From Lycorma delicatula (Eukaryota > Arthropoda > Insecta > Hemiptera > Fulgoridae): 64,000 nt of DNA. The notes beneath the pieces were generated by a model. It did no database searches and had not been told where the DNA came from. It saw nothing but the letters and a program-made list of their open reading frames with translations. The stretch lies in assembly GCF_047948215.1 (NCBI RefSeq), contig NC_134465.1, positions 12,190,522 through 12,254,521 of the forward strand, in the 5' to 3' direction. A program made the position numbers and the translations under genes. Below are positions 1 through 64,000 of this stretch, piece by piece; position 1 is the stretch's first letter; each line of letters begins with the position of its first letter.

Positions 1-725
1 TAAGAAGATGCTGATCGATTGGTTAGAAATCGGTGTAATCCGATTTCTGTGTAAATATTAATATTGATTCCTTCAAAACGTGAAACTGTTGTGAAATCCA
101 ATAACCGATGAAATACATTCAAGGATGAATGTATTTTCATATATTTTCAGTATAAAAGAATTGGAATCATTTAACGAGGTCGGATGGTACTTCATCCTGT
201 TTATATAATATAATTCGATGTAATAAACGAATAAAATTGCGATACATTTTCGATTAATTCTGCACGATTTCGAAAGTACGAATCGTTCGTAACTAAATGT
301 CTTTGTTTACTCAACAATATCTGTAATACACAGAAAGTATAGATTTCCAACCGCACAAACTTCATGTTTGCATGATTTAAATTTATTGATATAAACGTAT
401 GCAAGTCTGAAAAGTAAATAATACATAAGTCACCTCTTCAAACATTTAAAAGCAATGCAATTTCGCGTTATATTAATGAAAATATTTTTTCATATAAAAA
501 TTGAAACTTGAAATTGTTAAAATATACCTAAAGATAAACAATTCGGCTAGGTTACTCGAAGCTATCTGTAACAATAGGTGTTTTAACGCGTTATATTTAT
601 CGCTATCAGAATATTTTAACCAACCCTATACTACGAATGTACTCCCAGAAAAAGTAAGACGTGATTTATTTTCTGTAAACAGAAATTTTGGGAGATAAAT
701 AGTCTACTGTCATATAGCAATTTGT
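1..725. other. AT-rich intergenic DNA
   Basis: There is no recognisable gene, tRNA or known repeat here. Short open frames (for example 501-698) have no family-like motifs and AT-driven composition. The region ends at the target-site duplication of the RTE LINE. Confidence 0.5.
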
Positions 726-735
726 ACATTTCTAA
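726..735. repeat. Left TSD of RTE LINE
   Basis: The 10-bp sequence acatttctaa occurs here and again at 3206-3215, directly after the LINE poly-A. This fixes both ends of the insertion. Confidence 0.85.
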
Positions 736-3205
736 TAACCCTCCTCTATGAATCATGAGACCTTGCCGTTGGTGAGGGGGCTTGAGTGCTCAGGGATACA
801 GAGTAGCTGGACCGAAGGTGCAACCATATCGGAGAGGTATCTGTTGAGAGCCAGACTAAGGAATGATTCCTGAAAGAGGGCAGCAGCTCTTTCAGTAGTT
901 GTTAGGGGCGTGAGTCACAATGACTTAAACGGCCGTATCAACATCACACAGTCCTCTGAGTACTGCGCAGCTGAAAGCAATGGAAAACTACACCTGCTTT
1001 TTTTCCAAGAAAATGTGGCTCTCTGCATTTTCACATAGCAATAATGGAGGCGCCTTCCTTGGTAAAATATTCCGGAGGTAAAATAGTCCCCCGTTCGGAT
1101 CTCCGGGTGGGGACTACTAAGGAAGGGGTCACCAGAAAATTAAAAAATAACATTCTACGAGTCGGAGCGTGGAATGTTAGAAGCTTAAAAAAGGTTGGTA
1201 GGCTAGAAAATTTAAAAAGGGAAATGGGTAGGACAAATGTGGATATAGTAGGAATTAGTGAGGTTCGGTGGGAAGAGGAAGGCGACTTTTGGTCAGGTGA
1301 TTTTAGAGTAATTAACTCAGCGTCAAATAATGGGCAGCCAGGAATAGGTTTCGTGATGAACAAGAAGATAGGGAGGAGAGTGGAGTATTACAAAACGCAT
1401 AGCGATAGAATCATTGTAATAAGGATAAAATCAAAACCTAAACCGACAACGATTGTTAACGTTTATATGCCTACAAGCGCCCATGATGATGATGAGGTAG
1501 AGTGTGTATACGAAGAGATTGATGAAGCAATTAAACACGTAAAAGGAGATGAAAATTTAATAATAGTTGGAGATTGGAATGCAAGCATTAGAAAAGGTAA
1601 GGAAGGAAATATAGTGGGTGAATACGAGCTGGGCAAAAGGAATGAAAGAGGGGACCGACTTATAGAATTTTGCACGAAGTATAATTTAGTAATTGCCAAC
1701 ACCCAATTTAAAAATCATAATAGAAGAATATACACTTGGAAAAAGCCAGGCGATACTGCAAGGTATCAGATAAATTATATCATGGTTAAGCAAAGATTTA
1801 GAAATCAACTCGTTGACTGCAAAACTTACCCTGGAGCAGACATTGATAGCGACCATAATTTGGTGATAATGAAATGTAGATTGGGGTTTAAAAACCTGAA
1901 GAAAAGTTGTAAGATGAATCGGTGGAATTTAGAGAAGTTTGAGGAAGAGGAGGTAAAGAAGATTTTTGAGGAGGACATCGCAAGAGGTCTGAGTACAAAA
2001 GATAAGGTAGAAAATGTAGAAGAAGAATGGGAGAATGTTAAAGAAGCAATTTTAGGCCTCAGATTAATAGTAGAAGGAAGATTAAAGAAAAACAAACCAA
2101 CATACTTGGCGTTTATAGACCTAGAAAAGGCTTTCGATAACGTAGACTGGAATAAAATGTTCAGCATTTTAAAAAAATTAGGGTTCAAATACACAGATAG
2201 AAGAACAATTGCTAACATGTACAGGAACCAAACAGCAACAATAACAATTGAAGAACATAAGAAAGAAGCCCTAATAATAAAGGGAGTCCGGCAAGGATGC
2301 TCCCTATCTCCGTTACTTTTTAATCTTTACATGGAACTAGCAGTTAATGATGTTAAAGAACAATTTAGATTCGGAGTAACAGTACAAGGTGAAAAGATAA
2401 AGATGCTACGATTTGCTGATGATATAGTAATTCTAGCCGAGAGTAAAAAGGATTTAGAAGAAACAATGAACGGCATAGATGAAGTCCTACACAAGAACTA
2501 TCGCATGAAAATACACAAGAACAAAACAAAAGTAATGAAATGTAGTAGAAATAACAAAGATAGACCTCTGAATGTGAAAATAGGAGGAGAAAAGATTATG
2601 GAGGTAGAAGAATTTTGTTATTTGGGAAGTAAAATTACTAAAGATGGACGAAGGAGGAGCGATATAAAATGCCGAATAGCACAAGCTAAACGAGCCTTCA
2701 GTAAAAAATATAATTTGTTTACATCAAAAATTAATTTAAATGTCAGGAAAAGATTTTTGAAAGTGTATGTTTGGAGTGTCGCTTTATATGGAAGTGAAAC
2801 TTGGACAATCGGAGTATCTGAGAAGAAAAGATTAGAAGCTTTTGAAATGTGGTGGTATAGGAGAATGTTAAAAATCAGATGGGTGGATAAAGTGACAAAT
2901 GAAGAGGTATTGCGGCAAATAGATGAAGAAAGAAGCATTTGGAAAAATATAGTTAAAAGAAGAGACAGACTTATAGGCCACATGCTAAGGCATCCTGGAA
3001 TAGTCGCTTTAATATTGGAAGGACAGGTAGAAGGGAAAAATTGTGTAGGCAGGCCACGTTTGGAGTATGTAAAACAAATTGTTGGGGATGTAGGATGTAG
3101 AGGGTATACTGAAATGAAACGACTAGCACTAGATAGGGAATCTTGGAGAGCTGCATCAAACCAGTCAAATGACTGAAGACAACAAAAAAAAAAAAAAAAA
3201 AAAAA
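736..3205 (+). mobile_element. RTE-type LINE, full ends, internally deleted
   Basis: This is a non-LTR retrotransposon bounded by a perfect 10-bp TSD. Positions 736-1043 are a 5' UTR of the RTE type, including a run of text shared with widespread arthropod RTE elements. Positions 1044-3176 are the open frame, and the element ends in a poly-A of about 21 nt. Both ends are preserved, so the copy was not 5'-truncated on insertion. It is nevertheless shorter than a typical RTE of about 3.2 kb because part of the reverse transcriptase is missing. Related truncated copies lie at 17761, 21495 and 29432. Confidence 0.9.
1044..3176 (+). CDS. RTE endonuclease-reverse transcriptase, in-frame deletion
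   Basis: The 710-residue product has an N-terminal APE-type endonuclease (about 38-280): GAWNVRSL at 41-48, ISEVRW at 71-76 (catalytic E73), GDWNA at 176-180 (D177, N179) and SDH at 269-271. The reverse transcriptase follows: IDLEKAFDNVDW at 358-369 (D359), QGCSLSPLLFN at 417-427 and FADD at 457-460. The RTE-typical C-terminal part then reads YLGS, YGSETW and RPRLEYVKQI. Two things are odd. At about 336-342 the endonuclease linker jumps straight to the sequence before motif A, so the fingers (about 250 residues in full RTE proteins of about 1000) are missing without loss of frame. The Asp normally found in the QIDYI motif is Asn (N244). The protein is unlikely to be an active polymerase. The start was chosen as the first ATG after the 5' UTR. 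Confidence 0.85.
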   Translation: MEAPSLVKYSGGKIVPRSDLRVGTTKEGVTRKLKNNILRVGAWNVRSLKKVGRLENLKREMGRTNVDIVGISEVRWEEEGDFWSGDFRVINSASNNGQPGIGFVMNKKIGRRVEYYKTHSDRIIVIRIKSKPKPTTIVNVYMPTSAHDDDEVECVYEEIDEAIKHVKGDENLIIVGDWNASIRKGKEGNIVGEYELGKRNERGDRLIEFCTKYNLVIANTQFKNHNRRIYTWKKPGDTARYQINYIMVKQRFRNQLVDCKTYPGADIDSDHNLVIMKCRLGFKNLKKSCKMNRWNLEKFEEEEVKKIFEEDIARGLSTKDKVENVEEEWENVKEAILGLRLIVEGRLKKNKPTYLAFIDLEKAFDNVDWNKMFSILKKLGFKYTDRRTIANMYRNQTATITIEEHKKEALIIKGVRQGCSLSPLLFNLYMELAVNDVKEQFRFGVTVQGEKIKMLRFADDIVILAESKKDLEETMNGIDEVLHKNYRMKIHKNKTKVMKCSRNNKDRPLNVKIGGEKIMEVEEFCYLGSKITKDGRRRSDIKCRIAQAKRAFSKKYNLFTSKINLNVRKRFLKVYVWSVALYGSETWTIGVSEKKRLEAFEMWWYRRMLKIRWVDKVTNEEVLRQIDEERSIWKNIVKRRDRLIGHMLRHPGIVALILEGQVEGKNCVGRPRLEYVKQIVGDVGCRGYTEMKRLALDRESWRAASNQSND

Positions 3206-3215
3206 ACATTTCTAA
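3206..3215. repeat. Right TSD of RTE LINE
   Basis: This is the second copy of acatttctaa, adjoining the poly-A tail. Confidence 0.85.
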
Positions 3216-4120
3216 ATTTGTAATTTTTTTACTCCAATCTGTATTCTTGAAAAATTTCAAAACTTTTCCTATCAAATGAAAGTTTATTATTCGGCAAAGA
3301 AGCTTCCTCAAAAATAGAATTTTTTCTATTTCGTAGTCACTTACAGTGCAAGAGTAAATTATTACTTATCTTTTTAGATTGTTGTAATCTATATTCAGGA
3401 TTCCCTCGAGAAAGATCACCAAATTAATTAATTAATTAATTTTAATTTAGTTAATGTTAAAAAGTAATATCATTCATCATATTACTATATAATTAAACCA
3501 AAATCTGAACGTATGTGTGATTTTTTTTAATTCTCTATATAAAGATGTTTGTTTAACATTCAATTTTATATCGATATGCAATGTTTATAATGAGATGGAC
3601 ACTATTTTGATGGTATTAAAAACGACTAAAGTTAGACTTAAATTGTTAACCTTTCCGTACATGTTTATTTAATATGCAAAATGAATTATGTTAAATAACC
3701 TTCAAAGCTCAACAAAATGATTTTTTCCCATAAAATAGTAACGATTCTGTACGTTTTTGTTAGAAATATTAAAATTAATTAAAAAGATATTAAATTATAT
3801 AAATTATAAATAGATTTATTAATTAGTTAGTCGATTAAGTATAAACATTATATAATTAATTTTGATACAAGGCGATAGATTAATTATTTTATTATTAATT
3901 TTATAGTCAAAGTTCCCTATAAGCTGCGCGGGCGCGCGGCCGCGCAATTTTTTTAGGGGTATTGCAATAAACTGTCCAGAGAAATATATTCCCCGCGCAT
4001 CTACAATCAGCTGTTGTTAATATGCAAGGTATACTCGATGATTCATTTAGTTGAGACTACAGAGTAGCATAAAATGTGACTTTCTTACGGGAGACTTTCT
4101 TAAGGAAGATTTAGGATTAG
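3216..4120. other. AT-rich DNA leading into hAT remnant
   Basis: AT-rich, with tandem taat stretches around 3425-3445. A short GC-rich patch at about 3925-3950 (gcgcgggcgcgcggccgcgc) stands out. I see no gene. Confidence 0.4.
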
Positions 4121-5420
4121 ATGATACATGGAAAATGTATCTATTATGCAGGATATAAACTGTACACAATATTTCATCGATCTAGCATCAAAAAGAAAAC
4201 TTTTGAAGAATTAGATAGAGTGCTAGATCATGATATTTTAACATTTAAACCGTTAAATGAGGTTACATGGTTATCAACGTATTTCGCAGTCGGTGCTTTA
4301 ATAAAAATTTATTATACGATAATTGAGTATTGTAAAAGTCAGATAGCAGAATGCAATGACCCCCCTTTGTAAATATTGTGAAAGAATTCTGACTAATTCA
4401 CAACATCGGTTAGCAATATTTGCTCTTTTTTTTTTTTTTCTTTTCCTGTTTAGCCTCCGGTAACTACCGTTTAGATAATACTTCAGAGGATGAATGAGGA
4501 TGATATGTATGAGTGTGAATGAAGTGTAGTCTTGTACATTCTCGGTTCGACCATACCTGAGATGTGTGGTTAATTGAAACCCAACCACCAAAGAACACCG
4601 GTATTCACGATCTAGTATTCAAGTCCGTGTAAAAATAGCTGGCTTTACTAGGACTTGAACGCTGGAACTCTCGACTTCCAAATCAGCTGATTTGGGAAGA
4701 CGCGTTAACCACTAGACCAACCCGGTGGGTTAACAATATTTGCTCTGAAAGTAGACAAGCTTACATGTAAAAAAGTAATTTAACAATCACGTTTTTAATA
4801 CGAATTGCTCATCGGTATGTAAAGATTACAGTTACCAAACTAAAAACTCAATATTTGAGATAAGAAATTTTTTGGAGTGACACTGTAAGAGAAATATTAT
4901 CGGTACGTCAAAATTATATCTATACATCGGCAATAATTCAATTTATTGAAAATGTGTATTCACATAGAGAGCAGATTTTCAGATGAGGAAATAAAAGATT
5001 GGCAATCACTTGATAATGAAATTAGTATAAATTCAAAATAATTTTGATATCGGATAGAAAAATATAATAAAGCTTTTCAAAAAATATTCCGAATTTATGT
5101 CAAATAAAAACGTTGATTTAGATAAAATGTGGAACGAATATTCAGAATTGAAATTTATAATTGTAGGAAAAAATAAACTAGGATCGTTCAAGACTTTCAG
5201 TGATACATTAACTTTTGTCCAAACCAAACCTGAATTTTCTAACCTTTTCTTTCTATATAACATTATGGGAACTTTTCAAGCACCCAGTGAAGACTGCGAA
5301 TGTGGATTTTCTGTTATGAATTCCATAAAAACAAAATACCGAAACAGAATTGAAAATGAACAATTGCGTGGCATTATAAGATTTACGTTTAGCCAGCGGT
5401 CAAGAAGTAAATACAAATGA
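4121..5420 (+). pseudogene. hAT-like transposase (KIAA1586/DUF4371-type) pseudogene
   Basis: Two conserved blocks of a hAT-superfamily protein survive in the same orientation. Positions 4170-4370 encode a segment with HRSSIKKK, TFKPLNEVTWLS and YFAVGALI, typical of the middle of KIAA1586/ZMYM-like hAT proteins. Positions 5097-5420 encode the C-terminal dimerisation-like block with CECGFSVMNSIKTKYRNR. Between them the frame is interrupted by stops, frameshifts and a SINE (4427-4729). A weaker stretch at about 4950-5030 (RFSDEEIKDW) also fits the family. The family assignment comes from recognised motifs. The element ends (TIRs) were not identified. Confidence 0.65.
4427..4729 (-). mobile_element. 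tRNA-derived SINE, family B, in hAT remnant
   Basis: Read on the minus strand, it starts with a tRNA-like head (A-box-like TGGTCTAGTGG, B-box-like GTTCAAGTCC). It continues through a family body that includes a conserved ggtggttgggtttcaattaa segment, and ends in a T/A-rich tail. It is flanked by a 17-bp TSD with one mismatch (4410-4426 and 4730-4746, ttaRcaatatttgctct). This is the best preserved copy of family B in the window, about 303 bp. Confidence 0.85.
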
Positions 5421-5429
5421 AGTTTACAA

Positions 5430-5974
5430 AGAATGAATTTCTATGAAAAAAAGAAGACAAAAGTTTAAAAAGAAGTAAAATGGTAATATAAAATAAAATA
5501 AGTTCCCTAATTGTTTTCGTTTAAATATATATGCATATATACATGTATTGTATTACTGATACGTATGTATAACAATAAAAACTTTCGCACAAATTGATTT
5601 TTGAATATATTTTTTTTTGTCACAATTGATTTTTGTGCGTACAGCTTTGAAAAAATTAAAATGAACTTTGGTTATAGTGTAGAAAGAAAAACAGAGAAAA
5701 CTAAGGGAGAAAAGTTCAGCAGTTAAAACGGATAGTTTTAAATAACAGAGAAAAGGTGTAAGCTTAATCCCAAACCAAATTACTGCCGACGAAAAACAAA
5801 TAAAATATAAGCCAAAATAAATACTAACAAAAAGGCAAATTAAGAGGAGAGTTAGGATACGGACAAATCCCTTATATTATATAAACTACCTACTAGTGAA
5901 ATTGCAAACGATGAAATTTTGTTTTAAAAATATATTTCTTATATTGGCACATAAAATACTATACACACGCGTAC

Positions 5975-6025
<51 letters not shown>

Positions 6026-6660
6026 AAGAGTGTCCCTCTCTCGCTCACTCTCTAGTTTTTTCAGTTCAGCCGAACTTCTGAAGAATTACAAATGTATAAT
6101 GTTAACAAATTATATCGTTTTCCGTTTTCATTATCATAAAATATATTTTATAGGCTTATTATATCTGAACGAAATTTTGATTCCAGTCTTTTAGCTGTAT
6201 AGGTCTAACTAAAATTGAATTTATTGCAAGGCAATGACAGAATATCCTGTTGTTAAATGGAGTTGACCGTACGTTTCAGGAAATGAGTCGACCGAAACCT
6301 TTTGAAAACATTGACCCCATGATATTTCCAAGAAATTTTGTCACTATGGCATCCAGTCAGTTAAATCACGAGTAATGACCCTCGAATGTTCTTTACTACA
6401 TAACAGTGCTGTACAGTATGTCATGACGTAAACAAAATTTAATGTACGTTTAGTATTGTATTTGCTTTCTTTTTTTCAATACATAAATCTACTGCATTTG
6501 TTATATTAGTGAATTTGAATTTAACATTTTTTTTTGTTTAGATTATAATTAATACAAATTGACTTAAAAGATAAAACATGTTTCATCACCATTAAAAGTA
6601 GCATAGATAAAGGCAAAATATTTAAAGCTAAGAGTTTGGAATTTACTTTAAGCTAAGCAT
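5430..6660. other. AT-rich DNA with a GA microsatellite
   Basis: No gene is seen. It contains the (GA)n tract at about 5974-6021, followed by a short ctctctcgctcactctct stretch that could pair with it. Confidence 0.45.
5974..6021. repeat. (GA)n microsatellite
   Basis: Nearly pure ga dinucleotides interrupted by one gata. Confidence 0.9.
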
Positions 6661-6672
6661 AGTCGGAGAACC

Positions 6673-6926
6673 CCAGGTTGGTCTAATGGTGAATTCGTCA
6701 TCGTCAGTTGATTTCGATGTCGAAAGTTCTAAGGTTCAAATCCCAGTAACTTTTGTACGGTTTTGAATACTACATCGTGGTTACCGGTGTTCTTTGGCGG
6801 TTGGGATTCAATTAACCACACATCTCAGGAACGGTCGTCCTGAGACTATACTTCATTTGTATTCATATATATTATCCTCTGAAGTAATACTCTACGGTGG
6901 TTCTGAAGGCTAAACAGAAAAAAAAG
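6673..6926 (+). mobile_element. tRNA-derived SINE, family B
   Basis: The plus-strand copy starts with the tRNA-like ccaggttggtctaatggt head and has a B-box-like ggttcaaatccc. It carries the family body (caattaaccacacatctcagg) and ends in ggctaaacagaaaaaaaa. It diverges from the 4427 copy and has no clear TSD. Confidence 0.75.
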
Positions 6927-7423
6927 TACAGTTCGAAGAAGCAATTTTCAGGAAGTTCTGCTATTCGTATTCCGTATGAAGGAAAGCTAGTTAGAAAAAA
7001 ACAAGCGAGGCATTGTGTTTTTTTTTCTCCAGTTCATAAAAAAGACTGGCCGATTTCTAGATCAGTTTTACAGAAAAAAGGCGCTATATTTCAACATAAA
7101 TTCCTTTCAAATCGATAGACAAGTGGAAAAATATATATGACATCGGGCAGTTATTTTTAATAGTGCTGAAAAAGGAAAAGTTATCGAATTTTGTAAAAAA
7201 ATTATTATACTCTTTGAGTCAAATTTTTAGATATGACAGCCATGGTCATTGTACCTTCGTAGACTACTTGTAACCAAAATTAAACGGCATCGAAGAGTCG
7301 TATTCAGAAGTGATATCTTACAAAATTTTATAAGTATTGATTAAACAATTCTGATGATATCAAGCAAAACGATAACCGATGAAAAAAAGCTGACAACACA
7401 GTTTGTAAGACTTTACCGTTTAA
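6927..7423. other. AT-rich DNA, nothing recognised
   Basis: A 73-codon open frame (6897-7118) runs out of the SINE tail, is Lys-rich and matches no family I know. I do not call it a gene. Confidence 0.4.
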
Positions 7424-7481
7424 ATGATAAATAATTTAAATTATTTATCATCCATGATAAATAATTTAAATTATTTATCAT
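7424..7481. repeat. Two adjacent perfect 28-bp palindromes
   Basis: A 28-bp perfect palindrome (atgataaataat...attatttatcat) at 7424-7451 is repeated exactly at 7454-7481, with two bases (cc) between. It sits at the left edge of a family C repeat. Confidence 0.85.
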
Positions 7482-7740
7482 TTTATTTAAATATAATATC
7501 TTTTCGTTTAATTCGATGACACTAAATAAAGCGCGCGCGCATATCTTATTTAATACGCGCGGATGTGGCGGTACTACCGTCGACGGTCGGCACGAATTAA
7601 ACTAATGTAACTTCAGAAATTGCATAGAACAAATTTTGGTTTTACGGTCGGCAGACTGGTGTAGTCCAGAGGCATAACGCACCAGGTACCGAGTCAAGCG
7701 GACGATAGAGTTCGAGACCCAGCCAGACCGAGTTTACTTT
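7482..7740 (+). repeat. Interspersed repeat family C with tRNA-like core
   Basis: It shares long blocks with 13270-13620 and 33575-33885: ttcgtttaattcgatga, the gtggcggtac/gcgacggtcggcac block and a tRNA-like stretch. In this copy that stretch reads actggtgtagtccagaggcataacgcaccaggta, followed by the B-box-like gagttcgagaccc. It is probably a SINE with a tRNA-related part near one end. Confidence 0.6.
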
Positions 7741-8070
7741 TTACACTTTAAATATCATTCATTTATTTAATTCTAGCGTTCACCTGTGACGTCACAATAT
7801 AGCAGTAGTTTAGATATTTTTTTGGGTGGAGTGTGACTTTGCACAAACGATTTTTACAAATGTTGTTTCTTTTTAATTGTTAAAAAATGTGTTCAAAATC
7901 GGTCCAGATGAAAATCGGAAAAATATGTTCAAGAATTAAGATTTTTAGCGTTTATATTTCTGTATTTATATGAGTTTGTAATGAAAAATGAATTAACAAT
8001 CTTCAGTTTTATTTGAAATGTAAAAGAATTAAATCTTTTATCTTTTTTTCTTCGAAGTGAAACGGCGTTA
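7741..8070 (+). repeat. AT-rich DNA with short family D piece
   Basis: Positions about 7810-7905 (tttttttgggtgg...aaatgtgttcaaaatcggtcc) resemble the start of the family D repeat at 13830-14215. No gene is seen. Confidence 0.4.
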
Positions 8071-8920
8071 ATGACCGAAGTAGTCGACACCCCTAAAACC
8101 TCAATAAAAAAAATTATGATGTGGGCATCTGAAAAATTAATTCCTGGTCTTCCCACCCCCCCAATCGTGGTTTTTTATCGATGGTACTCCATTCCACGAT
8201 TCACTTCTAGAAAAATGAATTTGGAGAAGTCTCTGAATTCAAATGATAGGAAAAGTGACATGATTAATTGGTTAGAAAAGAACATTATTCCGTTTAATGA
8301 AATAATGTTAAAATCACAATTCTGACGTAATAAATCACATACAAATTAAAAATAACGTATCATCTAGATGAACGAATAAATAAACACGGGCATCAGTTTT
8401 CACGTTACCAACCCGATTTAAATCCGATCGAGAAGGTATGGTCGACTTTGAGAAAATATGATGGGAGTAATAACACATTTTTAATGTCATATATTAATGA
8501 ATAAGGATGAAGGATGATCCGAAACCGTATTACGGACATTTAAAAAAAAAGCTGTAACTGAGTAAAAGAAAATGGAACCGGCTAATTGATGAAATGACGG
8601 ATAAATTGATCATTCATTTTTTTTCCTGTTTATCCTCCGGGATTACCATTCAGGTATTACTTCAGATGATGAATGAGGATAATATGTACGAGTGTAAATG
8701 AAGTGTAATCATGAACAGTCTCAGTTCGACAATTCCTGACAGTGTGGTTAATTGAAACCCAACCACCAAAGAAACCGGTATCCACGATCTAGTTTTTAAA
8801 GCCATATAAAAGTAACTGCCTTTACTAGGACTTATCATTCATCTCGATAGTGGTAATGATACTGATTCCGCCGATGACGACAGAGAATATGGCGAACTTG
8901 CGCAGGAACTGGACGTATAA
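8071..8920 (+). pseudogene. DDE_3 (IS630/Tc1-like) transposase pseudogene
   Basis: Decayed coding sequence of an insect DDE_3-type transposase. Positions 8130-8320 encode the stretch after the second catalytic Asp: the expected SVIVLDNAxYH region is degraded to PPIVVFYRWYS, followed by SDMINWLEKNIIPF and ML. Positions 8390-8460 in another frame keep the catalytic Glu block (YQPDLNPIEKVWSTLRKY). The acidic C-terminal tail (8846-8920, DSGNDTDSADDD) ends at a stop at 8918. A SINE (8618-8833) splits the last exon-like segment. Several frameshifts and the loss of the middle Asp make it inactive. A relative of the same family is at 29240-29431. Confidence 0.65.
8618..8833 (-). mobile_element. SINE family B copy with 9-bp TSD
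   Basis: This copy lacks the tRNA head and lies on the minus strand. It has the same body as the 4427 SINE. It is flanked by atcattcat (8609-8617 and 8834-8842). The transposase reading frame resumes on the far side, which confirms the insertion. Confidence 0.8.
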
Positions 8921-9330
8921 TGAAAATTTCAAGTAAGTGTTAATAATAATAATAATAGTATAATCAACAATGAAAACCATAATAAAAAAAAATAATTAGA
9001 AAATTCTAAATATTGTAAAAAAAAAAATTCACATATCTAACGTAGAATATCCGTAATGTATAATTACGGATACAATGTAGATTCAAACACTATTGAATTA
9101 TTAGTAGTAATTAGGTGATAATTAATAAAGCATGAAAATGGTAATAAATTAAACGTGCATAAATAAAAGTACAACGATTATTATTATTATTGTCCTATTA
9201 GATGAGTGCAAATGTTTTCAGGTTCGGTAGTAATGCAGTCTCCACCTTCTCCAACACAAGCGTTTCTCTTTTCATTGTACGCACCACACAAATTTATGTG
9301 AATCTGGAGGGAGATGGAAAGATAAAGCGG
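8921..9330. other. AT-rich DNA, nothing recognised
   Basis: aat/att trinucleotide runs at about 8942-8956 and 9179-9191. No gene is seen. Confidence 0.4.
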
Positions 9331-9600
9331 GTGGACAATATTGATGTCTAATCAGAAGAAGGAAAGCAAACTAGATCGAGCATATAATTAGGGAAAACAA
9401 GGAATAATAAATGCAGTTCTTGAAGGCTCCGTTGAAAGGGTAAAAGAAGGAAGTAAGAGGCTGAAGTTAATAAATAACATTCAAGGGTAATGCAAATTAT
9501 GATGAAATGAAAAGAAAAGCATAGGGCAGAGTTCAAATGGAAAAAACGGTGGCGCCAACGATCTGCCAATAGGCAGAACACCGTAACGATGTTTTTAAAA
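9331..9600 (+). pseudogene. Possible LINE C-terminal remnant
   Basis: Scattered frames on the plus strand give phrases typical of LINE ORF2 C-termini (for example INAVLEGSV, RLKLINNIQG, YDEMKRKA, WKKRWRQRSANRQ). They are frameshifted against each other. The resemblance rests on memory of such tails only. Confidence 0.35.
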
Positions 9601-10750
9601 AAAAAAAATTTTCCTGCAAAAATATAAGTTCACTAATTTAGAGCATTACAACTATATCGACACGAATAAAAAAAATAATTTTTAATTTTACAAAACCAAA
9701 CTGAGTGAGGGGGGGTAAATGGATTTAGATAGTTTGTTTTATTTTTATTTATTTATTTTATTTTTAATTAGAAACGATATTTACGAATATCGTAAGTAAT
9801 GATAGAAAATTTATGTATTTCCTTTAAATAAGGTTTACCCTTTAGGCTAAATACAATCAAGTCAGTTACAGCAGAGTGAAATTCTATGAGAGTAAATCCA
9901 GCTGACAGCCTTCGCTACCACGAAATGCCACTGGGTATTATATAACATTCCCATTATACTAAAAAGAAACTTTACTATTATACATATCCGTATTTTCGAT
10001 GGCTGCTTCATAGTTATGACATTAAAGAAAAGAAAATTTTAAACTAATTCATGAATTTTAAATACTTACAAATTTCCAGTAGACAAAACATTAAAATGTA
10101 TGTATACATATTACCTTCTGGTAATCATATGTTTGGTTAGATGCTATTCACAATTCTTTTATATTACTCTCTAATATTTTTTGTAAAAATATTCATTGTA
10201 TCTTAAAAATTAATTTATTTGTTTCGTGGATTAAAATTTCTATAATGTTACATTTTTGAAACACAATCATTATCTATAAAAGATAGAAGACCATTACAAC
10301 CAAGTAATAACTATAAATTAAACTTTTGAAAATATCTACGTTAAAAAAATGGAATTTTCTAAAAATTAAAACAAATAATGATTTTAAAATTTCTGTCAGC
10401 GGTTCGTTCTATAGAATTAAAAAATAAATTTGATTTTGGTTTTCATATAATTATCAACGGCACAAGAAAACAAATCAAACCGCAACCTATAAAACCATGC
10501 TGATCTCCGTGGGATCGGTAAGTAACACACAGGATTTTTTTCTTGGGAATTCTCTTCTACAAATCACTTATAGATATTCAACACTTTTATTCATTATTCC
10601 GAGGGACAGAATGCAGATATTTAATTGTGTCAATATAAAAAAGTTCATAGCCTGTTTAATAATAATTTATTTAACACGCAAGAAAACAGAATGTAGATAA
10701 TTAATTGTGTCAATAAAAAATAGATTATTTACTTCTCAAAAAAATAATGG
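9601..10750. other. AT-rich DNA, nothing recognised
   Basis: Contains duplicated short stretches around 10605-10640 and 10680-10705 (gaatgcagatatttaattgtgtcaat-like and gaatgtagataattaattgtgtcaat-like). No gene is seen. Confidence 0.4.
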
Positions 10751-10751
10751 A

Positions 10752-11625
10752 CAGTAAAATTTCCTTATTCGCGAGGGTTAGAGAGACCGTAAAACTGCCG
10801 CGAATACAAAAAACCGCAAATTTAGAAAGGAACTAATACCCATTTAAGGAAAAACGGTTTGGTTCTATGTAAAATGAAAAAGAAAATCATGCGTACTTAC
10901 TTAGGGCGATGTTATTGATGAAATACACACGACAACATTAATTATAAGCACTGATTTAGTACAGTATATAGGTACAGTACACAAAAAATATTTATCAAAA
11001 TTCAATATATATCCTAATTTACTCGTAAGCACTGACCGAACTGTTTTTTTAAAGACCCACTGTATTATTTACTGCTTTAGAAAACGGTATTACATGATCA
11101 AATCGTAACCGGTAAACACCTTCAAAAGTCAAGAAAACATCACTGCAGTATTACGTACACTAAAACTAAAATTTCTGTAAAGGAAATTCTAAAACTAATC
11201 TATAGTATTTTGGATCGCATTTACAAAAATTTTAATTTTTCCTTGTCTCGCTTTTATTTTTAAATCCGTATGAAGTTCTGCATATTCTAGCACGGCATCT
11301 TCAATTTTACGTTTAAAGATTAAGCTTCTATTTAAAGATGGATTAGAATCTATAAAAATCCGGATAAGATCATGGGGCAGTTTAATGCCTTCGGTAAGCG
11401 TTTTGATATTTAATTGTTTTCCAGGGATCGTACCTTCTACCTCTTCACGTTCGTACTCCAATAGCGCCATTAAATCTTTTAATATTTTTATTTTTTATAT
11501 CACTACATAGTGTAATGTACGCGAATACGGAAAATTTTAGCCGTAAATATAGAAAATATATCGCAAAATATTGCACCGCGAATAACGAAATCGCAAACAA
11601 GGGAAGCGCGAATAAAATTTCACTG
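10752..11625. mobile_element. pogo/Tigger-like DNA transposon
   Basis: The ends are inverted repeats: cagtaaaatttccttattcgcg on the left against cagtgaaattttattcgcg (reverse complement of 11607-11625) on the right. The flanking dinucleotides are ga (left) and ta (right), compatible with a TA target duplication with one mutation. Further inward both ends carry CG-containing 'ttcgcg/cgcgaat' motifs, typical of Tigger/pogo termini. At 874 bp it is too short for a full transposase, so it is probably non-autonomous. Confidence 0.65.
11195..11470 (-). CDS. Open frame inside pogo-like element
   Basis: 91 codons, ATG to stop. It encodes a charged, helix-rich peptide (motifs EYEREEVEG, KRKIEDAVLEYAEL, KIKARQGKIK) without a recognisable domain or DDE triad. 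Codons look more protein-like than other short frames nearby. It may be the remaining end of the transposase or a captured exon. I do not recognise the product. Confidence 0.3.
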   Translation of the reverse strand: MALLEYEREEVEGTIPGKQLNIKTLTEGIKLPHDLIRIFIDSNPSLNRSLIFKRKIEDAVLEYAELHTDLKIKARQGKIKIFVNAIQNTID

Positions 11626-12949
11626 TAATAGCTATTTTGAACGTTTCAAGTCTCCTTGTGAAAGAATTCAAGATTAAAAAAAAACGGGTTGAAATAATTC
11701 TAACTGCGTAAATAAATGAAATAAACAGCATTTAAAAGTAGGAATAAAAATATAAATGTCAGGAATCAAATCCAATACCACAAGATTTTTAAACCAGCAT
11801 ATTACTATACCGTACAAACGAGTTAGCTATACAGTAATTAATTAGGAAATACAATACGAAAAGTTTATGATAATTTACGGGCGGAATTTAAGCTGTAAAT
11901 CAAGTTAATATCTGATGGAAACGGTAAGTAAAAGCTAATATTATAAAAAAGATTGAATTTGTTTTAAAATATTCTTCTAGTGTAATATTAAATTAATAAA
12001 ATGAAATTTAAATTTGTAAACGAGTTTAAAACGTATAATATTACCCCAATATAATGAAAAATACTGTTATCAGTATTTCAATGAATAAATTTTCCTTTCA
12101 ACGGTCCACATTTTCATTTTCAGAACCGTGTTATTTAAAGAGCGGAAATCTAATTTCAGATTTCAAATTAACTTGAAATGAATTCGTTAGCTTACACCAA
12201 TGACATTTAGCATAAGTTTACATTTACCGCGAACCTTTTCATTTAAGTGTATTAGGTAGGGCGGTACGTTGTATGAGGACAGATGTAAAATAAGTTAATA
12301 AACGAAATAATATTCTACTGTAAGTTAATAAAAATGAAAAGTTATTTACGCTTGCTTGTTCATTCTTGAGAACTGTTATATGATAATATTAAGTTACTGC
12401 TAACTCATTTATCACACTTAATGAAAAACCTATTCTTTCTTATATATAAAAAATTGTATATTACCAAGAATAGATCTTTTTTTTCATTATTTCTACAGAA
12501 TATTATCTCAAAAGACTTTTTTAATGGATCAATCAAGAATAAGAGTGTAGAGACTTTTTTAACAATAGAAAAAAAATTTGGTTCAATACTCCTCTAAAAA
12601 TGCATTTAAAAAAAAGTTCCATGTGAAAAATTGTACAATTCAAATATTAATATAATCCTAATATTAGATTAAGGCATACAAATTTACGCGAACAGATTTC
12701 AAAACGATTTTCATATAATTAAAAAAAAAACAATTTAAACAGGAATTCTATATACGCATTGCCCGTATTGTTTTAGTTTGCTATCTGCCTTATACGAAGC
12801 AGCCAATAGTGAGACTGCTTATTTTGACCAATAGTGTGCAGCGGTCGTGCCACATCAACCAGTCACAATGAATCGACCCTGCGTCGATTCAACCAATCGC
12901 GAGCCTCACGTCGCTACAGATGAATAAAGAGAAGCGTTCTTTAACAAAT
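11626..12949. other. AT-rich DNA, nothing recognised
   Basis: A slightly GC-richer patch at about 12780-12930 (including cagcggtcgtgccacatcaaccagtc) has no match I know. No gene is seen. Confidence 0.4.
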
Positions 12950-13082
12950 AGGGCCTTTCATCTGGAGGTCCTGGGTTCGAATCCCGGTCAGGCATGGCAT
13001 TTTCACGCAAGCTACAAATCATTCATCTCATCCTCTAAAGCAATACCTAATGGTGGTCCCAAAGGTTAAAAAAAAGAAAAAA

Positions 13083-13087
<5 letters not shown>
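12950..13087 (+). mobile_element. Chimeric SINE (family A head, family B tail)
   Basis: The head gggcctttcatctggaggtc with B box gggttcgaatcccggtcagg belongs to family A. The tail (atcctctaaagcaatacc, then ggtggtcccaaaggttaaaa) matches the 3' tail of family B. The A-box end is missing. A long (TA)n tract follows directly. Confidence 0.65.

Positions 13088-13170
<83 letters not shown>
13088..13170. repeat. (TA)n microsatellite
   Basis: About 80 bp of uninterrupted alternating ta. Confidence 0.95.
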
Positions 13171-13172
<2 letters not shown>

Positions 13173-13269
13173 TAGTGTTGAAATATTTTCTTTTAAATAC
13201 GACATAAGGTTTTTAAATATTAATGAATTAAGCAATAATTAGTGTACAATTACGAAAAAGATAAAAAAA

Positions 13270-13620
13270 AAGCTAATACAGTTTTAGGCCTTCCCGTCAC
13301 GCGGCTAAAGCAACGTTCCGGGAAAGTCCTATAATTGTGGGTTTTTTCTGATGCACGGCTTACACACAACATTTAATTAAAAATATTCATCATTTTATTT
13401 AAATATAGTTTTTCGTTTATTTAATTCAATGATTCATCTAAAGCGCAAAAGCATACCGTATTTAATTCACGCGAATGTGGCGGTAGTAGCGGCGACATTC
13501 GGCACTAACTAAACTAATGTAATTTCACAACTTATATAGAATAAATTTCGCTTGTACTGTCGGCACATTGGTGTAGTGGCGAGAATTAACGCACCAGGTA
13601 CTGAGATGTTGTCACAGCTA
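13270..13620 (+). repeat. Interspersed repeat family C
   Basis: Shares cgatgcacggcttacacac-like, ttcgtttatttaattcaatga and gcggcgac...tcggcact blocks with 33575-33885 and 7482-7740. The tRNA-like segment is cattggtgtagtggcgagaa followed by ttaacgcaccaggtactgag. Confidence 0.65.
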
Positions 13621-13829
13621 AACAACACAGCAAACGATTACAACAGCTTTACGGCAGTGCTTTGAAATATTAACTAAATAAAATAAATCATTAATATTTA
13701 AAGTGTGAAAGGGGAATTTCCTACAGGGGAAAAAGGGAAATTTCAAGATCGTGAACTATGACACTAGCACTACTTACGGTGACAGGGGGTACTATTGACG
13801 CAGTATGCTCAATTAGCCACTAGTTTACA

Positions 13830-14215
13830 GAATTTTTTGGGTGGGAATGCGATTTTACAAAACTTTTTTTTACAAATATTAATTTTTAATCGTTAAGAAA
13901 TGTGCCTAAGAAAAATATAACCTTAATTAGACAAAAGCTCAAGTTACTGAAGGTGACCTTTTCAACAACATTACAAGCTTGAGCTTTTAAGTTGAAAATT
14001 TAATGGCATCAACGTCTTCATATATAGAAGTAATCTTACAAAGTTTGGTTGAAATCGGTCCAGTAATTCTGGAAATATAAAGTGATCTAAAAGCCGTCAC
14101 CGAAAACACGTACATACGAATAATAACATCCGGAAAATTTTCATCTGGTTTTTTGGGTTCCTTACGTTTTAAAACGTCAATATCCGTTGAAAAGTGCATA
14201 CGCCCAAATCGAACC
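13830..14215 (+). repeat. Interspersed repeat family D
   Basis: Contains a block (ctccag/ctggaaatataaagtgat, cgtacatacgaa, catccggaaaatttt, tggttttttggg) that reappears inverted at 31480-31860. The length is about 390 bp. The nature of the element is unknown. Confidence 0.6.
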
Positions 14216-15443
14216 GATTACAATACTTTCCCTTTTAGAGCTATAGCGCTATCTAGAGAGAAAGTAAAATTCAGTAAAAATATTTCGGATACGATTTGAC
14301 CTCTTTTATCAAACGGTGGAAATTACCTTAAAAATTATACAATATTAAAAATATAATTAGAAAAACTCTCTTCTTGACCGAATTTATCATAAAAATTAAA
14401 CTTTAATTAGTAATTGCTAAACAATTTAGTAAAAATAATTTGAGTCCCATTTGCCCTTCCTCGATAGCCACCTCTAGATAACAATACAAAGTTAAAAAAT
14501 ATATATATATATGCTAGCTGGATAGGGCGCGCTTCGCTTGCCTGACCGTACAGCCAGGACCTCCGACACGTTCGATATTTTCATTGTTGAAAGAATATTA
14601 AATATTTTACAAATATTCATTAAAGAAAAAATAATAATAATTTTATTTCATTCTATCTTTGTTTGCATGATGACAGACATACGAGTATAATAAAGTAAAA
14701 GGATTAGTTTTTGCCTAATCAGTATCTTTAATTCACAAGTTTGTGGTAGGGTATCGGTTTATGACTTAAAACCTTTCTTGGGATAACACGAATGTATTCT
14801 GAAAATTGGAAAGTAATCGATCGGTCGGTTCTCGTGTGACGCTGTTGCAAACAAACAGTATTCGCACTGATATATATAATGCCATTCCGGGACTAGCTTC
14901 TTTCGTCCGACGGTCTATCCAGAAATCCCCGGTCCTCCCTAGGGCATTCCGGAGCACCTGGAACCTCCACAGGTCGCTTTCCTCGCCATTACCATCTAGC
15001 CAGAACCGCTTGGATCCTCGCAGCGTCCGTTACCCTTATGGTTATGAGAATAATACTGATAAATAACAATCGAAGCATTCAGGATTTTTAAAAATTTGAA
15101 AAAGAAACTAAATTACAAAAGATAGAATAGTAGTAACTACGGTAACAAAAGTACACAGAAAACTACACAACATATTTCTGTTTCCACGGTTCAAAAATAT
15201 AATAATGAAGTGAAAAGATTAATTTTTTTTCTTTAATATATATTTTTAATCGACAACCTTATCTCCAAGGAGGCTAGGGCCTCGATCTATTTCTTAAAAC
15301 CTTCCCCGGAATAACACGAACGTATCCTGCAATTTGAAAGCAGTCGGTTGTTTGGTTGTTGTTTCTTCCGAGATGCAAAAACTAACCAACCGAAAAAAAA
15401 AACAAGACAAATCTGCGGATTTATCTATAAGATATATATATAT
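14216..15443. other. AT-rich DNA with a short internal repeat
   Basis: A 60-bp block at 14766-14826 (aaaacctttcttgggataacacgaatg...) is repeated with changes at 15291-15352. Positions 14880-15060 are less AT-rich. The 86-codon frame there (14806-15066) lacks any family motif. Confidence 0.4.
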
Positions 15444-16139
15444 ACTAGCAGACCCAGCAATTCTTCACTATTGCTAGATTTGAGTATATATATAAACACA
15501 ATTGAAAGTTGTGTTAAGATTAGTTGTGTTGTTAAAATTAAAAAAAATGAACATTACGGATCTTCACAAAATTTACCTTTTTTATTTTTTATTTTATCCT
15601 TCCCCCTTTTTCCACTTTCCTTTTCCCATTTTAATTTTCATATATTTCATTTCCCCGTTTCCCCCGCCCGTTCCAACATTTCCCCTTTCAATTCCTTTCC
15701 CTTTTCTTCTCCATTTATCTTTCCCTTATTTCCCTTTTTCCCTTCCTTTTTTTCTCTTTCCCCTTTCCATTTCCTTTTCCCGTTCTTTTTTTACCTTCTT
15801 CCCTTTTACCTTTTTCTATTTTTCCATATTTCCCTTTTTCCCCGCGCGTAAATCGGTCCAATAGGTTTTTAGTCTAAACTAGACACACACATGTCGGAAA
15901 CATTGAAATAGAATCGTAAAATAATTAGTATAGCGTGTGTTGTTTTAACGTCAAACAGATAGCGTTGTTTAAAAAAAAAAACATTTTTTACCTGTCAGAG
16001 GTGACTGGTACATCTTAGGTACTTAAATAGTAGGTATATAAAAACAAGCGCGTATTCGAATGCAACGTTGTGTCGAAATTTCAAAGCAATCGGTGAAGAA
16101 TTTTCGGAGATTTAAAAAATTGAAATAACGAACATTTAC

Positions 16140-16140
<1 letters not shown>
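15444..16140 (+). repeat. Old interspersed repeat with pyrimidine tract
   Basis: Begins at a gacccagcaattcttcactattgct motif and includes the tract at 15574-15845, gcgcgtaaatcggtccaa and acacacacatgtcgg. It finishes around aatcggtgaagaattttcgg. These phrases recur in arthropod repeat families, but I cannot name the family. Confidence 0.4.
15574..15845 (+). repeat. 270-bp polypyrimidine tract
   Basis: Almost all C and T, in ccctttt-like units. The two long open frames over it are artefacts of this composition. Confidence 0.85.
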
Positions 16141-16170
<30 letters not shown>

Positions 16171-17320
16171 ATTTCGGTACTACCTATATATATATATATA
16201 TATATATATGTAGGTAGTTGTCAGGTTTGTTCGAACATCAGGGCGAAGCTGGGGTATATTTAGCCAAGATAGTTGTGTCAAATCTTTCGGTTATCAGGTT
16301 TGAATATGAAGCAAAATTACTTAGTATAATAATATTAATATCTCATCACTCCTAAATCCAATTGACATAAATCTCTGAAATTTTAAATAATTTAATATGA
16401 ACTTTCATCGTATTAAATCTCAATTTTGAACGACCATTAAAAAAAGAAAAATATTCAAAATGATGTAAAATCATCCCTCCCGTTTTTTATTTTATCCAAA
16501 ATTTAATAACATTAATATCTTATGTACATATGTAAAATGTCTAATATGTACATAATATCTTATGTACATATATATAGAAATTTAAAAAAAAAATTATTTT
16601 CGTGAGAATTAATATTGAGCCAGTCCGGAAACTAATAAAATACAGCCGACATACATATAAGTTTTTTTGTTGGATTAACCTGCAAGGGGGTCTTGTAACG
16701 TCTACGTCTGCAAATACCCCGCTACCCAAAATTTTTAACGACTTTATACGTTCTTTTTATAGGGATGCTCTAGCAGCAGTAATAAAGCCAGAGAAGAAGT
16801 AAAAAGTAAAAACTGTCAATCTTTGTTACGTATAGTAAGCTTTACCTTGAAACGTTTAATTAAATTTTTATTTACATTTATGTCGTTTTTAACTTATCCA
16901 TATGATAAAGATTTTTATTAAAAAAAATTTTTATTCAATTTAAGAAAACGAAAATACAAGGTATTCTTTGATCATCATTTTTTAAAATAGCTATTCCTGG
17001 TTGAAATAGCAATTAGTAAAAAAAATGGTCAATAACTAGAAACACGGTCGTTCAAAAAAACTCAAATTGACCGAGGATGATGAAAAAAAAATTAGGTAAA
17101 TAAAAGGACATATTTATTGAAACATCCTCGGGTATAAAGTAACGCTAGGTTAAAACAAATTTAATAAATTTTGTATTTTTTTCAGTTTCTTGAAGATAAA
17201 TTTAACTAACGAAATGAAAAGAAAAATGAACTGGGACGTAAAATAAAACCAACGTCAATTTTTAAAAGTAATTATCAGGTGAATTTTTAAGCTTCAGAGT
17301 CATTGAAAAACTATATCGTT
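16141..17320. other. AT-rich DNA with (TA)n tracts
   Basis: (TA)n at about 16149-16170 and 16181-16208, separated by a short unique stretch. No gene is seen. The frame at 16602-16802 has no recognisable motif. Confidence 0.4.
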
Positions 17321-17460
17321 TTAGCCTTTCATCCGGAAGGTCCCAGGTTCGAATCCCAAATACATGAACTGATTTTTTTCACGCTAAAAAATTTCATTTT
17401 ATATATTTCTGCTCACAAGCTTTCGAGCTAATGTTAACTAACCCTATAAAAAAATAAATA
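17321..17460 (+). mobile_element. SINE family A, partial
   Basis: Starts in the tRNA-like region (ttagcctttcatccggaagg, B box aggttcgaatccc). It continues with a degenerate family A body (tttcacgct, atttcattttatatat) to an A-rich end. Confidence 0.6.
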
Positions 17461-17760
17461 AAAATATCTCATCAAATAGATATATATATATATTAAACAT
17501 ATATATATATGTTTTCTTTTTATGATTGTTTTTAATATTTAAATATTTTAATATCTTCTGAAGACGGATTTTAAACATTATAATTGGATTTTTACTTGTG
17601 TGTTGGTAACTGAATTCGGTTTCTAGAGAGTTTACATTTTTTGTTTGGATTTGATTAGAAGAGATTTTTTGAGCATAATGATATTTACTCCTCTAGGACA
17701 AATTTATCTACAAAAAATTATTAATTAGTTAATTAATAATTACTTTTTAATTTTTACATA

Positions 17761-18607
17761 GAAGTACCAGTTAATGATGTTAAGGAACAATTTAGATCAG
17801 GAGTAACAGTACAAGGTGAAAAGATAAAGATGCTATGATTTGCTGATGATGTAGTAATTCTACCCGAGAGTAAAAAAGATTTAGAAGAAATAATGAACAG
17901 AACGGATGAAGTCCTACGCAAGAACTACCGCATGAAATTAAACAAAAATAATGAAATGTAGTAGAAATAATGAAGATACACCACTTAATGTAAAAATAGG
18001 AAGAGAAAAGCTTACGGATGTAGAAGAATTTTGTTATTTGGAAAGTAGAGTTACTAAAAATGGATGAAGTAGGAGCGATATAAAATGCCGAATAGCACGA
18101 CGAAACGAGCCTTCAGTCAGAAATATTTTTTTGTTTTACATCAAAAATTAATTTAAACGTCAGGAAAAAATTTTTGAAAGTATATGTTTGGAGCGCAGCT
18201 TTATATGGAAATGAAACTTGGACGATCGGTATCTGAGAAGAAAAGATTAGAAGCTTTTGAAATGCGGTGCTATAGGAGAATGTTAAAAATCAGACGGGTG
18301 GATAAAGTGACAAATGAAGAGGTATTGCGGCAAATAGATAAAGAAAGAAGCATTTGGAAAAATATAGTTAAAAGAAGAGACAGACTTATAGGCCACATAC
18401 TAAGGCATCCTGGAATATGGCTTTAATATTGGAAGTACAGGTAGAAGGGAAAAATTGTGTAGGCAGACCACGTTTGGAATACGTAAAACAAATTGTTACG
18501 GATGTAGGATGTAGAGGGTATACTGAAATGAAACGACTAGCAGTAGATAGGGAATCTTGGAGAGCTGCATCAAACCAGTCAAATGACTGAAGACAAAAAA
18601 AAATTCT
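17761..18607 (+). pseudogene. RTE LINE 3' fragment
   Basis: 5'-truncated copy of the 736 element. It starts after reverse transcriptase motif B and runs to the same 3' end (caaatgactgaagacaaaaa). Frameshifts and stops are frequent (for example the FADD region reads tga). A C-terminal stretch at 18184-18426 is still open. Confidence 0.85.
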
Positions 18608-19045
18608 AATACGCTTAAGTATTGCACTGAGTTACATCTGATTTAATAACAGATGCAGTGATTGAAGTAAACGGAGTAAATAAAAACAACTGAGTAAATA
18701 AATAAATTATTGCGATAAAAAAAATTAGTCAAACTCTAGTTTACAGCATTACAAGTTTTAATATTTCCTGTCACTGTAAACAGTCTATTGCTTTTAATTA
18801 CACTAAAGAAATAACTATTGCCTCATTAAAGTTACAAAAAAGTACTTAGGAAGTTTTTAATTTTTTCAGTGAAAATATATCATTAATATTTCTCAGCCGG
18901 ATGAATAAGTAAATATTTACTAATTAATTTATAATTTTGTTTTTCGTATTTCTCTCCACGATAAACAATTTTATGATAATATTTACATGAATTTAAAAAA
19001 AATAAATAAATCGCTATCGTAAGCATTCTTTTTTTATATCTTTTT
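18608..19045. other. AT-rich DNA, nothing recognised
   Basis: No gene or repeat is identified. Confidence 0.4.
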
Positions 19046-19530
19046 TAGTTACTTGTACGAAGTAAAAGAAGTATTGTGATCGCGAAACATTTCCGTCTTC
19101 ATATTTCAACGGAAATACCTGAATCCATTTTGATTTTGACTAGTTTCGGCGTAACGTCTGTACGTTAGAATGTTCATATGTATCTCTCATAACTCAAAAA
19201 AATAACCGAAGGATGTTGACATTTTGTATGCAAATTGTTGTAACAATTAAGTGTGCATCTCCCTTTTTGATTGCAATCGAAATTAAAATTAAAATTTTAA
19301 TTAATGAAATATTTTGAACTTAAATAGAAGGCACATCGGTTCTAATCAGACTTCATTTCCTTATATTTATTTTTAAATGTATTTTATTTACATTTTTAAC
19401 CTTTCTTTCTTTTTCTTCAGAAGGAAGAAAAGTTAAATTTTTTTCTTTCTTTAACTTTCTTCATTTTTAATTTAAATATATTGATTTAATATTAATTAAC
19501 CTGTGATTTAAAAAAAAAATTACAAAATGT
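19046..19530 (+). repeat. Repeat family E, truncated copy
   Basis: Starts with acttgtacgaagtaaaagaa, a mutated form of the family end. It carries the gtttcggcgtaacgtctgta and ggatgttgacattttg blocks and stops before the far inverted end. Confidence 0.65.
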
Positions 19531-19585
19531 AGTGTATAAAAATGTTGTACCTAACTCGGAGATTCTAAAATTGATTTCAATACTA

Positions 19586-19698
19586 GCCATGATTCCGGTG
19601 TACATTAGTGGTCGGGGTTCAATTAACTACACGTTTCAGGAACGGTCGGCCTGAGTCTGTACAAGACTACACCTCACTTACGTATCATACGTACCATT
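19586..19698 (+). mobile_element. SINE family B body fragment
   Basis: Matches the middle of family B (attccggtgt, caattaactacacgtttcag, tgtacaagactaca). Head and tail are missing. Confidence 0.6.
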
Positions 19699-20647
19699 TT
19701 CATGTCACTGAGTCGTGAGTTGATTATTGTTCAGAAGTTAAATAGATTGCGACGCACACATTAGGAAAATAAATATAATACTCGGTTTCTAATTCATTTA
19801 AAATTAGTAGCACTGAATAGAATACAAAAAAAAAATATGGGTTTTTCGTTTAACTTTGTTTCAATTAATGTTTTTCTGTTTCGGTAATGATTAATCTCAG
19901 ACCTGATGAACATTAACTAGGCTTATAGTTAATTTAGAAAAAAGTTTTTAAATGTTTTATTTTAATAGTGATCTGAGGTCGTCTATTAGCCTTCTAATTA
20001 TTTATTGGAATTTTTGGTTACTAACTTATTGAGTATAATTTTTTTTTATCAAAAAAATGTTCACCCATATAAAATTTGTAACGAATTAAAAAAAAACCCC
20101 GGAAATGTCATACGGATTAAATATTGCACGATATTGATTTAATATTATAACAATTTATACGAAAGTAATAAAGAAATTGATGCAAAGTGAATCACGTTTA
20201 AAAGATCTGAAAATAAATTAACTGCGATCTCAAATAAAATATCCAGTTATAGTTGAAGGTCACGTAAAATAGGTTCATTTAACCGACTACGAAAGATCTA
20301 TTTAAAAATTATGTACTAAGTACAGTATCTCGTCATATCTCGTAACACAACCGTGATTCCGAAACAGTTTAAATTCGTATCCATTATTCGTTTTATAGGA
20401 AAACCTTTATGAACATAATTTATATATATAAAACTATTGAAATATTGACCTTATAAATTACGATTTTTTTTACTACAAAGGTTTATTTACAATGTTCCTC
20501 CTAAGTAAGACCATAAGTAAATTATATAATAAATAATTAATAATTAATAATGGAAGACAAGCACTAGTGATACTCATCGTAGAATATAACATTTAGTATG
20601 CATAACATGACAGGAAAATACAATTAAACGATAGGTAAATAAATACT
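19699..20647. other. AT-rich DNA, nothing recognised
   Basis: No gene or repeat is identified. Confidence 0.4.
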
Positions 20648-20649
20648 TC

Positions 20650-20810
20650 TCTGTGGCGGAACGGTAGGGTCTCGGCCTTTCATTCGGAAGTTCCGGGTTC
20701 GAATCCGTCAGGCATGGTATTTTTCATTTCCTATAAAATTCCATTTACATATCTCACGCACAAGGTTATGTGGCGATATCATCAAGCAAAAGAAAAAAAA
20801 TATTTTCTTT
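20650..20810 (+). mobile_element. tRNA-derived SINE, family A
   Basis: tRNA-like head (ctctgtggcggaacggtagg as A box, gggttcgaatccgtcagg as B box). The family A body follows (ggcatggtatttttcat, gttatgtggcgatatcatca), then an A-rich tail. A possible imperfect TSD is taRataaataaa on both sides. Confidence 0.75.
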
Positions 20811-21485
20811 GTAGATAAATAAAATAATACCTGATAAAACACTATAAATCAATAAAATAAAATATAAATGAATTAAACACGAACCATATTATCATCATCA
20901 TATGATGATAATCATATGTGCAAAAAATATCCTAGCCAAAAATTAAAATTATTAATCGTGGTGTTTAGAAGGGGATAACGGGGGGGAAAATGAAATCACA
21001 TATTGGTAAAAATTATGTTTTTTAATACGCTAAATTTTGATCGGTTAATTATAAATTAATATTATTAAAATGTAACATTATTATAAGTACTTGTATAACG
21101 TAAACATTTTAGAGTAATTAGATATAATTGATGGAGCATCATATAACGATATACATGTTTAATTAACATATTAGCTATCTAAATCTAAATCAAATCGACT
21201 AATGACGTACGTCCTTTGAGTAGTTCGATATTAATCACGTGATTAGTAATTCAAAATTGCTTCTTCAATAAATATGTACCTTAATTTGCACGTGTCTCTT
21301 TTAAGTAGCGACTTCTATTAAATGTTTTTTCTATAAAAAATGATATAAAAACTAAAACGGAATAAAATACTTTTATGAATACATTATAACTCGTACAATA
21401 TAAATTACAGTAACTTGTGCAATAAATTTTAACTCGTATATCTAGCTAAGAGATTCGTTGTATAAATTTAAACATTTATATTAAT
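20811..21485. other. AT-rich DNA, nothing recognised
   Basis: Contains an atcatcatcatatgatgat palindrome-like stretch at about 20891-20915. No gene is seen. Confidence 0.4.
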
Positions 21486-21494
21486 TTTAACCCT

Positions 21495-22209
21495 TTTTTT
21501 TTGTCTTCAGTCATTTGACTGGTTTGATGCAGCTCTCCAAGATTCCCTATCTAGTGCTAGTTGTTTCATTTCAGTATACCCTGTACATCCTACATCCCTA
21601 ACAATTTGTTTTACATACTCCAAACGTGGCCTGCCTACACAATTTTTTCCTTCTACTTGTCCTTCCAATATTAAAGCGACTATTCCAGGATGACTTAGTA
21701 TGTGGCCTATAAGTCTGTCTCTTCTTTTAACTATATTTTTCCAAATGCTTCTTTCTTCATCTATTTGCCGCAATACCTCTTCGTTTGTCACTTTATCCAC
21801 CCGTCTGATTTTTAGCATTCTCCTATAGCACCGCATTTCAAAAGCTTCTAATCTTTTCTTCTCAGATACTCCGATCGTCCAAGTTTCACTTCCATATAAA
21901 GCGACACTCCAAACATACACTTTCAAAAATCTTTTCCTGACATTTAATTTAATTTATGATGTAAACAAATTATATTTCTTACTGAAGGCTCGTTTAGCTT
22001 GTGCTATTCGGCATTTTATATCGCTCCTGCTTCGTCCATCTTTAGTAATTCTACTTCCCAAATAACAAAATTCTTCTACCTCCATAATCTATTCTCCTCC
22101 TATTTTCACATTCAGTGGTCCATCTTTGTTATTTCTACTACATTTCATTACTTTTGTTTTGTTCTTGTTTATTTTCATGCGATAGTTCTTGCGTAGGACT
22201 TCATCTAAC
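21495..22209 (-). pseudogene. RTE LINE, 5'-truncated copy with TSD
   Basis: Minus-strand copy of the same LINE family. The 3' end at 21495 carries a short A tail. Flanks are a 9-bp TSD, tttaaccct, at 21486-21494 and 22210-22218. The C-terminal part of the protein (21507-21926, 139 codons with YGSETW and RPRLEYVKQI) is open. Upstream parts are frameshifted. Confidence 0.85.
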
Positions 22210-22357
22210 TTTAACCCTATTAAAAAAAATTATTTTAAACATGCTTTTGTTCAAAAAAAGATAGCAATTCTTACTAATATTGTTTTCAAGAAAATTACTT
22301 CTAAGAAAAATTACTTTCAAGAAAATTACTTTTAAAAAAATGTTCTATTTATGCATT

Positions 22358-22438
22358 ACTAAAAAGAAAAGCGTGGAGCGCGCTCTATTTATAAAATGGC
22401 TGTATATGAGAGAGCGCCCCATGCTTTTCATTTTAGTC
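22358..22438. other. Long imperfect hairpin (81 nt)
   Basis: Two 29-nt arms, starting actaaaaagaaaagcgtgg and ending ccatgcttttcattttagt, can pair with about four mismatches or wobbles around a loop of about 23 nt. The stem is GC-richer than its surroundings. The size is within the range of an animal pre-miRNA, but no expression evidence is available. It could equally be a small foldback transposon. Confidence 0.45.
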
Positions 22439-22583
22439 GTCTCTCCAATAAAAAAAGCACGGTGCGTTGATTTTTTTGTTGTAAGTGTTTACATTTTTAT
22501 TTTGAATGAAGCGCACACACATGATTCGACTTCTTGTTACGAACGATTTATCTAAAATTACATTTGTATTTTATTAAATTTTT

Positions 22584-23254
22584 ACTTCCTTGTACGAAGT
22601 AAAGGAAGCATTGTGTTCGTGAAAAATTTTGGTTTTCAGACTTCAACGAAAATATCCATTTTGACCGTCCCTGAATTCACTTTAATAAGTTTTTTCTTAA
22701 TTCATTTTGACTAGTTTCGGCGTGACGTCTGTACGTACGTATGTATCTCACTAAACTCAAAAAAGATTAGCCGTAGAATGTTGAAATTTTGGATTAGGAC
22801 TGTTGTAACATCTAATTATGCTCCTCCCCTTTGGACAGCTACCGACTTGACAAAAAATGTCCAAAAAGGCCCAAAATCCAAACAAAAAATAGAATTTTGG
22901 ACTTTTTATTAACTGCAGTAACACGCTCGCATTGCGAGGTTTTCAACGATATATGACAAGTGGTGGTTATTTTCATTGGTTTCAGAATTAGACAAATAAA
23001 ATTTTGATTAATGAAATAATCAAAATACAAAGGGAAGACACATCGGTTCGAATTCGACTTCATTTCCTTTTTTTTTATTTAAATACATCGATTGATTAAT
23101 AATTATTAACCTGTGATTGTAAAAAAAAACTTTTACGATAAATAATAATTCAATAATAACAACTAAAAAGAAAAAAAATCAGAAGTTATTAGCGAAATAA
23201 AGTTTTACGTACTTTAAAAATGCGTGTGTGCAATTTAATACAAGTTCAAGGAAG
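22584..23254 (+). repeat. Repeat family E, nearly full copy
   Basis: Runs from acttccttgtacgaagt to the degraded far end agttcaaggaagt. It has the same internal blocks as the 35182 copy (gtttcggcgtgacgtctgta, aactgcagtaacacg). It lacks coding capacity. Confidence 0.7.
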
Positions 23255-25530
23255 TTATGTGGTGTCCACATCAGATTTGGTTAAATATATGATTATTTTT
23301 ATTTATGCATTTTTTTCAGTCTACTTGATAATAAATATCGCTATAAAATTTACTAACCTTCTCCCGTTTAATTTTTAATTTTTTTTTATTTTGTGGGTTG
23401 CATCATTATAATTTAAAAAAATAGTATTAGATATATGCGTGTATAAGATTTACACTTATTTACAGAGTAATCAAGGGACTTTTACTCTAACCTAATATTT
23501 CAGGTAAGATTGTTGAATTAATAAACGTATAAATATTTGATGTTAATAAAAACTAATATTTGAGGAATTGTGTAACCGTCTACTTTATTTAATAATTGGA
23601 GGATCGTATCTCACTTTCAAATGAAATAATTTTAAATGAAGTGCAGCAAAAAATGTGTATATGTAATTTATTAGACCCACAAGAAAGTAATGTTGTGTCC
23701 ACTTCAAGTTTTTTGGAATTGTATTCTAATTATTACATAATTAAGTCAGTTATACTTAAAATCCGTTTGACGTATTTGAAAGAAATATTTTTCAAGGGCA
23801 AAGCCGGAAAAGTTATGTAACCCTTTGCTGTCTTTTAAAAATAGTTTTTTAGAGTAGTTTTTTATACATATGATGCCATTGTTCATCTGGTAATTTGCAT
23901 CGGTCAAGATCGACCAATCTGTATTATTTCTATTACACATAGCAACATTCTGTTTTACATACAAAGTATTTTTTTTTTTTTTTTATTCAAGCATACAAAG
24001 TATTTTTACTTCAAATTATCTCACTTTCAAATGAAATAATTTTAAATTAAGTGCAGAAAAAAACGTGTATATGTAATTTAATAGGCGTAGAAGGAAATCA
24101 CTGGTGTCCACATCAGACTTTTATATTTAAAACAGAAAAAAAAGATAAAAGCTGTGTTAAAAAATCACAACTACAGAAAGAGCTACAAATGTTCAGGATT
24201 TTGAAACTCTTCGTTGTAAAAGTTTTTGTTGTTATTAGTATGCTAAATTCATGAACGTTATTTAATTACGATTAGAAAAAACATTTAACAAAACCATGTG
24301 TAATGAAACATAAACCATGGAAAATTTAAGCGACCCGAAAATAGGGACCTGCCTTTTTTAATGTATGAATAAAAAATGTTTTTAAAAGTAATTTTTTGAA
24401 AACAAAATCAGTACAAATTGTTTATTTTTTGTTTTGTTATTTATTTATTTGTTTTTGAAAAAAAACATGTTTTTAAAAATGGAAACATTGTTTTTAATTT
24501 TTTATTTATTTCCTCCGCAGAAATGAGTTGTTTGCAATCATATTTGAATAAATTAAATTCTCTTACTTTAGAAAATTTCTTCGTAAAGTGTTAATTTGAT
24601 CAATATTTAACGCTGTTTTTTTTTTTAAGATTTAACACTTAATTGTTTTAATTCTTTAGCAAACCAAAAAATATTTATATGAAGTTTTATTTTATATTAT
24701 AAACTGGATAATTAAGTTTTCATTATTATAAATGATACCGGTAATTTATAACTAAATCAAATGATCGTTAAAATTTTACGAGTAGAACATAAATTTAAGA
24801 GGATTACTTTACAATAGTTATATAACACGTCTGCTCAAAAAGGAGTGTAATGTATTTAGAGTGTATGTATGCACGTATGCATCTATATGTATGTTTGTTC
24901 TACCGTAGCAGCACAACGGCTGAACCGATTTAGATGTATGACCCTGCGTTTGTATCCTTATGTTTACCGGAAAACAACATATACGAGTATCGTTTTGTTA
25001 AAAACAATTTTATTTATATTACAGAAATTTTTGTTTTTTGAGCGGAAGAAATGATATCTGCGAGACTCTTACCGTAAGGTTTACAATCTCTTTTAAATTT
25101 TTTTGGATAGACTTTACTACATCAGTTTTCTCAGAATTAAATTCCTCTAAGTTTTGATAAAAAATGTATATATTAATTAGTCACATAACAGATTTATTGT
25201 ACTTCGCACCAGAAAAAAACGAATTATCGTCCCCGAATCTTTCTGTTTTACGTTGGAATCGTTAAAACTACAAGAGATACCATTTAATTCAATTCAATTC
25301 ATTCAATTTTTTAGGTCCAAGAAACATAAGAAACCATCAAGTTTTATATAATTCCTTAAAAATTTCACTACGATCTACTTCACTGGGGGAACTGAAATCT
25401 GGGCGAAACTTTTTGTTAGACGTAACTCAATAAAAAATCTTTTTGGACACATGTTTGTATGAATATTTATCATCTCAAACTCGAGAGTCAGTTACAAAAT
25501 TATTTCCCTTTCTTCCGGAATCATTTTGTA

Positions 25531-25535
<5 letters not shown>
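23255..25535. other. AT-rich DNA with family E end fragments
   Basis: Two further pieces like the family E end occur at about 23630-23720 and 24040-24130 (gtgtatatgtaatttaatagg, then a gtgtccacatcagac-like stretch). No gene is seen. The frames at 23596 and 24051 run over these pieces. Confidence 0.4.

Positions 25536-25575
<40 letters not shown>
25536..25575. repeat. (TA)n microsatellite
   Basis: Uninterrupted ta repeat. Confidence 0.9.
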
Positions 25576-25576
<1 letters not shown>

Positions 25577-25973
25577 CGTTCATAAAGTATAGCAACCCTT
25601 AAATAACTTTTCCATAATTAAAGCAATGAAATTTAAGAAATAATTCTACCTTAAAACGACATATTTTTTTGTTATCAGATCACCACACCACAAGCATCCA
25701 GAGTTGTGTCATCAAATCGATCGATTTAAAAACGCAAACCTGAGCTTTTACATGAACATGTTTGTTTTTAATAAAATTTAAAATTATATCCTTACTCTTT
25801 TTAAACGTTTTTAATTACCCCTCCCCATCCGTAGATTCTTAGAGCTATGGTGGTCTCGTACTGTAAAATAGGTCTTTTAAGATAGGATATTAGTTAAATT
25901 TCATTTATCTATGTTTAAGTGTTGAAAAATTATTTAAATGTTGGCATACTTTGTTATATCCGGTACACACTAT

Positions 25974-25977
<4 letters not shown>

Positions 25978-26068
<91 letters not shown>

Positions 26069-26155
26069 CATACACATACACATACACATACATACACATA
26101 CACATACACATACACATACATACATACATACATACATACATACATACATACACAT
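25978..26155. repeat. (CA)n-(ACATAC)n compound microsatellite
   Basis: Pure ca to about 26055, then a short (ta)n, then acatac/ataca repeats to 26155. Several open frames in both strands here are repeat artefacts (poly Thr-His, Cys-Val). Confidence 0.95.
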
Positions 26156-26279
26156 AACAGAGTATGTAGTAAAAAAAATAGTTAAAAAAAAAAACAGTCA
26201 TCCTTACAAATAAGAAGCACCACTACGCCCGGCTTACTAGAAAAACTGAATCATTAAGTGGTTTCACGTTACCATTTAA

Positions 26280-26780
26280 GGTGAATATGCACGGTTGCAT
26301 ATCGACATGCCAAGCCCAGGGAAATCAGGGGGCTAGGAAATGAGGGACAGCCCTCTGTGGAGCTGCCGTTCGCACGTGCTTCCACTCGTGGGCGGTAGCG
26401 ATGAGGCATGGGGATTCTCACACCCCTCGAGCGAAAAAGACCGAGTCCTGGCTGGGATGCCTCAGGTTGTCTCCGTTAGAGGCACTGGCATAAAGACAGA
26501 GTTCCAGCTCCCAGAGTGGGAACCCAGGGACGCATAGCCGGCCCTGTTGGATCCTATTCAGGGGTTTGAAGCGGGTAAAAAGTGAGATCCGACCGGCGGG
26601 TCGAGTCGTGGAGGTCCGTTAGAGTAAAGGATACTTCCCTGGGCTGTGTAATACTTAACTGCAGGATCCGGCCCGAGCGAAATAGAAGCGATATTCAGCG
26701 CTAAAAGTGATACCTTTTCTCTATTCGGTAAGATATTGCTTGTATAATTAACGTCATTACTTACAGATAAAAGCAACTTA
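26280..26780. other. GC-richer island of unknown origin
   Basis: Clearly less AT-rich than its flanks. It contains a 65-codon frame (26340-26537) and words such as gccaagcccagggaaatcag. It resembles the 5' region of a LINE in style, but I cannot match it to a family. Confidence 0.35.
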
Positions 26781-26892
26781 GACAGCTGGTCTCTGATATC
26801 TAAGATGTTTTACACGATTCACAGTCATAAAAAATATTGGGTCATGTAAAGTAAAACAATATATTAATGCATGCATCTCTGTAGTAATTTAG

Positions 26893-26897
<5 letters not shown>

Positions 26898-26942
<45 letters not shown>
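26898..26942. repeat. (TA)n microsatellite
   Basis: Uninterrupted ta repeat. Confidence 0.9.
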
Positions 26943-26944
<2 letters not shown>

Positions 26945-27429
26945 GTTGAATATGTCGTATCTTACCCAGAATTGAAAATGAAGATGCCAAACTACGTATC
27001 TTCTTACCTGTAAAAAAATAATATGGATTAAAACAATTGCAAATAAATTTGATTAAAATGTACGAAATACGTTTATAGGTTAAAACAACAAATCACCAAT
27101 CGTATGAAAATAAAAAAGTAACATATAGTAATATTAATAGAATAAACTAAAATTGTCTGATGTTCAAGCCGGCATCCCTGAAGTAGAATATCACCGTTTG
27201 AAAAAAATTTCATTATTATAACCTCTTTTGTTTATTTCAAAATGTTGGCTCCACTAGAATGATATGATTTTTATTTTCTGATGTGTAAAACCAGTCTAAA
27301 TTCACTAGAATGTTAAAACCGTATTAATCATGCAAATTTATATAAGTGGATCGTGTGCATCGTTCTGTGTTCAAAATGAGTGTCACCGATTTTCATCGTA
27401 CCGGAAAACCGATGGAAGGTTTTACTGAC

Positions 27430-27869
27430 GCTTTGTAAAAAAAGCCCGAAATAAAAAAATTAAAAAAAACTGGATTTTGGACTTTTTCTTAACTGCAGTA
27501 ATAAGCCCTCATAGAAAGCTTTTTAACGATGTGTCATAAATAGTATTTATTTTGGCTGGTTCCAGAGTTATAGCCAAATAAAATTTTAATTAACGAAATA
27601 TTTGTATGTTACAAGGGGAAGGCAGATCGGTTCGATTTAGACTACATCTTTTTTTTTTTTTAATTTAAATTTATTGATTTGTTAATAATAATTGACCTCT
27701 GATTGTAAAAAAAAGTTTTACAATAAATATTAATTCATTAATAACAATAAAAAAAAGAAAAAAATATAAAATATAAGAAGTTAATTATGAAAGAAATAAA
27801 ATCTTATTTACTTTTTATTTTAAAAAAATTGTGTAAAAATGTGTAATTTAATCGGTGTACAAGTAAGTC
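27430..27869 (+). repeat. Repeat family E, 5'-truncated copy
   Basis: Begins near tggattttggactttttc and ends at gtacaagtaagtcatgcgg. The block order is the same as in the 22584 copy. Confidence 0.65.
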
Positions 27870-29239
27870 ATGCGGTGTTTACATCAGATTTTTATTTATC
27901 TGAAATTTGACAACACTATTTAGTAAAATGAATATTTTTTTTAAATATTTACAGAAAAAAACTTTATATATTATTTCTTTTTCTGCCCTCTTTACCTAAA
28001 AAATATTATTCGCTTATCAATAAAATCGTAATTAAACGAGTAAAACTGAATATTTTTAAGAAAAAATATAATTTTTTCTTCATTTTTCCATTTTTTAGTA
28101 CATCTCGCTCCGTAATGACTCAACTAAGTCAGGTAACCGCGTATAAGTGGGGTAGACCGCGCTTGAAAGCTGTCTTAAATAGTTCCATAACCTGCTCTTC
28201 CTCGATAAAAATATATTACAAAAACCTCGATAAATGCAGGAAAGGTTTTATATTTATGTATTCCGAGATGAAGGTGTTGAGTACGTGCTGGATTCTCAAT
28301 TTACAGTTAGGAATGCCTATAAATAAACTGTACTAAATTTTGTTTCGCAGCTCAGAGAGAGTATAAATAACACGAGTATGATAAGCTGAGGCTCACCACA
28401 GTAACAGATGGCGTTATGTTTGACCAGGAATGATACTACACTGGTAGCGAGTAGTTACGCACGATCTACGGTCTGTAGGTGATGAAGCGTTTTAATCAGG
28501 GATTATCAGGTAGCAAATAATCTAACCGAGCTCTTTACGAAGTAGATATCGCTTTATGTCGCCCATATACTATACTGTCATTACGTATTAAACTTTTTTT
28601 TTAAATTTCTACCGGAAATTAAAAAAAAAAATACAGTATAAATTAATTTAATAATAATTATTATACCAACTAAAATGAAATATAGATAAAAAAACCCCCC
28701 CAAAACAAACGGAAAATGGGTTGCATAACTTTCCCGGCACTGTCCTTGAAACATTTTTATTTGAAATAAGCCATTATTATATTAATATCCTAATATAATA
28801 ATATTTGTATATTAAGAGTATAATTGCAAAAAAGATGAAACAAATCGGATACCCCTTGATCAAATGAATTTTTTCTAAAAAAATAATTTGCAATGTTAAA
28901 AGCATAATTGGGAAAAAACCAAATAATACTTATTTGTCTTTTAAAATAAATATAATTCTTAGTAAAATGTTTTTAATCCCGATTGACTCTCTTCACTAAA
29001 TGCCATTTTCAATATCAAAATTATACTGTACTAAAAAAATAAAAGTTAAAAAAATAAAATATTTGAGTTCCATTTGACCCTTGTTCGACAGCTACCTAAC
29101 AATACGTTCGTTAGAACTTCCCCGGTAAGAGTCCGCAGAACTGGAAGGCACGGCGAAGTCAACGATATATATTTACAGTTCTAAACATGACCTTCTTGCA
29201 TGAGTAAATGTAGGCGTCTAATGATTACGAATATCGGCA
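27870..29239. other. AT-rich DNA, nothing certain
   Basis: About 29050-29100 (tatttgagttccatttgaccc) resembles 14435-14475. About 28100-28520 is somewhat less AT-rich, but its frame (28115-28336) has no family motif. Confidence 0.4.
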
Positions 29240-29431
29240 GTGATACCGAGTTTGTCAAATGTGGTCTCTGAATTTTTGGAATCTAAATCTACAGGAGATT
29301 ATCATAACCAGATGAAAGGCACGGCTTTTGAGAAACGGTTTAGCGAAGTGTTAAATCTCCTGGTAGGTAATTCGGTTATTGTCTTAGGCAACGTTCCGTC
29401 ATCATTCACGTATACGAAAGAAACATAACAA
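29240..29431 (+). pseudogene. DDE_3 transposase fragment
   Basis: The frame reads SKSTGDYHNQMKG, FEKRFSEVLNLL and SVIVLGNV, matching the region up to the second catalytic Asp of DDE_3 transposases (VIVLDN). The Asp is replaced by Gly. It ends where an RTE LINE fragment begins. It belongs to the same family as the pseudogene at 8071-8920. Confidence 0.6.
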
Positions 29432-29770
29432 AATCTAGCTGTAATAAGAAAGGGAGTCCAACAAGGATGTTCCCTATCCCCGTTACTTTTTAATCTTTAC
29501 ATAGAACTAGCAGTTAATGATGTTAAAGAACAATTTAGAGAAAGACATATAGGTCACATATTTTAAGGCATCATGGAATAGTCGCTTTAATATTGGAGGG
29601 ACAGGTAGAAGGAAAAAATTGTGTAGACAGGCAACGTTTGAAATATGTAAAACAAATTGTTAGGGATGTAGGCTGTAGGAAGTATACCGAAATGAAACGA
29701 CTAGCACTAGATAGGAAATCTTGGAGAGCTGCATCAAACCAGTCAAATAACTGAAGACAAAAAAAAAATC
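29432..29770 (+). pseudogene. RTE LINE fragment with internal deletion
   Basis: Reverse transcriptase motif B (agggagtccaacaaggatg) is followed by about 80 bp and then joins directly to the C-terminal tail (aaagacatataggtcacat). It ends at the family 3' end and a short poly-A. About 1.2 kb between these parts is missing relative to the 736 copy. Confidence 0.8.
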
Positions 29771-30360
29771 GTGGAAATTTAATGTAAAGTATAATTGTTT
29801 ATTGTTTGTTGGCAGTTGACGATTTCATAAGTCAAAAAATTCAAGGAAACTACGCAACAATAAACAATTTTAATGATAAAATACTCATGGGCTAACAGAT
29901 GTGCCGAACAAGGTAAGAAATATTTATCGATAATTTAACATATCTTTATTTGTTTAAATTTAAAATGTATGTGTAATTTTTTTAAAAATATAATAGCGCG
30001 TGAATATTAACGTCATTTAGTTTCTTTTATAAGCGTTACGATTTACAGAAAATGCTTGTGAATCGGCCGCCTGAATATTCGTACACGCATTTTCAACTCT
30101 ATAAGCTAACTGAATTTGGTATAATATAAAACGTTTAACAACAGCCACAGCTTAAAAAACAGATAAATTATCAAAAGTTATAAAAAATAAAAATAATCTT
30201 TTAATTCTTAGTCGGGTCCTGCAGGATCCAAGCTAAAAAAATTTATTAAATACAGGTCACATTCAGCGCCCTTGTTTTTTGAAACTTAAATGTTTATTTA
30301 TTGGCTTAACTATCTAATTTAATAGATTATCTCGATTTGGTACAACCTTATAACAATCCG
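29771..30360. other. AT-rich DNA, nothing recognised
   Basis: No gene or repeat is identified. Confidence 0.4.
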
Positions 30361-30525
30361 ATCCCCGTGGCAGAATGGTAGCGTCTCGGTCTTCATCTGA
30401 AGGTCCCAAATTCGAATCGGGCACGGCATTTTTCATACACTACGAAATTCAATTTTCATATCCCATAGAAAAGCTTCAAGCTTATGTTGTGATATCATCA
30501 AACAAACAAAAAAAAAAAAAAAAAA
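30361..30525 (+). mobile_element. tRNA-derived SINE, family A
   Basis: Full-length-like copy. The head is ccccgtggcagaatggtagc, the B box region aaattcgaatcggg, the body cacggcatttttcat and tgttgtgatatcatcaaac, and it has a long A tail. Confidence 0.8.
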
Positions 30526-30604
30526 GGCTAAAAAATCACAATTTACTTTAAAAAAGATATGGGTACGTAATTTGTCCGGTGGTGATCGAAGATCAGGGCA
30601 AATT

Positions 30605-30642
<38 letters not shown>

Positions 30643-31479
30643 GTGCCAAATTAAAATTTTTTCGGTTTTCAAATATGTTGAAAAAACTGTTCAGAAATAA
30701 TGTTGAACTAAAAAAGCCCCTCATCTTTAAATACGACCGAAATAAAATTAAAAAAAAAAATTAATAAGCATTTTCGTCATACGAAATTTCAGTTTTCTAC
30801 AACCATTATACAAAGGTCGACAATAACTACCCTTCCCTTTTTTGAATTATTTCAAAACTTAATCCTTTCAATCAATGGCCTTATATAGAAATTCTTTGAG
30901 TAAATGTACAATAATTTATTATAAGCCGGTCCAGAGATATTGATCAAAATACGAGCCAACACATCTTGTACGTTAAGTATTTACATATATCTTCTGAAAA
31001 TTTGTATAACTCTTTTTGTGTTTTTTGACCTAAGGAAATCTTCAAATATTAACATTCGCAAAACCCCGACATTCTAAATTTTGGCCGATCGCTATAATTT
31101 CCCTTTAAAGTTATGCTGATACAATAAAGTTAGAATTATAGCCGTGAAAGTAAAAATAATAAAATAATAAATAACGTATTTACAACAAGATAAAAGTAAT
31201 TTTTTTTTATGAAGTGTAATCAAAAATATTCAGGCATTAACCAAAAAATTTAAAAACCCGTTTACTGGCTTAGGTCGAGGTCAAGAAAATTCGAGCAATG
31301 ACTACTAAAATTGATTAATCGTGTAACTTCGAATCTTTTAATTACAGTTACGTTATCCCTCTCCATAGATATTTCTAAATAAGAATTAGAAATATTTTTT
31401 TTTACTTTCCCGTCTAGATAGCCTTATAGCAGAATAATAACTCTAAAACGGAAAGTACTGTGATCGTTCCAATTTGGGC
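30526..31479. other. AT-rich DNA with (TA)n
   Basis: (TA)n at about 30607-30640. No gene is seen. Confidence 0.4.
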
Positions 31480-31860
31480 ATATGCGGGTTTCACCGGATC
31501 GTGATGTTTTCTTCACACCTAAGAAGCCAAAAAACCAGATGGAAATATTCCGGATGTTAATGTTCGTATGTACGTGTGTATGTGTTTGGTGTCGGCCTCT
31601 ACATCACTTTATATCTCCAGAACTACTGGACCGAATTTGAACAAACTTGGTCAAATTACTTCTAGATATGAGGTATTGATACCGTTAAATTCTCAACTTA
31701 ACAGGTCAAGGGAATGAGGCTGTAGAGCAAACTCATCCTCAGCGTCTCGAAATTTCGCCTAATTAAAGACATATTTTTATTAAGCACATTTCTTCACTAT
31801 TAAGAAATAACCACATTTTCAAAAAAATCTTGCAAAATCGGACTTCCATTTCAAAAAATA
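31480..31860 (-). repeat. Repeat family D
   Basis: Inverted relative of 13830-14215. Shared blocks include aaaaaaccagatggaaat, catacgaacat (as atgttcgtatgtacg) and tttatatctccagaactac. Confidence 0.6.
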
Positions 31861-32920
31861 TTCTAAACTTTGAAGCTTTGTTGTGGTCGCTATGATGGTT
31901 GTTTTTCATTGTTTTTTTTTGTACTGTCGTCTAATTACGCGAATAAATTAAACTTAACTAAATCAGGAGCCCAAAATCCCACCAAACGGCCGGACCCGAC
32001 CAAAAAACATGAATTTTTTAACATTTTTCTCTTTTCTTTTTTATTGTAATCAAGACTTCTTTAAAAAAGTATTTTTTTATAAAATTGAACTTTGATTTCC
32101 ACTTTGGGGTTCGCGGAAAAAGTATAACAAATACGGTCGTTTGAGGTATCAATTTATACATTTTCAAGGTTGCTGGAAACGATTTCAATACTTAAAATAT
32201 TTGTAATAGAAATTTGTTTTTTTTTTTTTTAGTAATAGCTTTGAAATTTACGATTTTACCCTCAAGCTATTATTATTATCTTTTAATTATAATGTACGAT
32301 TTTTTTATATATATCATTAATATATTAATTATATTTATTCATAAATAGCCTCGTGAAGGGATCCTACAACTTTGTAGTTGGCTTTTTTCTTTTATGATGA
32401 CAAAAACTGCTGTTCTCTAAGAAAGAACACTTTACATTTGTAAACTTAGATAGATGAAATATGAATCGCAATTTTTTTTTATTCTTCTCTGTAATAATTT
32501 GTAAAAAAATATGCGTTTTAATAGTTAAAAAAAGAACTACTAAGAAAAAATCATTATTTTGGTGTCGGTAGGTGGTCCAATTTTTCAACAAATATTTATG
32601 ATTGATTTTTTTTTTTTTTGAAATGACAAGAGACAAGCTGTCTGTACATTTTGTAAAACAAAGTTTTAATTGAAATGTGGTGAAGGTTGTTTTTATTTTA
32701 TTTAGCCCATTACTGTAAATTCATTTTTTGTTTTGCCAAAATTAATATACGCTTGGTTTATTTTTGCTGACTGAATAAATTTAAAAATAAATTAAGTTTT
32801 ATTCAAATTAACATGTTACTTGTGAAATATTTTCATTCATAACATTTGGCATTTAGAATACGTATAATTTAAATTTATACGATGTTTTGCGGTCTAGTGC
32901 TCATACGTACGACATTACGA
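31861..32920. other. AT-rich DNA, nothing recognised
   Basis: T-runs at 32215-32230 and 32607-32620. No gene is seen. Confidence 0.4.
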
Positions 32921-32921
32921 T

Positions 32922-32960
32922 TATGTGTGTGTGTGTGTGTGTGTGTGTGTTGTGTGTACG
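32922..32960. repeat. (GT)n microsatellite
   Basis: About 35 bp of gt, with one interruption (gtgtt). Confidence 0.9.
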
Positions 32961-33574
32961 CGCGCACGTTGATCTTGATTCAACTTGTAGAAACCATTTT
33001 TTATTTTCACACTGGAAGTCAGCCATTCATTTTTATATTACTATTATTATTTCATACATTTATTTATATTTGATTTTATTTAAATGTTTATTTTTACTTC
33101 ACATCCAATTTTTTATTCTGTATCCTTTTTTAATAAAGGTTAACGGGTAACAAACATCCACGTGATGTTTGTATGGTATTTATATTAATTATTTATCAAT
33201 AAAATATCCTTTTTACATGTGTAAAAATTATCTACAGTTTCCATTAATGAATTTGATTCCCCCTTTTTTGTAATTAGTATTAAAGATTTATATCGTGTAC
33301 AAGACCCTGATTACAATTATAATAAACATATGAGTTAAAAAGTAACTTTTAACTCGATCCTATCTATATGAACAGTGATATGCGGATAATATGAACGTTA
33401 GCGTTAAATTAATGGAGTTGTTTCACGGTTTAAAGATATTCAGACTATTTTATATTTTTTAAATTAAATGTTGCACTCTAATACATATAAACCTTTATTA
33501 TACTAATTTTTGGGAAAGTAGAATTTTCTTTTAGTATGCGAATTGTACGGTTCTTAAAAAAAAAATGTCTAACA
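32961..33574. other. AT-rich DNA, nothing recognised
   Basis: No gene or repeat is identified. Confidence 0.4.
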
Positions 33575-33885
33575 ACACGGTGTAGGACTTTGCAGTCACG
33601 AAAGTCCTACAACTGTGGATTGTTTCCGATGCACGGCTTACACACATAACTTAATTTAAAACATTTATCATTTTATTTAAATATTATATTTTTTCGTTTA
33701 TTTAATTCAATGATTCTAACTGAAACGCGCACGCATACCGTATTTAATTCGTGCAGGTGTGACGGTACTAGCGGCGACGGTCGGCACTACCTAAAGTAAT
33801 ATAATTTCATAACTTACATAAAAGACATTTCACTTGTTCGGTTTGCAGAATGGTGCAGCCGCGAGAGTACACCAGGTACTCCAAG
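33575..33885 (+). repeat. Interspersed repeat family C
   Basis: The most complete family C copy up to the tRNA-like gtttgcagaatggtgcagcc. It is cut off by a foldback element that starts at 33886. Confidence 0.65.
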
Positions 33886-34445
33886 TGTTCCAGAAAGAGG
33901 TATACGATTTTGATTTAATATCATTCTCCCATTTCCCCGCTAATTCTATTGATACTCTACAGACCTTTTAACTAAGGTTCTAAAAATATTCTGAGAAAAC
34001 CTTCTAGGTTTTATAGAAATAAGATGGCGGCTTTCAAAGCAAAATATCAATTTCAGATAAATTGCAATTTTTATTCGTTAAAAAATAGCTGGTAAAATGA
34101 TTAAAAACAGATGAAATATTATTAAACAGCTGTTCAAATTGAATAAAACAAGTTAATAATTAGTCATAACCACGACTAACTGTTTTTAATTATTCTAGTT
34201 CTAATTATCATCTGTTTTTAATCGTTTTTATCAGCTATTTTGTAACGAATAAAAAAGTAGTTTATCTGAAACTGATGTTTTTGTTTGAAAGTTGTCATTT
34301 TGTTTCTACAAAATGTAAAAGATTGAAATTTTCACAGAACATTTTTAGAAACTTCGTTATAACGTCTACAGAGTTTCAATAGAATCCGGTGGGGGAATGG
34401 GCGGGTGATATTAAATCAAAAGCGTATAACCTCTTCGTGGGACAG
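33886..34445. mobile_element. Foldback (MITE-like) element
   Basis: About 560 bp with long imperfect inverted arms. The left end tgttccagaaagaggtatac corresponds to the reverse complement of the right end (tgtcccacgaagaggttata). The arms stay similar over about 250 bp, through gattttgatttaatatca, ctattgatactctacagac and agatggcggctttc-like blocks. The centre is AT-rich. No coding capacity or clear TSD is seen. Confidence 0.7.
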
Positions 34446-35181
34446 TCTATGTACTGCAATATGTAAAAATATACCAAGTAATAATGAGCAGTTTTGACGC
34501 ACAATCTTATTTAGTGTTTTACGGCTTGTAAATTATTTACAGCTGATTTACGGAACGACGGGCTACAGAAGAATAGAAAAAAAAGAAAATATTACATGAA
34601 AATAATCATAATATGTAACAATATTGCCTAATATATTTCACCCTCCAGCCATGTTTACACAAACGTGTTTACGTACATACATTTTACCAATATGTGTTTA
34701 GTATTCCCGACTACATAAAAAGGCGGTTTGGTTTATACTTTAAATATTTACTAATTATATTTTGATTCAACAAGTAAGTAAAAGGTTATTAAACCGATCA
34801 GGGACAGGTTATTAACCTGTAGCGAAAGGTTTTGTGTTAATATTAAAGCATATCCTACACACGATACACTCCTAATTACTAATATTACAAGATAATTTGA
34901 GTTAATTTCTATTTCCCGGTAGTTAAAGTATAATAAACATTAATAAATTTGGCAAAGTGATTTCTATGAGAACTTATGCTATTTAAAATAGAGTTATAAA
35001 TGCGGGTTAAAAGTTAGAGGGTGATCAGAAGTCATATATCGGCTGGCCCTGAACATAATAAAAACTTTTACTAAGTGAAATTTTGAGCTCTTTTTTTTAA
35101 AATACAAAGATTTTTGACTTACAAATTTTTATCCCAAAATGATCAGAAACTAAAAAAAAAATCTGAAGTGGACACCACATG
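34446..35181. other. AT-rich DNA, nothing recognised
   Basis: No gene is identified. Confidence 0.4.
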
Positions 35182-35820
35182 ACTTCCTTGTACGCCTATT
35201 AAATTATATATATATACATTTTTTTTTTTAATGAAAAGTACATCAAATTTTACTTCATTAATAACTTCTGATATTTTTTCATACTTTTTTTTATTGTTAT
35301 CATTGAATTATTATTTATTGTAAAACGTTTCTACAATCTGAGGTTAGTAATTATTAATAAATCAGTATATTTCAATTTAAAAAAAAAGGGAGAAGAAGTC
35401 GGATTCGAACTGATAAGACCAAATATTTCATTAATTAAAATTTTATTTGGCTATAACTCTGGAACCATTGAAAATAAATACCACTTATGATATATCGTTG
35501 AAAAGCTCTCAATGAGTGCTTATTACCGCAGTTAAGAAAAAAGTCCAAAATCCAAACTGTTTAGGATTTTGATCTTTTTTTTGACACTTTTGGTTCAATC
35601 GATTGCAATCAAAAGGAGAGGTGCACAACTAGATGTTACATCAGTCCTAAATCCAAAATTTCAACAATCTACGGCTAATAGTTTTTGAGTTATTTGAAGT
35701 ACAGTTATCCGAAACTAGTCAAAATGGATTCAGGGATGATCAGAATGTATATTTCCGTAAAAATCTGAAAACCGAAATTTTTCGCGATCACAGTACTTCC
35801 TTTACTTCGTACAAGGAAGT
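35182..35820 (-). repeat. Repeat family E with 13-bp inverted ends
   Basis: Best copy. acttccttgtacg (35182-35194) and its exact reverse complement cgtacaaggaagt (35808-35820) bound 639 bp of non-coding DNA. Next to one end, the reverse-strand sequence acttccttgtacgaagtaaaggaagt forms a further local palindrome. The architecture suggests a non-autonomous DNA element. Other copies lie at 19046, 22584 and 27430. Confidence 0.7.
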
Positions 35821-35929
35821 AAAAATAATGGTTTTAGTCGTAATTTTCTACCCCCTCCAGATTTGTTATTTTTCTTTCAAATTTAGTACAGATAAATTTG
35901 GATGGAAAATTAGCAACACCTTTACCGAT

Positions 35930-36094
35930 TTTTTTTTTCGTTTGATGATATTGCCATATAAGCTTTACGTTTATGCATGGGATATGGAGAAAGGAATTTT
36001 GTAGAGTATGAAAAATTCCATGCCCGATCGGGATTCGAACTCGGGACCTCTGGAAGAAATGCTGAGACACTACCAATCGCGCCACGGAGGCCGG
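35930..36094 (-). mobile_element. tRNA-derived SINE, family A
   Basis: On the minus strand the head is gcctccgtggcgcgattggt, the B box cgagttcgaatcccgatcgg, the body gcatggaatttttcat and atatcatcaaac-like, and it has a T-rich (A tail) end. Confidence 0.8.
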
Positions 36095-36299
36095 CAATTT
36101 AATAATCTGTTATTCTTTTTTTAGTTTTAATCTATCAACTGTAGTAAATAATACAACCAGTATGTAATCTTTCGTTTTTTACAAAATAAATAAAGTATTG
36201 TATATATTGAAGACAGCAACAAGGTTTTTTCAGAATTTCATAGAAAAATTAAATTTTACAGGGTTGTTCCATTTTATAGTTATTTTTTGTTTTCTCCGA

Positions 36300-36628
36300 C
36301 CGGTTTTCCAGTTACCGCCGGGTCTAGGTGTGTATGTGTTCAGGCAAATGCAATTACCGCTACCAGCTTGCCAGGCCTAAGGTAACTGCAATGTAAGTGT
36401 AAATGTATCGGTAAACATGCAGTCTGGAACAGAATCAGGTCGACCATCCCTGAGATGTATGGTTTATTTGAAACCGGACTACCAAAGAACAACGGTATTC
36501 GCAGTCTAGCATTCAACCCCATATAAAAGCGACTGCTTTTATAAGGACTCAAGCCTTACAACTTTCGACTTCGATAATCAGTTGATTTTGAGATGATGAT
36601 TTTAATCACTAGACTAACCCGGCGGGTA
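36300..36628 (-). mobile_element. tRNA-derived SINE, family B variant
   Basis: The head on the minus strand is ccgccgggttagtctagtga, with the same middle block as family B (accatacatctcagggatgg). The tail differs and contains a ccaggcctaaggtaactgca-like segment, so it is a diverged subfamily or a composite. Confidence 0.65.
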
Positions 36629-36829
36629 TTTCGTACTTTTTACACTGCTAAAAATCCTGGGTTATAAGTTATCAAAGTCTGTTGCAATTCACCGCTTATT
36701 TTGCTGTGACCCGTAAAAAGTAACCTAGGGGAATCAGATCGGGCGATCCTTCAGACCACAAATCCCTCGAACTGATTCGTTCACCAAAGACATTTAGTAA
36801 AAAAGTCATTAATGTGTTAACTGTAGCGC

Positions 36830-37835
36830 CATATTTTGGATGAACTGGCATTTTTCCCGCCACCTCCCCATTCGGTCGCCCTAAAGCATATGACCAAATG
36901 TATGTGCCACAAACGACTACTGAGCCTTAAACAGTTTAGCGACTAATCATCTAATAGCTCATAATCAGCTTACCTAACAGCATGAACGGACTAAGCACGC
37001 TGCCATACACCAACGGCTTACGTGTCCCAACCGCTCACTTGTCACAAAACTAAAATTAAAACCGGGGAGGTGCACCCCTTGTTATTATAATAAAAAGACA
37101 GCAATTTCCTGTCACGCCTAGGTCGCTGCATGCCAGAAAGTACCTGTCCACCATATTAAAGCGCTTGGAGCCCTAACTTAATATATCTAGATTAGCTTCC
37201 CGCAGCAGCAAGGTAGGGTCTTATACCCTTAGATAAACTACCGATGTCGGTTGAACAAGGCGACCGCATCGAGGAACTCCCACACCGTCCGACAATGCGG
37301 CTCTCGCCACACTGACTCGACGTTCGTGAGCGGCCAATTTTCCCCTTGACCTCTAAGTTCCAGGGTGGCCCGGTCTCTGGTCCCCCCAAGAGCAGGGCAG
37401 TCAAACATCATGTGTTCATTTGACACGAACTCCCCGCAGACGCACAGCTCATCAGCCGCCAGGTGGAACTGAAACAGATATTGGTGTAAATTCACATGGT
37501 TGGTGAGCACCTGGGCACCCGTCGCCCTTAAAGACGAACTTGAGGCATACCATCCCCCCAGATCCAGTATAAATTTATACAAGGATCTTCCCTTATTCGT
37601 GGCTTGCCATTCCAGCTCTCATGCATCCATCACGAGGCTCTGCAGCCTCTTCTGCAGTCGGAAGATGGGCAACTGAACGAAATTTAGATCCGGTGCATTG
37701 AGATCACCGTTCCGCTCCGGTACTGGCCCGGCCCTAAACCGCATCCCAAATACCTTGGCCTCCAGACCTCTTCGCAACTTCCACATGGCTGCCCGAAATT
37801 TCACCATTAAATCGAGTGGGCGCCATCTTGTTGAG
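36830..37835 (-). pseudogene. R1/I-type LINE 3' fragment
   Basis: The minus-strand frame at 37238-37807 is interrupted by one TGA (at about 37619-37621). It encodes the C-terminal part of an ORF2-like protein, with ELEWQATNKGRSLYKF, NHVNLHQYLFQFHLA and the Cys-His knuckle CVCGEFVSNEHMMFDCP that ends many R1, I and Jockey-group proteins after the RNase H region. Its 3' UTR-like, GC-richer sequence extends to about 36830. It is unrelated to the RTE copies. The clade assignment is tentative. Confidence 0.6.
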
Positions 37836-38831
37836 GTTTGTTAAAACAGCACAATAACGATCACTGTTGATTGTATTTAAAAAAAAAATTCGACCAAAAT
37901 GTGCGATCTACTCGCACCGACCAAGATTCCAATTTATGGGGGCCGTGAAATTCATGGGGGTTAGTTGACGACCATAGTCGTGTATTTTGTGAATTTATTC
38001 AATCTCCCATATGAAACCACGCTTCATTTGAAAAAAAAAAAAAAAAAAAGGAATGGTGAGGATAACTATGGAATTTTTATCAATAGAACGTTTAAAAAAT
38101 TGACAATATTTTAGTATTTTGGAATGATCTGTAGTTTACAGTTCTGTTCTTACAGATTTATGTGCAGTAGCAAGTCCGATATCTTGTAGGTATGCTAGCT
38201 TACGTATTGACTTGATGGACTTTCGGCCACAGCATCTGAAATATTGATGCAATTATTGATTCCTATAAACGAAGCAACACGAAACGAACCACGTGTAATC
38301 ACAACTCTCCAACTGATGTCTTGGTTTATTACTGAGCGACCTCCAACGAACCCACAGGGCAACTAATCTAACCACGAAAGAACAGTTACACTACATAATT
38401 CTAAAGCATACTCCACAGCGACTTTCTAAACGCTCTGTTTAACTTGTATAACTTAACTTACATAAATGGATAAACATACCATCAAAATAACGTGCAAGGA
38501 GATGCTACAGTTTTAAAAATGAAAATTTGACTCGGCTACAATTTAAGTCTGTATTTAATGTGTAAACATATCAATAATTTTATAAAATGAAAGATATTTA
38601 GGAAAAGGATAGATATTTATTATAGCCTTAAAGTTATGGGTTCGAGTCACTGTCAAGTAATATATTTTGTTTTTACGTTTTAGCCACGTCTCAACTTTAT
38701 TGAAAAAGGAAGATAACGGTAAAGTGACATTAACTGATTATATGAGTTACAGGAGAAAATATTTAAAAAAATAAATAATTTTGGTTTTCAGATAGTAATT
38801 TAAACAAAAGATGGTTGAAGTAAATGAGAAA
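37836..38831. other. Unique DNA left of the palindrome
   Basis: An A run lies at 38032-38049. No gene is seen. It ends at the 6-bp TSD of the large element. Confidence 0.4.
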
Positions 38832-38837
38832 ACCATA
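38832..38837. repeat. Left 6-bp TSD (ACCATA) of palindromic element
   Basis: Identical to 61319-61324, immediately outside the two ends of the palindrome. Confidence 0.85.
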
Positions 38838-38995
38838 AGTAGAGGAGAAATGCCGGTTTAAACGCAATTTCAAGGTCATTCGACGCTGTGAACCCCTGGT
38901 GCGAGGCTAGATGAGGCGAGGTGAGCACCTCGTGCGAGGCTATAACAAGGCGAGGTGAGCACCTCGTGCGAGGCTATAACATTGAGCTACTGACA

Positions 38996-39059
38996 GCTCC
39001 GTGGCGTGAGTGGCAGAGTTTCAGCCTTTCATCCGGAGATCCCGGGTTCTAATCCCGGT
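38996..39059 (+). other. tRNA-like Pol III promoter segment in 306-bp unit
   Basis: gctccgtggcgtgagtggca (A-box-like) is followed about 30 nt later by cccgggttctaatcccgg, a perfect 5-bp T-stem with a 7-nt loop (B box). It is related to SINE family A heads elsewhere in the window. It repeats at 39302-39365 and four times inverted in the right array. It is not a functional tRNA, because the anticodon stem does not form. Confidence 0.7.
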
Positions 39060-39301
39060 AAAATAATAAAACCTTTTAAAATATAAATATACAAATTTAA
39101 TAAAAACTATAACAATTACGTCAACGAACAAGTAGATATAAATCGTTATTATTTTCCTTATGAAAAACGCTAAATAACTGCACAATCATGTTATGTGAAC
39201 CCTGGTGCGAGGCTAGATGAGGCGAGGTGAGCACCTCGTGCGAGGCTATAACAAGGCGAGGTGAGCACCTCGTGCGAGGCTATAACATTGAGCTACTGAC
39301 A

Positions 39302-39365
39302 GCTCCGTGGCGTGAGTGGTAGAGTTTCAGCCTTTCATCCGGAGATCCCGGGTTCTAATCCCGGT
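39302..39365 (+). other. tRNA-like segment, second left unit
   Basis: Same as 38996-39059 with ggtagag instead of ggcagag. Confidence 0.7.
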
Positions 39366-39581
39366 AAAATAATAAAACCTTTTAAAATATAAATATACAA
39401 ATTTAATAAAAACTATAACAATTACGTCAACGAACAAGTAGATATAAATCGTTATTATTTTCCTTATGAAAAACGCTAAATAACTGCACAATCATGTTTA
39501 GACCTGCTTATCTATTGCACACACATCTGCTCAAGTTTTAACAACAATTTTTTCCTTATAAACAGGAAACGCTTATCAACC

Positions 39582-39851
39582 GCTTGTTTCGACATCCTTA
39601 TCACCAATCACATCCGCTCGACTCTGATTAAAACAAAAATTAATCTTTTCTTTATAAAACAGAAAAACAGTCAACCCCGCATCCTACCAACTGGTATAAT
39701 TAGCGAACTTCGAACAGTGCACTACCATTTCAAAAGTGGATTTGATTGCAGACGAAGAGTTTATACTGTACGTTGTTGAATGTGATATATTTGAAAATTT
39801 TGATCCGAATATTGGTGAAGTATATGTTTATATTGAATCAATTCGGAATAT
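39582..39851 (-). other. Leader cassette 1, mirrored (right arm)
   Basis: Mirror of 39693-39962 by the arm offset, with the same TATA-like and donor sequences on the minus strand would lie at 59582-59851. This entry's coordinates cover the left-arm sequence on the opposite strand only and carry no independent feature; use 59582-59851. Confidence 0.05.
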
Positions 39852-39962
39852 ATATGAACGAAAGAAGAAGAAGCATCATAGTAAATAATCAGGTAAGTGT
39901 TTTGATTCTTAATAAGATAAGTTATGTAGAAAGCATTAATGGTGTTCTCACCTAACTTTTAG
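39693..39962 (+). promoter_or_regulatory. Leader cassette 1: TATA-like site, exon, splice donor (left arm)
   Basis: ggtataatta at 39693-39702 precedes a possible initiator (acagtg, about 39714). An exon-like stretch ends in aagaagaagaagcatcat...atcag with donor GTAAGT at 39893. A possible acceptor cctaacttttag ends at 39962, which would leave a 70-bp intron. The stretch from 39828 is repeated at 43828 just upstream of PolB. Confidence 0.45.
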
Positions 39963-40639
39963 TTCAAACACTATTTTAAAAAACTACCTAAGATAAGTCA
40001 GTGTCTTAAGAAATTAGAAATAATAACAGTAAAATCTCTGAAAATATAAATTTAATAAAAAAGTAGAATAATAAATTTTAAAAATTAAAAGAGAACTATT
40101 AACAATGTCCGCTATTATGTTATGTCATATAGATATAATTAAAATTAAATTTTGAAATATATCTGAAAAGTTAAACATATTTATTTAAACAAAATCGAAA
40201 ATGTATGACTAGTTTACGAGCTCAAAATGCCACATCCATATCGTTAATATCGTATCGATTATAATTCGATATATCGTCCTAACCTAAAGTATTCGATATA
40301 TCAGCATAACGTATTTTTAGTCGATGTTAATTTACGCGCGCAATTTTCCACATCTAATACCGTTTATATCGTTTCATCCTAACTTAATTAGTCGGTGTTA
40401 ATATTAAGCATGCAAAGTGATACATCCAGTATAATTAAAATATAAATTATCCATATCTAACATTAATCAAAAAACTAGAAAAAGTATTTTTTCTTATTTG
40501 TTTAAGATATGCTCAATAAGCTGCCATATAATATCGTATTACAACTTTACGTAACTCTTCAAGTTTTTTCGGCTGCAAATAAAAATTATTATAAAAATTA
40601 CATCATGCTTCATGTGGGTAACAAAAAAAATATATGTAA

Positions 40640-41910
40640 GGTACATAAAAACGATGTAAACGAATATAAAATGAACATAAAAGATCATGAAAGAACCATA
40701 ATCAAACGTGAAACATACATAAACGAACATGAACCATACCTGAACAGTATACGAAACGAACATGAAACTTACATGATAAAAACATGAATTCAACATAAAC
40801 GAACATGAAACAACTTAATCAATCATAAAATGAAAATGAAAGAGTTATAATTCAAATATTAAAGATCATAACAGAAACGTAAAAACGTCAAACAAAATGA
40901 AAATGAAAATTATTATAAACAAATATGAAATGAGCATAAAAACAATGTCAACTTTGGACGATTTCTTCATGCTTACATTGGAATTCGTAAGTGTAAATCG
41001 TACTAGTGCCTTTATCTTCTGATAACCAGCATTAGAGTTACTTAATCAGTCAAATTTAACAAGATACATAAAAACGATGTAAACGGATATAAAATGAACA
41101 TAAAAGATCATGAAAGAACCATAATCAAACGTGAAACATACATAAACGAACATGAACCATACCTGAACAGTATACGAAACGAACAAGAAACTTACATGAT
41201 AAAAACATGAATTCAACATAAACGAACATGAAACAACTTAATCAATCATAAAATGAAAATGAAAGAGTTATAATTCGAATATTAAAGATCATAACAGAAA
41301 CGAAAAAACGTCAAACAAAATGAAAATGAAAATTATTATAAACAAATATGAAATGAGCATAAAAACAATGTCAACTTTGGACGATTTCTTCATGCTTACA
41401 TTGGAATTCGTAAGTGTAAATCGTACTAGTGCCTTTATCTTCTGATAACCAGCATTAGAGTTACTTAATCAGTCAAATTTAACAAGATACATAAAAACGA
41501 TGTAAACGAATATAAAATGAACATAAAAGATCATGAAAGAACCATAATCAAACGTGAAACATACATAAACGAACATGAACCATACCTGAACAGTATACGA
41601 AACGAACATGAAAGAAACTTACATGATAAAAACATGAATTCAACATAAACGAACATGAAACAACTTAATCAATCATAAAATGAAAATGAAAGAGTTATAA
41701 TTCGAATATTAAAGATCATAACAGAAACGTAAAAACGTCAAACAAAATGAAAATGAAAATTATTATAAACAAATATGAAATGAGCATAAAAACAATGTCA
41801 ACTTTGGACGATTTCTTCATGCTTACATTGGAATTCGTAAGTGTAAATCGTACTAGTGCCTTTATCTTCTGATAACCAGCATTAGAGTTACTTAATCAGT
41901 CAAATTTAAC
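40640..41910 (+). repeat. 423-bp tandem repeat array (3 copies, left arm)
   Basis: Units start near 40651, 41074 and 41497 (acgatgtaaacg), spaced exactly 423 bp. Within each unit the words aacgaacatgaa and acataaacgaacatgaa recur. A diverged fourth unit lies at 44370-44790. The 92-codon frame at 40509-40787 reads into the first unit and is probably not coding. Confidence 0.9.
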
Positions 41911-42045
41911 TATAACTCAGTTGAGTTTGGTTTGATTTACGACTACATTAAAACTTAAGTAAATGTACAAGACATCTAAATTTAATTATCAAATGGACTT
42001 TACTCGTTTAAATCTGATCCGATTTCAAATGTTATTTGAGTTCCA

Positions 42046-42168
42046 TCATATTAGTGGTCATATGTTGTATACCTGACTGGATACACATAGACGAGGTAAC
42101 GCACAGGCTTTTAATAATCGTTTTTTCCTATTCGAGGTCAAGACGTCGCTATCGATCACGTGATACCA
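42046..42168 (+). repeat. Direct repeat, upstream copy (left arm)
   Basis: atcatattagtggtcatatg...gctatcgatcacgtg is repeated at about 43437-43555. The mirror copies are at 57376-57498 and 55989-56107. Confidence 0.85.
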
Positions 42169-42772
42169 TTTCAATTTTTTTGTAATATCTGAAACAAATT
42201 AAAATAACATATATCGTAACATTGTTTTTTTTTGGTGTGTTTCATTATATATATTATTTATTTTATTTGTTTAAAAGTATTTTTTAATTGTATAAAGTAT
42301 TTTTTTAATTGTATTTATTTTAATTGTTTAAAAGTATTTATTTTTTTTTTAATTTATAAAGTATTTTTTTAAATTTAATTAAATAATTTATTTGATTTGA
42401 TTTGATTGAAAGTTATTTGATAATACCATACTGTTCCATTAGTATTTATTTTTTTAATTAATTAAAGTAAAACTTACCTTGCTAATTAAGATGAAAATGT
42501 AATGATCTCTCTCCGATCGATGTATTCACTTTCAATAACAGATTGCGAATGATGAAATCACACAAATTTTTTCACTTATTTACAATCACAACCGGATTTA
42601 AACGACGCAAGTTATAGGTAAGAAATTAAAATAAATACGATTCGTGGAATTATTTATCGTATCGATAAGAACAAAAAAAAAAAAATAATTGGCTTGTGGT
42701 TTTAATTATTAAAAAAAAAACATTTTCCTTATCGCATCCGCTCTTATTAGAGACGACGTTCCAGTTCGCACG

Positions 42773-42795
42773 TGCGCACTAACGGCTAGTGCGCA
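42773..42795. other. GC-rich stem-loop (left arm)
   Basis: Perfect 9-bp inverted repeat tgcgcacta/tagtgcgca around a 5-nt loop (acggc), in otherwise AT-rich DNA between the 423-bp array and the promoter. The mirror is at 56749-56771. Function is unknown; a replication or regulatory role is conceivable. Confidence 0.7.
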
Positions 42796-42910
42796 TGCGC
42801 CGATTCATATACAAAAACGGCCCGAAAGAGAGAAGAGAGAAAATAAAGAGGGAAGGGGCAGGATAGGCATTCGTGTATCGGAGACTGCAACAATGGTATA
42901 GAAACGGTGG

Positions 42911-42913
<3 letters not shown>

Positions 42914-42964
<51 letters not shown>
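42914..42964. repeat. (GT)n microsatellite (left arm)
   Basis: About 50 bp. The mirror (CA)n at 56580-56630 has the same length. Confidence 0.95.
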
Positions 42965-42966
<2 letters not shown>

Positions 42967-42984
42967 TAATATTACTGTACCATA

Positions 42985-43430
42985 GCAAATACGATTCTTG
43001 GAATTATTTTTCGTGACGATAAGAATAATTTATGACTTTGATAAAAAAAATAATTGGCTCAATTCGCGGAATTAATTATAATGACGATAACAATAAAAAA
43101 TTATTTATAGCGTTGATAAGAAATAATTGGCTCGACCGGATGTGATTAGTAGATAAGAACTTAAAATAAAAATAATTTATGGCTTTGATAAGAAAAATAA
43201 TTGACTCAACCAGATGTTGTTAAGCAATTAAAATAAATATTGATAATAATAATTTATGGCTTTGATAAAAAAAAAAAAATAATTGGTTCAATTCGTGGAA
43301 TTAATTATCGTGACGATAACAATAAAAAATTATTTATAGCGTTGATAAGAAATAATTGGCTCGACCGGATGTGATTAGTAGATAAGAACTTAAAATAAAA
43401 ATAATTTATGGCTTTATAAATTATATTAGG
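42985..43430 (+). repeat. Imperfect ~230-bp direct repeats (left arm)
   Basis: Blocks such as gcgttgataagaaataattg, gctcgaccggatgtgattag and aataatttatggctttgata occur twice or more in AT-rich DNA. The mirror is at about 56114-56559. Confidence 0.75.
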
Positions 43431-43510
43431 TATACATCATATTAGTGGTCATATGTTGTATACCTGACTGGATACACATAGACGAGGTAACGCGCAGGCT
43501 TTTAATAATC

Positions 43511-43740
43511 GTTTTTTTTCCTGTTCGAGGTCAAGACGTCGCTATCGATCACGTGGCTTGGGTGTGGTACTTTGTGCGCGTATGATAATTTCCATGTTTC
43601 TTTTGGTCGAGATGACGTAATGGTTTTTTCCTGTTCAAACATGTTTGAGCTCACGCGGCTTGGGTGTGGTACTTTGTGCGCGTGTAATAACTGTCATGTT
43701 TTCTATTGGTCGAGATGACGGCATTGTGTGAGTGGTGGGA
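43511..43740 (+). promoter_or_regulatory. Duplicated ~102-bp block upstream of PolB promoter
   Basis: cacgYggcttgggtgtggta followed by ctttgtgcgcgt occurs at 43550 and 43652. Each is followed by tggtcgagatgacg. The tandem position just before the TATA box suggests upstream activating sites (inference). The mirror is at 55804-56033. Confidence 0.5.
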
Positions 43741-43747
43741 AGAAGAG

Positions 43748-43757
43748 GTATATAATG
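43748..43757 (+). promoter_or_regulatory. TATA box of PolB (left arm)
   Basis: gtatataatg lies about 30 nt before an initiator-like tcattc (A at 43783). This is a typical Pol II core promoter geometry. Confidence 0.65.
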
Positions 43758-43782
43758 CGTTATTATAAATACTGTTTAACTC

Positions 43783-43891
43783 ATTCACTTCTTGTAACTC
43801 GCTGTGTTCGCTTGTATCTCATGTTTATATTGATTCAATACGGAATATATATTTGAACCAAAGAAGAAGAAGCATCATATTAAATAACAAG
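43783..43891 (+). other. PolB leader exon with splice donor (left arm)
   Basis: Predicted non-coding first exon. It ends in aataacaag with donor GTAAGTG at 43892. The likely partner is the acceptor ttttttgttgcag ending at 45321, four nt before the PolB ATG. An alternative small intron to 43970 is possible. Confidence 0.5.
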
Positions 43892-45325
43892 GTAAGTGTT
43901 TTGATTCTTAATAAGATATGTTTATGTAGAAAGCCTCTAAGCATTAATGGTGTTCTCACCTAACTTTTAGTACAAACACTAATTAAAACCTTCCTAAGAT
44001 AAGTCAGTATCTTAGAAATTAGAAATATTAACAGTAAAATCTCTTAAAATATAAATTTAAAAAATTAAAAGAGAACTATTAAAAATGTCCTCTTTTATGT
44101 TATGTCACATAGATATAATTAAAATTAAATTTTGATGTATATCTGAAAAATTAAACATTTATTTAATTAAACAAAATCGAAAATGTTGTTTCCATTATAG
44201 AAACATCTAATTAAAAAAGTAAATATAATTACATTGTCTATGCATATAATCTTCGCTCATATTATATAACGAATCATGTTTTTTTAAATTGCAAATTTTA
44301 TTGTAATCTGTACAACGTAAGTTATAGACTACTCATGCTTCATGTGGCTAACAAAAAAAAATATGTAAGGTACATAAAAACGATGGATATAAACGAATAT
44401 AAAATGAACATAAAAGATCATGAAAGGATCATAATCGAACGTGATACACGCATAAACGAACATGAACCATACCTGAACAGTATACGAAACGAACATAAAA
44501 GTTCATGAAACTAACATGATAAAAACATGAATTCAACATAAACGAACATGAAATAACTTAAACAATCATAAAATGAAAATGAAAGTCATAATTCGAATAT
44601 TAAAGATCATAACATAAACGTAAAAGCATCCTAAATTATTATAAACAAATATGAAATGTGCATAAAAACAATGATAACTTTGGTCGATTTCTTCATGCTT
44701 ACATTGGAATTCGTAAGCGTAAATCGTACTAGCGCCTTTATCTTCTGATAACCAGCATTAGAGTTACTTAAACAGTCAAATTTATCTGTAACTCACACGA
44801 GTTTGGTTTAATTTACGACTAAGTTAAAACTTAAGTATACAAGACAACTAAATTAAATTATCAACTGAACTTTACTCGTTTGATTAACTCTTATCCGATT
44901 TCAATTGTTATCGATTCATTCTTACGAATCGATACTGTGTACACACATCCGGTTGAAAATTAAAACTCAAGTAGCTGCTCCCTTTAAAGTCCGCCAACTA
45001 GGTACTTAAGCTGTCTCCTCTAGGCGATTTCTTCAGTCCTGCATTGGATTTCGTGAGAGTAAGTTGTACTAGTGCTTATATTCGGATAACCAGCCTTAGA
45101 TTTACTTAAACAGTCAAATTGTAAGTTATCCGAGTTTGGTTTGATCTACGCCTACAACATCATAATTGTTAGCTTAATACAGCAATTAGACCGACTACGA
45201 TAAACTTAATGTAAGTATATAAGACTACATAAATATTATTCGCATTATTAATTCTCACCCGATATATAGGCTCATATTCGACCACAATCTAATTCGTGAT
45301 TGTTACTGTTTTTTGTTGCAGGAAC

Positions 45326-48300
45326 ATGTCTGGAGAAAACCGTTACAAGAAGATCAGACTCTCTGCGATCGATCAAGTCGGCCGGTTCATCCTTGTTGAA
45401 AACGCATTCAATTGCAACCTGGCCACATATTACTACAAGAATGACAATCAAACAAACAAGGACATCGGACCACTTTTAAATTCTATGAAGCTTGAAATCG
45501 GAACGTTGCTGACCGAAACGGTTGATCGCTATGGTTCTATAAAATACAACATCTTAATCGAGCTGTCGTACGAAAAGCCAATGATCGATGAGTATAGAGA
45601 CATATGCTTCAAAACAAAAAACTTTGCGGTCATCAACGTGAACGATATCGAACATTCGATAGAAGCTGCGTTCGAGTCATTGCTTCGCGAAGAGACCAAT
45701 TTTGAAGGAAAGCAGAGCGGTTGGACGCTTCTGAGTATTGATGGGGTCTTAGTTCGCATAAATCGTTACCGTCCACTCAAAGGGTCATCTTTCATTCCTC
45801 TACCTAAATCCATCCTACACAAACATGCCGTCGTCAACGTGAAGAATAACGACGATCTTTGTTTCGTATGGTCGATCCTGTGCAAGTACGTGCAAGGTCG
45901 TGATCGTAATCGTATAGATAAGAGATACGACGCCCTATTAAACAAATACAATTTTGGTTCCCTTAACTTTCCAACACCTTTGAGTGATGTCTACAAATTC
46001 GAAAAAATGAACGATGGGGTTTCTGTAAACATTTACTCGGTAGATGAAAACGAAAACATCATTCCGATAAAGGTTTGTTCTGCTGAAAAACATGACCATT
46101 TTGATCTTTTGTTGCTAGTCGAAGGCGATCGCCATCATTTCTGTTTCATTTCCGATTTCGAAAGGTTGATAGGATCCCAGCTGACGAAACATGAGCATGG
46201 AATTAAGATTTGTAAAAGGTGTTTCACCTACTACAAAACTGATAAAGATTGTGCAAGAAAAATGGCGGATCATCTCGAAAGATGCAGCAGTAATCCTCCT
46301 GCAAGAGTAGTTCTCCCCGAAGTGCAGGAAGACGGCTCTCAACCCGTATTGCAATTCAAGAATTACCATCATATGTTTCCAGTTCCTATAGTATGTTACG
46401 CCGATTTTGAATGTATCTTAAAACCGATCGCAAAGTGCTATCCTAACCCCAAAAGTTCATACACCGTTTCTACGGAGCAGCACATCCCCATGAGCTATTG
46501 TGTGTATTTTGTAGTTCATCCTTCCACGCCGGAAGCCGTTCGAAACGTGATTCCAACAGACCCTATACTTTACAGAGGAAAAGAAGCGTCCTGTTCGTTT
46601 ATGCAACTCCTCCATGACGTAGCTGCTCGTGTTGGTGAAGTCCTAAAAGTGTACAAAGTAATGGAAATTTCTGAAGAAGACAGAAATTCCTTCGACTCAG
46701 CCACAAAGTGTCAGATGTGTAATGTGAAATTCACCCCTGAGGTCCGACCGGTGAGAGACCACTGTCACATCACAGGAAACTACCGCGCAGCACTATGTTC
46801 CATATGTAACCTGAAAAGGGTTAGTCGGACCTTCATCCCCGTTTTCATACATAACAGTTCAAACTATGATTCCCATTTCATCGTCAGAGAACTAGGCTAT
46901 GACGAAAAACAAATCACTGTGATCCCGAACTCTACCGAAAAATACATCTCCTTTTCGAAGAGAATCAACGACCGTATTTCCGTTCGCTTTATCGACACCT
47001 ACCGATTCATGGCCTCCAGCCTAGATTACCTTGTAAAAACCATACCTACCGATAAATTCAACCATACCAAAAGGTTTTTCAACGAATCGGATATGCCCCT
47101 TGTTACCAGAAAAGGAGTCTACCCATACGAGTACACCACCTCTTGGGAAACCCTAGAAGAGACCTCTCTTCCTCCGATAGAGGAATTCTACAGCAGTCTC
47201 ACGGGATCGGGTATATCCGAAGATGACTATGAACATGCGATAAAAGTGTGGGACCATTTCAAAATAAACACACTAGGTCAATATAGCGATCTTTACCTAA
47301 AATGCGACGTGCTGCTCCTGTCGGACGTTTTCGAAAATTTCAGATCCCTTTGCCTTAGGGAATATAGTCTAGACTGTGCGCATTACTTCACCCTGCCTGG
47401 TTTCTCGTTCGATGCGATGTTGTTCAAAACTAATATCCAACTTGAACTGATCACAGATTACGACATCTACATGTTCTTTGAAAAAGGTATCCGCGGTGGT
47501 ATTTCGGTTTGTGTTAAAAAACATGGGGAAGCAAATAACCCCTACATCCCAGATGGATATAATCCCCATCAACCGCCCAAATACCTCATCTACCTTGACG
47601 CCAACAACTTATACGGCTGGGCCTTGAGCCAATGTCTTCCGTACAAGGATATACGGTGGGTAACGACTGAAGAAAAAGATTCTGTGATGGCAAATTTCAT
47701 GGCCATACCAGACGATGGTCCAACCGGATATATACTCGAAGTAGATGTCGAATATCCCTCACACCTCCACAATGCACACAGTGACTTTCCCTTTCTGCCT
47801 ACGAACGAAACCCCTCCGATCTCTAATTACCCCAAACTCATCCCATCGTTACGGAACAAGTCGAAATATATCTGTCACTTCTCCACCTTAAAACAGGCGA
47901 TTAGAAACGGACTTCGGGTTACCAAAGTTCACAAAATGTTGCAGTTCGCACAGTCCGCATGGTTGAAGGGCTACATTGAGCTCAACACGCTGAATCGCCA
48001 AGCAGCTCGAAATGAATTTGAAAAAGACCTCTTTAAACTGATGAACAATGCAGTTTTCGGAAAATGTATGGAGAACGTCAGAAAGAGGGTTAACATCGAA
48101 TTGGTTTCCTCTGAAAAAAGGCTGATGAAGCTCATCAGTAAACCTACCTTTCAGGATAGGATCATATATAATGAAACTCTATGCGCCGTTCAGTGCTCTA
48201 AGGAAAAGATATATTTCGACAAACCTATATACGTGGGTCTGTCCGTGCTCGAGTTGAGCAAGACTCTTATGTATAACTTTCACTATGATGTTATGAAAAA

Positions 48301-48877
48301 AAAGTACGGATCGAAAATATCTCTACTGTACATGGATACGGACAGTTTTTTCTACGAAGTGAAAACTGACGACTTTTACCAAGACCTGCAAGAAAGTACG
48401 TTCGCAGATTACTTCGACACGTCCGACTACCCGGTAGCTCATCCCTGTCACTCGCTGAAGAATAAGAAAGTGATAGGAAAATTCAAGGATGAGTGCAGCG
48501 GAATACCGATCCGAGAGTTCATCGGCTTGAGAGCAAAACTATATACGTTCAAAACTGGTCCTGGAAAAATTATCAAAAAAGCTAAAGGAATAAAAAAGAA
48601 TGTAGTTAAAAACGAAATTGAATTTGAAGATTATAAAAAGTGTTTGCTCGATAGTAATACTGTTGTGTACAGGACCATGAAGATGTTTAGATCTAAAAAA
48701 CACATAATCGAAACTATCCAACAGAACAAATTAGCTCTAAGTTATTTTGATGATAAACGTGTCGCTATAGACAGACTAAATACTCTGCCGTGGGGTCATG
48801 TCAGTATCCCGCTGGAATTGAATCAAGTATTTAACGATAGGACCGAGGCGACCACATCGGAGGATGTGATGGAGTAA
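45326..48877 (+). CDS. polB: Protein-primed family B DNA polymerase (left arm)
   Basis: 1183 residues, intact, counted from ATG 45326. The frame opens at 45296, but the first ten codons are a splice-acceptor tract, so I reject that start. Exonuclease motifs: YADFE (D360, E362), Exo II N..YDSHF (D515), Exo III YLKCD (D661). Polymerase: motif A LDANNLYG (D758), motif B KLMNNAVFGK (904-913), motif C YMDTDS (D1004, D1006) and KLY (1071-1073). A zinc-binding endonuclease VII-like insert lies before Exo II (C462, C465, DHCH 478-481, C491, C494). A C2HC finger (C296, C299, H316, C320) precedes Exo I. About 280 N-terminal residues belong to this arthropod PolB family but have no assigned function. 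The set is typical of Polinton-type, protein-primed polymerases. All catalytic residues are kept. Expected role: replication of the element's linear DNA. Base composition is richer in G+C than the surroundings. Confidence 0.93.
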   Translation: MSGENRYKKIRLSAIDQVGRFILVENAFNCNLATYYYKNDNQTNKDIGPLLNSMKLEIGTLLTETVDRYGSIKYNILIELSYEKPMIDEYRDICFKTKNFAVINVNDIEHSIEAAFESLLREETNFEGKQSGWTLLSIDGVLVRINRYRPLKGSSFIPLPKSILHKHAVVNVKNNDDLCFVWSILCKYVQGRDRNRIDKRYDALLNKYNFGSLNFPTPLSDVYKFEKMNDGVSVNIYSVDENENIIPIKVCSAEKHDHFDLLLLVEGDRHHFCFISDFERLIGSQLTKHEHGIKICKRCFTYYKTDKDCARKMADHLERCSSNPPARVVLPEVQEDGSQPVLQFKNYHHMFPVPIVCYADFECILKPIAKCYPNPKSSYTVSTEQHIPMSYCVYFVVHPSTPEAVRNVIPTDPILYRGKEASCSFMQLLHDVAARVGEVLKVYKVMEISEEDRNSFDSATKCQMCNVKFTPEVRPVRDHCHITGNYRAALCSICNLKRVSRTFIPVFIHNSSNYDSHFIVRELGYDEKQITVIPNSTEKYISFSKRINDRISVRFIDTYRFMASSLDYLVKTIPTDKFNHTKRFFNESDMPLVTRKGVYPYEYTTSWETLEETSLPPIEEFYSSLTGSGISEDDYEHAIKVWDHFKINTLGQYSDLYLKCDVLLLSDVFENFRSLCLREYSLDCAHYFTLPGFSFDAMLFKTNIQLELITDYDIYMFFEKGIRGGISVCVKKHGEANNPYIPDGYNPHQPPKYLIYLDANNLYGWALSQCLPYKDIRWVTTEEKDSVMANFMAIPDDGPTGYILEVDVEYPSHLHNAHSDFPFLPTNETPPISNYPKLIPSLRNKSKYICHFSTLKQAIRNGLRVTKVHKMLQFAQSAWLKGYIELNTLNRQAARNEFEKDLFKLMNNAVFGKCMENVRKRVNIELVSSEKRLMKLISKPTFQDRIIYNETLCAVQCSKEKIYFDKPIYVGLSVLELSKTLMYNFHYDVMKKKYGSKISLLYMDTDSFFYEVKTDDFYQDLQESTFADYFDTSDYPVAHPCHSLKNKKVIGKFKDECSGIPIREFIGLRAKLYTFKTGPGKIIKKAKGIKKNVVKNEIEFEDYKKCLLDSNTVVYRTMKMFRSKKHIIETIQQNKLALSYFDDKRVAIDRLNTLPWGHVSIPLELNQVFNDRTEATTSEDVME

Positions 48878-48889
48878 TTCGTGGCTAAC

Positions 48890-49090
48890 ATGGTATTCAT
48901 ATTAAAACATGGTCTGGAAGTGGGGTTGGAAGGCCAGCTTCTGGAGGTTGGCGGCGGGGGTCCAACAGGATCGCCGTCGCTGGATGCCCCAGGAGACGCT
49001 GGAAACCCTCACGGAAGGGCAGCACATGAAGAGCCACTAGCACGCGCGGAGACGATGCTATATCATAGTGTGTTCCATACCGTTTTGTGA
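48890..49090 (+). CDS. Small GC-rich frame after PolB (left arm)
   Basis: 66 codons from ATG 48890 to TGA, starting 12 nt after the PolB stop. The peptide is Gly/Pro/Ala-rich in the middle (EVGGGGPTGSPSLD). It has no recognised domain. In a eukaryote such a position fits a 3' UTR better than a translated gene, but the sudden change to high G+C deserves note. Product unknown. Confidence 0.25.
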   Translation: MVFILKHGLEVGLEGQLLEVGGGGPTGSPSLDAPGDAGNPHGRAAHEEPLARAETMLYHSVFHTVL

Positions 49091-49229
49091 GAGGGAGAGG
49101 TTTTTAGTAGGTCCCTGTGTCCGCAGGAAACCCCCCATACCCCACACTTCTACTGAACATCTGGCTGCAGATTAAAAAATATATATATATAAAAAAGGAA
49201 AACAGGTATTTTAACGTTACGTTATACAT

Positions 49230-49233
<4 letters not shown>

Positions 49234-49275
<42 letters not shown>
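49234..49275 (+). repeat. Poly-A tract near arm end (left)
   Basis: 42 A residues. The mirror at 50282-50308 has only 27 T, the main length difference between the arms near the centre. Confidence 0.95.
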
Positions 49276-49281
<6 letters not shown>

Positions 49282-49431
49282 AAAGAAAAAAAATTCGAGT
49301 GTTTTATAGTAGGCCTCTCGGGGAGAGATTTCACTCATGTAAAAAAAAAAATCTCAACGCGCCGCTGTTGCTACCTCCAGGGTGGTGTGGAAACGCAACA
49401 ATCATTTTTTACTTATTTATGTAAAAACAAT

Positions 49432-49495
49432 AAGTGAGAAATGAACCCGAGACCTACGGATGAAAGGCCGAGACAATAAAAACTATAACAGCGAG
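49432..49495 (-). mobile_element. SINE A-like tRNA fragment beside the spacer
   Basis: On the minus strand, ttgtctcggcctttcatccg and gtaggtctcgggttcatttc match the tRNA-like half of family A. The mirror is at about 50063-50126. So tRNA-like sequences sit at both the outer and inner ends of each arm. Confidence 0.55.
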
Positions 49496-49568
49496 CGACT
49501 GAAAGCTATGATCTTCCATTCCACAGTAATCAAGCGAGAAATAACGTTATTTATCAGTTTGGCAATTA

Positions 49569-49989
49569 TGATATTCTCACCTAAATTTTAGCTCAAACGT
49601 TATTTAAAACCTCCTTAGATAAGAAGGTATCTCACGTCTCGAAGAGGCAGTCATTAATGCTTACAGACCTTCTACACTTATGTTTTTCAAAGAGATAAAT
49701 ATTTAAAACATTTAACTTATTAAGATGATGATGATGATGTTTAATAAAATCCAGTTCCGATCTGTCACTTTTAGAAAATATTTAACTACACCTTTTAACA
49801 ATTATTTAAAGATACAAACACAATGCAGGAGCATAAATGATATGACTAGTAGTCTTTGAATAATATAACGGGATGTAACTGTACGAGGGAAAACGATGTA
49901 TCAATTCTTAGAAACGGTATATGTGTGAGTGTTTACGGAATGCGCGTGATCGATAATTTTAAAAACAGGATGCGATAACAGTGTAGAGT
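49569..49989. other. Unique central spacer of the palindrome
   Basis: 421 bp between the arms. Positions 49570-49640 (attctcacctaaattttagctcaaac...) resemble leader intron sequence at 39945-40015 and 43950-44020. At 49650-49673, tcattaatgcttacagacct resembles the same leader region in the opposite direction. It contains (gat)n at 49725-49739. No coding frame. Confidence 0.8.
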
Positions 49990-50275
49990 TAATTGCCAAA
50001 CTGATAAATAACGTTATTTCTCGCTTGATTACTGTGGAATGGAAGATCATAGCTTTCAGTCGCTCGCTGTTATAGTTTTTATTGTCTCGGCCTTTCATCC
50101 GTAGGTCTCGGGTTCATTTCTCACTTATTGTTTTTACATAAATAAGTAAAAAATGATTGTTGCGTTTCCACACCACCCTGGAGGTAGCAACAGCGGCGCG
50201 TTGAGATTTTTTTTTTACATGAGTGAAATCTCTCCCCGAGAGGCCTACTATAAAACACTCGAATTTTTTTTCTTT

Positions 50276-50312
<37 letters not shown>

Positions 50313-50453
50313 ATGTATAACGTAACGTTAAAATACCTGTTTTCCTTTTTTATATATATATATATTTTTTAATCTGCAGCCAGATGTTCAGTAGAAGTGT
50401 GGGGTATGGGGGGTTTCCTGCGGACACAGGGACCTACTAAAAACCTCTCCCTC

Positions 50454-50654
50454 TCACAAAACGGTATGGAACACACTATGATATAGCATCGTCTCCGCGC
50501 GTGCTAGTGGCTCTTCATGTGCTGCCCTTCCGTGAGGGTTTCCAGCGTCTCCTGGGGCATCCAGCGACGGCGATCCTGTTGGACCCCCGCCGCCAACCTC
50601 CAGAAGCTGGCCTTCCAACCCCACTTCCAGACCATGTTTTAATATGAATACCAT
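50454..50654 (-). CDS. Small GC-rich frame after PolB (right arm)
   Basis: Identical mirror of 48890-49090. Confidence 0.25.
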   Translation of the reverse strand: MVFILKHGLEVGLEGQLLEVGGGGPTGSPSLDAPGDAGNPHGRAAHEEPLARAETMLYHSVFHTVL

Positions 50655-50666
50655 GTTAGCCACGAA

Positions 50667-53600
50667 TTACTCCATCACATCCTCCGATGTGGTCGCCTCG
50701 GTCCTATCGTTAAATACTTGATTCAATTCCAGCGGGATACTGACATGACCCCACGGCAGAGTATTTAGTCTGTCTATAGCGACACGTTTATCATCAAAAT
50801 AACTTAGAGCTAATTTGTTCTGTTGGATAGTTTCGATTATGTGTTTTTTAGATCTAAACATCTTCATGGTCCTGTACACAACAGTATTACTATCGAGCAA
50901 ACACTTTTTATAATCTTCAAATTCAATTTCGTTTTTAACTACATTCTTTTTTATTCCTTTAGCTTTTTTGATAATTTTTCCAGGACCAGTTTTGAACGTA
51001 TATAGTTTTGCTCTCAAGCCGATGAACTCTCGGATCGGTATTCCGCTGCACTCATCCTTGAATTTTCCTATCACTTTCTTATTCTTCAGCGAGTGACAGG
51101 GATGAGCTACCGGGTAGTCGGACGTGTCGAAGTAATCTGCGAACGTACTTTCTTGCAGGTCTTGGTAAAAGTCGTCAGTTTTCACTTCGTAGAAAAAACT
51201 GTCCGTATCCATGTACAGTAGAGATATTTTCGATCCGTACTTTTTTTTCATAACATCATAGTGAAAGTTATACATAAGAGTCTTGCTCAACTCGAGCACG
51301 GACAGACCCACGTATATAGGTTTGTCGAAATATATCTTTTCCTTAGAGCACTGAACGGCGCATAGAGTTTCATTATATATGATCCTATCCTGAAAGGTAG
51401 GTTTACTGATGAGCTTCATCAGCCTTTTTTCAGAGGAAACCAATTCGATGTTAACCCTCTTTCTGACGTTCTCCATACATTTTCCGAAAACTGCATTGTT
51501 CATCAGTTTAAAGAGGTCTTTTTCAAATTCATTTCGAGCTGCTTGGCGATTCAGCGTGTTGAGCTCAATGTAGCCCTTCAACCATGCGGACTGTGCGAAC
51601 TGCAACATTTTGTGAACTTTGGTAACCCGAAGTCCGTTTCTAATCGCCTGTTTTAAGGTGGAGAAGTGACAGATATATTTCGACTTGTTCCGTAACGATG
51701 GGATGAGTTTGGGGTAATTAGAGATCGGAGGGGTTTCGTTCGTAGGCAGAAAGGGAAAGTCACTGTGTGCATTGTGGAGGTGTGAGGGATATTCGACATC
51801 TACTTCGAGTATATATCCGGTTGGACCATCGTCTGGTATGGCCATGAAATTTGCCATCACAGAATCTTTTTCTTCAGTCGTTACCCACCGTATATCCTTG
51901 TACGGAAGACATTGGCTCAAGGCCCAGCCGTATAAGTTGTTGGCGTCAAGGTAGATGAGGTATTTGGGCGGTTGATGGGGATTATATCCATCTGGGATGT
52001 AGGGGTTATTTGCTTCCCCATGTTTTTTAACACAAACCGAAATACCACCGCGGATACCTTTTTCAAAGAACATGTAGATGTCGTAATCTGTGATCAGTTC
52101 AAGTTGGATATTAGTTTTGAACAACATCGCATCGAACGAGAAACCAGGCAGGGTGAAGTAATGCGCACAGTCTAGACTATATTCCCTAAGGCAAAGGGAT
52201 CTGAAATTTTCGAAAACGTCCGACAGGAGCAGCACGTCGCATTTTAGGTAAAGATCGCTATATTGACCTAGTGTGTTTATTTTGAAATGGTCCCACACTT
52301 TTATCGCATGTTCATAGTCATCTTCGGATATACCCGATCCCGTGAGACTGCTGTAGAATTCCTCTATCGGAGGAAGAGAGGTCTCTTCTAGGGTTTCCCA
52401 AGAGGTGGTGTACTCGTATGGGTAGACTCCTTTTCTGGTAACAAGGGGCATATCCGATTCGTTGAAAAACCTTTTGGTATGGTTGAATTTATCGGTAGGT
52501 ATGGTTTTTACAAGGTAATCTAGGCTGGAGGCCATGAATCGGTAGGTGTCGATAAAGCGAACGGAAATACGGTCGTTGATTCTCTTCGAAAAGGAGATGT
52601 ATTTTTCGGTAGAGTTCGGGATCACAGTGATTTGTTTTTCGTCATAGCCTAGTTCTCTGACGATGAAATGGGAATCATAGTTTGAACTGTTATGTATGAA
52701 AACGGGGATGAAGGTCCGACTAACCCTTTTCAGGTTACATATGGAACATAGTGCTGCGCGGTAGTTTCCTGTGATGTGACAGTGGTCTCTCACCGGTCGG
52801 ACCTCAGGGGTGAATTTCACATTACACATCTGACACTTTGTGGCTGAGTCGAAGGAATTTCTGTCTTCTTCAGAAATTTCCATTACTTTGTACACTTTTA
52901 GGACTTCACCAACACGAGCAGCTACGTCATGGAGGAGTTGCATAAACGAACAGGACGCTTCTTTTCCTCTGTAAAGTATAGGGTCTGTTGGAATCACGTT
53001 TCGAACGGCTTCCGGCGTGGAAGGATGAACTACAAAATACACACAATAGCTCATGGGGATGTGCTGCTCCGTAGAAACGGTGTATGAACTTTTGGGGTTA
53101 GGATAGCACTTTGCGATCGGTTTTAAGATACATTCAAAATCGGCGTAACATACTATAGGAACTGGAAACATATGATGGTAATTCTTGAATTGCAATACGG
53201 GTTGAGAGCCGTCTTCCTGCACTTCGGGGAGAACTACTCTTGCAGGAGGATTACTGCTGCATCTTTCGAGATGATCCGCCATTTTTCTTGCACAATCTTT
53301 ATCAGTTTTGTAGTAGGTGAAACACCTTTTACAAATCTTAATTCCATGCTCATGTTTCGTCAGCTGGGATCCTATCAACCTTTCGAAATCGGAAATGAAA
53401 CAGAAATGATGGCGATCGCCTTCGACTAGCAACAAAAGATCAAAATGGTCATGTTTTTCAGCAGAACAAACCTTTATCGGAATGATGTTTTCGTTTTCAT
53501 CTACCGAGTAAATGTTTACAGAAACCCCATCGTTCATTTTTTCGAATTTGTAGACATCACTCAAAGGTGTTGGAAAGTTAAGGGAACCAAAATTGTATTT

Positions 53601-54218
53601 GTTTAATAGGGCGTCGTATCTCTTATCTATACGATTACGATCACGACCTTGCACGTACTTGCACAGGATCGACCATACGAAACAAAGATCGTCGTTATTC
53701 TTCACGTTGACGACGGCATGTTTGTGTAGGATGGATTTAGGTAGAGGAATGAAAGATGACCCTTTGAGTGGACGGTAACGATTTATGCGAACTAAGACCC
53801 CATCAATACTCAGAAGCGTCCAACCGCTCTGCTTTCCTTCAAAATTGGTCTCTTCGCGAAGCAATGACTCGAACGCAGCTTCTATCGAATGTTCGATATC
53901 GTTCACGTTGATGACCGCAAAGTTTTTTGTTTTGAAGCATATGTCTCTATACTCATCGATCATTGGCTTTTCGTACGACAGCTCGATTAAGATGTTGTAT
54001 TTTATAGAACCATAGCGATCAACCGTTTCGGTCAGCAACGTTCCGATTTCAAGCTTCATAGAATTTAAAAGTGGTCCGATGTCCTTGTTTGTTTGATTGT
54101 CATTCTTGTAGTAATATGTGGCCAGGTTGCAATTGAATGCGTTTTCAACAAGGATGAACCGGCCGACTTGATCGATCGCAGAGAGTCTGATCTTCTTGTA
54201 ACGGTTTTCTCCAGACAT
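50667..54218 (-). CDS. polB: Protein-primed family B DNA polymerase (right arm)
   Basis: Second copy, encoding the same 1183-residue protein without a single amino-acid difference from the 45326 copy. ATG at 54218-54216, directly after the acceptor tract, and stop at 50669-50667. It is transcribed towards the spacer, so the two genes converge. Identity over 3.5 kb, together with substitutions in the non-coding arms, suggests recent origin of the palindrome, gene conversion between arms, or selection on the protein. All catalytic motifs listed for the left copy are present. Confidence 0.93.
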   Translation of the reverse strand: MSGENRYKKIRLSAIDQVGRFILVENAFNCNLATYYYKNDNQTNKDIGPLLNSMKLEIGTLLTETVDRYGSIKYNILIELSYEKPMIDEYRDICFKTKNFAVINVNDIEHSIEAAFESLLREETNFEGKQSGWTLLSIDGVLVRINRYRPLKGSSFIPLPKSILHKHAVVNVKNNDDLCFVWSILCKYVQGRDRNRIDKRYDALLNKYNFGSLNFPTPLSDVYKFEKMNDGVSVNIYSVDENENIIPIKVCSAEKHDHFDLLLLVEGDRHHFCFISDFERLIGSQLTKHEHGIKICKRCFTYYKTDKDCARKMADHLERCSSNPPARVVLPEVQEDGSQPVLQFKNYHHMFPVPIVCYADFECILKPIAKCYPNPKSSYTVSTEQHIPMSYCVYFVVHPSTPEAVRNVIPTDPILYRGKEASCSFMQLLHDVAARVGEVLKVYKVMEISEEDRNSFDSATKCQMCNVKFTPEVRPVRDHCHITGNYRAALCSICNLKRVSRTFIPVFIHNSSNYDSHFIVRELGYDEKQITVIPNSTEKYISFSKRINDRISVRFIDTYRFMASSLDYLVKTIPTDKFNHTKRFFNESDMPLVTRKGVYPYEYTTSWETLEETSLPPIEEFYSSLTGSGISEDDYEHAIKVWDHFKINTLGQYSDLYLKCDVLLLSDVFENFRSLCLREYSLDCAHYFTLPGFSFDAMLFKTNIQLELITDYDIYMFFEKGIRGGISVCVKKHGEANNPYIPDGYNPHQPPKYLIYLDANNLYGWALSQCLPYKDIRWVTTEEKDSVMANFMAIPDDGPTGYILEVDVEYPSHLHNAHSDFPFLPTNETPPISNYPKLIPSLRNKSKYICHFSTLKQAIRNGLRVTKVHKMLQFAQSAWLKGYIELNTLNRQAARNEFEKDLFKLMNNAVFGKCMENVRKRVNIELVSSEKRLMKLISKPTFQDRIIYNETLCAVQCSKEKIYFDKPIYVGLSVLELSKTLMYNFHYDVMKKKYGSKISLLYMDTDSFFYEVKTDDFYQDLQESTFADYFDTSDYPVAHPCHSLKNKKVIGKFKDECSGIPIREFIGLRAKLYTFKTGPGKIIKKAKGIKKNVVKNEIEFEDYKKCLLDSNTVVYRTMKMFRSKKHIIETIQQNKLALSYFDDKRVAIDRLNTLPWGHVSIPLELNQVFNDRTEATTSEDVME

Positions 54219-55652
54219 GTTCCTGCAACAAAAAACAGTAACAATCACGAATTAGATTGTGGTCGAATATGAGCCTATATATCGGGTGAGAATTAATAAT
54301 GCGAATAATATTTATGTAGTCTTATATACTTACATTAAGTTTATCGTAGTCGGTCTAATTGCTGTATTAAGCTAACAATTATGATGTTGTAGGCGTAGAT
54401 CAAACCAAACTCGGATAACTTACAATTTGACTGTTTAAGTAAATCTAAGGCTGGTTATCCGAATATAAGCACTAGTACAACTTACTCTCACGAAATCCAA
54501 TGCAGGACTGAAGAAATCGCCTAGAGGAGACAGCTTAAGTACCTAGTTGGCGGACTTTAAAGGGAGCAGCTACTTGAGTTTTAATTTTCAACCGGATGTG
54601 TGTACACAGTATCGATTCGTAAGAATGAATCGATAACAATTGAAATCGGATAAGAGTTAATCAAACGAGTAAAGTTCAGTTGATAATTTAATTTAGTTGT
54701 CTTGTATACTTAAGTTTTAACTTAGTCGTAAATTAAACCAAACTCGTGTGAGTTACAGATAAATTTGACTGTTTAAGTAACTCTAATGCTGGTTATCAGA
54801 AGATAAAGGCGCTAGTACGATTTACGCTTACGAATTCCAATGTAAGCATGAAGAAATCGACCAAAGTTATCATTGTTTTTATGCACATTTCATATTTGTT
54901 TATAATAATTTAGGATGCTTTTACGTTTATGTTATGATCTTTAATATTCGAATTATGACTTTCATTTTCATTTTATGATTGTTTAAGTTATTTCATGTTC
55001 GTTTATGTTGAATTCATGTTTTTATCATGTTAGTTTCATGAACTTTTATGTTCGTTTCGTATACTGTTCAGGTATGGTTCATGTTCGTTTATGCGTGTAT
55101 CACGTTCGATTATGATCCTTTCATGATCTTTTATGTTCATTTTATATTCGTTTATATCCATCGTTTTTATGTACCTTACATATTTTTTTTTGTTAGCCAC
55201 ATGAAGCATGAGTAGTCTATAACTTACGTTGTACAGATTACAATAAAATTTGCAATTTAAAAAAACATGATTCGTTATATAATATGAGCGAAGATTATAT
55301 GCATAGACAATGTAATTATATTTACTTTTTTAATTAGATGTTTCTATAATGGAAACAACATTTTCGATTTTGTTTAATTAAATAAATGTTTAATTTTTCA
55401 GATATACATCAAAATTTAATTTTAATTATATCTATGTGACATAACATAAAAGAGGACATTTTTAATAGTTCTCTTTTAATTTTTTAAATTTATATTTTAA
55501 GAGATTTTACTGTTAATATTTCTAATTTCTAAGATACTGACTTATCTTAGGAAGGTTTTAATTAGTGTTTGTACTAAAAGTTAGGTGAGAACACCATTAA
55601 TGCTTAGAGGCTTTCTACATAAACATATCTTATTAAGAATCAAAACACTTAC

Positions 55653-55761
55653 CTTGTTATTTAATATGATGCTTCTTCTTCTTTGGTTCAAATATATATT
55701 CCGTATTGAATCAATATAAACATGAGATACAAGCGAACACAGCGAGTTACAAGAAGTGAAT
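55653..55761 (-). other. PolB leader exon with splice donor (right arm)
   Basis: Mirror of 43783-43891. The acceptor is at 54223-54224. Confidence 0.5.
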
Positions 55762-55786
55762 GAGTTAAACAGTATTTATAATAACG

Positions 55787-55796
55787 CATTATATAC
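55787..55796 (-). promoter_or_regulatory. TATA box of PolB (right arm)
   Basis: Mirror of 43748-43757. Confidence 0.65.
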
Positions 55797-56577
55797 CTCT
55801 TCTTCCCACCACTCACACAATGCCGTCATCTCGACCAATAGAAAACATGACAGTTATTACACGCGCACAAAGTACCACACCCAAGCCGCGTGAGCTCAAA
55901 CATGTTTGAACAGGAAAAAACCATTACGTCATCTCGACCAAAAGAAACATGGAAATTATCATACGCGCACAAAGTACCACACCCAAGCCACGTGATCGAT
56001 AGCGACGTCTTGACCTCGAACAGGAAAAAAAACGATTATTAAAAGCCTGCGCGTTACCTCGTCTATGTGTATCCAGTCAGGTATACAACATATGACCACT
56101 AATATGATGTATACCTAATATAATTTATAAAGCCATAAATTATTTTTATTTTAAGTTCTTATCTACTAATCACATCCGGTCGAGCCAATTATTTCTTATC
56201 AACGCTATAAATAATTTTTTATTGTTATCGTCACGATAATTAATTCCACGAATTGAACCAATTATTTTTTTTTTTTTATCAAAGCCATAAATTATTATTA
56301 TCAATATTTATTTTAATTGCTTAACAACATCTGGTTGAGTCAATTATTTTTCTTATCAAAGCCATAAATTATTTTTATTTTAAGTTCTTATCTACTAATC
56401 ACATCCGGTCGAGCCAATTATTTCTTATCAACGCTATAAATAATTTTTTATTGTTATCGTCATTATAATTAATTCCGCGAATTGAGCCAATTATTTTTTT
56501 TATCAAAGTCATAAATTATTCTTATCGTCACGAAAAATAATTCCAAGAATCGTATTTGCTATGGTACAGTAATATTA

Positions 56578-56579
<2 letters not shown>

Positions 56580-56630
<51 letters not shown>
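56580..56630. repeat. (CA)n microsatellite (right arm)
   Basis: Mirror of 42914-42964. Confidence 0.95.
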
Positions 56631-56633
<3 letters not shown>

Positions 56634-56748
56634 CCACCGTTTCTATACCATTGTTGCAGTCTCCGATACACGAATGCCTATCCTGCCCCTTCCCTCTTTA
56701 TTTTCTCTCTTCTCTCTTTCGGGCCGTTTTTGTATATGAATCGGCGCA

Positions 56749-56771
56749 TGCGCACTAGCCGTTAGTGCGCA
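56749..56771. other. GC-rich stem-loop (right arm)
   Basis: Exact mirror of 42773-42795. Confidence 0.7.
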
Positions 56772-57633
56772 CGTGCGAACTGGAACGTCGTCTCTAATAA
56801 GAGCGGATGCGATAAGGAAAATGTTTTTTTTTTAATAATTAAAACCACAAGCCAATTATTTTTTTTTTTTGTTCTTATCGATACGATAAATAATTCCACG
56901 AATCGTATTTATTTTAATTTCTTACCTATAACTTGCGTCGTTTAAATCCGGTTGTGATTGTAAATAAGTGAAAAAATTTGTGTGATTTCATCATTCGCAA
57001 TCTGTTATTGAAAGTGAATACATCGATCGGAGAGAGATCATTACATTTTCATCTTAATTAGCAAGGTAAGTTTTACTTTAATTAATTAAAAAAATAAATA
57101 CTAATGGAACAGTATGGTATTATCAAATAACTTTCAATCAAATCAAATCAAATAAATTATTTAATTAAATTTAAAAAAATACTTTATAAATTAAAAAAAA
57201 AATAAATACTTTTAAACAATTAAAATAAATACAATTAAAAAAATACTTTATACAATTAAAAAATACTTTTAAACAAATAAAATAAATAATATATATAATG
57301 AAACACACCAAAAAAAAAACAATGTTACGATATATGTTATTTTAATTTGTTTCAGATATTACAAAAAAATTGAAATGGTATCACGTGATCGATAGCGACG
57401 TCTTGACCTCGAATAGGAAAAAACGATTATTAAAAGCCTGTGCGTTACCTCGTCTATGTGTATCCAGTCAGGTATACAACATATGACCACTAATATGATG
57501 GAACTCAAATAACATTTGAAATCGGATCAGATTTAAACGAGTAAAGTCCATTTGATAATTAAATTTAGATGTCTTGTACATTTACTTAAGTTTTAATGTA
57601 GTCGTAAATCAAACCAAACTCAACTGAGTTATA

Positions 57634-58904
57634 GTTAAATTTGACTGATTAAGTAACTCTAATGCTGGTTATCAGAAGATAAAGGCACTAGTACGATTTA
57701 CACTTACGAATTCCAATGTAAGCATGAAGAAATCGTCCAAAGTTGACATTGTTTTTATGCTCATTTCATATTTGTTTATAATAATTTTCATTTTCATTTT
57801 GTTTGACGTTTTTACGTTTCTGTTATGATCTTTAATATTCGAATTATAACTCTTTCATTTTCATTTTATGATTGATTAAGTTGTTTCATGTTCGTTTATG
57901 TTGAATTCATGTTTTTATCATGTAAGTTTCTTTCATGTTCGTTTCGTATACTGTTCAGGTATGGTTCATGTTCGTTTATGTATGTTTCACGTTTGATTAT
58001 GGTTCTTTCATGATCTTTTATGTTCATTTTATATTCGTTTACATCGTTTTTATGTATCTTGTTAAATTTGACTGATTAAGTAACTCTAATGCTGGTTATC
58101 AGAAGATAAAGGCACTAGTACGATTTACACTTACGAATTCCAATGTAAGCATGAAGAAATCGTCCAAAGTTGACATTGTTTCTATGCTCATTTCATATTT
58201 GTTTATAATAATTTTCATTTTCATTTTGTTTGACGTTTTTACGTTTCTGTTATGATCTTTAATATTCGAATTATAACTCTTTCATTTTCATTTTATGATT
58301 GATTAAGTTGTTTCATGTTCGTTTATGTTGAATTCATGTTTTTATCATGTAAGTTTCTTGTTCGTTTCGTATACTGTTCAGGTATGGTTCATGTTCGTTT
58401 ATGTATGTTTCACGTTTGATTATGGTTCTTTCATGATCTTTTATGTTCATTTTATATCCGTTTACATCGTTTTTATGTATCTTGTTAAATTTGACTGATT
58501 AAGTAACTCTAATGCTGGTTATCAGAAGATAAAGGCACTAGTACGATTTACACTTACGAATTCCAATGTAAGCATGAAGAAATCGTCCAAAGTTGACATT
58601 GTTTTTATGCTCATTTCATATTTGTTTATAATAATTTTCATTTTCATTTTGTTTGACGTTTTTACGTTTCTGTTATGATCTTTAATATTTGAATTATAAC
58701 TCTTTCATTTTCATTTTATGATTGATTAAGTTGTTTCATGTTCGTTTATGTTGAATTCATGTTTTTATCATGTAAGTTTCATGTTCGTTTCGTATACTGT
58801 TCAGGTATGGTTCATGTTCGTTTATGTATGTTTCACGTTTGATTATGGTTCTTTCATGATCTTTTATGTTCATTTTATATTCGTTTACATCGTTTTTATG
58901 TACC
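57634..58904 (-). repeat. 423-bp tandem repeat array (3 copies, right arm)
   Basis: Mirror of the left array. It carries substitutions at 58182, 58241 and 58938 relative to it. Confidence 0.9.
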
Positions 58905-59581
58905 TTACATATATTTTTTTTGTTACCCACATGAAGCGTGATGTAATTTTTATAATAATTTTTATTTGCAGCCGAAAAAACTTGAAGAGTTACGTAAAGT
59001 TGTAATACGATATTATATGGCAGCTTATTGAGCATATCTTAAACAAATAAGAAAAAATACTTTTTCTAGTTTTTTGATTAATGTTAGATATGGATAATTT
59101 ATATTTTAATTATACTGGATGTATCACTTTGCATGCTTAATATTAACACCGACTAATTAAGTTAGGATGAAACGATATAAACGGTATTAGATGTGGAAAA
59201 TTGCGCGCGTAAATTAACATCGACTAAAAATACGTTATGCTGATATATCGAATACTTTAGGTTAGGACGATATATCGAATTATAATCGATACGATATTAA
59301 CGATATGGATGTGGCATTTTGAGCTCGTAAACTAGTCATACATTTTCGATTTTGTTTAAATAAATATGTTTAACTTTTCAGATATATTTCAAAATTTAAT
59401 TTTAATTATATCTATATGACATAACATAATAGCGGACATTGTTAATAGTTCTCTTTTAATTTTTAAAATTTATTATTCTACTTTTTTATTAAATTTATAT
59501 TTTCAGAGATTTTACTGTTATTATTTCTAATTTCTTAAGACACTGACTTATCTTAGGTAGTTTTTTAAAATAGTGTTTGAA

Positions 59582-59851
59582 CTAAAAGTTAGGTGAGAAC
59601 ACCATTAATGCTTTCTACATAACTTATCTTATTAAGAATCAAAACACTTACCTGATTATTTACTATGATGCTTCTTCTTCTTTCGTTCATATATATTCCG
59701 AATTGATTCAATATAAACATATACTTCACCAATATTCGGATCAAAATTTTCAAATATATCACATTCAACAACGTACAGTATAAACTCTTCGTCTGCAATC
59801 AAATCCACTTTTGAAATGGTAGTGTACTGTTCGAAGTTCGCTAATTATACC
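59582..59851 (-). promoter_or_regulatory. Leader cassette 1 (right arm)
   Basis: Mirror copy of 39693-39962. Donor GTAAGT is at 59651 reading leftwards, and the acceptor-like cttttag ends at 59582. Confidence 0.45.
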
Positions 59852-60045
59852 AGTTGGTAGGATGCGGGGTTGACTGTTTTTCTGTTTTATAAAGAAAAGA
59901 TTAATTTTTGTTTTAATCAGAGTCGAGCGGATGTGATTGGTGATAAGGATGTCGAAACAAGCGGTTGATAAGCGTTTCCTGTTTATAAGGAAAAAATTGT
60001 TGTTAAAACTTGAGCAGATGTGTGTGCAATAGATAAGCAGGTCTA

Positions 60046-61269
60046 AACATGATTGTGCAGTTATTTAGCGTTTTTCATAAGGAAAATAATAACGATTTAT
60101 ATCTACTTGTTCGTTGACGTAATTGTTATAGTTTTTATTAAATTTGTATATTTATATTTTAAAAGGTTTTATTATTTTACCGGGATTAGAACCCGGGATC
60201 TCCGGATGAAAGGCTGAAACTCTACCACTCACGCCACGGAGCTGTCAGTAGCTCAATGTTATAGCCTCGCACGAGGTGCTCACCTCGCCTTGTTATAGCC
60301 TCGCACGAGGTGCTCACCTCGCCTCATCTAGCCTCGCACCAGGGTTCACATAACATGATTGTGCAGTTATTTAGCGTTTTTCATAAGGAAAATAATAACG
60401 ATTTATATCTACTTGTTCGTTGACGTAATTGTTATAGTTTTTATTAAATTTGTATATTTATATTTTAAAAGGTTTTATTATTTTACCGGGATTAGAACCC
60501 GGGATCTCCGGATGAAAGGCTGAAACTCTGCCACTCACGCCACGGAGCTGTCAGTAGCTCAATGTTATAGCCTCGCACGAGGTGCTCACCTCGCCTTGTT
60601 ATAGCCTCGCACGAGGTGCTCACCTCGCCTCATCTAGCCTCGCACCAGGGTTCACATAACATGATTGTGCAGTTATTTAGCGTTTTTCATAAGGAAAATA
60701 ATAACGATTTATATCTACTTGTTCGTTGACGTAATTGTTATAGTTTTTATTAAATTTGTATATTTATATTTTAAAAGGTTTTATTATTTTACCGGGATTA
60801 GAACCCGGGATCTCCGGATGAAAGGCTGAAACTCTGCCACTCACGCCACGGAGCTGTCAGTAGCTCAATGTTATAGCCTCGCACGAGGTGCTCACCTCGC
60901 CTTGTTATAGCCTCGCACGAGGTGCTCACCTCGCCTCATCTAGCCTCGCACCAGGGTTCACATAACATGATTGTGCAGTTATTTAGCGTTTTTCATAAGG
61001 AAAATAATAACGATTTATATCTACTTGTTCGTTGACGTAATTGTTATAGTTTTTATTAAATTTGTATATTTATATTTTAAAAGGTTTTATTATTTTACCG
61101 GGATTAGAACCCGGGATCTCCGGATGAAAGGCTGAAACTCTGCCACTCACGCCACGGAGCTGTCAGTAGCTCAATGTTATAGCCTCGCACGAGGTGCTCA
61201 CCTCGCCTTGTTATAGCCTCGCACGAGGTGCTCACCTCGCCTCATCTAGCCTCGCACCAGGGGTTCACA
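60046..61269 (-). repeat. Right terminal 306-bp tandem repeats (4 copies)
   Basis: Four units, 1224 bp, the same unit as at 38887-39498. Only the innermost unit has the ggtagag variant in its A-box region, like the inner unit of the left arm. Confidence 0.95.
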
Positions 61270-61318
61270 GCGTCGAATGACCTTGAAATTGCGTTTAAAC
61301 CGGCATTTCTCCTCTACT

Positions 61319-61324
61319 ACCATA
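61319..61324. repeat. Right 6-bp TSD (ACCATA)
   Basis: Matches 38832-38837. The palindrome ends at 61318. Confidence 0.85.
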
Positions 61325-62996
61325 GAAAAGAACAAGTATGAAGAGCTTTATACCGAAAAGAAATGTACTAGTATTAAGTATTAATTTAGTAATTCATTTT
61401 ATAAAGAAATTCTTTCTTAAAATTATTTGAATGGCATGTAGTATGCCTATTTACGGTGTAATACTTTTGTATGTCTTTACGGGACAAAATAGTAACAATG
61501 AGAAAGTCAAAAAAGCAAAAAAAACTTTTGAAAGAAATGTGATATAACGAAATAATTTTGAATATTAAATGAAATGAAAAAGTTCAAGATAAACAAATTT
61601 GGAGACATATAGAAGAAAAGAAATGGCAGAATGAAATGAAACCAACGTAATTGAACAATATTTTAAGGAATTCAAGGTTATATGTAATAACCAATTAAAC
61701 TTAATGATATATATATATATATATATATCTTTAAGTAGATCAGCGGATATGTATTATACAATATTCTAAACATTGACAACCGGAAAATTCTCGAAGTGGC
61801 ATACAAAACACAAGATTTTTCACAATTTTTATTTTTCTACGTGGTCATCTTTAAATTCGATTCATTTAGACCATTCGTTCTCAAAATGGGCGATAACGCC
61901 CCCTTGTAGTCGCTGGAGGCCTTCAAGAGGGGCGGTAGAAAGCCCACAGAAAATTGAGGTCGTTCAGGCGGTCTAGGAAGGCGATTGTTGATTAAAAAAA
62001 AGGCAAAAATTATGTAAATATCTACTACACTAGTACAAAAAATGAAAGGAACCCTGATCTAGCTTTAATGAAAAATTGTGAGGTCATTAATGTAGCGTGT
62101 TGCAGTTTTTGACTTTTGTTCATTTTGTGCCGACGTATTGAATCTTTAAAGACTGAGACTGCAACATCAACCGCTCTCGGCTTAATCCAAGGTCATGTCA
62201 CAGTTTCAATCATTAAAGATTTCAATATCTTGGCAGAGCATTAACGAAAACCAAAAATTTCAACACTACATTAAATACCTCACATTTTGTTATTAAAAGT
62301 AGATCAAAACCCTTTAATTTCCATATTTATTTATATTAATACGTCGCTTAGATCGGGAGATATGCTGTATCGTAGACAAAAGTGGCAATTACTCTTTAAA
62401 GTGGATTATTTGAAAATAAATGAAAGCTTAAGTCTTAAGCTTTTAAACGATTTTAGTGCAGTTTACTGAAAACATTTCGTTTCCCCCATGTGCTCCATCA
62501 TACACGAAGAAAAAATTTCAAATTTTTAAAACTTTTCTTCTTAGTGATTTTTTTTAATTTGATCATTTTAGAAATCTGAAGTATACTGTCCAAAACTAGA
62601 GTATTCAAGCTTTGATTCTTTTTATATTCGTCTCTCTAAGCATCTTGGTTGCAAAGTTAAAGTAGTTTGAGTATAATCATTTTTTTATCATAATATCCCT
62701 TTAATTTTTTGTATCTTCTTTGTTTTTTGAGGAGAAAAAAACAACCGAGTAAAAAAATCAAAAAAAATATTGGGAAAGCAAAAGAAGTTCCAAAATATTA
62801 CGTAAACGTGATCCTTAGTAATCCGGACGAACAAAAAAAAACCACTCCTTTAAGATATACTAATAATACGGTTTCATTACGTTTATAGTAAGGTTATTCT
62901 ACGACCAACCTGGAGTTATGTCGTGAAGTTATGTAACATATATGTCATGTTACATCCAAAACAAAGCAACGAGCAATTGCAGAGACAAAAATATAC
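61325..62996. other. AT-rich DNA with old repeat pieces
   Basis: (TA)n at about 61709-61729. At 61885-61980 there is a GC-richer stretch (gggcgataacgcccccttg, gaggggcggtagaaagccca) that looks like the end of an old transposon. I cannot name it. No gene is seen. Confidence 0.4.
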
Positions 62997-63591
62997 TTAA
63001 TTTCCCTGAATGGAGGCTTCGTGTAATTTTGCTTTGCTTCTGGCAGTTATATGAGCTTTGTAAGTTATATTTATTCCTGGAATTATTTTTCGAGTTAGAA
63101 TTTTTATTGTAACTATTATTTTGTCTATAAAGTGGTTTGGAGTTTTATAATTCGTGCATTCCTGTATCGATTCGTTTGGTAGGTTCCATTTCGGAGTGTA
63201 TTTTTGATTTGATTGAAACTGTGTATGATTTACACCTTCTGTACTCTGTCGTTGTAATGGGCGTATGAGGGTAGAACTGAGTCGGAAATCCATTAAGCTT
63301 TGAGCGGTTAGTACCATTTTTAAATTTTCTGGTAGGGACCCGATGGATAAATTATCTATGGCTCACAGGGAATGATGAAATTCACGAATATCTAGAGCTT
63401 CCGACGGTTCGAGAGATTGTGAAACAGCGCAGGAAGAAGTTATAAAACAAGAAGTTTGTACTTATAGTACACAGGCAATTTATCATCAAAATAGGTTGTA
63501 TTAGAAAATCCTTACCTACCGATTGATCTTTTGTCCATGCGTTAGGGGTGATGAGGGAAGCTTCAATCTTCAGATTTTTAACATCCCCCAT
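62997..63591 (-). pseudogene. Candidate two-exon gene with one in-frame stop
   Basis: On the minus strand, ATG 63591 opens a 76-nt exon (25 codons plus one base) that ends in GTAG|GTAAGG. A 55-bp GT...AG intron (63515-63461) follows, and exon 2 starts at 63460 in the matching phase. Exon 2 then stays open to a stop at 62997, except for one TGA at 63365-63363. The peptide (for example VSQSLEPSEALDIREFHH, SIGSLPENLKMVLTAQSLMD) is not low-complexity and matches no family I recognise. It may be a pseudogene, a real gene with a sequencing or splice detail missed, or chance. Confidence 0.4.
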
Positions 63592-64000
63592 AGATTTTTG
63601 AAAAACTCAAAAAGTTTTTGAAATGAGTTTTTCTCTGAATCTATGCATTTTAGAAAAAAGTTTTACAAACAAAAAATATAGAGGACATTCTCCTCTACAA
63701 TTAATGTCTTCAAGTTATGCCGTATAATTTTAAATTGAAATACTAGGTGGCGTTGAATTTATAAAAAACGTTGTAAACGAAGTAGTAAACGACTAGACCG
63801 GTTTCGAACACGTGCCCAATTCACAACATTTTCACACTTTCACAAGCTACAGCTCCAAAACGGTAAGTCGTACAAGAAAATTGTTTAAATAAAAGTTGTC
63901 TGTTTTTTGAGATTAACAACTTTTTCAAATGCAATACAGACGAAAAACAATTTTTTCCGGTGAAAAAACCGAAAAAACACGTTTTTTACAACTTCATCGC
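63592..64000. other. AT-rich DNA at window edge
   Basis: No gene is recognised. The sequence is cut by the window. Confidence 0.4.

What the first reader, a model, noticed from the sequence alone, without database searches (positions are those of the whole stretch)
38832..61324. 22.5-kb palindromic element with two PolB genes and an exact 6-bp target-site duplication
The two arms (10.7 and 11.3 kb) end exactly where a direct repeat ACCATA begins on each side, so the whole palindrome was inserted as one unit. Polinton/Maverick elements make 6-bp TSDs and have ends starting with AG, but they normally have much shorter terminal inverted repeats and 15-20 kb of different genes between them. Here nearly the whole element is inverted repeat and the only recognised gene is PolB, twice. 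This could be a new class of replication-only parasite of Polintons, fixed in a dimeric or snap-back form produced by protein-primed replication.
Basis: partly seen in the sequence, partly recalled or inferred. Interest (0 to 1): 0.96.

Follow-up and report, generated by a model that had tools for sequence, protein, structure and literature searches.

The report
Mirror-image PolB transposons, lanternfly genome
A genome that appears to be the spotted lanternfly's carries a family of roughly 22,000-base jumping elements, each nearly a mirror image of itself with the same DNA-copying gene in both halves and no recognised gene for inserting itself, so these elements likely copy their own DNA but probably borrow the insertion enzyme of related virus-like elements.

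Summary
The 22,481-bp palindrome (38838-61318) ends at a 6-bp duplication (ACCATA) on each side; its arms differ by 4 substitutions plus indels, and both PolB proteins are identical and intact. It is no one-off. All 10 have the family tip at both ends and a perfect 6-bp duplication, at 9 sites. Two sites have paralogous uninterrupted copies.

PolB is under purifying selection (dN/dS about 0.10-0.18 against the window copy) and folds like phi29 and adintovirus polymerases. None of 129 scored integrase matches lies in the 10 elements, but 8 of 9 related single-PolB loci have one about 9-10 kb away. In 6 of 10 copies the two arms are each other's closest relatives, so palindromes are often homogenised. 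Yet one unequal arm pair was passed to two independent insertions, so the whole palindrome is a transmitted unit.

I read this as a Polinton-derived, replication-only element with a self-complementary genome. Protein priming and trans-acting integrase are inferred; the candidate helpers' ends were not reached. Eight searches of the held literature listed no such element.

The parts
38832..38837 (.). left copy of 6-bp target-site duplication ACCATA
61319..61324 (.). right copy of 6-bp target-site duplication ACCATA
38838..49568 (+). left arm of the palindrome, 10,731 bp
49990..61318 (-). right arm of the palindrome, 11,329 bp, reverse complement of the left arm
38838..38886 (+). left tip, 49 bp, begins AGTAGAGGAG; a 93-bp query starting here matches both ends of all 10 palindromic copies (97-100% in 7 copies, 74-75% in C2, C3, C9)
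61270..61318 (-). right tip, mirror of the left tip
38887..39498 (+). 306-bp tandem unit, 2.0 copies, left arm
60046..61269 (-). 306-bp tandem unit, 4.0 copies, right arm
40638..41910 (+). 423-bp tandem unit, 3 copies, left arm
57634..58906 (-). 423-bp tandem unit, 3 copies, right arm
39824..40204 (+). first copy of a duplicated module (84% alike) that reads like a 5' exon with a splice donor (reading by eye)
43821..44186 (+). second copy of the module, upstream of PolB
45326..48877 (+). PolB gene of the left arm, 1,183 aa, intact (ATG follows a splice-acceptor-like ttgcag, by eye; ORF listed from 45296)
50667..54218 (-). PolB gene of the right arm, identical protein
46670..46813 (+). Endonuclease_7-type insert within left PolB (residues 459-506 of P0001)
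49569..49651 (.). 83-bp core, the non-palindromic centre of copies C4a/b/c
49652..49989 (.). 338-bp segment D, present on both arms in C4a/b/c, C1, C2, C3 and C9 but on only one side here and in C6; in pieces in C13
35439..35516 (+). uninterrupted copy of the dispersed repeat into which copy C9 inserted (paralogous empty site)

Best explanation
This is one copy of a family of inserted mobile elements of about 22 kb that are nearly full-length palindromes with a Polinton-type PolB in each arm; they likely replicate by protein priming from their two identical tips and are probably inserted by an integrase supplied in trans by related Polinton-like elements. Shown: ten palindromic copies at nine distinct sites, all with the same family of tips and perfect 6-bp duplications; PolB open over its length in 18 of 20 arms and conserved by purifying selection; none of the scored integrase matches inside any copy; arms homogenised in six of ten copies; the whole palindrome passed on as a unit in at least one burst. 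Inferred: the linear duplex is copied by PolB from a terminal-protein domain at its own N-terminus. The displaced strand, being self-complementary along its whole length, would fold back into a hairpin whose single stem end is again a double-stranded origin. Copying round such hairpins, or repairing them, would make the two arms alike, would turn a rearranged centre symmetric (as in copy C13), and would regenerate a two-ended palindrome from one half. The finished linear molecule would then be joined to a staggered 6-bp cut by the helper integrase.
For: One search reports 40 PolB matches (39 scored of 2,984 candidates), 20 of which form ten head-to-head pairs. Tips at both ends of all ten. Perfect 6-bp duplications 10 of 10: ACCATA, GACGGC, CGTACT, TCCATT, TGTGTT (C4b and C4c, same flanks), GACATC, AATAAG, TACACC, AATAGA. 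Paralogous empty sites, ungapped across the junction, for C6 (66/73) and C9 (67/73, 70/80, 69/78). dN/dS of window PolB against C1 0.097, C13 0.105, C8 0.107, C9 0.129, C6 0.131, C3 0.139, C2 0.167, C4a 0.183 and the 81% relative 0.109; C9 against C2 0.216; C8 against the 81% relative 0.126; pairs with the 65% family saturated. Arms in a copy differ at 0-0.16% over about 5.7 kb; the nearest other copy is 0.26-2.57% away for six copies, whose arms pair in a tree. Copy C13 has a rearranged but symmetric centre; the long centre of C2 is itself inverted over a further 1.8 kb at 99.8%. C4a and C4b share an unequal arm pair (10 mismatches in 1,593) in opposite orientations at different sites. PolB model pLDDT 87; phi29 polymerase, including its terminal-protein complex at rank 3, tops the PDB list; PolBs of two 'densovirus' records, adintoviruses and a MELD virus are among the top six of the viral list. 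Integrase matches 9-10 kb from PolB at 8 of the 9 loci of 64-65% PolB and at the 73% one. PMC4061559, abstract and passages: polintoviral PolBs carry an N-terminal domain proposed as terminal protein. PMC8097293 passages: intact vertebrate Mavericks have 6-bp duplications and (AGT)2 among their end motifs; three copies here begin AGTAGT.
Against: The ends of the integrase-bearing relatives were not reached: 1.54 kb past the integrase in two copies shows no boundary, so shared ends are untested. Protein priming and a terminal protein are not demonstrated. Only 129 of 579 integrase candidates were scored, against a distant query (28-30% identity), so an unusual integrase inside the elements could be missed; one of the nine 64-65% loci (C9:46845755) and the 81% locus had no integrase listed nearby. 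Four of ten copies (C4a, C4b, C4c, C6) do not have arms nearest to each other over the PolB region, and C4a/b/c keep arms that differ, so homogenisation is not obligatory. PolB of one C1 arm has a stop, and the match in one C3 arm lacks the first 93 residues. The missing D segment in the window and in C6 is also what ordinary repair of palindrome centres would give.
Confidence: 0.7

Rival explanations
1. The transmitted unit is a single 11-kb arm; a fresh snap-back at each transposition doubles it just before insertion.
For: Arms within six of ten copies are each other's closest relatives; the rearranged centre of C13 is symmetric.
Against: C4a and C4b, at different sites with different duplications, carry the same unequal arm pair and the same 83-bp core in opposite orientations, which needs transmission of the whole palindrome at least there.
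Confidence: 0.12
2. The element is autonomous: an unrecognised integrase, spliced or highly diverged, is encoded between tip and PolB or in the long centres.
For: About 6.5 kb of the window's left arm has no assigned function; there is a duplicated exon-like module.
Against: No ORF of 150 aa or more besides PolB; ten of 65 stop-to-stop ORFs of 50 aa or more listed around one arm give only sub-threshold Pfam matches; none of 129 scored integrase matches lies in the ten spans. The tip-to-ATG stretches of C2, C3 and C9 are only about 4 kb (coordinates); the C2 and C9 centres hold pieces that read as a second PolB and, in C2, arm sequence.
Confidence: 0.08
3. Mobilised by an unrelated 6-bp-duplicating DDE transposase or host activity; only the PolB is Polinton-derived.
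For: 6-bp duplications are not unique to Polintons (general knowledge); helper ends unread.
Against: Tip motif AGTAGT/AGTAGA resembles the published Maverick (AGT)2 end and co-occurs with Polinton PolB.
Confidence: 0.1
4. Palindromes formed locally after insertion of single-armed elements (inverted duplication in the chromosome).
For: PolB matches without a listed partner exist (C8, C7, C9s, C1:198326906, C2:7382898).
Against: All ten loci have tips outward and one 6-bp duplication bracketing the whole palindrome.
Confidence: 0.02
5. Assembly artefact (fold-back reads).
For: Palindromes are a known long-read artefact (general knowledge).
Against: Symmetry stops exactly at tips with differing flanks; ten loci, nine sites, different centres, and window arms that differ in repeat number.
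Confidence: 0.01

Closest known systems
Polintons/Mavericks (Polintoviruses)
   Same: Polinton-type PolB; perfect 6-bp duplications; ends AGTAG(T/A) close to the published (AGT)2//(ACT)2 motif; length 21-24 kb within the published 12.7-24.6 kb for intact vertebrate elements (PMC8097293 passages)
   Different: No integrase, capsid, ATPase or protease gene found in the window copy; terminal inverted repeats of 10-11 kb instead of 46-1,447 bp; two identical PolB genes
Adintoviruses and the metagenomic Polinton-like virus L001
   Same: L001 PolB 38% identical in the best segment, residues 102-1168 matched; adintovirus PolBs among top structural matches
   Different: L001 carries an integrase (homologues mostly tagged PF00665) and ORFs that I read as major and minor capsid protein and ATPase (labels recalled); none found in the palindrome
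Bidnaviruses
   Same: Polinton-derived PolB; a bidensovirus and a bidnavirus-like record rank 8 and 9 among viral structures; a Polinton PolB with inverted ends moved into a smaller replicon (PMC4061559 abstract and passages)
   Different: Bidnaviruses carry parvovirus-derived genes; none found here
Foldback transposons of Drosophila (FB, Galileo; recalled, not searched)
   Same: Long inverted repeats make up most of the element
   Different: As recalled they are not PolB replicons and lack a conserved polymerase gene in each arm
Self-complementary snap-back genomes of defective protein-primed viruses (adenovirus; recalled)
   Same: Terminal origin plus inverted duplication, foldable into one hairpin
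   Different: As recalled those are defective by-products; here the palindrome is a repeatedly inserted, selected lineage

Membership tests
[quoted passage not shown]
   PolB homology, conserved motifs and fold; protein priming itself not tested
Polinton/Maverick | perfect 6-bp target-site duplication | tested here: met
   10 of 10 palindromic loci, 9 distinct sites; of four short tip-to-tip derivatives tested one has it
Polinton/Maverick | conserved repeated end motif such as (AGT)2//(ACT)2 | tested here: inconclusive
   AGTAGT in 3 of 10 copies, AGTAGA in 7 of 10; the published motif is from vertebrates
Polinton/Maverick | retroviral-like integrase in the element | tested here: not met
   no match in the ten spans among 129 scored of 579 candidates; no ORF besides PolB of 150 aa or more in the window copy; a very diverged or spliced one is not excluded
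Polinton/Maverick | capsid, ATPase and protease genes | tested here: not met
   none in the window copy by ORF length and Pfam of ten small ORFs; the genome-wide capsid search returned nothing and shows nothing
Polinton/Maverick | terminal inverted repeats of 46-1,447 bp (intact vertebrate elements) | tested here: not met
   10.7-11.3 kb arms (range from PMC8097293)
Bidnaviridae | Polinton-derived PolB | tested here: met
   structural matches in BFVD, bidensovirus and bidnavirus-like records at ranks 8 and 9
Bidnaviridae | parvovirus-derived helicase and other bidnavirus genes | tested here: not met
   no further ORF of 150 aa or more and no Pfam match above cut-off in ten small ORFs of the window copy
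protein-primed replicon | terminal protein covalently on 5' ends | not testable with these tools
   only the N-terminal extension of PolB, proposed as terminal protein in relatives

The most novel reading that the evidence does not exclude
A new class of eukaryotic mobile element: a replication-only, self-complementary 'all-stem' genome that keeps just a terminal-protein/PolB gene, carries it twice so that any half molecule can rebuild the whole, and spreads through the genome as a satellite using another element's integrase (and perhaps its capsid, given the narrow 21-24 kb length range).
Probability: 0.5. Interest if true: 0.93.

Novelty: new variant of a known kind. Interest (0 to 1): 0.86.

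Why it matters
Polintons are described as large virus-like transposons that carry their own integrase, and at least one published vertebrate survey recovered candidates by integrase and PolB together (PMC8097293 passages), so it would not recover PolB-only elements. Here such an element is a selected, recently active lineage whose genome is a palindrome. It offers a natural test of how protein-primed replication, strand displacement and hairpin formation shape a genome, a possible satellite-helper relation between transposons inside an animal chromosome, and a clear case of arms homogenised within copies. Dispersed 22-kb palindromes with near-identical arms would also be a hazard for genome stability and assembly.

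Tried and rejected
Assembly artefact and local inverted duplication: rejected by tips and duplications at all ten loci. Centre 'flip' as evidence of isomerisation: I first read the reversed 83-bp core of C4a against C4b as a true inversion, but their arms are swapped too, so it is only the orientation of insertion; dropped. Obligatory snap-back at each cycle: rejected as the sole route by the C4a/C4b pair. Capsid search with the L001 major capsid protein: empty and uninformative. Single-sequence search of viral contigs found no relative; the alignment search found only L001. PDB search by sequence found no polymerase; the fold search did. Pfam PF03175 does not hit this PolB although several listed homologues carry it. 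tRNA and Rfam scans were empty. Solitary tips L050 and L055 showed no integrase-like ORF by eye. Short tip-to-tip elements: of four tested one has the duplication (C7, GCCGGG) and three do not; two further possible pairs (C5:166713820-166723090, C3:58445128-58445971) were not tested. Rows dropped: the unpaired C8, C7 and C9s were left out of the within-pair counts; C4c was left out of the nine joined-flank queries because its flanks equal those of C4b; in C3 + the PolB match begins at residue 94, which shortens its count to 5,419 sites; a name filter kept C11 and C13 out of the 'nearest copy' of C1, but the matrix of the same call (+ arms) puts them at 2.74% and 2.71%, so the 2.57% stands; only alignments over 1,000 bp counted for the nearest copy. 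The C3 centre was not fetched.
Full report
THE OBSERVATION. The window holds a 22,481-bp palindrome, 38838-61318, whose arms (10,731 and 11,329 bp) are 99.77% identical over 10,685 aligned columns. The arms differ by 4 substitutions, five short indels and 612 bp, which is two extra copies of a 306-bp tandem unit near the right tip. The symmetry stops at the tips AGTAGAGGAG...CTCCTCTACT, each bordered by ACCATA, and the sequences outside differ.

GENE CONTENT. The only ORFs of at least 150 aa in the element are two PolB genes, one per arm, with identical 1,183-aa products from the ATG at 45326 and its mirror. Of 65 stop-to-stop ORFs of 50 aa or more listed around one arm, ten outside PolB were scanned and gave only sub-threshold Pfam matches. 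PolB matches Pfam above cut-off only through an Endonuclease_7-type insert. It is nevertheless a clear member of a large PolB group: 378 homologues, of which the best 120 are listed; named hits are mostly insects, with a spider and a coral. Polymerase motifs are conserved in an alignment of 25 sequences (motif names recalled). A model with mean pLDDT 87 has phi29 DNA polymerase as the top solved match, the complex with its terminal protein at rank 3. In the viral library the top six matches include PolBs of two records named densovirus, of adintoviruses and of a MELD virus, with bidensovirus and bidnavirus-like records at ranks 8 and 9. A metagenomic Polinton-like virus contig (L001) encodes a 38%-identical PolB beside an integrase and ORFs that I read as capsid proteins and ATPase (labels from recall). 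Its integrase homologues are mostly tagged PF00665.

WHERE IT IS. The window is G000:C11:12190522-12254521 of an assembly of 2.2 Gb in 14 contigs. Contigs C1 (404,011,691 bp) and C9 (133,192,330 bp) have exactly the lengths given for contigs of Lycorma delicatula proteins P0004, P0013 and P0007, so the host is almost certainly the spotted lanternfly, a fulgorid. This identification is an inference from lengths.

IT IS A FAMILY OF PALINDROMES. Searching that genome with the PolB protein gave 40 matches, from 39 scored of 2,984 candidates. Twenty of them form ten head-to-head pairs. Eighteen of these 20 arms match essentially full length without a stop; C1 - has one stop and the C3 + match lacks the first 93 residues. 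A search with the first 93 bp of the element gave 41 matches (40 scored of 94 candidates) and found the tip facing outward at both ends of all ten pairs, at 97-100% identity in seven copies and 74-75% in C2, C3 and C9. The ten elements are 21,214 to 24,170 bp long (mean 22,080, SD 882). All ten are bordered by a perfect 6-bp duplication: C11 (window) ACCATA, C13 GACGGC, C6 CGTACT, C4a TCCATT, C4b and C4c TGTGTT, C1 GACATC, C9 AATAAG, C2 TACACC, C3 AATAGA. C4b and C4c lie about 430 kb apart and have identical 1.5-kb flanks, so they count as one insertion later duplicated (or an assembly duplication). That leaves nine distinct sites. Joined flanks of nine insertions were compared with the window and fetched loci only. 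C6 and C9 lie in dispersed repeats, and uninterrupted copies align without gaps across the junction (C6 66/73; C9 67/73, 70/80 and 69/78, the last at window 35439-35516), each with one copy of the 6 bp, exact in two of these four alignments and one or two bases different in the others. The other seven found no empty site in that limited sequence.

ENDS. Tips begin AGTAGAGGAG (C11, C13, C1), AGTAGAATAG (C6, C4a-c) or AGTAGTATAG (C9, C2, C3). Passages of PMC8097293 give for intact vertebrate Mavericks the end motifs (AGT)2//(ACT)2, (AG)3//(CT)3 and a third type, 6-bp duplications, terminal inverted repeats of 46-1,447 bp and lengths of 12.7-24.6 kb. They also say that candidates were recovered by integrase and PolB together, so that survey would not have recovered an element of this kind.

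SELECTION. Between the window PolB and other copies, synonymous changes greatly exceed the neutral share. dN/dS is 0.097 (C1; 57 synonymous, 22 non-synonymous), 0.129 (C9), 0.139 (C3), 0.167 (C2) and 0.107 (C8, unpaired); against C13, C6 and C4a it is 0.105, 0.131 and 0.183 on 14-17 changes. The 81% relative gives 0.109, C8 against it 0.126, and C9 against C2 0.216; pairs with the 65% family are saturated at synonymous sites. PolB has therefore been needed during spread.

HOW THE ARMS EVOLVE. Over about 5.7 kb around PolB the arms of one copy differ at 0-9 sites (0-0.16%). The nearest other copy differs by 2.57% for C1, 0.90% for C9, 0.48% for C2 and C3, and 0.26% for C11 and C13. For C4a, C4b, C4c and C6, a recent burst, another copy is as close as or closer than the partner arm. 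In a tree the arms of C1, C9, C3, C11 and C13 pair with support 0.94-1.00 and those of C2 are identical. Outer 1.6-kb stretches agree: no mismatch between arms of C1, C9, C2, C3 and C6. Against a simple rule, C4a, C4b and C4c have arms that differ at 10, 10 and 11 of 1,593 outer sites, all within the first 710 bp (one single-base gap lies further in). C4a (TCCATT) and C4b (TGTGTT) carry the same unequal pair in opposite orientations. So the molecule that inserted at two places was a whole, slightly asymmetric palindrome; homogenisation is frequent but not obligatory.

THE CENTRE. With A = 48878-49568, core = 49569-49651 and D = 49652-49989, the copies read: C1, C2, C3, C9: A D' core [further centre] core' D A'. 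C4b, C4c: A D' core D A'. C4a: the same in the other orientation. Window: A core D A', one D missing. C6: one D missing on the other side of the core with 62 bp of A. C13: a rearranged series that is symmetric about the middle. In C2 the further centre is itself inverted over 1.8 kb at 99.8%; C9 has a comparable layered inversion (the C3 centre was not fetched). These centres hold fragments that read, by eye, as the N-terminal half of a second, divergent PolB (only sub-threshold Pfam matches), and in C2 also arm sequence. A symmetric but rearranged centre is most simply made by copying one half onto the other; loss of one D is also what ordinary repair of palindrome centres could do.

INTEGRATION MACHINERY. 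With the L001 integrase as query, 129 of 579 candidates were scored. None of the 129 lies within any of the ten palindromes. Eight of the nine loci whose PolB is 64-65% identical, and the 73% one at C1:104202567, have an integrase-like frame (268-326 aa, E 2.0e-12 to 7.8e-14) about 9-10 kb beyond PolB on the opposite strand; C9:46845755 and the 81% locus had none listed nearby. The stronger matches of that search lie elsewhere and were not examined. The 65% locus L027 also has a Cyclin_N ORF upstream and a Hemopexin ORF downstream. These elements are the likeliest helpers. The capsid search was empty and says nothing.

MECHANISM. Shown: selected PolB, open in 18 of 20 arms; identical tips; 6-bp duplications; transmission as a palindrome in one burst; homogenisation in six copies; differing centres; none of the scored integrase matches inside. 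Inferred: PolB, with an N-terminal domain that has been proposed as the terminal protein in Polintons and bidnaviruses (PMC4061559 abstract and passages), starts at both tips by protein priming and displaces a strand. That strand is self-complementary throughout and would fold into a stem whose end is again an origin, so every displaced strand, and every half molecule, could be rebuilt into a two-ended palindrome. A helper integrase then would insert the linear product. The adenovirus panhandle and self-complementary parvovirus vectors are the nearest working analogies (recalled).

NOVELTY. Eight searches of the held open-access library, seen as listings, named no paper on a palindromic or PolB-only Polinton; most subscription papers are not held, so this is weak evidence of absence. 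I rate it a new variant of a known kind: it would work like a Polinton replicon, but fails the integrase, capsid and short-repeat tests of membership.

Noticed in passing
L027 (G000:C7:132320497-132327003) and eight further 64-65% PolB loci: An integrase-bearing element (8 of 9 loci) with a Cyclin_N ORF (454 aa), a PolB and a Hemopexin ORF; an unusual gene set for a Polinton relative. Domains were checked in L027 only.
   Followed up: partly
L032 and L033 (centres of copies C2 and C9): Fragments that read as a second, divergent PolB N-terminal region lie in the long palindromic centres, in inverted copies.
   Followed up: partly
G000:C4:168120791-168142004 and C4:168550271-168571711: Two copies about 430 kb apart with identical 1.5-kb flanks: a segmental duplication or an assembly duplication.
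   Followed up: no
G000:C7:779894-788486: An 8.6-kb tip-to-tip derivative with a truncated single PolB and an intact 6-bp duplication (GCCGGG).
   Followed up: partly
window 38887-39498 and 49420-49530: The 306-bp unit and the inner arm contain a tRNA-like B-box stretch (GGGTTC...), as in SINE heads; recalled motif, ARAGORN and Rfam found nothing.
   Followed up: no
window 1044-3176: A LINE-type ORF (Exo_endo_phos + RVT_1), with related pieces at 17740-18603, 21461-22207 and 29537-29768.
   Followed up: no
ten palindromic loci of G000: Total length stays near 22 kb although C2, C3 and C9 have short outer arms and long centres and the younger copies the reverse; a packaging-size limit is possible but the copies are not independent.
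   Followed up: no
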